NCBI GenBank assembly: GCA_020881915.1
Contig: JAJFPB010000010.1
Coordinates: forward strand, 124,001-188,000
DNA length: 64,000 nt
Source: Paramyrothecium sp. XJ0827
Taxonomy: Eukaryota; Ascomycota; Sordariomycetes; Hypocreales; Stachybotryaceae
Direction: 5' to 3'
The translations under genes were made by a program, and so were the position numbers. The notes beneath the pieces are model-generated. The model was given only the letters and a program-made list of their open reading frames with translations. It made no database searches and was not told where the DNA came from. Below are positions 1 through 64,000 of the stretch, one piece after another (position 1 is the stretch's first letter; each line of letters opens with the position of its first letter).

Positions 1-1092
1 AGGTTTCATCAGCGGCTAGGTCAGAACGGTAGATAGATGTCACAACATGATGATCCTCGTAGCCATCACCCACGCCTGGCAGGTCCACCAGAACAGGTAC
101 CTTGGCGCGCTCCAAGACCGCCTTGGAGCCAATGCCGGATCTCTCTAGTACAGGAGGTGTGCCGCAAGCTCCACAGGAGACAACAACTTGCTTCCTAGCT
201 TTGATGGTGCGGGTAGACTCTCCGACGGCGTACGTTACCCCCGAGGCCTTTGCGTCACCATCGAAAGTAATACGTACCACTTTACTGTTAACGAGGACAT
301 GGAGATTAGGATGATGACCGTCTTGGAGTCTTGGATGAAGGTATTTGTGGCTTGCATCCTGACGCTTGCCATCCGGGGAGATGAATCGCTTTGCTCGCTG
401 CACATTGTTTGCAGACTGCAGGTCAGAGATATCTGCAGCTTCTTTGTAGCCCACCATCTCCGCGGCTTCGATAAATGTATCGATAGCCCTCTTAACAGCA
501 TAAGTTCCTTCAGAGATCTGGATAGGTCCGTCCGTTCCATGCAGACCTCTAGAGTTATCTCCGTGATACGTTTCAATCTGGACTTGAGTATCAGCAAGGA
601 TATTCAAGGTTCTCAAGAGACAGAATTTGACTCAGACCCTTTTCATGAGTGGCAATAACTCATCGCTCGACCAGCCGGGTGCAGCCCACGAATCGAAGTC
701 AGAGCGCTGACCTCGACTATACATAAGCATATTCACAGACGAGCCACCACCCAGGATACGTGCAGTCGGCACGACGGCTGCCCTGCCTCCTAAGAAGGGA
801 GATTCCGGACCCATGTGGAAGGACATGGTCTTGCTATCGGGTGAAAGGTGGGAGAAGAAGACAAACGGGATTACAACGGTTGGATCATTGTAGCTATTTG
901 ATCCGGCCTCGATGATGAGGATAGAGAGGTTTGGGTCGGCATCAGAGAGCCTCGAAGCAACAACACACGCTGCCGTGCCACCTGAGAAATCGATGAGATA
1001 TAAGCGAACAAGGAATGAATATCGGACTCACCTCCTGCGATAATAACATCGACGGAGTCAATCCCTACAGGAAGATCTGTGTAAAGTGGCAT
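1..1092 (-). CDS. GMC-family FAD alcohol oxidase-like protein, 3' part outside the window
   Basis: Glucose-methanol-choline (GMC) oxidoreductases use FAD to oxidise alcohols. I read three exons: 1032-1092, 638-981 and 577 down to the window edge, with introns 982-1031 and 578-637. Joining them gives about 327 residues of an enzyme usually 580-650 long, so the substrate and active-site half lies to the left. Visible marks are the FAD motif VDVIIAGGGTAACVVASRL spread over the first intron, a PNLSILIIEAG strand, the GMC signature (GGGSSVNMLMYSRGQRSDFD) and, in exon 3, the second signature region (GACGTPPVLERSGIG). The start at 1092 puts the FAD motif 15 residues in; no signal peptide is seen, unlike the second GMC gene at 27.9 kb, which shares the first intron position. 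It is divergent from the FSH1 gene. Substrate unknown; a tailoring step in the cluster is inference. Confidence 0.88.
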
Positions 1093-1584
1093 GATATGTA
1101 GGGACGAGCGGTTAGATTGAAAGCGGAGCTTGGTGCACAACGGGATGTGTATGGTGAAATCCTGAGCTCCGAAATAAGACTTTATAGACCTAGGAGCTTG
1201 AGGGGCGAAGAAACAATGGCCTGACGTGATCAATCTTAGCGATTTCGGATGAACTGAAGCACGGTCAAGAGGTTAGTTTGACTTTACAACTCGGATGTTC
1301 ATAGCCCGAGACCAACATTATTAAGTTCAATGGGCCACGTACGCATTCTGGTCAGCCCCCACATGTAACGGCACAGCACTAGCGTCGCATTCTTGGGTAG
1401 CATAGGCATTGTGGGCTTAACGATCCTGTACAGCACCCGGGGTACTAGTAGCAAGCACACGGCGAGCAAAACAATGAAGGGCGCCGGTCAAGGTGGAGGC
1501 TCAATCGGATGTGCATAAATAGAACCCCTCGGTCAAGGGAGAGAGGTTTAGGGGCATATCGAGCCGGAACTCTTTGACGCCAAG
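1093..1584. promoter_or_regulatory. divergent intergenic region between GMC and FSH1 genes
   Basis: A 492-bp gap between two genes transcribed away from each other. It should hold both promoters. A TATA-like element (CATAAATAG) lies at 1514-1522, about 65 bp before the FSH1 start codon. I see no other clear site. Confidence 0.5.
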
Positions 1585-2392
1585 ATGAAGTTCCTCTGTC
1601 TTCATGGGAATGGCTCAAACAGCACTGTAAGTCAAAGATGTTGGTCATGGTTTGATCATGATGGTGACATTTTAGGGAAGGTCATGCAGCAACAAATGGG
1701 TAATTCCCCCGCCCCGGCCCGTTGGCACCATCGTCTAATTCGGGCCACAGCGGGACTGAGGTACGAACTCGAAGGGGATCATGAGTTCGAGTTTGTGGAA
1801 GGAGTTTTAGCAGGCCCAATGGCAGATGGTAAGCAACCAAATGCACTGCTACTGCTGCTGCTACGTTCGGTCGGCGAAGCCTACTGACCTAACTCTGCTG
1901 ACACCAGACGTCGCGTCCTTGGCCACGCCTGATCAGTCCTTCTACTACTTCTTTGACCCAGCCAACTTCGAACATCTGTCGCAGTCGCTCGCTCAGTTGG
2001 AAGAGTACATCGAAACGGAGGGACCCTTTGACGTCATTATAGCCTTCTCAGCGGGCGCTCTTTTATCCGCCACATACCTCCTGAGCAGGAAAAGCAAGCC
2101 GCTACCATTGCAGTGCGCCATCTTCATCTGCGCGGCTGGTCGACTGCAGCAGGCAGCAGAAGCGATAGGTCTGCACCTAGAGCCACGGGGAAATGAGTTC
2201 GCCATCAACCTACCCACTGTGCATATCCGTGGAGCGGAGGACCATGTTGAGCCAACGGGAAGCCAAGACTTGGCTCGGATGTGCGATCCCTTGCGATGCA
2301 ACATCGTTGCCCACCCCGGGGGCCATGAGTTCCCAAAGGCAGCCTACCTTACAAGGTCGGTGCACGCTATACGAAGGGCCATCGCCCCGTGA
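1585..2392 (+). CDS. FSH1-family serine hydrolase (LovG-like)
   Basis: Alpha/beta hydrolase of the FSH1 family; members beside HR-PKS genes, such as LovG, release the finished chain from the ACP. Exons are 1585-1626, 1681-1699, 1751-1828 and 1908-2392 (207 residues, usual length). Exon 2 is a 19-bp micro-exon; the first intron ends in AAG. This split was chosen because it restores the family's N-terminus (FLCLHGNGSNSTVMQQQM, then LRYEL and FEFVEG) in one frame. Catalytic triad: Ser94 in AFSAG (Ala replaces the usual first Gly), Asp158 in GAEDH and His186 in PGGHEFP. No signal peptide, so probably cytosolic. The PKS in this window ends at its ACP with no release domain, so this protein is the first candidate for off-loading. 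The alternative is an unrelated esterase; the HSL-type hydrolase at 12.1 kb is the competitor. Confidence 0.87.
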
Positions 2393-3429
2393 GCGAGGTG
2401 CTCAAGGGCGGTTGGCTGCTTCGGACCACATGTACTTGTGAGAGGGCGCGGTTGCATCACATCCCAAGCATGCAGCAAGACGGAGGGTTTATCCTTGCAG
2501 CGTTTTTGTCTTCCACATTCACATTATATACGTAGAGACAACAAACGCGATAATTGCATGCATATTGACTTACCGGGGTATCGCCCGTGGTGTGGTGGGA
2601 ATCCTTCCCAGAAAAAGCGGTCACTCGATTTACGTTTACGCATTCATCCGGTCGAGGCTGGGTCGTGACACCCATTGGGGCCTTGGACTGGAAGCCTTGC
2701 AAGGGAGGTGTACTCGATACACCACCCCAATTTTTGTGCCAAGAACAGCCAGATGGCCGACATGTTGCCTTGGGGGCGAATCACGGTAGGAGCAGGGACG
2801 GCCTTGATAGTTGGCAGGTTATATCGGCTCATGCACATGCGCGAAAATATCACTGCATACAGTTGCACTCGGAGCGGCTCTACGATACCCCACTTTGTTC
2901 AACCGTGAGACTGTCCCCCCCTTGTTCATTTTCACTAGAGCCAACAGATCGGCTCGGTAGCCCCGAAGACGAGGCTCCACGGGGACCGGCCGGCTTCGCT
3001 CAACGAATCTCCCCATCTAAGGAGAGCAACCTGCCCCGTCGCACTTTGAAACAGTCGTTGAGTAAGCAAGCCAGTCAGTGCCAAGACGCTCAGTGAGTGG
3101 GAGCGACTGGGAGAGGTGCTGCGACAGCTAGCTGTTCGTCCCGGTACCCACTGCAGTCCAAACTCTGTATCGCAAAGCCCTGTTGGACAAGGGGCATCTC
3201 ATCGTACTACCAGGGCGAATTGATGACTTACAGCGGCCTTGCCCTGTGAAAGCCGGCCCGGACGAGCACTCAAGGAACGCTGAGATTCGTCTTTGGATAA
3301 GCTGTGCTCTTGGGCTGCGTTCTCGTGTGCCTTTTTTTTCCATTTTTTTCTTCTCCATTCGCCGTTATTACCTGCAAGTCTCGTTTCCATAACCGACGCT
3401 GGCCACTCCATAGACATCTCTACTTGACT
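2393..3429 (+). other. intergenic region upstream of the 3HCDH/YWTD gene
   Basis: About 1 kb of balanced composition. Several overlapping short reading frames exist on both strands, but none shows a recognisable motif or splice structure. A pyrimidine-rich stretch at 3330-3360, with runs of T, lies 70-100 bp before the next start codon and is typical of a fungal core promoter. Confidence 0.5.
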
Positions 3430-5034
3430 ATGACTACATGCGCGCCACCTGTCTGCACCGGCCGTATCGTCGTCCTGCTGGGAAACAATAGCGACCTAGA
3501 TTACTCCCTTGCAGCTGCTTGGAAATCTGGAGGTTTCGACGCTGTCATTGTCGGATCTTCTGTCGCAGCTAGCAAGACTGACGAGTATCCTCAGTGCCAC
3601 CACGAGGCTAGCCAAGCGTTCCAGAATGCTTGGCTTGTTGTTGATGTCACCCCAAAATGTCTCTTTTCAACGCCAACTGGGTTAAAAGACTTTGAGGCGT
3701 TGGCTCCATTGGATGCGATCTTCTGCCATAGCTTGGCTGGGACAGCACTGGCAGACGTAGCCGCTTCCCTGAAGCCGACAACGAGACAACGTTTGCTTCA
3801 CATGCATTTCTGCACAACGCTGCATCGGCATGTTGAAGTGGTGGCGGGAGTTGAGACTGAGCCGGCTATCCTCAGCTTCGTGAGAGGCAGACTTCAAGAG
3901 GCTGGCCTGTTCCCTTGGGTTCATGGCGAAGATTCGAACGTTCGAGTTTGTGACCGACTGAACGCATCTTTGAGACGCGAGGTCTGTGCCCTGCTTGAAG
4001 GTGGCGTGGCTTCTCCCAGGAACACAGACACAATACAGGCGAGGGCAACGATCCCAAATGACAGTAGTTTGCAATCTAATGGTCACCATAAAGCATCGAA
4101 ACTGTTCGTTATTGATGTCGGGCTAAGCGCGACGCCTTTCATGTCGGTTCCGACTGCCGGCCGTATATTAGTGACGTCGTCCGACGAAACATCGCCCACG
4201 CGATCCCTCATCTCCGGGCAAGAGTTGCCCGATGGAATTGCAGTTGATCGGGAGATGGGCAGGATTTTCTGGTCCAGTATGGGCTGGCCAGGCACAAAAT
4301 CTGGTGCTTTGTTCTCCTGCGATATTAATGGGGAGAATGTTCAGGAGATAGTCCCCAGGGGTTCCCTCTGGACTCCAAAGCAGCTCACCATCGAGAACAG
4401 AAGCCGCAAGCTCTACTTCACGGACAGAGAGGGTCTGTGTGTGATGCGCTGCAACCTTGATGGCTCGGGTCTGGAGACCTTAATAAGAACCGGTGATAGT
4501 GAGGTCGAACTTGAACGGCTTGACGCTTGTCGCTGGTGCGTTGGGATCGCAGTATCTCAAAGCACAGGGAACATATATTGGACCCAAAAGGGGCCCAGCA
4601 AAGGCGCAAAGGGCAGGCTCTTCAGGGCTAGCATCGATTTGCCGATGGGCGAAAGTGTGGAGACTCGCAGTGACATTGAATGCCTTCTGCGCAACCTGCC
4701 CGAGCCTATAAACCTAGCTCTCGACGAGAAAGAAAGGATGATATACTGGACAGACAGGGGGGAGCTCCCTGTGGGAAACAGTATAAACAGAGTGCCCCTT
4801 AACCTTCTTTCACCTATTCCTTCGGCTAGTAGCATCACGAGCTGGCCGGGCAAAGACTACGAGCTCCTCGTGAGAGACTTGCATGAGGCCATCGGTATCA
4901 CTCTAGACCTGGACAATAGGCATATCTATGCAACAGAACTTGGAGGAAGTGTTTATAGATTTGATATGGACGGGCTAAACGGACGGCCTCTCCGCTTGAA
5001 GCACGGTTCATACGCGGGAATAGCAATAGCTTAG
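3430..5034 (+). CDS. 3-hydroxyacyl-CoA dehydrogenase-like / YWTD beta-propeller fusion protein
   Basis: Single-exon, 534 residues from ATG 3430; the frame stays open to 3304, but that extra stretch is low-complexity and starts in the pyrimidine-rich promoter. Residues 1 to about 215 resemble a worn 3-hydroxyacyl-CoA dehydrogenase. There is a beta-alpha-beta start (VVLLGNNSDLDYSLA, where the family has GxGxxG), a block HFCTTLHRHVEVVAG at about 126 that lines up with the HFFNPxxxxxLVEVV segment, and DRLNASLRREVCALLEGGVAS at about 174 that lines up with the NRLxxxxxxEAxxLxxEGVAS segment. Residues 220-534 carry LDL-receptor class B/NHL-type propeller repeats: KLYFTDREG, NIYWTQ, MIYWTDRGE, HIYATELGG, each with a following xxxDG-type turn. 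No signal peptide or membrane segment. The nucleotide loop lacks the glycines, so catalysis is doubtful. It sits 0.6 kb before the monooxygenase on the same strand. Role unknown. Confidence 0.75.
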   Translation: MTTCAPPVCTGRIVVLLGNNSDLDYSLAAAWKSGGFDAVIVGSSVAASKTDEYPQCHHEASQAFQNAWLVVDVTPKCLFSTPTGLKDFEALAPLDAIFCHSLAGTALADVAASLKPTTRQRLLHMHFCTTLHRHVEVVAGVETEPAILSFVRGRLQEAGLFPWVHGEDSNVRVCDRLNASLRREVCALLEGGVASPRNTDTIQARATIPNDSSLQSNGHHKASKLFVIDVGLSATPFMSVPTAGRILVTSSDETSPTRSLISGQELPDGIAVDREMGRIFWSSMGWPGTKSGALFSCDINGENVQEIVPRGSLWTPKQLTIENRSRKLYFTDREGLCVMRCNLDGSGLETLIRTGDSEVELERLDACRWCVGIAVSQSTGNIYWTQKGPSKGAKGRLFRASIDLPMGESVETRSDIECLLRNLPEPINLALDEKERMIYWTDRGELPVGNSINRVPLNLLSPIPSASSITSWPGKDYELLVRDLHEAIGITLDLDNRHIYATELGGSVYRFDMDGLNGRPLRLKHGSYAGIAIA

Positions 5035-5646
5035 GGAGGTTCAGACCTGGTCAATGCCCGATTCTTGGTGCTCAAGAATCCCTGCAGGATGGTGAAAGGG
5101 TCAGCTCGCAATGAACGCTAGATCAAGTTACTGCCCGTTCATCGGACCAAGCAGATTGTGGTGCTGTTGACAAGGTCTTTGCCAATTTCCCATACGGCTA
5201 AAACGCCGAGTACTGGATGTATGAGTCAAGAAAGAAATCTAGATCCTGACCAAGGAAGCCTTGTTAATTTGCGTGAAGCGTTGAAGATGAGTCGTTTCAA
5301 TGGTATGAGGGGAAGTCATTGCCATATGGCCAACTGCTAACCTTCTCTAAAAAGAGGCTCACCGCCGCTTCTTGATGAGGCGCATGTTCTCGTTTACGGA
5401 ATGCCTCCACGAAACAAATCTCAAATACCGTGTGACCCTTGGCTACCGGCCGGTCCTGTTGAGTGGCGAGGATGTACCTGCATATCGTCGTGGACGCGCA
5501 GAGCTGAGCTACCTTATGCCAAGAACGCTACAGCATATATTACAGGGCTCGAACTGCTTTGCTCGCTACCTCGCCATATTCTCACACCTACGGATCGAGA
5601 TACTGGGCGCTTTCTGGTACTCCCACACCACAAAGCTTTCAATAAC
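5035..5646 (+). other. intergenic region before the monooxygenase
   Basis: 612 bp. The monooxygenase frame is open back to an ATG at 5401, but the extra 82 residues resemble no family N-terminus. I take this stretch as 3' UTR of the upstream gene plus the monooxygenase promoter. No clear motif seen. Confidence 0.45.
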
Positions 5647-7137
5647 ATGAGTGATATCAATATGGAATGCGACGACTCTGCGGGCCTCGTCTCTAAGGAC
5701 GTTCTTATTATTGGGGCGGGACTTGGCGGTATCAACTGCGCCCATCGCCTGGCGACAAAGGCACGAGGCGTGTCGTTTGCCGTCCTCGAAGCCCGTGCTG
5801 ACCTCGGTGGAACCTGGGATTTCTTCCGCTTTCCTGGAATTCGTGCGGATACCGATCTACCAACCTTCATCTTCCCCTGGCATCCATGGCCGTACTCGGA
5901 GAGGATTGCTCAAGGTCATCTCATTCGATCGTTCCTGCGATCGGCGACAGAACGATCTGGCTTGAGCGACAAGATTCTGTTCAACCACAAAGTTATCAGC
6001 GCCGATTGGTCGTCTTCGGCCAGCGCTTGGTATCTCAGCGTCGACTGTCAGGGCCAGAGCAGACAGTTCAAAAGTCGGTTCCTCGTCTTTGCTACAGGCT
6101 ACTACGACTATGACAAGCCCCACAAGCCTGAGCTCAACGGCATCGACAAGTTTCAAGGACGAGTCATCCATCCACAGTTCTGGCCCAAGGACTACGAGAT
6201 CAATTCCGATCAAAAGGTGGCCATCATAGGCAGTGGGGCAACGGCAATCACATTATTCCCAAGCCTTGCCAAAGTGGCTGCGAAGACCACCTTGATACAG
6301 CGCAGCCCTTCCTACGTTGTTTGGGCTACGGGCATCACCCAAGCATCCTCTGAACTTCCTAGATTCATACCGCAGAGCCTCGCCCTGGTTCTTGAGCGGT
6401 TACACTTCATCGTCTTTCCGTGGCTGCTCACTAGACTCACCTTGCGGTTCCCTCGTCTGTCCAGGTACGTACTTCGCCGAGGCATGAGTGCGGCCCTGCC
6501 GCAACGTATCGATCAGCGCACCCATTTCGAGCCGAGCTACGACCCGTGGGAACAACGGGTGGGTATCTCCCCCGATGGAGCTTTTTTCCGCGCGCTTCAC
6601 GACTGCAACACGGAAATCGTCACGGGAAAGATCGAAACCATTCTTCCGGACCAAGTCGTCATGGAAAGCGGCGAAAGAATCCCAACAGACGTCATCGTCA
6701 CTGCCACCGGCCTAACCATGAAGCTCGGCGCCGACATCAAGCTCTACGTTGACGGTGAGGAGGCGGATTTCAAGAGGAGATTCGTATGGCAAGGCACCAT
6801 GTTCGAAGGAATGCCGAACTTGTTCTACATGATGGGCTATGAGAGACATTCCTGGACCCTCAAGGTCGACAACTCGGCCTTCATCATCTGCCGGCTCTTG
6901 AACTATATGAATCGCCGCGGATTGCAGTCTGCCACGCCGCGGCTAAGCCCTGCCAGCCGTGCTAGGCAGGACACGGAACGATTTTGGCAGTTCTCCTCGT
7001 CCTATTGCGTGCGTGCCGAAGATCAGCTCCCCGTGTACGGAACAGAGGCTCCCTGGAAACACAAACACCACCCACCGCTAGACTGCCTACATGCACGCTA
7101 CGGAGACATCTGGACAGGGCTACACTTCCTCATCTGA
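5647..7137 (+). CDS. FAD-dependent Baeyer-Villiger-type monooxygenase
   Basis: Flavin monooxygenase, 496 residues without introns. The first Rossmann motif GAGLGG is at 23-28 (FAD), followed by an acidic strand end (VLEARADLGGTW, about 45-56). The Baeyer-Villiger fingerprint FxGxxxHxxxWP is matched exactly by FQGRVIHPQFWP at 169-180, and the second dinucleotide motif GSGATA (NADPH) starts at 195. Such enzymes insert oxygen next to a ketone or oxidise heteroatoms; here a late polyketide modification is likely. ATG 5647 was chosen because it puts the FAD motif about 22 residues from the start, as usual; the upstream ATG 5401 would add 82 residues of no recognisable character. Same strand as the fusion protein before it and the SDR after it. 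The fingerprint also occurs in some N-hydroxylating relatives, so the reaction itself is not proven. Confidence 0.9.
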   Translation: MSDINMECDDSAGLVSKDVLIIGAGLGGINCAHRLATKARGVSFAVLEARADLGGTWDFFRFPGIRADTDLPTFIFPWHPWPYSERIAQGHLIRSFLRSATERSGLSDKILFNHKVISADWSSSASAWYLSVDCQGQSRQFKSRFLVFATGYYDYDKPHKPELNGIDKFQGRVIHPQFWPKDYEINSDQKVAIIGSGATAITLFPSLAKVAAKTTLIQRSPSYVVWATGITQASSELPRFIPQSLALVLERLHFIVFPWLLTRLTLRFPRLSRYVLRRGMSAALPQRIDQRTHFEPSYDPWEQRVGISPDGAFFRALHDCNTEIVTGKIETILPDQVVMESGERIPTDVIVTATGLTMKLGADIKLYVDGEEADFKRRFVWQGTMFEGMPNLFYMMGYERHSWTLKVDNSAFIICRLLNYMNRRGLQSATPRLSPASRARQDTERFWQFSSSYCVRAEDQLPVYGTEAPWKHKHHPPLDCLHARYGDIWTGLHFLI

Positions 7138-8020
7138 TTCAACCATGTATGTACCTTCGAGCTTGAACTCGCAACATCTACTGAGAATATTTCCCTCGAG
7201 GTCTCCAGTTGTTAGAAGCAAGGGGTTTCATCTGTTGGCTCACAACCATTCAGCGTCCAATGGAACATAGCGTTATCTTGTTCAATTGTATGCATCAGCT
7301 CAAACGGGCGTATAGTTCATCTGAAGGGGGGTAGGGGAAGCAGGAAGTATAATAGATGCGTAAGTGTTGCAGCTGATCCACAATCAGGGTGAGAAAATGG
7401 GCTTGTAGGGGTAGGTAAACAAGCTAGGTATCGCCTCGCAAACCTACAGGATGCATCAACCAAAGGACCAATGAATAGCATGTTACCGCGGCTGCACATG
7501 CCTGCTCCTGCAGCAGTGGGATGTAATCTATGCATCAACCAAATGACCAATGAATAGCATGTTACCGCTGCTGTACATGCCTGCTCCTGCAGTAGTGGGA
7601 TGTAAGTGGGGGGAAGGGGGGTGGTCTTTTGGGTGAGCACAAAGCAGATTGGGGTAAAAACTTGCTTACAGCTGGAGGGTGGAGAAGAGCCCGAGAAGAG
7701 CCAGGAGCTCCGTTTTCCTATGCCTGTGAGTGTGAGTGTGTAGCCCGTCTCTATGAGGAGGGGGATTGACCGGTAATGACGGCTTTCGCTCCTTGTCGGA
7801 GCTCTTCGATTAGCCGCTGTGATCAGGTCGCATTAGGTCACATCCTGTACAGTGTCAGCACGGAGTCTCAAAACCTCGTATGTGCCAAGCTATATACAGA
7901 CGGTGGGCTATGCTCTTAGCCAAGGCAGATCGGATCTACTACCAAAAGACCGGATTGCAAACTTCCTAAGAGAGAGAAAGATTGAGAACCGAGTCACCGA
8001 GTACGCAGTATCAACCGGCC
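7138..8020 (+). other. intergenic region with a tandem repeat, upstream of the SDR gene
   Basis: 883 bp between two co-directional genes. It holds the two-copy 79-bp repeat at 7452-7606, listed separately. Frames in it, including one starting at 7852 that runs into SDR exon 1 in another phase, show no family features. Confidence 0.5.
7452..7606. repeat. tandem duplication, 79-bp period, two copies
   Basis: Copy 1 starts at 7452 and copy 2 at 7531, both with TGCATCAACCAA, and both run through AATGAATAGCATGTTACCGC and CATGCCTGCTCCTGCAG to GTGGGATGTAA. Copies differ at a handful of bases, mostly C/T. It lies in the SDR upstream region. Function unknown. Confidence 0.9.
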
Positions 8021-9092
8021 ATGGAGCTTTTTCGACTGAATGGATGTGCCGTTGTCGTTGGTGTGAGTCCAGAAATCGCGTGATTAGTTCTTGCCGCCAA
8101 TTGCAAATGTTCTATTCAGCAGAAACTAATAAATTCATGTCACAGGCTGCCAGCGGGATTGGACGGGGAGTAGCCGCTAGCTTCGCCGAGATGGGTGTCT
8201 CGGGACTGCTCTGCGCCGACATCAATGAAGAGGGCGCGGCCGAGACTGCTAACCATTGTAAGGCGTTGGCTTCTAATGGCTACTGCAAGATCGTGTTCTA
8301 TCGTGTCGACAATACCAATGCTCAATCTGTTCAATCGATGGTCGACTACGCCAGAGATCAGCTTGGAAGAATCGACTACTTCATCAATAGCGCTGGGGTA
8401 CAAACTCCTACCGCCTAGTCTTCTTGATCAAATACTAGAGACGCTGACCGAAGCTTCGCTACGCAGGTCGACGTAAAGGATGACTTCTCGTTCGAGAATA
8501 CGCCCGCAGAGGATTATGAGCGGGTGGCAAGCGTCAATGCGAAGGGCGCACTTTTTCTCATGCAGGCCGCAGTCAAAGTCATGAAGACACAGGAGCCATT
8601 GCAGGTCGACATGGGAAGATATGGACATCGCGATTCCGGACGAGGCTCGATTGTCAACATCGCTTCGATCATGTCACGAATTCCGGTCCCCAACAAAACA
8701 TCGTACGTGGCGTCAAAATATGCGCTGTTGGGTCTGACAAAGTCGTGCGGTAAGTGAATTCATGTGCACTATTTCGATCGCCTTCTGCCAAGACGTCCTG
8801 AGCTGACTTGATGGACTTATGATTCCCAGCTCTGGAGAATAGATTCGAGGGGATTCGCGTGAATGCCATTAGCCCAACGTGGGTTCGCACTCCAATGTAT
8901 GACAATGATTGCATGCGCAATCCCGTCACTCCAATGGCCGTGGAGAAACTAGCGGGAGGCAGACGGCCGATGGAGCCAAACGAAATCGCAGCGGCGTGCT
9001 TGTTCCTGTGCGGACCGAGCTCCGTCTCCATCACAGGCATCAACTTACCCATCGATACGGGGCTCGGCCTTGGGGTGGGGGCTGCCCTGTGA
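8021..9092 (+). CDS. short-chain dehydrogenase/reductase (SDR)
   Basis: NAD(P)-dependent classical SDR, 279 residues in four exons: 8021-8062, 8146-8397, 8467-8749, 8830-9092; introns 8063-8145, 8398-8466, 8750-8829. The first intron splits the cofactor motif: VVVG before it and AASGIGRG after it, giving the usual GxxxGIG. NSAG (about 123-126) stabilises the fold, the catalytic Ser is in NIASIMS and Tyr/Lys are in YVASK, all present. The C-terminus ends with GINLPIDTG, the family's GxxxxxDGG-like end. The start ATG 8021 is the only one that leaves 14 residues before the glycine motif. It follows the monooxygenase on the same strand. A ketone reduction or alcohol oxidation in the pathway is likely; substrate cannot be told. 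Confidence 0.9.
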
Positions 9093-9285
9093 TGGTCAGT
9101 CTGAACCATTAAAATTCGACCACTTGGTAGATAAACGTAGGAACTGTCCGTGAACCTTGAGGTAGCTCACCAATTGCACACGAATAAAGTGACAGAGGCA
9201 AGGTGTACGACAACAAGACACTGTCATTAAGCTTCAAGTCTCCATTACTCTAAGAGATAGTATGCATAACTTAAGTTATTGCCAG

Positions 9286-11154
9286 CTAGGACGACACCAC
9301 AGCCTCGTTGTCTGGGCTGTCCTCAAGAGCCTTTGTCGTCAAGTCAACTCGCTCGAGCTTCATGAATAGCATACATAAAAACCCCAGTCCTGCTCCCGCA
9401 ACATTCAGATAGAAGACTCTGCCCGCGTTCCGTGAAACGACGCTCGCAATAACATGCTTGGTCTCACCTCCGAGTTGGTCAATAATCTCGGAGCTTATGC
9501 CGCTGATGGTCGACTGGATTGCCTCAAGGGGGAGCTCCGGATACGCGGTCGCGATATCGTTGGTGGACGTGATGATCAAAACAGATGTGGCAATACCGAG
9601 TGAGATGGCTAGGGAAGCCATTTGAGCGCATGTCAAGAATGCAGACACTTCGCCTTCGGACTTACGCGGCACCTTGGCTTGGCCGACGGTAAAGCCTAAA
9701 TTGACGATCGGTCCGCAACCACAGCCTGCGAGAACCATATAGCCGCATAGTGCTCCTCGACTGATATCATAGTCGATTGTAGTCATAAGCCCAGCTCCAA
9801 CAAGTAACAGCACGCTCGTCACTGCGTACCATACCTTGTACACAGGGTATTTGGGGAAGAGTGGTCCAAGAGGTACTGCGATGAGGAGCATGGCGCCGAT
9901 AAACGGGAGTGTCCAGAGAGCTGCTTGTAGTGGAGTATCGTCATGGGCGAATTGGAAGAGAAGTGGGAGGGTATAGATGGTGACGGTAATGTAGGAGATC
10001 GCGATGCCTGTCCAGCAGAAGAACAACACCATATCCAAGTTACCCACAAAGTGGACAGGAAATATCCTATCCTTTAGGAAGAGTCGGTATCGTTGCTGGA
10101 CACTAAAAGCTGCCCATGCAACAACTGCAGCGATATACAGACCAATCATCCGACCGCTTCCCCAAGGATAGAGAACGCCGCCGAACCCGAGGATAGCAAT
10201 AACGCAGAAGACGCCTCCCAGGAACAGCCCTGCACCGACAAAGTCAACCTGGCGAGCTCGTAGCCACAAAGGGCCCTTGGCCATAGGTGGGATCACTGGG
10301 GGGATGTACCATAGGAGGGCCGGCGTCATAAGGGCTGCAATAACGATATTGATGTAGAAAGCCCAACGCCAGCTAGCAGAGGACGCAGCAAAGGCGCCGC
10401 CAACGAGAGGGCCTAGAACAGCGCCGAGAGCCCAGGCAATGCCGACATTATTAAGATACGCAGTCCGTTCGGAGGGAGTCGTCATGGCCGAAATGATATT
10501 AATAGTGCCAACGTAGATGCCCGAGCCTCCCACCCCAGCCACGACGCGGCCGACGATGATGGCCTCAGTAATCGGAGCGGACCCGATAATGGCGGAGCCG
10601 ACCTCAAACACACCCAGGGCAATAAGGTACAGTATTTTGTTGTCGAAGAGGTTGTTAACTTTACCCCTGTTCCATCCAACAAAGTCGTTAGCGTGAGCGC
10701 CGCCAGGTAGAGTTGGGAGGATGTGTGACACTAACCAGAACGGATTGCTCCCCGTCTCCGTCATTGGGTAGGCGGCCGAAATCCATGGCAGCATCTCGAT
10801 ATGGCCGAGCGATTCAATCATGCTGGGTCTCACGGTGGCGATGACGGTGTTGTCCAAGGCGTAAAGGAACGTCGAGGAGATCAACGCCACCACGATGAAA
10901 GCCCAGGCGAGGCCTTCGACCGTTCGGTGAGACTCAAACCCAGCATCGATATTGTGTTGGTCCACGGTGGCGGGGGCTTGGTCGACGGCACCATCACTGG
11001 CTGTCATTTTCTCACTAAAGTCGGGTTTGACATGGGACAAGTTGGTGTCTGTACCCCTAGCATGCATGTGGTAGGGGGCGCCACTGCTGGGCAGAGCGCC
11101 CGCGGCCTCTTCATCTTTGAGGTCCATGGTTTGAGGGAACGAGGACGAGGACAT
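9286..11154 (-). CDS. MFS transporter, DHA2-like (14 membrane segments expected)
   Basis: Drug:H+ antiporter-type export protein of the plasma or vacuolar membrane. A single 69-bp intron, 10667-10735 (GTTAGT...ACAG), has a length divisible by three and no stop, so an unspliced reading passes through unnoticed with 23 foreign residues; splicing restores SNPFWGKVNNLFDNK, the expected sequence after segment 2. From ATG 11154 the protein is 599 residues; the frame is open to 11379 and an internal Met at 11127 is also possible. Membrane helices begin at AWAFIVVALISSTFLYALD, with the family's LDNTVIAT in segment 1. GRVVAGVGGSG and the GAVLGPLVGG (motif C-like) regions follow. The N-terminus is long and hydrophilic. 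It points against the neighbouring hydrolase. Export of the polyketide is the obvious but unproven role. Confidence 0.9.
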   Translation of the reverse strand: MSSSSFPQTMDLKDEEAAGALPSSGAPYHMHARGTDTNLSHVKPDFSEKMTASDGAVDQAPATVDQHNIDAGFESHRTVEGLAWAFIVVALISSTFLYALDNTVIATVRPSMIESLGHIEMLPWISAAYPMTETGSNPFWLVSHILPTLPGGAHANDFVGWNRGKVNNLFDNKILYLIALGVFEVGSAIIGSAPITEAIIVGRVVAGVGGSGIYVGTINIISAMTTPSERTAYLNNVGIAWALGAVLGPLVGGAFAASSASWRWAFYINIVIAALMTPALLWYIPPVIPPMAKGPLWLRARQVDFVGAGLFLGGVFCVIAILGFGGVLYPWGSGRMIGLYIAAVVAWAAFSVQQRYRLFLKDRIFPVHFVGNLDMVLFFCWTGIAISYITVTIYTLPLLFQFAHDDTPLQAALWTLPFIGAMLLIAVPLGPLFPKYPVYKVWYAVTSVLLLVGAGLMTTIDYDISRGALCGYMVLAGCGCGPIVNLGFTVGQAKVPRKSEGEVSAFLTCAQMASLAISLGIATSVLIITSTNDIATAYPELPLEAIQSTISGISSEIIDQLGGETKHVIASVVSRNAGRVFYLNVAGAGLGFLCMLFMKLERVDLTTKALEDSPDNEAVVSS

Positions 11155-12135
11155 GGGAATGGCCACTTGCTTGTGTTCTCTGGCCGGAAGGTTCTGGTCG
11201 CTTCGCACAAGCAGTGACGAGCGTTGTGTTTCGACTGAGGTGTAGACGGCGCGCGAGGACAGAGAAAGTTGAGACAAAGAGATTTTTCTGCAAGCGACCG
11301 TGGTCACATTGCCCCGGTTGAACACCACGAACCCACGTAGGCTAGATTGGTCGTCGGTTGCAACAATGCAACCTGGCAATCAAAAATTTGTACGAAATCC
11401 TTGGGGGCCAAGCGGCATAGCAGCTTCTTCTTCCCCGGGCCATTTGCCATGCTTCAGCGGATCTGTGTGGAACTCGTTTGTCGTACTGTACGAGTCCTAG
11501 TATGGGATCCAACGGGGGTAAACAACCAACATGGAGCTCGGAGCACAGGTAACATCCGGTTGTATTCGTAAAACTCAAGCAGTTGGTTGTGAAAGACCAA
11601 GGTGACACGAACCCTACCCACCCACCCCCCCCCCACGCCGAAGGGCTGGGCCGCGGAAACCGGGCGAAGTCCCCGACCCCCAAGCTCCATGTGCGCGCAT
11701 CAACCGAAAGGGCACACCTGCAGGCACACGAAGCAGGATTGAGAAGAGCGCCCAACGTGTTGGTAGTGCCCATGCAACCAACCTGCGATGCAACCAACCT
11801 GTTTCGTTATAAGCATAAGCATATCAACAAAGCCGAGCCGCATCGCCGTCGTTGACAAACGCCGAGTCCCTAGAGGAGAGCTTTAGAGTGGGTGAGACAG
11901 GGGTTGGGGCCGCGCTGCGCTCGCCGGCGCATGGTTCGTGCCCGGCTACTCTTTAGGACCTACCTACCCTATATGGTCATACAGCCAGCACAGACCCTAC
12001 CTACCCTATATGGTCATACAGCCAACACAGACCGTCACATTTTGTCCAAAGGCGTGGGAATGAAACAAGCACAATTGATGGCAACAAGAAGAAGAAGAGG
12101 ACGAGGAAAAAAGGAAAAACCAAAAGTGGTTCATC
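11155..12135. promoter_or_regulatory. divergent promoter region, MFS transporter / HSL hydrolase
   Basis: 981 bp between diverging genes. It contains a C-rich run at 11616-11636 and the 37-bp tandem duplication at 11961-12034, listed separately. The MFS frame extends about 225 bp into it without an obvious signal for an earlier start. No coding family recognised. Confidence 0.5.
11961..12034. repeat. tandem duplication, 37-bp period, two copies
   Basis: Copies begin at 11961 and 11998 with TACCTACCCTATATGG and differ by one base near their ends (CCAGCACAG against CCAACACAG). They lie 100-175 bp upstream of the hydrolase start, inside the shared promoter, so they would double any site within the unit. 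Confidence 0.9.
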
Positions 12136-13272
12136 ATGTCCAAGGCAATGCAGGTTTCGTCATCGAAAGCATCGTCGGCCATTGGTCTGGTGCTTTCCAT
12201 TCCAGCTCAAATCGTCACCAAATTTTTAAGTGGCTCATGGGACCGCGCCCCCGGATGGTCGCTATATCAACTGGTCATGGCCTCTCTTGCCCGCAGAGTC
12301 ATCCAGTTCAATGCTCTCATCCAGGCACCGCAGAGTCTGCCTCTCACATCTGGCCCTCAGAGACACAGGTTCCAAGTCGTACATGTCGCAGCGTTGTGGT
12401 TGTACAGAAGCCCGCTGGACAGCGGAGCGACCCCGGAAACCATCGGCGGGACATGGTACTCGGAGCCTCCCCCAACACCGATCAAGCTGCCCTCTTCGTC
12501 ACACATACTCCTGCACTTTCACGGAGGGGCGTTTATCACGGGCGACGGGAGGGATGATACTCTCGGGTTCCTTTGCTCGACGTTGCTAGGTCAAGATGGA
12601 ATCACCGCCGTCTTCGCCCCGCAGTATCGACTTGCATCGCGACCGGGACGTCACGCCTTTCCTGCCGCACTTCAGGATGCTTGGACAGCCTACCTGTACT
12701 TGATACAGGATCTCAAGGTGCCTCCCACCAACCTCGTGCTTTCCGGGGATAGTGCCGGCGGCAATCTCGTAATTGGTCTTCTTCGACTTCTCGAGGTTCA
12801 TGGCCGAGAGCTACGAATTCCACCGCCGCATAAGGCAGTCCTGATTTCCCCGTGGGTATCGCCTAAGGCCGCCAAGGCACCCGAGGTTACCGTGACGAGC
12901 AATCCCAACTATTCGACAGATTGGATGCATCATAGCCAGTTGATCTGGGGTGCCGCGGCGTATGCGGGCTCAACGCCAGTAGAGGACCCTTACATCTCCC
13001 CCCTGGGACATGCTTTCGGGACCTCGGTTCCGATAATGGTTACTTACGGGGAGTTTGAGTTATTCGAAATGGACATAAAACGATGGGCTAAGGAGATGGC
13101 CGGGGTTGATGGCAATGAGGTGCAGCTACTTTGCGAGCCACAGGCTCCCCATGATACCCTGCTTTTGGGAGACGCAATAGGCTGGAGTGCAAGCGCCGAG
13201 TTTGTGGCCGCTTCAATTGGATCCTTCATAAGATCCAGTTTAGCGGCTCGAGACACGGGTGGAAACAACTAA
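12136..13272 (+). CDS. alpha/beta hydrolase, hormone-sensitive-lipase type
   Basis: Esterase-like enzyme of 378 residues with no intron. The HSL oxyanion motif HGGAF is at 129-133 and the nucleophile motif GDSAGG at 204-209 with Ser206. The catalytic His is in QAPHD near residue 350. The acidic member is probably in TYGEFELF, where a Glu stands in the usual Asp/Glu zone. The N-terminus (VLSIPAQIVTKFLSGSW) is moderately hydrophobic but not a clean signal peptide. Such enzymes hydrolyse or transfer acyl groups in fungal clusters (ester removal, lactone opening, sometimes chain release). It is head-to-head with the MFS gene and tail-to-tail with the enoyl reductase, 122 bp away. Substrate unknown. 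Confidence 0.87.
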   Translation: MSKAMQVSSSKASSAIGLVLSIPAQIVTKFLSGSWDRAPGWSLYQLVMASLARRVIQFNALIQAPQSLPLTSGPQRHRFQVVHVAALWLYRSPLDSGATPETIGGTWYSEPPPTPIKLPSSSHILLHFHGGAFITGDGRDDTLGFLCSTLLGQDGITAVFAPQYRLASRPGRHAFPAALQDAWTAYLYLIQDLKVPPTNLVLSGDSAGGNLVIGLLRLLEVHGRELRIPPPHKAVLISPWVSPKAAKAPEVTVTSNPNYSTDWMHHSQLIWGAAAYAGSTPVEDPYISPLGHAFGTSVPIMVTYGEFELFEMDIKRWAKEMAGVDGNEVQLLCEPQAPHDTLLLGDAIGWSASAEFVAASIGSFIRSSLAARDTGGNN

Positions 13273-13394
13273 GTGGTCTTCAAGCACCTATCAGAGTTCA
13301 TCACGAGAGGTGGGAGTGACATGTTTAATTTAGTCTAATTCCAATATACGGGAACTGATACGAATCATTCTGTACTCATGCTTCCTCCAGCAGC

Positions 13395-14556
13395 TCAGAT
13401 GTTGTAGACAAGTTTGGCGCCACTCACGTTGCCCCTTCTCAACTCATCAATGCCCTTGAGAGCCCCATCCAATCCTGTTCCTGTAAAGTCCACGACAGAC
13501 CTAAGCGGCTTGACGGTTCTAGAAGTGAAAAGATTCTCGGCTAATTCCCAGAACATTGTCGCGAACGACAGCTCGTCTGGTTTCGGCTGAACCAAGTTGC
13601 CGTGCCACTCATACTTTTCCCCAAAGACATCATAAGCAAGTGTACTGTACAACTCCTTGATGTTAGGGTTGATCTTGCGTAAGCGCATTTCGTCGAACAG
13701 ATCGACGCTGGCCAGGTAGCTGGGCTCTGTGTCGCTCAAAGCTGCGGCACAAAGCTCCGAGCCATCGCCAATGCAGTCCCAAGCGTACACCAGCTTGTTC
13801 GCAGTGGCTTGTTTGATAGCACCTATGCATTGCGGTGACTTGTAATTGAGTACCCGATCGGCGCCTAACATTCGTATCTCGTCAAAGTTATGAGGAGAGC
13901 AAGTGGCGATGACGGTTAGTCCAGAAGCCTTGGCGAACTGGACTCCCATCATACCCGTTGCTGTGCTCGCTGCATGAATCAAGATCATGTGCTGTGCGTC
14001 AGAAGGCTGCTGGCACGGCAACGGTAGGCGGAGCGATTTGTATAATGATTGACCCTGTTTGTCCAACGCGTTAGAGTGTCGGGCACAAACTGTAAGGTGA
14101 ATGCAAGCCTACTGTTGTAGTTACGGCTGCCCCCACTGTTGCTGCTTCCTCAAAGCTAATGAAGCTTGGAATTTGCAGCTGAACAGCCGATTTGGCAATA
14201 ATGTATTCGCCAAAGGCCCCGTTCTCCTTGTAAAGCTTATCACTTGACGCCTTTTCTTTAGTCACAGGTCCTCCATGATCTTTTGTCGCCACTTACCAAC
14301 CATGCACCATGCCTGCGATTCGTGTCCCAGTTGTGAATCTAGAAGCATTGCTGCCGACCTCTTCAACGACTCCAGAATAGTCGCAGCCTACCATGGAACC
14401 AGCGTCCGTCCAGCCATAGTCGATGTGCTTCCAGTCGGTAGGGTTAATAGCAATGGCCTTGACTTTAACAAGAACCCACCCGTCTCCTGGAACCCGAGGC
14501 TTGGGCACTTCAACAATAGAGACGAGGCCTCGGCCTTGCGCCACGATAGCTTTCAT
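13395..14556 (-). CDS. trans-acting enoyl reductase (LovC-like, MDR family)
   Basis: Zinc-independent medium-chain reductase of the kind that works in trans on HR-PKSs with a dead ER. I read three exons, 14297-14556, 14113-14242 and 13395-14054, with introns 14243-14296 and 14055-14112; 349 residues. Intron 1 removes an in-frame TAA and joins IAGMVHG to KENGAFGEYI; intron 2 joins EEAATVGAAVTTT to GQSLYKSL. The family N-terminus (MKAIVAQGRG...VLVKVKAIAINPTDWKHID) fixes the start at 14556, although the frame is open to 14748. The cofactor loop HAASTATGMMGVQFAK (157-172) is the family form, ST.TG instead of the GGVG seen in cis ER domains. The C-terminal SGAKLVYNI is also typical. The PKS at 19.2-27.7 kb has a degenerate ER, so a pair is likely. 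It reduces the enoyl intermediate with NADPH during chain growth. Confidence 0.92.
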
Positions 14557-15830
14557 GGCCAGTTCGATTGCCCGCCAACAACAAAGATCTGTGACATTTG
14601 GGGGGAGAGATAGAGGGAGGGTGGAGGCCACCAGTAAGTCGTGGGTTGGCTGACCGCCACTATGTACACTTAGAACATCTTCGTGTTCTGCTGTCATGTA
14701 GTCTCTACTAGAACGGACTTTCTCTTCGACAACAGGGCCAGCAGTCAAGTTGGAGGCGGCGATTGCCTAGCACCGTTCCTCCTCCCTCCCGTGGGTTGTG
14801 TCCGGCGCAGCCTCCATTCTACAAGATGTGACTGCTCGTTGCAACGTCGGCTCCAGAAACATATTGCATTACAGGGGCTCGGGTCCCCTGCACATCATAT
14901 TGATTGAAAACATGCAGGATTAGACTACTTGAGCAGACTAGGGTGCTGATCGGCCTTTCCCTGCAGCCAAGGTCTCTCCGAGTGTGCCCGCGACCTACAA
15001 TTTAGCGCCAACCGCCAGAGGTTTTACCACCCAGCATGGCACTTTGAAGTAACCCAAAATTCAGCTCCGCCTTAAATTTCCTAGTAATTAAACCCCACGA
15101 TAACCCTGGTGGCCAATTTAGTGACGTGCCCCGAGCCGCGGATCTGCAGCACCTGGCCGAGTAATGCAGGCATTTCGACCGAGCTGCCGTTTTCGGCAAG
15201 AGGCTCCCCTGACCTACATCCTCTTCACCTCCGTGCCTGAGATTGCTTGCTCTCCGGACCGTGCCGCATGATCCTCCAGGTGTTGGTTGTCTCTGACCTG
15301 CGCTGCAGCATGATAGCCAGCAATGCAGCAGGACGGAGGACATGGGCCTACAGCAAGGAAGCAGCATCGGATGTAGAGCTGCCCTGTTCCTTTCGTGCGC
15401 CATGTGCTGACTGCTTACTCCTCCTTGCCACACGCCCCTGAATGGATTCGATCGCACACATCGGAACGGAGGGCGGCTGGCTCCCGTGCCACACAACCAA
15501 CACCAGCCTTCTATCTGCCAATACCACGTTGACGTCCGTGACCTGCTCCTGCCAACGCACTTGATGCCGATCAAGGGTCATCTCAAGTTTCAACCAGCTC
15601 CTAACACAGCAGCCATGACAAGTCGTCCTTGACCGAATCACGGACTGTTCCCTGAAGATTTCCTCCTCAATCCAAAATTTACATCTTCGACCTCTTCAAT
15701 GGCTGCTCAGCCCTGTCCAAAAGCTCTTGATATGAAGAGACTTTAAGAATTTGTTGTTGCACTTGGCTCCAAGATACGCCTTCTCTCGTTACTCTAGTGC
15801 TTTGAACACCGTCTTCGAACTCAGCGAGCC
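14557..15830. other. divergent intergenic region, enoyl reductase / rhodopsin-like gene
   Basis: 1.27 kb between genes that point away from each other. Frames on both strands at 15002-15641 and 15247-15441 show no family motif and overlap each other. I see no repeat and no RNA gene. Confidence 0.5.
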
Positions 15831-17220
15831 ATGTCCGCACCAACTGATGGCGCCGAGTTGCCTCCAGGCTCCTTCGATGACCGATCTCCTCCTTTGGTTG
15901 CTCTTTGCATTGCCATGATTGTCGTAGTTACAGTCGCGATCATGCTTCGCTTCACTTCGCGACTTATCTCAAACAGCTCGCCCGGCCATTTCCGGAGCCT
16001 TTGGTGGGATGATTGGACAGCCCTGATATCCACGGTAGGTTTTGTTCTGGGTCGGGGACATCGTGTCATGTTCGCTAATCCGAAGCGTTGAATTAGATCT
16101 TCATGCTGACGCAGCTTATCATGACTTTGATCATGGTTGGCTTGGGAGCTGGAAAGCATATCTGGGTCATACCACCACCGGACGTCGTCAAGTTCCTACG
16201 CATGCTGTTCGCCGCGTACTTCATCTACGATATACATCTCGCAACGGCTAAAGCATCTGCCTTGTTCTTCCTCTCTCGAATCTTTCCGACTGAAGCATCC
16301 CCGCGATGGTTCAACAATGCAATCATCATCACTCACGCCACCAACGTCGCCTGGTTCATTGGCATCGTCCTGGGCACTTTCCTCCAGTGCAATCCTGTCA
16401 AGAAGAACTGGGATCCGATGACGCCTGGGAAGTGTAGCGATGCGTCGGCGCTCTTCCTGGGTAGCGCTGTCCCTAGCATTGTCGTTGACCTTGCCATCTT
16501 GTTGATCCCAATGCCAAAAATCTGGACTTTAAAGATGACGCGGGCTAGAAGGCTGGCTGTGATTGGCATTTTCCTGCTCGGATACTGGTAAGCACTCTTA
16601 TTGACAGGCATTCTGGATATGGAGGATGGAGAACTGACCATTGCAGTACTATCGTCGTGACGCTAGGGCGACTGATTACGGTCATCAAAATTGGAGATGA
16701 TATCACTCGAGACATAACCTGTAGGCTTCTGCATTCCGAACTGCTTTCTCTTCAGGCACATTCTAACTCGTAGACAGATGAAGCCGCGCCGTCCTTCTAC
16801 TGGTTCACGATCGAGACGCCAACAATCCTCGTCAGCATCTGTATACCAGCTCTACTGTCTCTGGGCCGCTTCCTAGGCGCCTCGTACTTCAAGCCTTTGG
16901 CAAGTAAGATCTCGTCGGTGTGGTCGAGTCAAAGCCGAGGAACTATTGTGAGCAAGACAAGTGACTTTATCAAGCCAAACAACAGCAACGTGTCTTCACG
17001 CATTGCATCCTCCAAGTCAAGGCAGGCTACCCGCTCTGAGCTCAATACAACCGCTTCCAACGAGAGTCAGAGCAGGATATACTTGCCGACTCAACAGAGT
17101 GGAAACTACTCAGTCGAAGTGAGCGGGTGGGAGATGCAAGATCAACCGCCCAGACGTCAGAGCCAGGTTGACGCCATCAGAGTTCAGCAAGACGTGGAAG
17201 TCAAAGCTTCGCAATGGTAA
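15831..17220 (+). CDS. rhodopsin-domain integral membrane protein (PTH11/SAT4-like)
   Basis: Four exons, 15831-16034, 16097-16587, 16647-16720 and 16778-17220 (introns 16035-16096, 16588-16646, 16721-16777), give 403 residues. The layout is that of fungal rhodopsin-domain proteins: a short N-terminus, helix 1 (VALCIAMIVVVTVAIML), the WWDDW motif at the start of helix 2, then further helices including LIMTLIMVGLGAGKHIW, MLFAAYFIYD, NVAWFIGIVLGTFLQC, LFLGSAVPSIVVDLAILLIPMP, AVIGIFLLGYCTIVVTLG and TILVSICIPALLSLGRFLG. The cytosolic tail of about 115 residues is rich in Ser, Gln and Arg. Members sit in many clusters without a known job; receptor-like or transport roles have been suggested. It lies between the trans-ER and the PKS, on the PKS strand. 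Confidence 0.88.
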
Positions 17221-19216
17221 ACCGCATGCAGCTTGGAAGGTTAGTGCCAATGAGCCTCGCCAATCGCCGTCGTATATCACACTGTTAATGAATGTGTTGA
17301 TTCGAAAATAATATAATGGTGACTGGTTCGGGCACTCGTGCTTGCCTTCTCGGGCAGCATGTGCATTAGTGGCGAAGACGAAGTTACAAAGTTTTCCAGA
17401 TTTGTTAAACCTCCGTGGCTTTCTCTGACTTCTTGTCATGTCTCTTACAAACATAGAAATGTTAGAAGATTTGCAACTTGCACCAAGTCCACATTTAGAG
17501 CAACAAAACCCTCGTTCACCAAAGCCCACAAAGCCATGACAGTGATAATCTCACAATGTGCTAGACTAAGGGCGCCACAACGGAGAATCGAGTGTTGCAG
17601 GGACACTTGACGAAGTACCACGGGACAAATGCCCTCCATGTACGAGCAGACACGCTCTTAACGCCAGATGCTCGAGCCCTTCTTCTCCGGATGTGATTTC
17701 ATACCTTAGTGTGTTGCGTCACTATGGAAAACAGCAAACCGGTATTATTGGGCGGCAGCCAAATAGCCACTATTGAATTCCTACATTCTGCATCTGTGGG
17801 TATATGATCCTGAGTTGTCAGCTGTCGCAGTGTCAAGGTGATGGGATTTGTGCCAACGGTGTCAGCTTCTCGCCAGTGCGTCACGGCTGTGAAGTCACGG
17901 CGTGGTCCGGATAATGCAACGCCTCGTAAGCCTTGCTTCGGACGGAAGTACCTTTGACAAATATCGCCGGGGTTGTTTAGCTGTTGGCCGGAGCCGGGGG
18001 TGACCCAGTTTGACCCTGGGCGGGGCGATGTAATATGGATTAAGGACAAGGGTAGAATGGGGTACAGTCCTCTGGGGTTAGTTTTGAGGCATCTGCACTG
18101 GATCAGCGTAACATTTGCCATCTACAAAGATTATCGGTGGGCCTGCCACAAAACAAACCCCTGAGGGCTGTATTATTGCCAATCCAGGGATAACCGATGG
18201 TTAACGTTGATGTCCTCGTAAGTAATGCACACCCCCTACCCCCTTCCGCCTCGGCGACCCGTATCTGTCAATGCTAGTCGTGCAATCTTGTTGTCAGAGG
18301 TTATGTTGTTGGTTCTTGGTTTCCTTGCGTATGCATTGGCACGCTGACAGCATACTCACCGTGATGACACAAACTCGCAAGACCTGAATTAGGGTAGTAT
18401 CAAGGTCCAAGAATCTTGTAGAGATTTGCGAGTGACCGGGGTTGAGATGGAGAGCCTGACTGGACAAAGCCAACCTGTAGGGGTTGCAGAATTTATGCTT
18501 ATAACCGTGAAAGTAGCCTTGGCAATTTGGGTGGCAGCACCATCCCGTTGTTGGTGCATGGATTGCAAGAGACCGAGTTATCCACAGGCTCTTCTGGACC
18601 AGACGCACACAGCGCCTTAGGCTTTTGTCCGAAACACTTGACCAACAACATACGACTGACCTTGAGCAGGGAAGGCAAGGCAAGGCAAAGCTGGGAGGAG
18701 CCTCTCGCGCAATGCACAGGCCGGCCTACACTGTTGCCTAGGCTCTTGGGGGCTGTGGAGCCGTTGATTATGGGACCTCAGATTTGACAGGCACCATCTA
18801 TGGCGTAGATAGCTAAGCTGTGATCCATACGGCTAAGCAATAGAATTTCTTAGCGACCTGAAGCTATACATCAATGATCTTTTCCACTACGCAATGAGCT
18901 CGCGAATATCATAGATGATCGAGTGATTCCCAGAAAGTACCGCAATTAGTACTGTGGTGATTGTTTAGAAGGCAGGTAGCCACATTGAATGGTCCTGAAG
19001 ACCCCTTTGCCTAACTTCGAACGCGGACCTATTCAGCTACATTTCATGCACGCTACGGATGTTCATCCAAAGTAGAATCCTTGACACCGAGCTCACCCGT
19101 CACCTCGTGAGTCGCCTGTACCGCGCCCCTTTAATTGCTTTACATTCGGCAGCACCCTCGACGTCCCCAACCGTGTGCCCCAAGTCCTCGACAAGCTCAA
19201 AACAATACGAAGAAAT
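17221..19216 (+). other. 2-kb region upstream of the polyketide synthase
   Basis: No gene recognised. Short frames at 17338-17639, 17699-18121 and 18294-18787 lie in different phases with no motif and no consistent splice pattern. The last few hundred bases should be the PKS promoter. I could not pick a convincing regulator site by eye. Confidence 0.5.
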
Positions 19217-22200
19217 ATGCCAAACCCAAGCGGACATCCGGATAGGGCCTCCTCCCTTAATTTACCCGGCATCGATGGCGATGGAGCTGACCCGATTGCC
19301 ATCATTGGCTTCTCCTTCAAGTTTCCTGGTGAAGCAACCGGTCCAGAGGGACTCTGGGATATGTTAAGTAACAGGAAGTGTGCCGCAAGAGGATTCCCGG
19401 GAAGCCGCTTGGACGGAGCGGGCTTCTTGCACAAGGAGAACCGGACGGGTGCTGTAAGCCAACAATTATCACAGTATCTACCTAGTCTCATCGATCAGTA
19501 TGCTAAGACCGTGTAAAGTTCACCGTCCAAGGCGGCCATTTTATCGAGGAAGACCTCACCGGGTTTGACGCGGAATTCTTTGCAATCTCTCCCGCTGAGG
19601 CGACGGCCATGGACCCGAGTCAAAGGTGGCTTCTTGAGACGTCTTACAGAGCATTAGAGAATGGTAAGTTAAGCCCAGACATGAGCCTTCATAGCGGCTT
19701 TGTTGTGTGTTAGATAATAACTATCACAGCCGGGTTGCCACTTGACCGCGTGGCCGGAACCTCCACAGGCGTGTATACAGGCTCTTTTGGTTCCGACTAT
19801 ACCACACAGATCTATAGAGACCCTGAGACATTCCCTAAGTATGCCTCGGTTGGTGTCGGGCTAAGCATGCTTGCCAATCGTTTGAGCTGGTTTTTTGATC
19901 TCAGAGGCCCAAGTATAGGCATGGACACGGCATGTTCGAGCGGAGCTACTGCGTTCGACATAGCTTGTCGCGCTTTAAAGGATAAATCAGTGAACATGGT
20001 AAGTTTCTCCAGTACACAGTTCCATTCACGAAGCTTCTTATCCTCACAATAGTTCCAGAGTTTGGTTGCCGGGTGCAATTTGACCTTTGCCCCGGAGGTC
20101 TACCTTTCCATGAGCGACCTTGACTTCTTATCATCAAGTGGTCGCTGCTTTTCATTCGATCACAAGGCTAATGGTTATGCGAGAGGCGAAGGTATTGTAG
20201 TGTTGGTCCTCAAGAGACTCTCGGATGCTGTTAAAGATGGGGATGTCGTTCGTGCCATCGTCCGATCCACTGCATGTAACGAGGACGGAAGAACCCTGGG
20301 CATAACACAGCCAAGTGGCGCCGCGCAGGAGCAGTTAATACGCTACACGTACCAGACTGCCGGTCTAGACATGTCACGCACGCGCTACTTTGAGGCTCAT
20401 GGTACAGGTACTCCGCTTGGAGATCCACGCGAGGCCCAGGCAATTGGGTCGGCATTCCGACAACACCGCACAGATCGTGAACCCTTATACATGTAAGATA
20501 ACTGCTACATCGCAGCTATTCTGGAGCACTGCAGAAAGCTGACACTACACAGCGGCGCTGTCAAGTCCAATATAGGTCACTTGGAAGGAGCAAGTGGCCT
20601 CGCCGGTGTGGTCAAGACAATTTTAGTTCTTGAGAAAGGGATGATCCCTCCAAATGCAAACTTCGAGAAACTCAATCCCAAGATTGATAGCGGATATCTG
20701 CGACTGAAAGCAAGTGATGATGATGATGGCTGCACCATTCTCCTTCTCGAACAGGCACTGATTGTGGTGAATCGGATGCTAACCATTCTACTGTAGTTCC
20801 CGGAAGAATGCACACCATGGCCATCTGAAGGACTGCGGCGAGCCTCTATCAATTCATTTGGCTATGGAGGAGCAAACTCGCATATCGTTCTCGACGACGC
20901 CTACCACTACATGAAGCTCAGAGGGCTAAAGGGGAAGCACAATACGCTAGTGACACCGGGAGTGACCTCCCAAAACCAAGTCCACGGACATGAGGGGGCT
21001 AAGGCCGACAGCCGAACGACCCTGCTGATCTGGTCTACCGCTGACAAGGACGGCATCACTCGTATATTGAAGTCGTACGGCACGTATTTGAAGTGCCTGG
21101 AGGGCCTGTCGGCCTATGAGCAAGATGAACTCCTCAACGATCTGGCCTATACATTGACTGTGCGCCGGACACATCTTCCCTGGCGGTCCTACGTTGTGCT
21201 CGATCTAGACAGGGGTTGGCCTAACCTCGAGTTGCAAGCCTCCATCCCTGTCAGAGCATCACCGAAAGTTCCGCGGCTTGGATTCGTGTTCAGCGGGCAA
21301 GGCGCTCAATGGTGTGGCATGGCCTGCGAATTGTTTCACTTTGAGTCGTTCAGCAGGGAAATACAACAGGCGGGGTCGTATCTTCGAAGCCTCGGTTGCA
21401 ATTGGGATGCCGCAGGTAAGTGGTGCGGTTAACTTGGTGTTTTGGATAAGGCTAACAGTTGGCAGAGGAGTTATTGAAGTCCGAGAGCGAGTCACGGATC
21501 AATGAAGCTGAAGTCAGTCAGACACTTTGCAGCGTTATCCAAGTAGCCATGGTCAATCTGTTGTGCGAATTCTCTGTCCTACCTAGCGCGGTGGTGGGCC
21601 ATTCATCTGGTGAGATCGCTGCCGCGTAAGTCTCATAGTCTCCACGCCACAACCCCACGTTACAATCCTACACAACACTGCTAACAACGGGTTAGATATG
21701 CCAGTGGATACCTGACACAAGAGTCCGCCTGGAAGGTAGCCTATTTCAGGGGTGTTTGCTCGGCTAAGCTGGAATTAGATGCTTCGGCTACAGCGAAAGG
21801 TTCTATGATTGCTGTGGGTGCGTCAGAAGCCGACCTCGAGGACCAGATTCAGCGCTTGGGCAAGGCAGGTTCCTCCTTTGGCCTTTCGCTCGCCTGTGTC
21901 AACAGTCCACGTAGCGTCACCATTTCTGGCGAGGAGAGTTTGGTGGATGCTCTGGAAGCCGAATTCGATAAGAACGGGTTATTCGCGCGGAAGCTGCCCG
22001 TCCCTTTGGCGTATCACTCCAGGCAAATGGAATCAATCTCAGAGCTGTACACGACAATGATCGGGGAGATAGCCTTCCGAGATTGTGCACAGCGGATACC
22101 AATGGTATCTTCAGTTACGGGTAAGGTCGTCCGCATAGACCAGGTTGCAAAGGCTGCCTATTGGACATCGAACATGGTATCGACAGTCAGATTCTCCGAA

Positions 22201-25200
22201 GCTATCACCGTCATGTGCGCAGCCAAGGATGCTGTGAAGAAGCTTGATAGGAGTCACTTGATAACTCCAGTGGTTGACCACATTGTGGAAATTGGACCAC
22301 ACTCGGTTCTTCGGGGTCCCATCGAAGACATACTTAAGTTAAGCCTACAGCGATCATCAATTGGCTACAGCAGCCTCTTGAAACGAAATTTACCCTCTCT
22401 TGATACTTTCCTTTCCGCCATGGGCCAGCTGTTCTCTCATGGCTATAAGCCAGACCTCCTTGCCATCAATAAGTCCCTCGGTCGTTCCTCCGGGTCGCTG
22501 AAGGCAGATCTCCCACAATATCCCTTCGATCGTGGCCAAAGATTCTGGCACGAAGGTCGTCTAAGCCAGAACTATCGACTTAGAGAACGGGGACTATCAA
22601 ACATGATTGGTACACGTACTAATGATTGGAATCCCTCGGACGCCCGTTGGCGACATTTCCTCCGTATACCCGACATGCCTTGGGTCGAGGACCACGTTAT
22701 CCACGGCTCTACACTGTTCCCTGGAGCCGGAATGCTCGTCATGGCCATTGAAGCCGTAAAGCAGTTGGTTGCCACCCACAATCCCGAACCGGTCAGCTTT
22801 ATCCTTGAAGACATCGCATTTCTGAATCCAATCAGAGTTGTGGGCCAAGCAGGGCAAGAGCCAGAGGTTCAGGTATCACTTCGAGAGCGGAGCGCGGCCC
22901 AGACCAAGCCTCATTGGGAGTTTAATGTACGGACCTATATGGACACCAAGTGGTCCTTAAACTGCCAAGGCATAATCACAGCTGATCTCTCTGATGTGGA
23001 TGCCGGAAATTGGGAAGCTGTCAAAGATGCGGAGCAACGACAAGCCATTTTGAAGCCGTTTGCGACAAAAGCGCAAGATGTTTGCGTTTCCAATGTTGAC
23101 TCGCAGACGATGTACAGTTTTCTACGCCAACAAGGATACAGTTATGGACCGGCATTTCAACGGCTTGAGCAACAAAAGTATAGCGACACTGGAGATGCAA
23201 CAGCCATGGTCAGCCTTTTACATCCACCGGGGGCTGATGATATTGAACCTCTCACAATCCACCCAACTTGTCTGGACTCCATATTCCAACTTGGCCTAAC
23301 TGCAAGAAGTGCTGGAGGGTCCGAAGCAATCGACCTGAGCCTCCCGGCTAGTATACAGACATTGTGGATCAGCAATCAGGGCCTTGGCGGTCCAGAAGAT
23401 GATGCAGTGATTGCTTATTCCTCCATCACGCATGATACTAATCAAGGCTTTACTATGTCTGGTCTCGCCGCCGCTAACGACAACTCCCCACAGCCTAAAC
23501 TGTGGTTCGAAGGCTTCGAGCTGAGGACGATCAAGGCCAAAGCTCCCAAGCCACCAGCCTTGCCCAATTCGCGACAGTGGCACATGACTGTTAACTTTAA
23601 GCCTGACGTAAGTACAATGAGTTCCCAGAAGCTCGACGAGTATCTCAAGGCTCTACATCCTGCACGGCCCGAACGCGCGCGCCTTCGCAAGGATTTGAAC
23701 AATCTTGTTCTCGCTTCTCTAAAGAGTCTGGTTAGACAAGTCGAACTTGATGCAATAGACACTACTAAGTTTGATGTGTGGCACAAGCATTACTGGCGCT
23801 GGGCTCAATATCAACTGGGAACCAGGCGGATGAAGCCATCCAAGGTTGACTGGAGTTCAAACGACTTTCTGACGGAGGACTCTGATATCCAAAAGCTCAG
23901 ACAGCTCGCTGAACAGAACCCTGTGGGCAAAATCTACTCACTCGTCTCGTCCAGCCTGTTGAGCCTGTTCAGAGGCCAGGTCACCGCAATGGAATTGTAC
24001 GTTGCCACAAACCAGTTTAAAAATATGTACGAATTCGAATACCAGTCCAACGGTAGAGAGCGAGCCACCAGCCTTCTAGATCTCCTGGCTCACTCAAATC
24101 CTGACCTCAAGGTTCTCGAGATTGGTGGTGGCACGGGCGGAGGCACGCGATACTTTACAAGAGCTTTTCGCAACCAGCCGGGGTCGTTGTCGGGATCTTT
24201 GCGTTGCAGCAATTATCATTTCACGGACATTTCCCCCGCCTACTTTCCCGCCGTGCAGCAAGAATTCATGGACTGTTTGTCGCAAATGAATTTTTCCACC
24301 CTCGACCTGGATGAGGACCTTGGCGAGCAAGGCTTCGGAGAGGCTTCCTATGATGTCATCCTGGCCGTGGATGTGCTTCATCTTGCTTCCGACTTGATCA
24401 AAAGCCTGTCTCAGATTCGCAAGACCCTCAAGCCTGGCGGCAAGCTGATCATGCGCGAGATTTTCGAGCCTACCGGATGGACTCTGGGCTTTGTATTTGG
24501 ATTGTTTCCTGGCTGGTGGACAGGGGTCAACGGACAGGATGGACTCAACCGTACTCTAGGTCCAAGTATTACCCTGGAACAATGGAGGCACCTATTCCAA
24601 ATGGCAGGCTTTGATGACTATGATATCTGCTTACGCGATGAGGACTCGCTTTTCTCTGATGAGAACAGTGGCTGGGTCGTCGTATCCAGACAAAAGGTCG
24701 AAAGCCTACCCGTACAATCATCAGTGTTCGATAAGCCATTGAATCAGGGACTGATTATTGTGGATCCCAACTCCGAGGAGCAAAAAGCTTTCGCCTACAA
24801 GCTTGAAGCTATCCTTGGGAGTTTAGTTGGTCAGATTCCCGTTGTTTTGGATCTAGCTGCTGCCGCCACGTCACTTTCTGGAGGCAAGATACCCCCTTAC
24901 GCAGTGACGATTTCTCTGCTCAACTATGACCCCTCCTTCTTGAGGTCCAAACTGAGCCAAGAGTCGTGGCCACAACTACAGACTCTGATGCGATTCGCTC
25001 GCTGCCAACTCTGGGTTTCGATAGGAGGCAGTGTGCCACATCCTGATATAGCCATGATGGAAGGGTTGGCGCGGACACTGAGAGCCGAGCAATACGGTCT
25101 CCACCTCGTCACTCTATCTCTGGAGAGTCCAGAGAGTATTGAGTCGGTAACCAAGGTCATTCAAGAAGTTGCAGTCTTCAACTCGACCTCATCTGGTGAG

Positions 25201-27710
25201 CCACGCCCCTATGAGCAGGAGTACGTCGAGGTTGATGGTACACTGCACACCCGTCGACTCGCTGAAGGTAGAAGTCTTAAGGCGACGGTGGATAATCTCG
25301 TGGTTCCATACGAGCTGTCATCAGACGTACTATGGCGGCAACCACCCTTCACTATGTTCACCTCAAGTGAAGAGTTGGGTGATACTCCTCACTACGTTGA
25401 GTCTTTGCATGCGCAGACCGCATACGTCAGAGAACTTGATAATGACGAGAAGGAGGACGAAGAATTAACTATTATGGTACGCGAGACGGTGCTGGACTGC
25501 GTGGATGTAGCATGCTTCTCTAACAACATGCTGATTCAAGGAGGAGAGGATACTCAGCAAGGCTTAGGCACATTTTGTGCTGGCGTGGTGACGGCTATCA
25601 CCGCCCAATCATCGTTCAACTTGGGCGACCGCGTCTGCGTAAGTCAGCCTGGAGTGTATCGATCGCACTTAAAGGTTTTGGGGAGAGAGGCTGTTCCGAT
25701 TCCGCAGTCTCTAAGCTACAGAGAAGCTTGTCTACATATTCCACCTCTGAGGGCTGCCCTGAGAGGATTGCTCTACATCGGGAACGTGAAGATTGGCGAC
25801 CAAGTCCTAGTGCATGACGGAATAACGCCAATCGGACAAGCGACTATTCACGCACTATATCACTTGGGGGTCTCGGACTTTTGGGTAACGGTCACAGATG
25901 GGGAAGAAAGTGATTGGACTAGTACCACACTCGGTGTTTCTCAAGAGCGCATCATCCCAAAGACCTGGTTTAGCAAGCATAGCATGCTGACATCACATCT
26001 AATGGGGCGATTCGACCTGGTCATACAAGCCAACTTTGGTGGCCCAGAACCACTGCTTACCAGAACCCTCAAGGGATCCGGCCGATACATTACTTTTGGC
26101 GTATCATCTAGTTCCAATTTGACCTTCAGAACGCCTCGCTCCACTACCGCGACTTCGCCACATAATATACAGTTCGCTACGGTGTATGTGGATCAGCTGT
26201 CGAAAGACGAAAGCCTCGACCGAAAGAAGAACTTGAAGTCGGCGATGATTCTTGCTATGGAGACCTTGTTATCATCATCGATATTGAGAAACCCATCTTT
26301 ATCTTCCCGGTCTCAGGTCACCTATTTTCCTGCCTCAGATTTGCGTGGAATATTCGATCACCTGCGTCGCCTAAAGACAATGGAGCGCATTCACGTCAAA
26401 TTTGATAACATGGATGTTGTGCCGGTAAGTGCCCGCCACAGTAGGCTTCTCGAGGTTCTGCTAACATATGATGAAGATTCATTTGCAGATCAGGCCACGG
26501 CAGTTCTTAGACTCCACAGGTACTTACATTATTATTGGCGGCTTAGGTGGCTTAGGTCGGGCCATCGCCCGCTGGATGGTTAGTCGAGGAGCAAGGTCCC
26601 TTATTCTGCTGTCCCGTTCCGGCCCAAGGAACAATCCAGCTGCTCTTGAACTTATCAACGAACTTTCTGCTCGCAAAACTATAATCCAGACCCCCGAATG
26701 CGACGCTGCCAACAGGGAGAAGCTCAAGGCCACCTTAGAGAACTGTTCACTAGACTTTCCACCTATTAAAGGTTGCATTGTCGCATCCATGGTTTTGAAG
26801 GTACTGCTTCCGTTTCTCAAAAATAACCCGCCAACGATTTCTTGGGGCTGATCTTACTCTGTAGGAGAGAATATTCGATGGGATGACTCTACAGGATTGG
26901 GACGCGGTGCTTCGGCCCAAGGTTGCGGTGTCCTGGAATGTGCATGAGCTTCTTCCAAAGGGCCTTGATTTCTTCGTGATGCTGTCCTCGATTGGAGGCG
27001 TCGCTGGCAGAGTGTCTCTCTCCGCCTATAATGCTGGAAACGTGTATCAAGACCAGCTGGCGCATTATCGGCACATGCTTGGCGAGCGTGCTACGTCCTT
27101 CGACCTGGGTCCTATCATTGACGAGGGCTATCTCACGCAACACGGTGATCGCAAAGCCGACTTCCGCCGCATCAACATGACAGAGATGGTGTATACCAAA
27201 GAGATCCTAGCCATGCTAGATATATATTGTGATAACACGTTTCAGCCACTCACAGCCGATGATACGGGCAAATCATGGCAGCACGTCATTGGCATCCGGC
27301 CACCTGCGCACTGGAAGAACGCTTCAGAGGTGCCATTCACCTTAACCCAGCCACTTTGGGGCCATATGCGCCACCTGCATAAGTCCACCGAGGCGGTAAT
27401 GGCTGAAAGTGCTGTAACTCACAAGAAACCGTTTGATGTCATTAGAGAAGCCATGTCTGCTGCTGCGAACTCTGGTGAGGCAGCCACTGTTGCGAGTGAA
27501 GCCATCCGCCAACGTGTGTCTACAACTCTTGCTATCCCTAAAGAGCGTCTGGACTTGCAAACACCCCTAATTAGCTACGGCATTGACTCGTTAGCGGCTA
27601 CGGACCTTCGCAACTGGATTGGCACGGTTTTCCATGTGGATATTCCCATATTTAATATTCAAGGAGGGGCCTCAATGATAGACATAGCACAGACTATCTC
27701 TTTGAAGTAG
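19217..27710 (+). CDS. highly reducing type I polyketide synthase, KS-AT-DH-MT-(psi)ER-KR-ACP
   Basis: Ten exons: 19217-19453, 19519-19663, 19730-19998, 20059-20492, 20553-20709, 20797-21415, 21466-21625, 21696-26424, 26489-26800, 26865-27710; 2,635 residues, a normal HR-PKS length. Intron 5 (20710-20796) is GC-AG. KS about 24-430: Cys196 in DTACSSG, His331 in EAHGTGT, His371 in KSNIGH. AT about 540-860: Ser667 in GHSSG. DH: His1007 in [12 protein letters not shown] and Asp1201 in LDSIFQ. C-methyltransferase: [11 protein letters not shown] near 1481-1491. ER about 1880-2230, cofactor loop [11 protein letters not shown] near 2047-2057 in place of a GGVG-type motif, so probably inactive. KR: GGLGGLG at 2267, Ser2395/2396, Tyr2409. 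ACP: Ser2596 in GIDSL. No TE, reductase or NRPS part follows. It would build a reduced, C-methylated polyketide with the trans-ER (13.4 kb) and the FSH1 hydrolase (1.6 kb). Start 19217 is the first ATG before [14 protein letters not shown]. Confidence 0.95.
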
Positions 27711-27925
27711 AAGCTCAATCGCTAACCAGCTAGTTTATGCAATTCTGTTCACGCGGTTCACATTTCTGTCAACTGGTGACGAAGGATGACGTAAGTAATC
27801 TATCCTGTCCTCCAATAAACTATTCCTCGTAAACATCAGAACAATAATGAAAGCAGCAAGCACAAGGTTCGACGTGAAAGTGCAAACTTGAAAGTCCTCC
27901 AATCACGCCCCCTCAAATGTCCAGC

Positions 27926-29972
27926 CTAGTATCCAAGGTCCTTAATGATGATATCTGCCGCCTTCTCTCCAACCATCAGAGCCATATTATTGGTGTTGCC
28001 ACCAATGTTGTGGGGCACAACACTCAAATCAACAACCTTCAGCTTTGACACACCATACACATTAAGCCTAGCATCCACTGAACCAAATTTCTTTTGATCG
28101 CCGATCTTGCAGGTTCCAAGAGAGTGCCATGTCGTGCCAACATTTGCTCGCACCCATTTCTCGATGGCGGCATCGTCCGCGGCTGTATATTTGATATTGG
28201 GTGTATTGGGAGGCAGCGGAGCGCTGAGAGATACTGGTGCAGCCATTGACCCTGGTGGGAAAGCCGGATGGGATCCTGGAACTTCACCTCGGTATACAGA
28301 CATGCGCCTGGCGATTTCGCGGCTCTTCTTGTACGCCCAAATATGTATCTTGACGTCCAGTGGGTTGGCAAAGAATCCGGACTTGAAGTTATAGGGATCA
28401 CCCAGTCTCGGCCCCGTAATGTGGACGGAGCCACGAGAGTACGGATACGGGGTGAAGATGGAGATGGAAAAGTATTGCCCAGGGGCTACAAGGCTTACGT
28501 CTCCGCCGAATCTGTATGCCCATTAGCGAATGTCATTATTGAAGGTTTGGAACCTTCATATGGTTACAACTTACGCGGCGACGGCAGTGAAAAGGGAAAG
28601 GGGTCGGTCAGGGACGATGGCGTAATCCTTATCCCAAGCTTTCTTGAAATCGGGACCGAGAGCGACGACCTCCTCGTAGGTCGGTCGAACCTTGGAAGCA
28701 ATATCTTGGGTATTCCAGCCAAGTCTGGGGTCGTTGTTGGCAATCAATTCAGTAATGTTTTCGCGTCCCTGAACAATTGAATCCAGTGTGTCTGCAGGGG
28801 CCAAAGATGACTTATAGCCGTACACGATGAGGTGGTGATCTTGATACTCATGCCCAACACCCTGGTTGTTGGCAACCACGGGCACACCAGCTGCGCGAAG
28901 CACGCCGCTCTTACCAACGCCGGATCGTTCCAATAGGAGCGGGGTTCCCAAGGCTCCGACAGAAGAGACGACGAGCTTCCTAGCCTTGACTATTCGAACC
29001 CTGGTGCGGCAAGGCTGAAGTTTGTTATTGGGTCTAATCTCAACACCGTTGGCACTCTTAAACCTGTCAAAAAGAATTCGTGTTACTTCAGTCTCAGTAA
29101 CGATGCGTAGATTTGGAGCAGCACCACTATTAATAAGTGGTCCGAGATAGCGAGTGGCCGCATCCTCGCGGCGACCATCTTTGTTGATGTACTTGTACGC
29201 TCGTGAGAGAGCATTGATACTCCGTAGGTTATTGACATCGGGAACCTCTCGATACTTCTGGAATGCCGCCGCAGCAATGAAGCTGTTCTCAAGAGCGGAC
29301 GAGTTGTATGTGCCTCTGGACGGGCGGATCGGTCCGGACTTGCCGTGGGTGCCTGAGTCGTCGGGTCCAGTCCATGTTTCTAACTGCATCTTCCATCAGC
29401 CGATTGCCTGCAGATCAAGCCACGTATCTCATTGACCTTCTTCATGTAAGGCAGCAGGCTATCGGCAGACCAGCCTTCGGCCTTGAACGAATCCAAGTCG
29501 GATCTCTGGGCTCTACTATACATCATGTAGTTGATTGATGATCCTCCGCCCAAGACGCCTCCGGCGGGTACCACGACTTGGCGCCCATCAAGCTGCGACT
29601 CGGCCTGTGACTGGTAGAACAGTGCAGTCGTGCTGTTAGCTTCGAGGTTGACAGTCAACAAGGCCGGATACTTGATGCTTGCAAGATCGTTGTTCGGACC
29701 TTGTTCGACTATTAAGATCGAGAGAGACGGCGCCGCGATAGCGAGCCTTGCAGCTAAGACGCTGGCTGCAGTACCACCTAGAAAGCATATTGGCATAATT
29801 TCAGACGGATCCTGGGTAAGATGTGTGTCATACCGCCAGCAATGATGACGTCTACCTCTGTAACGTCGCCAGGGAGCGTGTTGGAAATGGTTGCGGCGGA
29901 CGCGCCGGCTACAAGAGATCCTGTAGCATAGAGGCACGCCAGAGCAAACTTGGCGGGCTTGGGTGAGAACAT
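27926..29972 (-). CDS. secreted GMC oxidoreductase (alcohol oxidase-like)
   Basis: Four exons, 29834-29972, 29437-29777, 28575-29383 and 27926-28511 (introns 29778-29833, 29384-29436, 28512-28574), give 624 residues. An N-terminal signal peptide is clear (MFSPKPAKFALACLYATGSL, then VAGASA), so the enzyme should be exported or enter the secretory path. FAD motif VDVIIAGGGTAASVLAARL is split by intron 1, as in the GMC gene at the window start. GMC signature 1: PAGGVLGGGSSINYMMYSRAQRSD (given here in two overlapping parts: PAGGVLGGGSS and SSINYMMYSRAQ). Signature 2: GALGTPLLLERSGVG. The C-terminal active site has His in TTWHSLGTC and an Asn-rich PHNIGGNTNN before GEKAADIII. It ends tail-to-tail with the PKS, 215 bp apart, which supports cluster membership. 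Substrate unknown. Confidence 0.9.
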
Positions 29973-31042
29973 GTTTATAAGTGACACTGGCAGATAGATG
30001 GCTTGCAAGCGTGGTGTACACACAACGATCTCTGGATCAATAGGTTCGTTCGAGAAGCCTGGAAGAAGCTGTAGGAAGGAATCGGATCAAGGGCGCAGGA
30101 ACATGGGGACCTTTATCTCAACCTGTTCATCCATTGCTACCAAAAATCGTGCCAAGCACACATTGGGAGTCAGCTAAAAGCAGGGGAGGGGGGTCCGCGT
30201 TCATGGGTGCTCTGGTTTGTTGGCTGAAAAATGCGCCAGTCAAGCATCAACGCTCGGTCCGGCGCGTCCCGCCGCATTTTATTGCCGCTAGGCCTTCCTA
30301 ACCCTGCTTTCCGAATAATGCTCTCTCCTACCGTTATTAGCATATCAGTGGGGTGGTATGACTTTCTTGCATAAAGTTCAATTGCATCACTAGGTGCTCT
30401 GTCTAGTGGGAAGATAGAGGTTTCGAAGTACCTCCTACTAAATTTCTAGGGGCAGTCTCCCAAGCACTCGGTATTTTATTGAATTCTGTCGTACTAAGTA
30501 GGAATAGAACTTACAGTGTGACGACCAGGCCTGGACCTAAGTACAGGGTAGGTGGTTTTGTAGTTATTATTTAATATAAGGAACGAGATCCCCTCTTGAA
30601 GTAATAGATCACTTAGTTACTAATCTATAACACTTTGCCATTAAAAACTAGATTAAAGAGTATCTTAGGGACTATATAGTATTAATAGCTAGTAAGTTTT
30701 AATTAAAATATAATATATAAAATCTCCTATTAATTCTTTATTTTTAAAGTATAATAAGAAATAATCCCTAAATTGCAATATGTAATACTCCCAGAAATAG
30801 TACAACAGATAATCTCTTCTTATTTATAAAGTCCTACTTCTTTCTTCTTAAGATTACTTAGTTCTTAGGGTCACTCAAGGCTTACAGAGCCAGACATTCT
30901 CATCCACCATGCTGCAATAACAGACAGGCAGTATTAAATCACATCCAGACAATTTGAGATTGGGTCTACAGTCTCTTCACTACCCAAAGTATTCACCGGT
31001 TACTCTACATAGCACAATGACCATGACGGTTACATAGACATA
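29973..31042. other. intergenic region with an AT-rich relic
   Basis: About 1.07 kb. The stretch 30555-30865 is much richer in A/T than its flanks and poor in CA and TG, like a RIP-treated repeat remnant (listed separately). The rest is plain. No gene seen. Confidence 0.55.
30555..30865. repeat. AT-rich island, probable RIP-mutated repeat fragment
   Basis: Roughly 310 bp where TA-rich words (TAATATAA, AATATATAA, TATTAATAGC) replace balanced sequence, with sharp borders into normal DNA. It resembles the retroelement DNA at 47-64 kb in composition, but I could not align it to a named part. It lies just outside the last cluster gene. Confidence 0.5.
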
Positions 31043-32392
31043 CTAAGCATTGCAGGTAAATCCCGTCGCGTTGAAGACATTCTCGCAGCGCCACTTCTCG
31101 AGCTTCTCCCCCGTATCCATGCGTCGAACATCGAAATCCTCGATAGTGAAATTGTTGCATCCACCTGCAGCCTCGCTACATTGGAATGTACCAGCATGCA
31201 ATACGCTTGGCTTGGCCGTGCCTTTGACATTCCTCCATACCACATCGCTCATTGCAAACGTCGAAGAGTTGCAATCTTTGCCGTCTCCGCCCTCGTAGTG
31301 CTCACACTGCCACGAGAAGAATGGACCACGGCTCGACCGACCCTCCAGGTACTGGATATCTTCCATAACAATATTCCGAGCGTATCCTAACCCGCCGCCA
31401 CCGCCGTTCGGTGGGTAACCCCGGACAGTGCCCGACCACGTCTTGAGGTAGCTAACGTAGGCCGTGTTGATGAGTGTAATATTGCGTGCGTAGAAGTTTT
31501 CGACAATATCAATCTCGTTATTATACTGTGCCAGTGACCCTATTGCTACACCCTGTCCATTATAAAAGACGCTATCGTAGAGAAAGATGTTGGTCGAGTT
31601 ACGCTTAAGCGCCACCGCGTCATCACCATTAGCAACTATCCATTTGCTAAAGGTGATGTTATCCGAGTAGATCGTGTCCACGCCATCAGTATTAAGCGTA
31701 TTATACCGGCTGTTCGATGTGCTATTAACGTAAATATTATCGAATAGGAGGTTGCGTGAATACGTAATAGCCATCGTCCACATCTGACTCTGTACGAAGC
31801 GCATATTACGAACCACTGAGTTGTTGAACCCTACATAGTTAATATTCATAGGCCTCTTCGGGAGATTACCTCGGCCTTTAGCCCAGTCATACCAGACCTG
31901 TCCATTACCATCAAATGTCCCAAAGCCATGCCCATCCCAAACTATATTATTACCGCCAAAGTACCAGACCGTACTTTGGTTCTGGAAATTGACGTACATT
32001 GATACTGAGAGCCAGTACTCAATATCTGTAGTCCATAGAAGTCGGCCGTACTGATGGATAATAACGTCGTTCAGGGACGTGGTCGTCATGTTGCTATGAA
32101 TGTTGTACGTAGCATCTGGCAGTACCACGAGGCTGTTCTCCCGACATTCCTCATTCAGGGCTTTCATAATGGTTGGTGCATCGTCACCACCGTCTGCGCT
32201 CGCCTCAACCACACAGAGTTTGCGGTTGTCGGCCTGTGCCTGAGACTTCCAATGGTCTATGCCCGGCACAATGGGCCTTTTGACCTCCTCTCGCACCTCT
32301 ACAGCCGTATTTGGCTGCCATGGGAGTTGAAAACCGGGCCAGCTCAACCCCATGGCGGCGGTGGCCATGATAAGAAAGTTGTGAGGCCGCAT
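31043..32392 (-). CDS. secreted glycoside hydrolase family 28 protein, altered active site
   Basis: GH28 enzymes cut pectin-type polysaccharides (galacturonans, rhamnogalacturonans) outside the cell. This intronless gene gives 449 residues, the usual size. The first 20 residues form a weak signal peptide (NFLIMATAAMGLSW). Family motifs: NTDGVD at 234-239 and GDD at 256-258 carry the three acidic catalytic residues. The third motif, normally GHG, reads GQG at 279-281, so the conserved His is missing. YLKTW (K317) stands at the RIK position. Many NxS/T sites suggest glycosylation. Long parallel-helix repeats are visible between 180 and 310. The His loss argues for a changed substrate or exo-type subgroup rather than a plain endo-polygalacturonase. 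It lies outside the cluster, past the AT island. Confidence 0.88.
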   Translation of the reverse strand: MRPHNFLIMATAAMGLSWPGFQLPWQPNTAVEVREEVKRPIVPGIDHWKSQAQADNRKLCVVEASADGGDDAPTIMKALNEECRENSLVVLPDATYNIHSNMTTTSLNDVIIHQYGRLLWTTDIEYWLSVSMYVNFQNQSTVWYFGGNNIVWDGHGFGTFDGNGQVWYDWAKGRGNLPKRPMNINYVGFNNSVVRNMRFVQSQMWTMAITYSRNLLFDNIYVNSTSNSRYNTLNTDGVDTIYSDNITFSKWIVANGDDAVALKRNSTNIFLYDSVFYNGQGVAIGSLAQYNNEIDIVENFYARNITLINTAYVSYLKTWSGTVRGYPPNGGGGGLGYARNIVMEDIQYLEGRSSRGPFFSWQCEHYEGGDGKDCNSSTFAMSDVVWRNVKGTAKPSVLHAGTFQCSEAAGGCNNFTIEDFDVRRMDTGEKLEKWRCENVFNATGFTCNA

Positions 32393-35300
32393 TTCTTCGA
32401 AGTAATGAACCTTTCAAGTGGTTGTTTGTGAAAGACAAACGGCCTCCTTAGGAGAATTGTATAGAAATCAAATTGACGCAAAGCTGTCCAACAAAGGCAG
32501 TGCAGCGGAGGAGGGTAAACAATTCAAAGTCAGAATATAATGTTCGGAACGCTGCCGCCACCAGTGAACCATGGTCGCTTTGACTTCATGGCAAATATAT
32601 ATCTAGCTACATACTGGAAGTTTGTCTTTTCTCCTCATTACTCTGTTAGTCTCAATACTATGTTGGTGATGTCACGCGCAAGCCGCAGTAAACCCCCGCG
32701 GCAAAATGTAACCCTCAGGTGCAACCCATCTTCCCCTCATTACTCTCGTATAACTTTCGGCATTTGAATTCGAGCAATGAAGCAATGAATGTTTGACCAC
32801 GCTTGAAAACATAATTCGATGAGCTTTACTGCTCATGTGTTCGAACGTTGCAACATGGGGTGTCATCCGCGACTGAGGGAGCGAGACCTATGCACCCTTC
32901 GGCAATTGAACTTGTTGTTAATGAAATTCTAAACAGGCTTAAATGAGCGAAAAGCGGCCGAGATGTGAGACGGCTGTGTTGTGCTTTACATAACACTTGA
33001 GCTTGGGTGGCAACATTGGGCCCAAGTCGGCCAGCCAATGTAACGTAATCTCCACGACAGGAAAGGATTGACGGGTGATGAGAAGATCGCCGGTACACTA
33101 CCGCAATACTAACGCGTGCTTGGATGCATGTCAGATGACAACCTCCAACTGTCGCATCCAGAGCTCAAAATAGAAGGAACAGCCAAACTTGTGTGATCAG
33201 GTGAGACTCTGGATGTATGGAGCAGTCATGATTTGTTCAACAGTTTGTAAGGCCTAGTAACTCTTATATGACGTATTGTACAGTCGCACGGTTCTCAGAC
33301 GATCCTTTTGCTTCTACATGTCAGATGAGGGCACTGAGGCTAGACGGTGCAATAACGTAAATCTTCTGGCTACACTTGATTCTAGTAACGAGTCTGCTTG
33401 ATCTATTGAGACGCCTCAGTATCGATGTTGTCGTTAATTCGTTGGCAATGGAGTCTCCAAAAGAAATCCGCACCATGAAGTTGACATCACCGACGAATAC
33501 CCCGGCTATTGCTAGTCCTCCAGACTACATGAAGAGGTCTTTGTCACCACACGAACTGCAGCCAACATTCAAGTGGGTTGTATCATTGCCATAATAAACA
33601 AAGCCACGTCTATTCCACTAGTCCAGTATGCATTGGTTTGCCCTAGCCCGAGCTAACCTTCCCATTCTTGCTCAGACATTCTTTGGCTGGAGCCAACCCG
33701 TCACCTACGATCTGGCCCGCTACAGCATACAGCCGCACACCAGATGGGTTACCTTTACTATGAGCATTAAAGTCAATACCGGATTGTCCGCAATGTAGTG
33801 TTCATAGTGCGCATCTTGTTCGAGAAATGGTTTTGAAAATGACAGCAAGGCAGTATAGAGTTAGTTTTTAGCCTGCTACTGTCAGTCGTATTCTAAGCTA
33901 TAAAGCTACTGCTAGAGCTAACCCATTTCTTTCAATCAGCCCCTACTTTCCAATCTGAACCTTTCATCCTCCGAGTACAACCGTGATCTCGTCACTTTGA
34001 GACCAAAGTGTCCTACTCCATAACTCTAAATTTTGTGGTAGCCTGCAGGACTAGATTCACACCAAGGATTGTATTCCTTTCTCATCAAACTCGTCACCCA
34101 AAAGTTCCGATGCAGGCACTATTCAACGCAGCTGTTACACGGGGATTGGGTTTACATAGACCACGTTACTAACTCGTAGGGCGAAGATAGCAAGCTTCAA
34201 TTTGGTTTCCATCTTCCACCCGGACAAGGACGGCTACGCACCACCCCGAGCCGATCACGAGAACCGTTTTGTGGACTTATCATCGTCCTGCCCTTTACTG
34301 AGCTCTACACTCCCCAGAATGGGCAAATACTACCTGCTTTGGGAGGCACGACTATAAGCGGTGGAAGGAATGGCTTGGAAAGAAGGGAGAGTGTTGTTGA
34401 GTCGAATAGTTCAAGTTTCCAATAAAGATCGGTAGCTTTGCAGAGTGGAGAGGTGATGTCTGTGGATCAGGCTGCTGCAATGATCGATGGTATCGAGCCT
34501 GCGGATGATGTTTGTCGCCTGGGCAGTAGAGGCCCCGACCCCGAAGACGTTCTGCGTAGGCAAGTAAACTATCTGCGGGTCGCCGGCACTATAACTATGT
34601 ACTCTTCTCTTGTAGCCCCCTGATTAAAGCGTAGAAATAAGATTTGACCCAATGACACCACACCTACCAGCTTATTAGTGGGTATAGAAACATTAAATCA
34701 AGGCAAAATCTGAACTTAATAAAAAGAAGATATAAACTTCGTATCTAACGAGCAAAAGCGGGAGCTAATCTCTCTCGTCTATATATAAGACACTAATAAA
34801 GAACCCCTAAGTTAACTCTAGGGTAGCCAAGCAAATGCATGTCCTTTCCACCAAATCACAGTAACTAGGTTTACACATCATTTCTTGGACAGAACATATG
34901 GTTAGGGTCACTTACAGCCACCGACCGCACCTCGTCCTCACAATTGATCAAGGAATGATTTGAATTATTATGCAATAAGCCTGGGTTCTTTGATCTACAG
35001 TCACCTCAATCTGGAATTTAACAGGCGGCCATAGGCCACAGGTTAAAGGGAGCCTGGGTGGAAGAGATGCACCTTGAGGATTCAGGCTTACATTGCTTGT
35101 TCATTCTGATCGTTGAGTGGTGTCGTGCCTTTGTCTATTCATGTTTTCTTGTGCACAGAAGTGGAACTTGGATCCTCAGCAGAGACCTCGAACTCAATTA
35201 CTAGCAGGAGTTGCGCTATGCTATCACGATTAATCCGGTCTATCGGATAATACGGAGAAGAATATATGTGAAGCACAGACATAACAGAGACTACAGCCGT

Positions 35301-35803
35301 ACTTGTGAGGCTATGGCGGCTCGTTTTTAGAGATGGATAAGGATGGCTTGGTATTGTTTGCGTATTACCTTGCTGGCGGGCTACCATACACATCTATGTC
35401 GAATCTGAGTCTGATTTAATTAAATGCCGAAAAGTGGTATGGCAGTGTGTAGCGAGCAGCTTTATCTTTCGTAGAATCGGTTGCGTTACGGTTATTGGAA
35501 TTCGAAAACATGTAGGGCTACAGTATGGAATCCCTTCTTTCCAAACAGAGACGTTTTGACGCTTGCAACAAGATATTATGGAGGCTTCAGGGATATCTGC
35601 GACTGCACAGAGTCAAGGGACATCGCACTAGTGTCCAGTACTCTGCCAGGATATGACCAGCCACCAGGAGAGTGTGGCGGTGCATGTTCCGTCCACGTGA
35701 TTGAATTAGCACCATCACGGCCGTTGGCCGCGAGCCAGGGCCCTACTACAGGGACGCGTGTGTACGAGGTGTGGTCTGCTACCTCAAGTCATCTTTCACC
35801 ATT
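32393..35803. other. gene-poor 3.4-kb stretch
   Basis: No gene recognised. Short open frames at 32540-32767, 33376-33594, 34438-34623, 35139-35393 and 35481-35807 share no frame, splice pattern or motif. A short AT-rich patch at 34670-34830 looks like a further worn repeat. The stretch probably consists of decayed sequence plus the promoter of the GH28 gene. Confidence 0.45.
34670..34830. repeat. short AT-rich patch, possible repeat relic
   Basis: About 160 bp with an AT excess (CTTAATAAAAAGAAGATATA, CTATATATAAGACACTAATA). Weaker than the 30.6-kb island. No ends or direct repeats found. Confidence 0.3.
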
Positions 35804-36853
35804 ATGAGTGGTTACTACGATAACATTGGTAAAGGTGGCCACGACCAGCAAGCAGGCTATGGTCAGCCGGGTGACTACCACCAGCAGGGTAATTATGGCC
35901 AACAAAGCCAATAGGGTGGAGAAGCATCCTCCTATTACAACTCGACCCGCCCCCCTCAAGACTACGGCAAGCAGACCCATAGCCAAGAGAACTTCCACTC
36001 CGGTCCTGAAGATGAGGATGGTGAGCGTGGTTTAAGCGGGGCCCGGGCCGGTGGTGCTGCTGGCGCCTTTGGTGGCCACAAGTTTGACAGCAGGGAGACT
36101 GCTACTGTGGTCGGCGGTCTCATTGGTGCCTTTGCCGGCCATAAAGGCCAGGACAATATTGAGGACTGGCGCGACGACCGCAAAGAGAAACGGGACGAGG
36201 AATAGAAGCAATACAATGATAAGAGACGACACGAGGAGGAATCTCGCCGTCGGAGCTGCTTGCGCTCCTCCAGCCGCCATCACAAACGACACAATAGTCG
36301 TAGTCGTAGCCGCAGCCGCAGCAGCAGCACACACCGTAATGAGTCGAGGCGTGGTGGTCACTACGCTGGTGGTTTCTCTGCCAATTCGCGGGGCATTTTA
36401 CCTCAATGGACGCGGCGATAACTACGAGCTGCGAGCCGAGTGCCGCACCTGGAGCGGCGGCTACACCCCAGTAGCATTAAATTAAACTAGTGCCTAAGTA
36501 ATAATCGCGGAAGCTTCCGATGGGGCCCAAGTGGTGGGGGCGGCGACGCGGGTTATACGGTGCAATATAGAAACACTCTTCGCGATATCGCTGCCCGCTA
36601 TAGCCCATATCATTCCAAGACATTGCCAACCACAACGACCTCGCCAACGCCAACATGGTCTATCCAGGGCAAGTTCTCCGCATACCGGGCGGCAGCTCCG
36701 CTGGCAGCTTCGGTCTATACACGCGAGATGTGCGCTTGGTCGACGGCGGCTCGCGTCTCGAGCGAGCTGCGCAATGGTGGAGAATGGGCGTGCAGCTCCA
36801 TTGTCCTGGATGAGAGAATCTCCAATAATAACGGGTGTGTACGCCTGGTCTAG
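35804..36853 (+). pseudogene. dead CVNH (cyanovirin-N homology) lectin gene with glycine-zipper N-terminus
   Basis: From ATG 35804 one frame reads a Gly/Tyr/Gln-rich head (MSGYYDNIGKGGHDQQAGYG), a TAG at 35912, a glycine zipper (GGAAGAFGGHK, VVGGLIGAFAGHK), a second TAG at 36203, then an RSRSRS-rich linker and GGFSANSRGI, the opening of a CVNH domain. The domain goes on in other frames: NYELRAECRTW, then KLN-stop-CLSNNRGSFRW (TAG at 36488), and its end LRNGGEWACSSIVLDERISN before the final TAG at 36851. So at least three nonsense codons, each explainable as CAG to TAG, and several frameshifts. Intact relatives in ascomycetes join these three parts, and CVNH domains bind sugars. The C-to-T pattern fits RIP or similar decay. 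No intact product is possible. The family call rests on motif recall. Confidence 0.78.
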
Positions 36854-37030
36854 GTGGCGAGTCCCTCAAACAGTTTCTCCAAAGCGAGGCGAGAAGGTTC
36901 CTGTATGTGAGGATTTTTGGAACTATTCAACATAGCACTTCCCTACAATAATCCCGTATATCTAGCCACGGAATCAATCTCATGCTGACCGATACTCAAT
37001 TGCAACGATCTAATGACTTTGGATAGTGAA

Positions 37031-37942
37031 TCATGAAATAGAATCTCCTGTGGTCATGACAAGAATCTGGAATTCCTTCTCATCGTACTCGTTAGCCAGC
37101 TGAATCAAGCCAGCGAAGCGTGCGTACTTGGCACATTTCCCGTAGGCTGCACCTAGTTCCTCAGTAAGGCCCTCCGTTTTTAAAAGAGTTGAGGCCTCTT
37201 GGGCTAACCTCAAGGCTTCCGTATTCGTCTTTGGTATCTCGGCAAAAGCTGGAATTGCCCCTTGCTTGCCCGTTCTCTTTTCTTCGTACAGAGCTAGCAG
37301 CTCATTGGTGCGCCAGATTTTGCAACGTCTCTCTTCGTGCTCGTCAGCCTGAGGACCATGACAAACAGAGCATGCGCATTGGAAGCCCCAATTTGACAAC
37401 TCCTTGGCCCTACGTGCGCGAGGCGTTGCTACGTCTGTATAGGCATCGGTAAGTTCCTCGCCCTGTTTGACATCCTGGGAAGTGTAGACTTCCATCATGC
37501 CGGAGATGTCGTCGTATACCCAACTCGTATTTGGACTACATGAATGGTTCATACGGCAGAATGTTGGGAAAAGACCACTTTGCAGGTCGATTGTCGAGAT
37601 AGTTGCGGCATTAGTGTAATATATCGCGAGCGCGATAGCCGAATCGATGTAGGCGGCATCTGCAGGACAGGGTATGCCATGATATTCTTCAAATTCTTTC
37701 AACTTGGATGGGCAGTAATACAAGTCCATGAATCTATCCCGGGCTTCCGCTGACAGAAGACCGATCTTGCCAGGAATCGAAATGTGTTCCTGTGCGGAAT
37801 GACCCTCTTGTCCCATGACCGTTAGGAGGGGCGGTTCCCGAATGATGCGAGTGCCCGCGGCTATGTCATGTGTGGCAAAGAGACCGTGACCAATCACTGT
37901 CTGCTTCAATGCCCAGGGACATTGCATAGAACCCATACCCAC
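37031..37942 (-). CDS. SET-domain protein (SMYD-like)
   Basis: Putative lysine methyltransferase, 303 residues, no intron. The split SET domain shows GHGLFATHDIAAGTRI at 18-33 (N-flank), NHSCSPN at 132-138, GEELTDAY at 161-168 (Tyr168 is the usual catalytic-site Tyr) and the post-SET CxCxxC (CACSVC, 189-194) that binds zinc. There is no MYND finger, as in many fungal members. The 75-residue helical tail (EALRLAQEASTLLKTEGL) resembles the TPR-like end of SMYD proteins. Targets unknown; histone or other protein methylation is equally possible. It stands alone between the dead CVNH gene and the broken ankyrin gene. Start 37942 has a near alternative at Met6. Confidence 0.87.
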   Translation of the reverse strand: MGMGSMQCPWALKQTVIGHGLFATHDIAAGTRIIREPPLLTVMGQEGHSAQEHISIPGKIGLLSAEARDRFMDLYYCPSKLKEFEEYHGIPCPADAAYIDSAIALAIYYTNAATISTIDLQSGLFPTFCRMNHSCSPNTSWVYDDISGMMEVYTSQDVKQGEELTDAYTDVATPRARRAKELSNWGFQCACSVCHGPQADEHEERRCKIWRTNELLALYEEKRTGKQGAIPAFAEIPKTNTEALRLAQEASTLLKTEGLTEELGAAYGKCAKYARFAGLIQLANEYDEKEFQILVMTTGDSIS

Positions 37943-38187
37943 AGAAACTTAATATAGAATGTTTCAAAGACTTTTCATTAAAACAATCCACAAGAGATAT
38001 TTTAAATAAGCCTTCAATCTGTCTATGACAGGCTACCTTAGGCAAAGAAAATTCTAACACACAGAAAGATCTCTCGGACGGCGGAGTAACTCTAATTCCG
38101 ATAGTTAGAACGACTAGCCCCCACGGACCCCCTTGTATAAGTGACAGAGCATATAAACCTGTTACAGGTCAAGCAATAATAAAGATC

Positions 38188-39456
38188 TCAGGTTTTAGCA
38201 TTAGCATCATAATCTTTGAGTATTTGAATAACTCCGTTGTAGTGCCTCGACGCGATCTGCAGTGCGGTTTGTAAATTCGGCTCTGTCAAGGTGACACTAG
38301 CGCCTTTGTCCAGGAGTAACTGAACGATAGCGAGATGACCTCTCATTATTGCCGCGTGGAGAACTGTGTACCCTGTCGCACTAATCCAGACATCGAAACC
38401 TCTATCCAAAAATATCTCAACTAATTCTTGCTTGCCAAGCAGTGCTGCTTTCTCCACAGGGTTGTGTCCGTTTTGGTTTGTCGCAAATACATCAGCACCT
38501 CTGTCAATGAGTAGCCGGACAATCTGTCGGTTGGCACCTATGCATGCTTCGTGCAGCGCTGTTCCTGTTCCGGGTCTATAGGCATTAATGTTGGCACCTC
38601 TATCAAGGAGCAGCCGTGCAGCGTTCAGAAAATCTGTTCGAGAAGCCCCGGACAACTCTGTTCCGGCCTGCTTTCGATACGCTTCAATCATATCAGTTTG
38701 AGTCTGCACAGCCTGGAAGATATTGAGATACCCATGCCGAGCGGCATTGTGCAGCGCTGCAGAGCCCATTGCATCCGTTGCGTTAACGTCAGCTCCCCCG
38801 TCTAGGAGAATTTAGACTATTTCTAGCCTGCCTTCGTGTGATGCTCTGATTAAAGCAATCTTCACGTCTTCGTCCACTGCTTGATTCGGGGTGAAGGAGT
38901 GGTCGAGGAGATTTCGACAAATTGAGGTATAGCCGAGTGATGCAGCCACGGTCAAAGGGCCCGGGGTATCATTAGACACGATTGTGAAGTGGTTGGTAGG
39001 ATCGTGAACTTTCATTGATGCTCGAAATGTGCCACTATCATCCCGGAAAAATTTATGAATAAGACGTTGTAAGGTTTCGTTCTCCCTGCATTCTTCGTAG
39101 TGCCATTGCCAGGAGCTAGTCGGATAATATATATGTATCAATTTCTTTGGGTCGAGAGGCCTTGATTCCCCTCTACGCTTTTGACGTTGGTTTTTGATAA
39201 TTTGAGGTTCGAACAGCAGCGTCAGACATGTGAGAGTCGTTTGTATTATTCCCTCTTGCCTTTGCATCGCAAAGAAATTCATGCTATTGCTTTGACGTAT
39301 ACGATCTGACTCGAGGTACTCCTGGACTGAGAAGTGGGCAATACGGATTCTGGCATCCTGACTATCATATTCGATAAGACCTGGGCAGATCTCCTCGAAG
39401 CTGTCCGAACTCGCAACCTCAATTAAGGTCCTCCAGTTGAGACACAGTAGCCAGCC
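38188..39456 (-). pseudogene. 3' remnant of an NLR-like ankyrin-repeat gene with a premature stop
   Basis: One frame runs from a TGA at 39457-39459 to the stop at 38188, broken only by TAA at 38812-38814. Before it: RIRIAHFSVQEYLESDRIRQ, a segment found between the NTPase module and the repeats of fungal NACHT/ankyrin (STAND) proteins. Then come degenerate repeats and ankyrin repeats proper (RLLLDRGANINAYRPGTGTA, IVRLLIDRGADVF, IVQLLLDKGASVT). The TAA falls inside a repeat: EIV-stop-ILLDGGADVN continues without loss of frame, and CAA to TAA would explain it. The NTPase and effector domains are absent upstream, so it is 5'-truncated as well. Such proteins act in non-self recognition. If read as two genes, both halves would lack starts at sensible places. 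Confidence 0.75.
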
Positions 39457-40116
39457 TCAGGGGTTCGAAGTCAATTGACAAGCCAAACTCGCAGAACACC
39501 GAATTGTCCATGACCCGACAAGTTTGAATTTGCGCTTAGGCTGCTCCTTGACGTGGTATTTCGCGCCCGTTGCTTGACGAAAAGGACTATAATTATTGAT
39601 GGAGGGGGGACTGTCATGTGACACTTGAGCCAATTTTATCTTTTACAATAACCTGTGAAGCATTCACGGCGTCGGGTGAGGTCCACCCAAACGGCACCTA
39701 TTTCCGCTTCGGCAGGCATCAAGCCCTACGAGGACGAGATAAATGAAGTTTACTGAACTTTTTGAGGACTGGGATTATCACTTTTGAACCTAACCGACAG
39801 AGCAGCATTGGGATGTTTTAAAGCCTAATGGCGTTCTCTCCCGCAGCCTGATCTCACGTCAGATTGAACAATTCCTATGGTTCCTAAACCCAAATAATGC
39901 CAAAACGAATGTATCATCTCAAAGACCGGCCTCGTAGATTGCTTCACTTCATCAACTCATGCAGAAGTGTTTTGGACCCCTTTTCTGGGGTTACGGCCCC
40001 CTTGTCGGACTCCGCTCCATCCTAGATAATCAACCCCGCAAGCGACATCAAAAGTGAGAAACAAAAGCACCCACATAAAAAGCTTCAAGGGAGATATTAT
40101 TTAGGCCCCTCCATTG
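39457..40116. other. intergenic region
   Basis: 660 bp between the ankyrin remnant and the end of the TAP-like gene. No open frame with a recognisable motif; I looked here for the missing NACHT part of the ankyrin gene and did not find it. Confidence 0.45.
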
Positions 40117-42019
40117 CTACCTGACGGTACCAGAATCGACAAAGGGAAAAAACTGCTGTGGGCAGGTAATGTTAGACGGCGGCACAATACCACGAAAATA
40201 CTCTTGAACATGGCTCCAGTAGCAGTTCGAGCCGCCTTGGTTGGCAACAGAATGCTAATTTGGGTTAACAAAAGTTTTGTACGATGTGAAAATTTTCAAG
40301 ATGTTTAGCTTACTCCAATACCCTCTTGGGTCAAAACCACCGACCCAGGAAATCCAGATGCCATTCTGCGGGCTCTGAATGAGAGACATCAGCTCCCAGC
40401 ACATTCAGAACGAAAAGGGTTGCGAACATACGATATGATCGGTGTGATGGGATCAATAGTATTGCTGCTGAAGAGGATGGGGAATGACGTGTGGTTACTC
40501 CTTGGTGGAAGAGCCCCTGTAGAGGACAATCAATGCCAGTACGTAGGGTTAAGACTTGAACCAACCTTGGAAGATCATATGCTGTGGGATATTTATGTTG
40601 AATGACTTGCAAAGAACTGTCTGGGCGAACACAGGATATATGTCCCCAATGTATTTGCTTTGCTCCGCGGTGAAATCCGCATATCTTCGGTAGTCGTCGA
40701 CTGTGAGTAGCTGATTTCTAGTGTATGAATCTGCACATTTGATGATGTTACCCCCATCATGAGGTGGATAATATCGTTCCATTAATCCACCAAGTGCAGA
40801 AGCATTGCCCATCTCGAAAGCTCGAAGCACATCGGCCATCAAGGGATAAGAGATCAAAGGCTCATAAATTACGCTGATGAAAAGTGACTTGAGGTCAGCG
40901 TAAGTAACCAGAAGCGGGATTCCCTCGGTCTTGGCGTTCGAGATGGGAATTGGAGCCTGCCTCAATTGTTCAATAATGTCGTCCAGGCGGTTTCTGATTG
41001 TCTCCGGTGATTTGCCCCAGAATGAGCAATTTTCCGGGCCTGCCCTGTGGCACAACGTAGTGAATGAAATAATGGCTTCATCCATTTGTGCAAGATTGGA
41101 TTTCCACATGTTCGTATAATATTCTTCTGAGTCGAGAACGCCGTCCAATACCATTCTGCCGACCCTGTCTGGGAACATTGAGGCAAAAGTCGTACCAAGC
41201 GTGGTGCCGTAACTGATGCCATAGTACCAAAGCTTCGCATCAGCAGCTGATTTGCCAGAAAATTTAGCTTCTGCTTTAATGTAGGCAAGAATGTCGTGAG
41301 CGACTGCCGGCGTTGTAACATAGTAGCCGTAAGGATTGTTGCGTTGAACCTCGGCGTCGCACCAAGAGGCATATATGGAACTCGAGTAGTATTGGGTCGT
41401 GAACGATGTGTCCGATGTGTTGGTGGCTCCAGTCCTGTGTAGCTTATAAAAAGCCCTTCTTGCATTCTGATTGCCTTGAAAGCAGTCAACAACGAGACCG
41501 CTATTGTTAACACCTCTGGGATCGAAAGAGACAAAGTTGTACTGTTCGCCGAAGATCCGGCCAGCTAGATTGCGGTACTTTAGAAGCATGTCGATGCCAG
41601 AGCCACCAGGCCCCCCTATAGTAGTTCAGTGAGTTAACTGTAACACTGTCCTTGAAACATACCTGGGTTAATTACAATGTTCTCCGAGTCGTCGTTGGCG
41701 GTTTTTCCGGGAAGCTTGATGAATGCTACGTGTGTTGTGCCCAGGCTTCGGTTCAAATGATCAATAGGAACCTCCAGTCTTGCACAGGTAAAGTCGTCAA
41801 AACAAGGGTACCATTGCAGAGTCGTTGACACTGGGATCTACAGATGTTAATCCGGTTCTCCACGATCGAGTCATTGTTTTCTGAGTAACATACAGTGCTG
41901 AAGCCATATACCATGCCAGAGACAGCAGTACTTTGTCCCAGACACATTGAAAATTTGATGAAAGCACCAAGCACGAGGCCAAAGGTATATGAAGGTCCAT
42001 TTGTGTTGTGAAGCGCCAT
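40117..42019 (-). CDS. secreted TAP-like alpha/beta hydrolase (peptidase S33 type)
   Basis: Six exons: 41894-42019, 41663-41837, 40566-41615, 40432-40516, 40314-40374, 40117-40254; introns 41838-41893, 41616-41662, 40517-40565, 40375-40431, 40255-40313. Together 544 residues. The N-terminus carries a hydrophobic segment (YTFGLVLGAFIKFSMCLG), likely a signal peptide. INPGGPGGSG at about 98-107 is the oxyanion loop and GISYG gives the nucleophile Ser235. The acid is in SSNTIDPITP and the His in EGIGHS, both in the C-terminal TAP-like domain, which only appears once the last three introns are removed. The family includes tripeptidyl aminopeptidases and secreted exopeptidases. The last exon adds NCYWSHVQEYFRGIVPP, typical of the domain end. 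It diverges from the Zn2Cys6 gene. Substrate unknown. Confidence 0.88.
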
Positions 42020-42554
42020 AACGAGCAAGGAAGTAGATGATTCTGGTTAAAAGTGGTGAAGCTGGGTGATGAGTTGGTCGAAGAAGTTGGGAGATTTGAG
42101 ACATTTAAATAGTTCGAAACGGCTTGAATCTAGTCAGGGCATGGTTGACAGATGACATGGCAAAAGGACTGCATCTGTTTTGTGCTGAAATATGCCTCTG
42201 TAGATGGCTCAATACATCTACGTGGGCATTCGTTGGCAGGGGTACACCCCTGCTTTCTCCACCTGTACGAACACACGAATGAGAAGATGGCTGCTCGACG
42301 ATCCTTCGAGCGGCGCCAAGCGTTTTGAGGATGAGTGGACGACAAGGGTCACAAAGGTGGAGGTTCAGAATTGAGGTTCGGACTTGCGCTAAAAACCATC
42401 ACGTTGATCTAATCCCATCATAGTGGACATCAGCACGCACTTTTTGGAACTTTCAAATTGCTCTCATCTACACCAATGTTGAAAGCTTCCTTCAATTCGG
42501 TCGGTTACTCACAGTATCAAGGTTGTCTGCCCCAGCACATCGGCCGGCCCACCA
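42020..42554. promoter_or_regulatory. divergent promoter region, TAP-like hydrolase / Zn2Cys6 regulator
   Basis: 535 bp between two diverging genes. A regulator gene facing away from a possible target often shares a control region with it. No clear binding site was picked out by eye. Confidence 0.4.
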
Positions 42555-44367
42555 ATGATCATGTCTGACGCCACCCCGCACACATCGCATCCCAAACGAA
42601 CTTGGAGAAACAACCCAAGGAAATTCGCACCAAAGTCGAGAAGAGGATGCATAACCTGCAAGTAGGTTGTTCTAGTCTCTTGTGCTCAATGCAACGTGAC
42701 CATTCAACTCCCACACCAAACCAATCGAGACACGGGCTGTTGACGTTCGGGGCCTGAAGCTAACATCAGACAATTTGAGGATACGGCGCATCAAATGCGA
42801 GGAGACCTGGCCCGCTTGCAAGAATTGTCTTTCGACTGGGCGCAAATGTGATGGCTATGAGAATAAGCCACTCACCTCCACTGCACCATGCGCCCACTCG
42901 GCCATAGAGACACACCTCGAATCCTCTACCATCAGTCTTCCCGCGAGAAAATTGTCTCAAAACACACAAAGAAAAGATGAGCACCTCGTCGCTAGTGCTT
43001 TGTTTTCAAGCACATCCTACAGTGTACACAGTATCTCTGCACCCATGATCTCTAGTTCCGCTGCAATGGAATTCTTTGAGCACAGTACGATACCTCAGCT
43101 CACTGAGTTTCGCCTGTTCGATGCTTGGCGGAATCTTCTTTTGCTCTTTTCAAACACCGAACCTTGCGTACATCATGCTGCTGTTGCTTTATCGACCATG
43201 CATCGTTGGTATCTCTACAATGGAGACTCCTGTCTAACAATGTTGGCATTAAGACACTACAATCTCGCTATCAGACACCTCCTGCATGCGAAAACCGGGG
43301 ACAAAACTACGATGGAGGCCAGGGTTGTGACTCTCATCGTATGTTACCTCTTTACATGCATTGAGAACCTTTCGGGAAGATACAAGCAAGCATTTAATCA
43401 CATGCGAAGTGGCATCCAGCTACTGATCGAAACCCAAACCCTATCAACAGGAGAGATGCAAGCGACGGGATCTCATGCACTGGTCTTACAACTCATGGAG
43501 CAATTTCGTCATCTTGACCTGAAGGCGGTATTACTTCTCGCGGACTGGGAGCCTCAAATACCTGATGGGCGCGATTACCTCATCTCAAATTCAACGTTCA
43601 GCCATTTGACAACGCCTTCAAACTCTCTTTCCTTGGCTGCAGACCGAATTGAGATCCTGGTTGCGAAAGTAATGAGACTTCGTTCTTGGGAAGAGAAACT
43701 GCGCTGGGGAACTGACGGCCTTAGTTCGGACCTTTATACCTTCGGAATTCAGGACAGTCTTACCCATCAGCTGCAAGCGTGGTCAAAGAGTTTCGAGGTA
43801 TTTCTGCAAAACCATGAGTATTTGAGTGACTCCGAACAACGACTCGTGCAAATGCTTCAACTACAGCATCTCGTCGTGTCAACGATGCTAGCGGCGTACA
43901 CGCCAGAGGGAGAAATGAGTTACGATAGGTATTTGAGGGAGTTCAAAGCTATAATGCTCCTGGTGGAAGGTATGACTTCTGTCTACCAAGTATCATCAGA
44001 ACACGGCCCTAGACTCCCAAGTTTCACCCCGGACATTGGGATCATCCCCGCTCTCTATTTGACAGGGATCAAATGTCGTGATCCTGCCGTCCGTCGCCAA
44101 GTACTGTGCACCCTGCGACGGACTCGGCGACGAGAAGCTGCATGGGATAGCATATCAACAGCCAAGATAATTGAGCGAGTCATGCATATTGAGGAAGCAG
44201 GTCTTGACTTAATCAGTATGGAGGAAATTCCATTTAGTCAACGAATCACCTCAATTGCATGGGGGCCTCTCGAAGCTGGCCGAGCTGGCACTCGTTCGGT
44301 CGTTAGTTATGAACTGTGCTCAATGGACGCTCAGCCCCGGTTCATATCAGAAACAATATGTTTCTGA
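42555..44367 (+). CDS. Zn2Cys6 transcription factor
   Basis: Fungal binuclear zinc-cluster regulator in two exons, 42555-42661 and 42780-44367, with a 118-bp intron (42662-42779) inside the DNA-binding domain. Joining them completes the cluster: GCITCKIRRIKC, then EETWPACKNC and LSTGRKCDGY, spacing C-x2-C-x6-C-x6-C-x2-C-x6-C. The product is 564 residues from ATG 42555, or 562 from the in-frame ATG 42561. A basic stretch (KRTWRNNPRKFAPKSRRG) precedes the fingers. The rest is the helical fungal-specific middle region with no sharp motif. Nuclear role as activator or repressor follows from the family. Target genes are unknown: the divergent TAP-like gene is nearest, and the PKS cluster 15 kb away shows no regulator of its own. 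Confidence 0.9.
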
Positions 44368-45548
44368 TTCAGAATCGTACCAGTAGTCTTTTAGGTGCCT
44401 GGGGAAAATTCGCCGCAAGGCTGTTGTCAATATAATGGGCATATTGTTTAGAGTGATGAACTTAGCACACTGAGTAGCTACCAAGTCTATTTTTGTCTTT
44501 GCTGGACACCTTATGGAAGACTTCACATCTATCTGCAAATTCCTAAAAACACGTTCGCTTTTGTCATAGTTGTGACTGTTCCTGTAAGAGACACGCTCCA
44601 ACCTTGACGCGGCCTTCCATGTAGCCTTGAGCACAATTTCATGACCCTCAATCAGCACTGTCACCGCAGTGATACTCCTTGATCCTACTTTCGGACCTGG
44701 GGAATACTTGTCTTCCTTGACCTGCCCGCCCACGTCTACCTGTTGCTCATGCCCTGGATTCTGCCAGCGAAGGGCATCTAAAGGGGTACTATAAGTTTGC
44801 TAGCACTCTCACCAATAGACTGCTCAAAAATCAATGATTTGACGAGGAAAAGCAGTCTATGGCGTACTTGTGTAATTGTCAGGATCGCGATCGTGGTCGT
44901 CTGCGGAGCCTACTGCTAACTGTTGATCACACCTATCTCTTCTTGGGGCAAGTCCGTCACACGTTTGTAGGTGTTCAATTTCAGTGACAATGGAGAAGCA
45001 CTTCTCAATTCTTGCGCACACCCAACATTGAGGTAAGTAGTGCGAGTACTAGCCGTGACAATCTTGCTGGCGAACTGCGGCTCGGGCGAACATACAGCGG
45101 AGCCGGTAGTCTGGAATAACGCTTGCACCAGAATGTTACCAGAATGTTGGCGAAAACCCCAATATCTGCCCTTTTGGAATAGTATACAAGGCCGTTCCAT
45201 CTCCTGAGGATTATGTTCGTCTCTTAAAGTAGGCGATAAGCTTCGGATTGCTTTTACCAGTTTATTCAGTCTATCGTGTTTGTGACTCAACACAAACCAG
45301 TTCGTCTCGGCAAACCCCTTTTGCAGAGTACAAGAAGGCAATCAAATAACATTCTACCTAACACAATCACTGTTCAAAATTGTAAGTCTTCCGAAACAGC
45401 ATGATTTAGGATACCTGTCACGCAAGCTGAGAGAGCTGTAGGAAATTACCATGCTGCATCACACATGTATATTGGGTTAAGAGTATGAAGAAAGTCTATC
45501 CAAAGTTCTCACCATGCGTACGCAGAGTGTGTCCAAACTCTTAATCCT
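44368..45548 (-). other. gene-poor stretch with unassigned frames
   Basis: Two minus-strand frames are the longest things here: 44916-45341 (141 residues) and 44347-44733 (128 residues, overlapping the end of the regulator gene). The first contains NWFVLSHKHDRLNKLVKAIRSL, cut here as NWFVLSHKHDRLNKLVKAIR, which faintly recalls the end of the fungal HeLo (prion-inhibition) domain. Several stops separate the two, so at best this is a decayed gene. I cannot assign a function. Confidence 0.3.
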
Positions 45549-46520
45549 TCACACCACTCGAACGTAGCGGTATGGCTTAGACACAAAACTTCCAACGGGC
45601 CAGTTTATGTCCCGAGAAAATCGCACGCAGCCAGCTCCACCCATGCACTCGAGTGTCTGGTATCTCGACTTGTTGTCGGTCAGCCACTTCTCAAAGAGGG
45701 TGACATGTCCAGCAGCACCGCCGGTGCCTGCACCAAGTGTACCAACAAAGTCACCGGGCAGGAGCTCATTCCAAGCAATGGCTCTGGCAACATTAGGGAG
45801 GGTGACTGTATTGAGGCTGGAACTGAGGTGGAGAGCCATGGAGACAAATCCTGAGCAGTCGGTACGGTATTGGGCACCTTTGAGGTCAGGATAATAAGCG
45901 TTCATGGAGTATGGGACACGCTTAGTGATCCAGTACTCGGCACGAGTCATGATCTCATTTCGAGAGATGGGCCCATCAAATCCTGAACTACTGCCAGCGC
46001 AATATGGAGCAACCATGCCATCAGTGCCAGTCCAGACATGTTTGTCATTAACGTAACAACCGTTCGGTGTCCTGTCCCAGAGAGTATAACCGTCGATATT
46101 TTGGCCATGGACTTGGCAAGTGATTGCTATGAAAGCATCTTTGGCAAAGTTTTTGACGAGCTTATAACTGTTGGACGGACCCTCGCGGCACTCTGCATTT
46201 GGAGTTGTAATGCGATACCCCTGGACACCACCGCTATTGCTGCAAGTCGGGGCTACCATGCCATCGGTGCCAGTCCAGACGTACTTATCATTGACATAGC
46301 AGCCGTTCGGCGTCCTGTCCCAAAGCGTATAGCCATCAATATTCTGGCCATGAACTTGGCAAGTGATGTCGATGTAGGCGTCTTTCGCGAACTTCTTGAC
46401 AAGCTTGTAACTGTTGGACGGACCCTCTCGGCACTCTGCATCTTGCGTAGTGATACGGTAGCCTGCCCTAACCAGCGGAAGCGCCGCGGTAAGGTAAACC
46501 ACGAGGAGTTTGAGATGCAT
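45549..46520 (-). CDS. secreted NlpC/P60 peptidase with two SH3-like repeats
   Basis: Intronless, 323 residues. A signal peptide covers about 1-19 (MHLKLLVVYLTAALPLVRAG). Two SH3-type wall-binding repeats follow at 20-93 and 101-174. They differ at only a few of 74 positions and share ITCQVHGQNIDGYTLWDRT. The catalytic NlpC/P60 domain has Cys222 in YRTDCSGF and His272 in AAGHVTLF; the third polar residue lies further on, perhaps near ECMGGAGC. NlpC/P60 enzymes cut peptides in bacterial peptidoglycan, a polymer fungi lack, so an outward antibacterial use is the reasonable guess. Architecture and lack of introns recall bacterial enzymes, so old transfer is possible but unproven. A TATA-like element sits upstream at 46655-46662. 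Confidence 0.9.
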   Translation of the reverse strand: MHLKLLVVYLTAALPLVRAGYRITTQDAECREGPSNSYKLVKKFAKDAYIDITCQVHGQNIDGYTLWDRTPNGCYVNDKYVWTGTDGMVAPTCSNSGGVQGYRITTPNAECREGPSNSYKLVKNFAKDAFIAITCQVHGQNIDGYTLWDRTPNGCYVNDKHVWTGTDGMVAPYCAGSSSGFDGPISRNEIMTRAEYWITKRVPYSMNAYYPDLKGAQYRTDCSGFVSMALHLSSSLNTVTLPNVARAIAWNELLPGDFVGTLGAGTGGAAGHVTLFEKWLTDNKSRYQTLECMGGAGCVRFSRDINWPVGSFVSKPYRYVRVV

Positions 46521-47258
46521 TATAGAAGGACTTTTTATAGGAATAGTATACTAAACAAGATCGCCCCGTTATGGTTGAAGAATGTGATGAAGGAATTTGT
46601 TTTTAATGTGTGAGAGGATAGGTTGAAATAATAACAGTGGTGCCTCAGCTACATCTTTATACTTATCATCACCTCAGGAGAGCTAAGCTTGATGGGCTGT
46701 TTTCATATGAACTTCAGTCATCGGGTGCTTGAAGACGGGGCTCTGTTGTAAGTTAGCCTGAGCTGACTTCCTAAGAGCTAGGCAGCTAGGCGAGCATGCG
46801 GCCGGACGAAAGGAAATGAAGAACAAATTGCGCAGGGTAGCCACATAGCTTATGGGGGACTATTTGCAGCCCCAACATCCCAGGAGTGATGACCAGGCTC
46901 GCTTGATTGTAGTATGCAATGACAAGTCGCATCGTAAGACGGCTGTGGAGTTTTGCCGTAATTTTTTAATCCGTCTGCATGCTGATGAGGCTCTTTTAGG
47001 GTGACCCTGGTCGTGATTGGGCTTTTTCCCCGACAACCCTGCCATGTTCTAGACCCGACAGGGGCAGGGTTGAGAATGATTGGTCAGTTAGGTTCAGCGG
47101 TTGGAGCTGAGCCACAGCCCATTGCATGTGCCTCTCATCTTCTTATTCTACAGAGTATAATTTTATCCCGGTCGTTTCCCTTAAGAGTGTCTAAGGCGTT
47201 GAGGATAAAGAAGAAGAAAGGATTATTAATAATAACGTTTCGCTGAAGGTGTAAGATG
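46521..47258. other. intergenic region up to the first retroelement
   Basis: About 740 bp. The first 150 bp hold the NlpC/P60 promoter, with GTATAAAG on the minus strand at 46655-46662. The rest has no gene. The last five bases, AGATG at 47254-47258, are the left copy of the retroelement's target duplication. Confidence 0.6.
46655..46662 (-). promoter_or_regulatory. TATA-like element of the NlpC/P60 gene
   Basis: GTATAAAG on the minus strand, about 135 bp before ATG 46520. The spacing is long but allowed for fungi. By-eye call. Confidence 0.4.
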
Positions 47259-47909
47259 TGTCACGACCCGCACTAACCCCGTTAACTAAGCCAGTACGGA
47301 ATAAATATGACCTATATTAGTTATAATAGATGCTACGTAGAGAAGCTAGGCGAACTAACTAGTAAACTATAAATTAAATATATACTAGTTCTTACTAAGG
47401 ATATAGTTATATAGGACTAATATAGCTAGAGATTTAAATAAATAATAGGGGAATATATTAGGTATAATATAGCTACTATTCTAGGGATCTAATAGACTAT
47501 AGTCCCTACTTAGTAAGGCAGAAAAGGGGCTAATACCTAATTACCCCGGAACTAAGAATATAAGTAAATTCCTATATAATACTAAGTAAGGGAAGGGCTA
47601 ATTATATATATATACTTATATATTATAACTAAGTATATTAAATTAAGTATATTAGTAATTACCCTAATGGAGTAATTATAATAAGTATATAAATAGAAGA
47701 ATTCTACCTTAGGATAAATAGAAGACTACTAGCTATTAATAATATATAGTCCCTAAGATAATCTTTATTATATTATTTTCTTATAGACTAGTAATAATCC
47801 CTTATATACTTTAAATACTTTTTTATTATTTTATTTAAGAATAAATAAATCTCTAATAATCCTTAGTTATTTTATATCTTTTAATATAAAACTACTTCTA
47901 ATTATTATA
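47259..47909 (+). repeat. 5' LTR of retroelement 1
   Basis: 651 bp, starting TGTCACGACC and ending ATTATTATA. Aligns end to end without length change to 54587-55237. It has kept more C and G at its left edge than its partner. A conserved block TATTAATAGCTCTTATT right after it is the likely primer-binding site, itself mutated. Confidence 0.92.
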
Positions 47910-49075
47910 TATTAATAGCTCTTATTCTAGGTAATATTATTATACCTAAAGTAATATTAAAAATAATAAGTAAGTTAACTAAGTTAATCCCTAAGGGAAA
48001 GAAAGTAGCCTACCTTATAGTACTATAGCCTCTACTTACTAAGATTACTTCTAAAAAAACCCCCTTAGGAAATAATATTATTATAAATAAAGACCTAGCT
48101 TTATAATTAAATTCTAATAATAATAATAAAATTATTACCCTATAAGTAAAAGTCTAAAAGAATATTTAAATTACTAATAAAAAGCTTAATTAATTTTAAA
48201 ATAATATCCTTAATACTTAATAAATCTATAAACTTAAGTAACTTATTAAGATCTTAAAGAAGAAAATAACTAATATAATATAACTCTATATAGAGGAATC
48301 TAAGAAAAATAGGGAAATACTTAAATAACTCTAGAATATAAACCTTAGTAGAGCTATAGGGATCTAGAAAAATAAGAGAGCTATTCTATAAACTAAGAAG
48401 CCTAAGCCCTTTAATAGTACCCTAAGTAAACTCTAAATATTTATTATATTACTTAAAGTATATTATTTAAATTATTTCTTACTCTTTATATAAGATTATA
48501 ATAGAATTATATTTATAGCTTATAATTTAATTAAAAAAGTATAAATCTAGTTTAAGTCTATACTCTAAAACTATATTAATAATACTTTTATTTTTTAAAT
48601 AAATTATATTAAATATATTTTTATAAGCTTTTAGAAGTTTAAAAAAGAAATTAAATATATTTTTAGGATAATTAATAAAATATAAAATACTAAGAGAGTC
48701 TTTAATTTACTTAAATAAATTAGATCTTATATTAAGCTTATTACTAAGTTCCTCTATATTACTATATTACTTTATTAGCTAGAGAATATTTTAAAGAAAA
48801 TCTTTTATAATAAGATTAAACCTAATATAAAAAATAAACTTATTAAAGTTAAGTATAATAAGATCTTACTATTAGAATATATATATAAAGTAGTAAAAAT
48901 TAATAATTAAAATTAGGAATACTAGAAGAAAAGAGAATAAGAAAATAAAGTAAAGAAATTTAAAACCCCCTACTAAATAAACTAAAAAAAAAAGAAATTT
49001 ATTCCTATAGTCTATAAAACTATAGTAGAATCTATAGAAATTAATATTATCTAGAAATAAGGAAAAAACTTCTTC

Positions 49076-49117
49076 TACTATAACTATAGAAAAAAGAAAT
49101 ACTATATATAGGACTAT
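49076..49117 (+). other. mutated gag zinc-knuckle (CCHC) trace
   Basis: In one frame the C-x2-C-x4-H-x4-C spacing is intact, but each Cys position is TAC/TAT where TGC/TGT would be expected, the His position is TAC for CAC, and a TAG stands inside. Every change is C-to-T or G-to-A at CA/TG, the RIP signature. Confidence 0.75.
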
Positions 49118-51189
49118 AGAAGTAAGCCCTAAGATAGAAAAAAACCTATTTTTAGCTAATCTAAGAAGAATAATATAATATTAATATAATTAAAAAATAA
49201 TTAATTAATATTATTACTAAATAGGAATCTACTAAGAATATTCCTAATTAATAAGTAATAATTAAAGATATCTCTAATATTACTAGCCTAACTAACTTAC
49301 TAAGAGGAACCCCTATAATTAATAAACCCTTAAATAATAAATTAGAATTAAGTATAGGTACTACTAAAGGTACCTTACTTCTACTTAATTATATATTAAT
49401 TAAAGCTAGAACTAAGTAATATAATTTATTCTTTAAAAATTAAGAAATATATATCTAAGTAGTAATTATAAAGGTAGCTATAAGCTTATAGGAAGTAAAA
49501 TTTACTATTAACTCTTAATATAACCCCCTATTTAATCTTAATTACTATAGATATAATAAAATCTTATAGGTATCTTATATAGTATACTAATACCCTATCT
49601 ACCTTACTACTAAAGTAAAATAAAATATATTTCCTATATATATATAAGGTACTAAAATAGAAAACCCCTATATATTTAAGGAAATACCTTACTAGAAGAT
49701 TAAGATATATTATCTTAGGTATTAAATTATAATCCTTAAATTAAATAAGAAATACCCTAAAGAATATTACTTTAAAGTAGAAGAAATCTATAAAACTAAT
49801 AAATACTAAATATACTACTAAGTAAAAATTAACTAATTCTATAGACTCTAAAATAAATATAGAAGAGAATATATTTAGCTAGAAAATATACTTCTAAATA
49901 AAGATTATAAATATATTAAAATAATAATTTTATAATTTCTTAATAAGCTCCTAAGAAGGGAATATTACTATAAGATAGGGTACTTTACCTATAACTATAA
50001 GAAAAAAGTACCTATAGCCTATAAGATTAAATCTAGTCCTATAGAGATTAGCTATATAAAAGATAATCTATATTACTACTATAATTATAAAAAATATAAA
50101 ATAGAAAGAATATATCTTTATAAGAAAATAGAATCTAAAATAATAGATATTATAAAAGAAGAATATATCTAGAAGTATAAAGAATATTACTACTTATATT
50201 AAATCTACTATAAGTATATTATTTATATAAAAGAGATAAGTAATAAATTACCTATTAATATTAAAGAAACTAAGTAGAGAATTAATAGAATCCTAGTATA
50301 AAGTAACTAAATAAAAAATAAGATCTATTAACTATAATTAGGCTATAAGGTAATAGAAGAAAGTAATAAACTATTACTATAATCTAGAAGTAAAAATAGG
50401 TAAAATAATAAGAATACTATATTAATTTTATAATCTAGGGTATAACTATTAATACTAGGGTAAATATTAGTACTAAGGAAAATTATATTAATCCTAACTT
50501 TATAAACTAATATAAAATCTTATAGAGAAGGAAAAAAAAACTATATAAAGCTATAAATATAAAAGAAGTCCCTTTTACTTATAATAAGGGATTAATAAAT
50601 AAAGAAGTAATTCTTTATATAATAATATAAGAAGTTACTTATAATATTACCTTTAATATAGTATAAATATAATTTAATATACTTCTAAATAAACTATAGC
50701 TAAAAGATTAAAGATTTACCTTTAATTAGAATAATAGCTAAGTTATAATAGTAGAATTATAATTACCTTAAGTAAGAAAAAGAAAACTAAAAAAGAGAAA
50801 AGAAGTAAATATTTATAATAAAACCCTATCTAAAAAAGGAAGGACTCTCCTAAAATAGAAGAATTATTAAGTAAAAGCTAAAGTATTAACTAATAATAGA
50901 ATATAATCTAGTATATAATATAAATAAAGCTAAGTAATATCTACCTATAAGTAAAAAGTAATTAATTTTATTTATATTCTTATATATAATATTAAGAAGT
51001 AAATATAAGTAAAATAAGAAGTAGAAAATAGGCTTATAAATATCCTAGAAAAATACTATAAATATATAAAGCTATTTATAAAAAACCTAGAAAGTAGATT
51101 CCCTAAATACTTAAAATAGAACTATAAAATCTACCTAATTAATAGAAAAAAGATCTATTTCCTACTAATTTATAATCTTAATATTAAAG

Positions 51190-53945
51190 AACTAAAAATA
51201 TTAAAAAAATATATTAATAAGAATCTTAAGAAGAGATATATCTAATAGTTAATATTACTTACTAAATACCTTATTATATTTATTTTAAAAAAGAATAGGA
51301 AACTCCGCTTATATATAGACTACTACTAACTTAATAATATTACTATTAAGAATAAAATATTTCTACCTCTTATTACTAAAATAAGAAATTACTTATATAG
51401 TAAAATAATTTTTACTATACTTAATCTTAAAGGTATTTATAATTTAATTAAAATAAAGAAAGGAGATAAATAGAAGATTATATTCTATATAAAATTTAGA
51501 TTCTTTAAAACCTTAGTAATATTATTTAGCCTAATTAATATATTAACTATATTTTAATATATAATTAATTATATTTTAAGAGAATTTATAAATAATTTTA
51601 TTATTATTTACTTAAATAATATATTTATTTTCTTAGAGAATAAAGAATAATATAAAGAGTATATATATAAAGTACTTTAGGTACTATAAAATACTAAACT
51701 CCTAGTAGAACCTACTAAAAGTAACTTCTATATATATAAAGTAGATTTCCTTAGATATACTATTTAATCTAATAAAATCTAAATAAAGAAAAGTAAAATT
51801 ATAGTAATTAAAGAATAGAAGCCCCTTATAAATAATATTAAAAATATTTAGAGCTTTCTAGGATTTATTAATTATTATTAATACTTTATTAAATACTTTA
51901 GAAAGATTACTAAGCTACTAATAAACTTAACTAAAAAAGATATACTCTTTAAGTAGATCCTAAAGACCTAATAAGCTTTTAAGGAGATTAAGAAATAAAT
52001 TATTAGTAAATCTATATTAATAATTTTTAACTTAAAGAAGTAAATTATTTTAGAAATTAATATCTCTAATTATATCTTTAGTACTACTATTAAGTAAATA
52101 AAAAATAATAAACTCCTATATCCTATTACTTTCTAGTCTAAGAAAATTACTAGATCTTTACTTTACTACCTTATTTATAATAAAGAGTTTATAGTAATTA
52201 TTAAAGTATTTAAGGAATTCTAATATTACCTTATAGGTATAGAATATAAAGTTAAGATCTATATTAATTATTAGAATATTACTTACTTTATTATAATTTA
52301 AATCCTAATAATAAAATAAGTCTACTATATAGAAATACTTATATCCTTTAATTATAAGATTATTTACTAAAAAGGATCTAAGAATAGATATACTAATATA
52401 CTAAGCTAGAAAAGTAAATATAAATAAGAAATCTCTAAGGTAATATAATAGCTATTATATTTAAACTTAGAAGGGAATTATAAGTAGAAAACTATTAATT
52501 TAATTAAAATCTATAAGATTAAAATAGAAGATAAGTAATATAATAAAATCAGAAAATAAAGTAAAAAATATATTATATATATTATAGAAGTACCTATAGA
52601 AGTAAGTATAGAATATAATATAGTACCTATATATAATAACTAAATATAAATCCTAGAGGAAATATAAGAAGAAATTCTAATTAAAATCTATAGGTACTAT
52701 ACTATTAGATATAAAGGAATTAAAAAAACTATAGAAGTAATATATTAGATATATAGCTACCTTAGAATAAAGAAAGATATAAAAGGAATTATAAGGAAAT
52801 ATAATACCTATAATAAAACCAAAGCCTTAAGATATAAATCTTATAAATACCTTAAATTACTACTAGTACTAACTAGACCTTAGTAATTAATTTTATAGGA
52901 CTTTATTATTAAGCTCCCCTAATTAAAGAAACTAAGCTCTAAAAATAGCTATAATAGTATTTTTATTATTATTAATAGGCTTACTAAATATATCTATTTT
53001 ATTATTTATAATAAGGTAACTAATACTAAAGATATAATATATTACTTTTATAAGTATATTATAAGCTAATATAGTATACTAGAAGAAATTATTTCTAATA
53101 GAGGACCTATATTTATATCTAAATTCTAGTAAAAATTAGTAGCTCTCTTAGATATTAACTATAAACTAAGTATAGCCTATTACCTATAAATAAATAAATA
53201 AATAGAATATATAAACTAAATCTTAAAATAATACCTCTACTATTATATTAATTACTAATAGAAGAATTAAATAAAATAGCTACCTATAGTATAATACTAC
53301 TATAATAATACTAAGTTAGAAACCACTAAAATATTACTATTTTATATAAATTATAGATTTAAACTAACTATTAAGTATACTAAATATAAAGAATCTCTTA
53401 ATAAACTAGCTATTATTAAGGTAAAAGAACTTAAATAATTATATAATATAATAAAATAAGAAATTTTATTTATAAATTAGAAAATAAAGAAATATTATAA
53501 TATAAAAAGATTACTAAAGTTAATCTTTAAGAAAAAAAATATAATCTACTTACTTAAAAAAAATATAAAAATAATATAACTAAGTAATAAATTAGATTAT
53601 AAAAAACTTAGATCCTTTAAAATCTTATATAGAATTAAAGATATTAATTATAAATTAGAATTACCTAATATAATAAAATACTACCTAGTATTTTATATTA
53701 TACTTTTAGAACTAATACTAGATAATAAACCTATAGAAGAAATTATTAAGGTACTTATAAAGAAAGAAAAATATAAAGTAGAATAAATACTTATATATAA
53801 ATAAACTAAAAATAAAGAAGAACTATATTTTATTAAATAAAAAAATTATAATAAAAGTAAAAATACTTAGGAATTACTTAAATACCTAAGTAAAGCTAGC
53901 TTAAAGCTAAAGAAATTCTAAAATTAAATAAAGCTTTAAAACCTA
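51190..53945 (+). pseudogene. pol remnant: reverse transcriptase, RNase H, integrase, chromodomain
   Basis: Readable in pieces despite frequent stops. RT block KLRLYIDYY-stop-LNNITIKN near 51300 and a YLNNIFIF remnant near 51608. RNase H-like block with YNKEFIVIIKVFKEF near 52190. Integrase core DFIIKLP near 52900 and SNRGPIF near 53095. Chromodomain-like end with YKVE...LYFIK..NYNKSKNT near 53770-53880. The order fits Ty3/Gypsy with a chromodomain. No functional protein can be made. Confidence 0.85.
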
Positions 53946-54570
53946 AGATTTACTAATCTATATCTAAAGAAAAAGTAATATTAAAATAAGCTAAGAATTA
54001 AATATTAAGAATAATCTCTACCTCTTTAATAAGAATCTCCTCCTTAGCCTTAGTACTCTCTACTAAATAAGTACTTTTATTCTTTAAGGCTTAGTACTAA
54101 TAATATAATTATATTAAATAAGCTAGAGACTTAAAGAAAGTAGCTTAGTAATAAAGTAGCTTTTCCTCTACCTTAATCTTCTCCTTCTTTAGCTTCTTAT
54201 TCTTATTAATTATTTAATAAACTAAATTATAATTAATAAGAACTAGGGAATATATAAAAAAAAGAACCTATAAGATATTAAAGGAATACCTATTAAATTA
54301 TAAGAATAACTAAAATAAGTATATATTTAGTAATACTTTAACTTAGATAGTATCTTATACTTTATATTCTTTAAGTAATAATAGGTATAAAGTATAATAA
54401 TAAAATTAAATCTAAAAATAGTATTAATATAAAGATAATAATAAATAGTAGCCTCTGAGGTTATTATAAAGGAGAGAAAGAAGAAGAAATACTTACTAGG
54501 CTATAATTAAGAAATCTAGAAATTAGCCTAATTTATATAAAGAAATAGCTAGATCTCTAGAGTAGGCCTT

Positions 54571-54586
54571 AGGGAGGGAAGTATTA
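54571..54586 (+). other. polypurine tract before the 3' LTR
   Basis: AGGGAGGGAAGTATTA runs up to the 3' LTR start at 54587. Such a tract primes plus-strand synthesis. A matching AAAGAGAGAAGTAT ends the window at 64000 in the second element. Confidence 0.75.
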
Positions 54587-55237
54587 TATTATAACCTATA
54601 TTAATCCTATTAACTAAGCTAGTATAGAATAAATATAACCTATACTAATTATAATAGATACTATATAAAGAAGCTAGGTAAACTAACTAGTAGACTATAA
54701 ATTAAATATATACTAGTTCTTACTAAGAATATAGTTATATAGGACTAATATAGCTAAAGGTTTAAATAGATAATAAGGAAATATATTAAGTATAATATAG
54801 CTACTATCCTAGGGATCTAATAAACTATAGTCTCTACCTAGTAAGGTAGAAAAGGGGCTAGTACCTAATTACCCTAGAACTAAGAATATAGGTAAATTCC
54901 TATATAATACTAAGTAAGGGAAGGGCTAATTATATATATATACTTATATACTATAACTAAGTGTACTAAATTAAGTATACTAGTAATTACCTTAATAAAG
55001 TAATTATAATAAGTATATAGATAGGAGGATTCTACCTTAGGATAGATAGAAGACTACTAGCTATTAATAATATATAGTCCCTAAAATAACCTTTATTATA
55101 CTATTCTCTTATAGACTAGTAATAACCCCTTATATACTTTAGATACTTTCCTATTATTCTATCTAAGAATAAATAAACCCCCAACAATCCTTAGTTACCC
55201 TATACCTTTTGGTGTAAGGCTACCCCCGATTATTATA
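54587..55237 (+). repeat. 3' LTR of retroelement 1
   Basis: 651 bp. Its first 25 bases differ from the 5' LTR only by C/T and G/A swaps, for example TATTATAACC against TGTCACGACC. Towards its right end (from about 55175) it has kept several C and G bases lost in the 5' copy (CCCTATACC, GGTGTAAGG), so mutation fell unevenly on the pair. Confidence 0.92.
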
Positions 55238-56473
55238 AGATGCGGTCTTATTCCCTGTTGTCCATTTCCACAACTATCCTTGCGTCCATGGTACTAAAGC
55301 ATATGTTCTGGTAGTATGTTAAAAACAGTCTTCGAATATATCTGATGCAAGATCGACGCTTTGGTCCAGAATCAGGGCATGGAGGTTCAAAGCTGAACCC
55401 CTAAGGTAAAGGCTCATACACGAAATCACAGATAAATACCGCGGAAAATGGCATTGCTAACCACGGAGCTATGCTATCCTTCTGGTTAGAGGATTTGCGG
55501 AGAGCAAATATCTCCATTCTTGACTACAGAACATATATGCTTCAGAAAGGATACGAGTTCTACAAGTTAACAGCCCGCAAGTTTCCTCTTCTCCCTAGCT
55601 GTAATATTATTAACAAAACTACCACTTGAATAACTATCTATATGGTCAGGTGTTTGTCGTGGCGCCTGGATGTGGGGCCTTCAACAATCGAAGTTGTCTC
55701 CTGCCTCTGCGCAGATAACCACTAATTACACTGCAACATTCATGGCGCATTCAATGTTGCCGCCCGCAAGAAAATCACAACACGGATCTCTAGATACAGT
55801 TACGGTATTCCTAAGTCGAGGCATTCGATCGCGAAAGACATTCCATGAGTGACGGTACGATCGAACAGTCCTCTAGTGTCGTTATTGCTTCTAACCAGGT
55901 TGACTGGCTATTAAAAAATCTGTCGCAGAAGCCCTGTAATACTCTCAAGCCAGCTAACCAATTTTCCCTATTAGGGAGAAATCTATGAAGACGGTAAACG
56001 TCTAGAATTCTATAGGGGGGGGCAGCACCTAGAGGCCTCTAGGTGCGGTCCTTGGTGATGTTATTTAACTGCATAAGGAGAAGTAGAAGAAGACTAGCTA
56101 GGTCCCTGGGGGGCGGCCGTTATATAGCTATTAGTGGGCCTTGTTCTAGCACCGGCTTATCCGGCGCTAGTATCCCAGGGTCTTAGTTACCCTAAGTATT
56201 ATTTATATTTCATTTATATATAACTCCCTATATAAGAAAGGGATCTAAGCTTTTATATAAGAAAGCTTTATATAAGACTATTAATTAAATTTTCTAGGTA
56301 AAATAATCTAAGTATTTACCTAGGAATATTTATATAAGATTATTAGTAGAGATTATTAGGATTATATAAGAAGTTAAAAATATTCTATAAATTATAATTT
56401 TCCTCCTAGGTACTAAGAATAAAAGACCTATTATTACTACTATTATTAAGGTCACGTGATCAGTTTAACTGCC
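55238..56473. other. spacer between the two retroelements
   Basis: 1.24 kb. 55238-56010 has ordinary composition with no gene recognised (a 60-residue frame at 55670-55852 has no motif). 56021-56200 is GC-richer and contains a perfect 22-bp palindrome at 56025-56046. From about 56200 to 56455 the sequence turns AT-rich, probably a further small repeat relic, before TCACGTGATC at 56454-56463 and the start of element 2. Confidence 0.55.
56025..56046. repeat. perfect 22-bp palindrome
   Basis: The half GCACCTAGAGG at 56025-56035 is followed at once by its reverse complement CCTCTAGGTGC at 56036-56046, with no loop. It lies just after a run of eight G. It could be an end of a small transposon or a rare chance site. 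Confidence 0.85.
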
Positions 56474-57082
56474 TATTACAACCTGACCCAAGGTTATAAC
56501 TAAGCTATAGAAGAATTATATAATACTATATATAAATATTACACTAGCCTTAGAACTACTAGCCGCAGAAAGAGCTAGCCCTATATTACTAATATAACCT
56601 AGGGGCTAGCTACTAATATACTAGCCCAAATATAATACTAATATAAAAGAAGGCTAGAACTAATAGGCTAGAAATAAGAAACTAGAAATAAAACTATTTA
56701 GAATAAATAAGGACCTATATAGAAGAAGATTCCTATAAATAATAAAGAAGCTATAAAAAACCTACTAATATAGATTAATAGATTATAACTTTATTATAAT
56801 CTAGTAAGTACTATTAAATTATAATTACTAAGTAATCTAGTACTTTAAGAAAAAGGAACTATATATATAAATAAGAGATTCTATATATTATATTTAGATT
56901 AGAATCTACTAGCTATTAATAATATATAGTCCTTAAAATATTCTTTAATTAGCTTCTAGAAATAAAGTCTTATAAATTAGTAATAAGTAATTTATTACTT
57001 TAAGAGAGAATCTTATCTCTATATTAAATAATAAACTATAAAATTATCTACCCTATACTTAGATTTAGATCTAATTATTATA
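56474..57082 (+). repeat. 5' LTR of retroelement 2
   Basis: About 609 bp. Start TATTACAACCTGACC parallels the element-1 LTR start TGTCACGACC after C-to-T and G-to-A change, then AACTAAGC is shared. The end CTAATTATTATA and the following block match element 1. The middle differs, so this is a related family or subfamily, not a recent copy. The start is set by this comparison only. Confidence 0.75.
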
Positions 57083-60000
57083 TATTAATAGCTCTTATTT
57101 TAAGATATACTATTTCTTTAAAGTAATACTTATAATAGTAGAAGAAAGTTCTAAGCCCTTTATATTTACTACTAAAGGTAAGAGTAAAATTAAAGAAATA
57201 CTATTAAAGACCCCCTTTAAAGATAATATTAAAATAAGAAATTAAATAATAACTTTAATAATAAGAAAGATTATATAATTAAAATACTTAAGTAACTTAT
57301 TTAAAATCTCTTAATTAAAATTAACTAAATCTAGGCTAATATAGCTACTATATTAATTAGGTCCTATAAGATTAATTATCTTAAAAGTACTATTAGCTAG
57401 CTTAAATAGTAGCTATAGAAAATTATTAATCTTAATTTCTATATAGCCTAGAGTACTAAAAACTAATTTAAAAGACTCTTAGATATATAAGATATTAGGG
57501 AATATAAAAAGGAACTAAATATAGTTATTAAGCTATATAAATCTAAATCCTTTAATAGAAGCTCTTATAAGTTCTAAGAATTCCTTATAATACTTAGGAC
57601 CTACTTTTTATATTTTCTTAAAACCTTTATTATAAATAAAAAATAAATTAAGTTTATAACTTAAAACCTAAAAAATAATATTCTTATTTAATTTAAATCT
57701 ATACTTTAAAATTATATTACTAAATTAATAATTAAATATAAAGAAAATATAAAAAGAATCTTTAGTAACTTTAATAAATTTAAAGAATATATTAAAAGAA
57801 CCTTTAGTATTATAAATAAAATCTAAGAAGTAAAATAAGATCTTAATAAAATAATCTAAACTAAGTTATATATTAGTTTTATAATATAGTTTAGGTAAAT
57901 TATTTCTAAGCTAGAATAGATTAAAAAAGTTTATAAGAAAACCTTTTATAATAAATATAAAGAAAAAATTAAAAATAAACTTATTAAGATTAAATAATTT
58001 AAATATTTATTAGAAGAATATATATATAAGGTAATTAAGATTAATAAATATAACTTTAAATATAAAAGGAAAAAGAAATAATATAAAAATACCCTATATA
58101 TTAAATATAATACTAATAACTTAAAATAATAGAAATAAGTAAATACCTCCTATAGAACTAAATCTAGTTCTATAAAGCTAGAAGTAATCTAGAAAGTAAA
58201 TATTATTTACTATAATTATAGTAAGAAAGGATATTTTATTTAAGAATACTAATAACCTAAATAAAACTAATTCTAGAAGAGGAGAAGATTTATTTTAATT
58301 ACTAAAAATAAGCTATAGCTAAGTAAGATTACTATAACTTATATTATTAAGATAATAAGATATATTAAAACTATATTATTATAGTTAAATTAGAACTATA
58401 AATATAAAATATACTTATAGAATTACTAATATATAAGAAACCCTAAAGAAGTAACTAGGGAAATAATAAAAAGTAATTATATATAAGAAATCCTAGATAC
58501 CTAATTATAGAAATAAATACTAAGCCCTAAAGACTTTAATACTATTATTAATAAAATATTAAATAAGAATAGTAATTTATTTTTAGAGAACTTAAATAAA
58601 GAATAAGAATATTTAAATAATAACCCTAAAAAAAAAAAATTATATAATATAGGAAGTAGGGAAATTATAATAGAATCCCTATATAAATAAAAATATCTTT
58701 ATTTATATAATTATAATAAAAGAAGTCCTACTAAATCCTATATATATATAATTACTAAAGATCTAAAAAAAGAATAATTTATATATAGATATTAATTACT
58801 TATAATACTATAGTATTATATAGATTTTATATCTATAGTACCTATATATAATATATCTTAATAAAAAAGTAAAAAATAAAATCTTCTTAATAAAAGTAAG
58901 AAAATAAAATATTATTTTATTATATAATATAAGAGATCTTTAGTTCTAAATTAAGAAAGTAATATATAAATAATATAAAGTTATAGTCCTATAAAAAGAT
59001 CTATACTAACTATAGAAGTACTAAAATAAATAAGATATAAGAAATTACCTTATAATCTACTATAAATAGTATATAACTAAAAAACTCTAGTACTATTAAA
59101 ACCTATAAGAAATTAAATAATAATAATTAAATAAAACTAGATTACTAAATAAAATAAAGAAAATTAAGCTATATTAGATTAAAAGCTACTAAGAATACCT
59201 TATAAAATATCTTTATTATAAAAAAGAAAGAAAAATAAGATTTTATAGATTTTTAAATCTCTATAATAGTACTACTTTAATAAAATATAAAGAAAAATAC
59301 TAAAGATATTATATATCTAAGGAAGTATATTTTAAATACCTAGTAATAATTAATAATATAAAAAAGATTAATAAAAGAAATAATTAATTACTAGTAATTA
59401 TAGACTAATTAGGGTACTTAATATAGGCTTATTTTCTAAAAAGAAAACTAAATAAAAGGATCCCTAATTACTATACTAAGTAGTATAATAGGTATTATAT
59501 ATTAAATAACTTCTACTATAAATATTTTATTACTATAATTTAAATACTAAATCTTTAAAATAACGTAAAATAAAAATCCTTATAGAATATTAATAATATC
59601 TTTATTAAAATAAATTAAGTAAAAAATAAAAATACTTATTTATAAAAAAGCTATAAGTAAAGTATAATAATTAAATAACTCTTAATATAATTTAAAACTA
59701 TAATAAGGTAGTATATAAAACTATTATAATTAAAGTAATAATTAATAAATATAAAACTATTATAAAATTAGATTTTAAAGTAATTTAAAGTTTTATTAAT
59801 TTTAGGTTAATAAACTAACTTTAATTACTATAAAGAAAAAAATATAAAAGAAGTTATATTATAAAATTAACTAAAGAGATATTATTTATATATAATAATA
59901 GATTTATTAATAAGAAGATATATTTTCTAATACTTTATAATTATAATATAACTTTTAAAATAGTTTTTAAATTTATATTACTAAATAATAAACCTATTTT

Positions 60001-60499
60001 TCTTAGAAGATTATAATTTAAATTTAAAAACCTATAAATTAATTAGATTACTAGCTAAATATATAAATTAGAACTTATATTAAAATAGAAATCTAAAGAT
60101 TAGAAAAAAGAAAAGAAAGTAAATATTTATTATAAATTACTATTTAAATAAAATAAGTAATATAAAGCTAGAAGGAACTATATAGTAAAAGCTATAGTAA
60201 TTAAAGAAGAACTACTATAATCTAATTTATAATATAAATAAAACTAAATTAATATAAACTAAGGAATCTTATATCTTAAGAAGTTATAATAAGTATTAAA
60301 ATAAATAATAAAAGATCTATTTAATTAATAAAAAGAAAATCTTAAAATTAAAAGAAAAAAACTTAAAAAAAGAATAAAGAATATCCTAGAAATATATTAT
60401 ATTTATAAGAAGCTATTTTAAGAAGAATTTAAATTAGAACTACTAAAATACTCTTAGTAAAATTATAAAATCTACCTTATTAATAAGAAGAAAATCTAC

Positions 60500-63260
60500 T
60501 TCTTATTAATTTATAATCTTAATATCTAAGAACTATAGATATTAAAAGAATATATTAAGAAAAACCTTAGAAAAGAATATATTTAATAATTAATTTTATT
60601 AGTAAAGTACTTAATTATATTTATATTTAAAAAGAATAAAAAACTCTAATTAGTAATAAATTACTAATAACTTAATAAGATTACTATAAAAGACTATATT
60701 TTATTATTACTTATTATAGAAATATATAATTAATTATATAATAAAATAATCTTTATTATACTTAATTTAAAAGAAGTATATAATTTAATTTAAATTAAGA
60801 AAAAAAAGAAATAAAAAATAGTATTTTATATTAAGTTTAGTTTATTTAAATACCTAATTATATCTTTTAAATTAATTAATATATTAGTAATATTTTAAAA
60901 AATAATTAATTATATTTTAAAAGAATATATAAATAACTTTATAATTATATACCTTAATAATATTCTTATTTTCTTAAATAATAAAAAATAATATAAAGAA
61001 TATACTTATAAAGTACTTAAAGTACTTTAGAATATTAATTTACTAATTAAATTAAAAAAAAGTGACTTCTATATTTAGAAAATAAACTATCTTAGATATA
61101 CTATTTAATCTAATAAAATCTAAATAAAGAAAAAGATTATAGTAATATATAAATAGGAATCTCTAAAGAATATAAAAGATATTTAGAGCTTTCTTAGATT
61201 TATTAATTATTACTAATAATTTATTAAGAATTTTAGTAAAATTATAATACTATTAATTAACTTTATAAAAAAGAAATAAGAGTTTAATTAGAACTAAAAT
61301 AAAAAAGCTTAATAAATATTCTAAGAAATTAAAAAGCTTATTATAAAAGAACTAATCCTTATTATATTTAATTCTAATAAAATAATAAAATTAGAAACTA
61401 ATATATTAGACTTTATACTTAGTACTACTATTAAGTAATAAAATAAAAATAAAATACTAAAATCTATAGTATTTTAATTAAAGAAGTTTAGTAGATTATT
61501 ACTTTAATATCTTATTTATAATAAGAAATTTATAGTAATAATTAAAGCTATTAAGAAGTTTAGATATTATATTATAGGAAGTAACTATAAGATTAAGATC
61601 TATATAGATTATAAGAATATCTTCTACTTTACTATAACTTAAACCTTAATAGTTTAATAAATATATTATTATAAAATACTATTAGAATTTAATATAGAAA
61701 TTATCTATAGAAAGGGATTAAAAAATAGAAAAGTTAATACTCTAAGTTAATAAAGTAACTATAAATAAGAAATATTAAAAGCTATAAATTAAGTATTTAT
61801 AATAAATAAAAAAACTAATAACTATAAATTATATAAACTTAGAAAATTAGAAATAATAATAAAATTTAATTTAGAACTTAAATAGAAGATTATAAAATAT
61901 AATAAACTAATATAAGAATATAAAGTACTCTCTAATAAATATATCTACCTAGAAAACCTATAACTAGATTATAATACCTATAATAGAAAAATCTAGGTAT
62001 TACCTAGAGAATACTTAAAAGAAGTTATTTATATATACTATAAGTACCCCCTAATAGAATATTCTAGTATTTAGAAAATATATTAGATAATTTACTAAAC
62101 TTATAATACCCCTAAACTAAGGAACTATATTATAAAATATATTAAGAAATATATAATATACTAAAAGGTAAAGATATTATAGTATAAATCTTATAGATTT
62201 CTAAAATCCCTATTAGTACTAATCTAATTATAGAAATTAATTTTATAGGACTTTATTATAAAGTTACTATAATCTAAGAAACTAAGATTAAATAATAGCT
62301 TTAATAGTATCTTTATTATTATTAATAGGCTTATAAAATTTATATATTTTATACCTTATAATAAAGTAATTAGTACTAAAATAATAATATACTATTTTAT
62401 TAAATATATTATCTTATAATATAGATTACTAAAAGAAATTATCTTTAATAAATGAATTATATTTATATCTAAGTTCTAATAAGAACTAATAATATAACTT
62501 AGTATTAATAATAAGCTAAGTATAACTTATTACCTACAAATAAATAAGTAAATAAAATATATAAATTAAATTATTAAAATATATTTATATTATTATATTA
62601 ACTATAAGTAGAATAATTAAGCTAGGCTACTACTAATTATATAAATTATATATAATAAATAGAAGTTAGAAACTACCTAATAATTATCTTACTTTATAAA
62701 TTATAAATTTAAATCTATATTTAAATAAGAAATTTAAACTAAAATAGCTAATAAAAAGAACTATAATTAAAGTATAAAATATAAAAATACTATATAATAT
62801 ACTTAGAAAAGAAATCTCTTTTATTAAAAATAAAATATTTAAATTCTATAACTAAAAAAGATTAAATAAATTAATTTTTATAAAAAAATATAATTTATTT
62901 ACTTAGAAAAAATATAAAAATAATATAATTAAGTAATAAATTAGATTTTAAAAAATTAGAATTATTCCTAATTATTAGAAATATTTCTAATATTATATAT
63001 AAATTATATTTACTTAATATAATAAAAATATATTTAATATTCTATATTATACTCTTAGAACTAGCTAAAGGTAATAACTTTATAGAAAATAGTATTAAAG
63101 TCTTATTAGAAGAACTAGAATATAAAATTAAGAGAATATTAATATAATAAATTAAAGAAAATAAAAGAATAATATATTTTATAAAATAGAAAAATTATAA
63201 TAATAGTAAAAATACTTAAGAACCCCTAGAATACCTAAAGAAAGTAAAGAAGAAGCTAAG
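60500..63260 (+). pseudogene. pol remnant of retroelement 2
   Basis: RT pieces (ITIKDYIL near 60680, YNLI near 60780, YLNNILIF near 60955), an RNase H-like stretch (YNKKFIVIIKAIKKF near 61530), integrase pieces (DFIIKLL near 62255, LTKFIYFI-like near 62330) and a chromodomain-like end (IIYFIK, NYNNSKNT, EPLEYLK near 63170-63235). Stops are frequent in every frame. Inert. Confidence 0.8.
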
Positions 63261-64000
63261 GAAGTTCTAGCTATAGGTACTAGGCCTAAATCTATAAAAT
63301 TCTTCTCTAATTTAAAAGAAAACTAATCTATAGAACTAAAAATACTAATAATATTAAAATTATAAATAATTTAATACTTATAAGAATCTAAGGTAATAAA
63401 AAGATCTAAAGAAGACTTAATACTATTTTTCTTATTTAATTTTATTATTTTATAATAAAATAATTTATTACTATAATTCTTTATTTTTTAATAAATCTTC
63501 TAGATCTAAGATAACTAACTTACTACTTTAATAAGCTTAAATTAAAGTTTAATTAGATTCTTCTTAGCTTTTTTTTTCTTAGTATTTAATTTCTTTTACT
63601 AAGACTTTAATTAAGTTACTAAAAGAAATTAATAAGAAATATAAAAAAAATAAAAGAAATAACTTATAAATAGAAACTACTAAAATACTATTATAAGAAT
63701 ACCTATAATAAATATACTTTAAATAATAGAATAACCATAAGATTAGGATCTTATATTTCTTATTATACTTAAAATAATAAGTATATAATATATTAATAAG
63801 AATAGATTTCTTAATAATATAAAATAAAAGACTTAAATACTTAGTAGATTTCTTTAAAGGTTTTTTAATATAGCCTAATATAGTATTAGTATACTTATAA
63901 AAAAAGAAAATAAAAAGGGATTTATATATATAATAGGGATCTATAATCTTAAGTATATTTAATACTAGATTATAAGACTTAGCCTTAAAGAGAGAAGTAT

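Follow-up and report, generated by a model that had tools for sequence, protein, structure and literature searches.

Next to a polyketide synthase (PKS) gene in the genome of the fungus Paramyrothecium sp. XJ0827 lie a separate trans-enoyl reductase (trans-ER), an FSH1-family hydrolase, a Baeyer-Villiger-type monooxygenase (BVMO) and a protein that joins a YWTD propeller to sequence resembling a 3-hydroxyacyl-CoA dehydrogenase (3HCDH), which raises the question of whether these genes form one biosynthetic pathway and what the propeller protein does there. We analyzed a window of 64,000 nucleotides (C1:124001-188000, the whole stretch of DNA considered here) from this genome, whose assembly totals 51.8 Mb over 15 contigs, with gene models built by a home-made splice search and then hand-corrected against relatives. 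The locus is likely an orphan biosynthetic cluster of a PKS with a degenerate enoyl reductase domain (psi-ER) and a trans-ER, predicted to yield a reduced, C-methylatable chain that is released by the FSH1 hydrolase and tailored by the BVMO, with the PKS, BVMO, YWTD protein and trans-ER as its inherited core.

Gene content and polyketide machinery

The interval of interest runs from the start codon of the FSH1 hydrolase (1585) to the stop codon of the PKS (27710) and holds, in order, genes for the FSH1 hydrolase, YWTD protein, BVMO, SDR, MFS transporter (minus strand), HSL-type esterase, trans-ER (minus strand), rhodopsin-like membrane protein and PKS (Table 1). Pfam, PDB matches and gene models bore out every gene that a preliminary description had named from the sequence, each in its place, and the HSL-type esterase, MFS transporter and rhodopsin-like protein are additions to that list. 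Both of the GMC enzymes it named are present, but they lie outside 1585-27710; they share 46% identity and sit on the minus strand on opposite sides of the interval. The best PDB matches of GMC2 were a GMC oxidoreductase (6e-130) and alcohol oxidases (3.7e-128). Of the genes modeled between GMC1 and GMC2, none was seen to encode a transcription factor, and the one Zn2Cys6 gene scanned is at 42700-44364, outside this span.

Table 1. Features of the locus, with positions counted from the first nucleotide of the window.
Feature	Position	Strand	Evidence
GMC1 oxidoreductase, 5' part	1..1092, extending beyond the left edge of the window as far as about C1:123129	-	Reading frames in the continuous sequence
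FSH1-family serine hydrolase, 4 exons, 207 aa	1585..2392	+	Pfam FSH1 2e-31
YWTD six-bladed propeller with degenerate 3HCDH N-terminal remnant, one exon, 534 aa	3430..5034	+	Pfam, alignment, structure model, fold comparison
Type I BVMO-like flavin monooxygenase, one exon, 496 aa	5647..7137	+	Pfam, PDB, both fingerprint motifs
SDR, 4 exons	8021..9092	+	Pfam adh_short_C2 5.3e-50
MFS transporter, exact 5' end uncertain	about 9286..11157	-	Pfam MFS_1 5e-28
HSL-type alpha/beta hydrolase (esterase)	12136..13272	+	Pfam Abhydrolase_3 7.8e-30; PDB esterase Est8 8.1e-19
trans-ER, LovC-like, 3 exons, 349 aa	13395..14556	-	PDB LovC 6.7e-38; ER part of Monosporascus P0125, 50.6%
Fungal-rhodopsin-domain membrane protein	15831..17220	+	Pfam Fung_rhodopsin 4e-56
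Highly reducing PKS, KS-AT-DH-MT-psiER-KR-ACP, 10 exons, 2630 aa	19217..27710	+	Pfam, motifs, LovB match
GMC2 oxidoreductase, alcohol-oxidase type	27926..29972	-	Pfam GMC_oxred_N 1.7e-33; PDB

Pfam assigned KS, AT, DH, MT, KR and ACP domains to the PKS, and the catalytic motifs could also be read in the model. Its best PDB match was LovB (1.2e-245); the Pfam, homologue and PDB searches used a 2629-aa model that differs from the final one at two exon joins. Neither ADH_N nor ADH_zinc_N was matched in the PKS by Pfam, and a simple motif search found the canonical NADPH glycine motif of its ER lost. In the same search this motif was absent from all 46 of the best PKS relatives and present in 42 of the 74 other matches among the best 120 listed. 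The trans-ER, searched against Pfam and the PDB as a first model of 324 aa, matched ADH_N (5.3e-15) and ADH_zinc_N (3e-10), and LovC was its best PDB match. Judged from sequence, the PKS is a psi-ER highly reducing PKS with a trans-ER, of the LovB/LovC or FSL1/FSL5 kind.

After the ACP of the PKS, no Pfam domain was found at E 0.001, with thioesterase, reductase and condensation domains all missing, so that the FSH1 hydrolase would most naturally act as the releasing enzyme in trans. This hydrolase carries AFSAGA, AEDHV and HPGGHEFP, stretches that fit a Ser-Asp-His triad. LovG belongs to the FSH1 family, and by this family likeness alone the hydrolase may play a LovG- or FSL2-like role.

The BVMO candidate matched the Pfam families Pyr_redox_2 (4.3e-12) and FMO-like (1.1e-7), and its PDB matches were a putative monooxygenase (4.7e-30) followed by steroid and phenylacetone monooxygenases at about 1e-28. 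Both type I BVMO fingerprint motifs were found, FQGRVIHPQFW and GGTWDFFRFPGIRAD. The proposed grouping of a psi-ER PKS, a trans-ER and an FSH1-family hydrolase beside a monooxygenase with both BVMO fingerprints was thus borne out by Pfam, PDB matches and motifs.

Conservation of part of the gene set in other fungi

The protein database searched for relatives has no gene maps, and contigs of equal size were used as a proxy for the same contig. Among the best 120 matches listed for each of the YWTD protein, BVMO and PKS, this gave four YWTD-BVMO, three YWTD-PKS and one BVMO-PKS pairs on common contigs, involving six YWTD matches. These contigs are of 16.1 kb, 55.7 kb (Monosporascus sp. GIB2), 69 kb (Poronia punctata), 866 kb (Xylaria intraflava), 3.05 Mb (Durotheca rogersii) and 9.8 Mb (Apiospora marii), the proxy being weak for the Durotheca and Apiospora contigs. 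Most of the named fungi belong to the Xylariales. Closely spaced locus tags in Monosporascus mark the YWTD protein (009399), the PKS (009401) and a merged trans-ER plus BVMO (009403), whose trans-ER part is 50.6% identical to that of the window.

All six YWTD matches on common contigs group with the window protein in a clade of 12 rows (support 88, not starred). For 5 of the 11 clade members besides the window protein, the best 120 listed per gene gave no matched contig. The BVMOs of all four matched contigs are likewise inside a six-row clade (support 99) made up of the window protein, the protein of the 16.1 kb contig, those of Apiospora, Durotheca and Monosporascus, and a short-contig protein. 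The PKSs of three matched genomes are found in a six-row clade (support 100) of the window, Apiospora, Monosporascus, X. intraflava, Poronia and X. curta. Among named clade members the window is nearest to Apiospora in all three trees (YWTD 92, BVMO 94, PKS 100), and Monosporascus, Xylaria and Poronia are on the opposite side in the YWTD and PKS trees. A point against this agreement is that the Apiospora PKS (P0284) is on a contig of another length (7.9 Mb) than the Apiospora YWTD protein and BVMO. The window FSH1 hydrolase aligns at 37% identity with the N-terminal part of an X. curta gene model that merges FSH1 and PKS, and the PKS of this model falls outside the six-row PKS clade.

Co-inheritance of the PKS, BVMO and YWTD genes is therefore well supported by the common contigs and concordant trees, and the merged Monosporascus gene model would place the trans-ER in the conserved core on the strength of one genome. 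The X. curta model points weakly to the FSH1 hydrolase as a further core member. The co-occurrence in related genomes that the preliminary description looked to as a sign of a single cluster is thus found for the PKS, BVMO and YWTD protein and, through one merged gene model, for the trans-ER.

Because this linkage evidence extends to the PKS, BVMO, YWTD protein and trans-ER, and weakly to the FSH1 hydrolase, one could argue that only these five form a unit and that the SDR, MFS transporter, esterase, rhodopsin-like and GMC genes are chance neighbors. We regard this as somewhat unlikely, as the SDR, MFS and esterase genes sit between the BVMO and trans-ER, within the conserved block, and belong to families that are common in clusters for tailoring or export. 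The chance that the locus makes an already described metabolite, with a MIBiG entry matching most of its genes, appears smaller still, and we hold it to be quite unlikely. Two close PKS relatives are known from deposits of a single gene or cluster (P0280 from Bionectria ochroleuca and P0281 from Pestalotiopsis microspora), but both fall outside the six-row window PKS clade. Names among the best 120 PKS matches listed give no product, apart from likeness labels such as Lovastatin nonaketide synthase, and a matching pathway, with this tailoring set and a conserved propeller, was not found described in the open-licence literature, where the highest-ranking papers did not mention YWTD. An orphan cluster with an inherited core remains our preferred reading of the locus.

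The YWTD propeller and its dehydrogenase remnant

The YWTD protein had been described as a 3HCDH/YWTD fusion, which could mean an active 3-hydroxyacyl-CoA dehydrogenase that carries a propeller and reduces or oxidizes the polyketide at a beta-position. Its sequence can still be aligned with the dehydrogenase family at the His and Glu stretches, and the structure model retains an alpha/beta arrangement in the N-terminal part, but the match to PF02737 reaches 15.4 bits against a Pfam cut-off of 22. Alignment showed that the NAD glycine-rich motif is replaced by LLGNNSDLD, the catalytic Ser is lost and the Asn is changed to Asp; the PF00725 C-terminal domain gave no match up to E 10, with a gap in the alignment at its place. 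Nine relatives in the YWTD clade, of 316-346 aa, consist of the propeller only and have no dehydrogenase part. Because the dehydrogenase half is degenerate, 3HCDH activity is unsupported; we rejected an active 3HCDH and consider a working enzyme at the beta-position very improbable. The protein probably is no dehydrogenase and has a different job, and its propeller would work without dehydrogenase activity.

The propeller, by contrast with this decayed half, is conserved among relatives, and its six-bladed YWTD fold was recovered by both the structure model and fold comparison. The closest folds in fold searches were YWTD propellers of animal receptors. Fungal 3HCDH-YWTD fusions of about 600 aa (P0005, P0013, P0061) have the same propeller and are 41-45% identical overall to the window protein, but they carry PF02737 and PF00725, whereas the window protein has neither above cut-off. 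The dehydrogenase part varies across relatives: Apiospora has an NAD-domain match and no C-terminal domain, the window protein has the remnant, and Monosporascus, Xylaria, Poronia and Durotheca have none. A search for a second copy in the same genome returned this gene only, a count of at least one. Two short YWTD matches that lie outside the window clade, P0110 and P0113, were treated as fragments; their contigs measure 963 and 1,246 bases.

Several proteins without recognizable domains, among them Fsa2, AsR5, CtvD and Trt14, are described as pathway enzymes that tend to escape cluster finders (PMC11109268). PvL7 is reported to be six-bladed beta-propeller-like, and hetero Diels-Alderase activity is reported for its homologue Asr5 (PMC8851701); AsR5 was needed for meroterpenoid production, with an inconclusive in vitro assay (PMC5958101). 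The window protein would resemble PvL7 and AsR5 as a propeller protein in a fungal polyketide pathway, a likeness drawn from their published descriptions; its own closest folds were the animal-receptor propellers. AsR5 was absent from the best 50 matches in either fold search, where other propellers were found instead. More speculatively, the propeller could represent a novel type of enzyme in fungal pathways (e.g. a pericyclase, cyclase or lactone-handling enzyme) that acts on the PKS product and derives from a 3HCDH-YWTD fusion whose dehydrogenase was lost step by step, although we consider this rather unlikely.

Candidate pathway and known systems

In the proposed pathway, the PKS would assemble a reduced chain, with C-methylation possible, while the separate LovC-like trans-ER would supply enoyl reduction. 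The FSH1 hydrolase probably frees the chain as an acid, and the BVMO probably inserts oxygen next to a ketone. If they are members, the SDR and GMC alcohol oxidases may determine which positions carry ketones or alcohols, the HSL-type esterase may open or form an ester or lactone, and the MFS transporter would export the product. We infer these chemical steps and their order; the gene identities, motifs, co-occurrence and trees behind them are read from sequences.

LovB has a C-terminal condensation domain. The preliminary description called the PKS LovB-type, and the locus is like lovastatin biosynthesis in that the window PKS and trans-ER have their best PDB matches in LovB and LovC and the ER is degenerate, but the PKS, unlike LovB, has no condensation domain after the ACP by Pfam, and strict LovB membership was rejected. 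Since no Pfam domain follows the ACP, the nearest described logic would be that of fusarielin in Fusarium graminearum, with the PKS FSL1, the trans-ER FSL5 and the thioesterase FSL2, where loss of the PKS, FSL2 or FSL5 abolishes fusarielin (PMC6274466). Both systems combine a reducing PKS with an inactive ER, a trans-ER and a separate releasing hydrolase, a likeness of mechanism. Unlike the fusarielin cluster, with its epimerase and P450, the window has a BVMO, a YWTD propeller and alcohol-oxidase-type GMC genes. T-toxin LAM1 was also considered as a model and rejected; PKS2/LAM1 linkage is described there, and the text mentions neither YWTD nor hydroxyacyl (PMC10128009). A trans-enoyl reductase is mentioned in a survey of Hypoxylaceae, for cytochalasans (PMC8403587). 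Cytochalasans are made by PKS-NRPS enzymes.

Orphan trans-ER PKS clusters are common. A psi-ER PKS with a trans-ER is an already known kind of cluster, and the distinguishing part of this locus would be its tailoring set and conserved propeller. An accessory protein that is conserved and has no clear Pfam domain points to new chemistry, and the relatives of this one display a dehydrogenase decaying next to a highly conserved propeller.

Genes and base composition around the PKS cluster

The GMC oxidoreductase of alcohol-oxidase type that lies to the right of the PKS (GMC2) is adjoined by a glycoside hydrolase family 28 gene, and a Zn2Cys6 transcription-factor gene is found about 15 kb to the right of the PKS. 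The cluster side of the window is GC-rich (~50%) and adjoins a strongly AT-rich stretch at 48001-64000 (GC 13-32% in 2-kb steps), which looks like an AT-rich island. A small LysM-domain protein and two ORFs were recorded to the left of the GMC oxidoreductase at the left window edge (GMC1).

Genes flanking the cluster and BVMO relatives in the same genome (C1, JAJFPB010000010.1; C3, C9 and C10, other contigs)
Feature	Location	Strand	Pfam
Glycoside hydrolase family 28 (polygalacturonase-type)	window 31046-32413	minus	1.9e-33
Zn2Cys6 transcription factor	window 42700-44364	plus	5.4e-5
LysM-domain small protein	C1:114001-124000, left of GMC1
Methyltransferase-like ORF	C1:114001-124000, left of GMC1
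MFS-type ORF	C1:114001-124000, left of GMC1
BVMO relative	C9:4956096-4957520
BVMO relative	C10:2326286-2327710
BVMO relative	C3:1113971-1115410

BVMO relatives and composite proteins

Three more relatives of the cluster BVMO are encoded in the same genome, each near full-length, with 36-40% identity. Among related database proteins, a 3050-aa PKS from Apiospora marii (P0279) carries additional berberine-bridge-type oxidase domains (PF01565 and PF08031), representing either a fusion or a merged model. Merging of gene models probably joined trans-ER to BVMO in Monosporascus (P0125) and FSH1 to PKS in Xylaria curta (P0275), which would make trans-ER and BVMO neighbours in the former and FSH1 and PKS neighbours in the latter.
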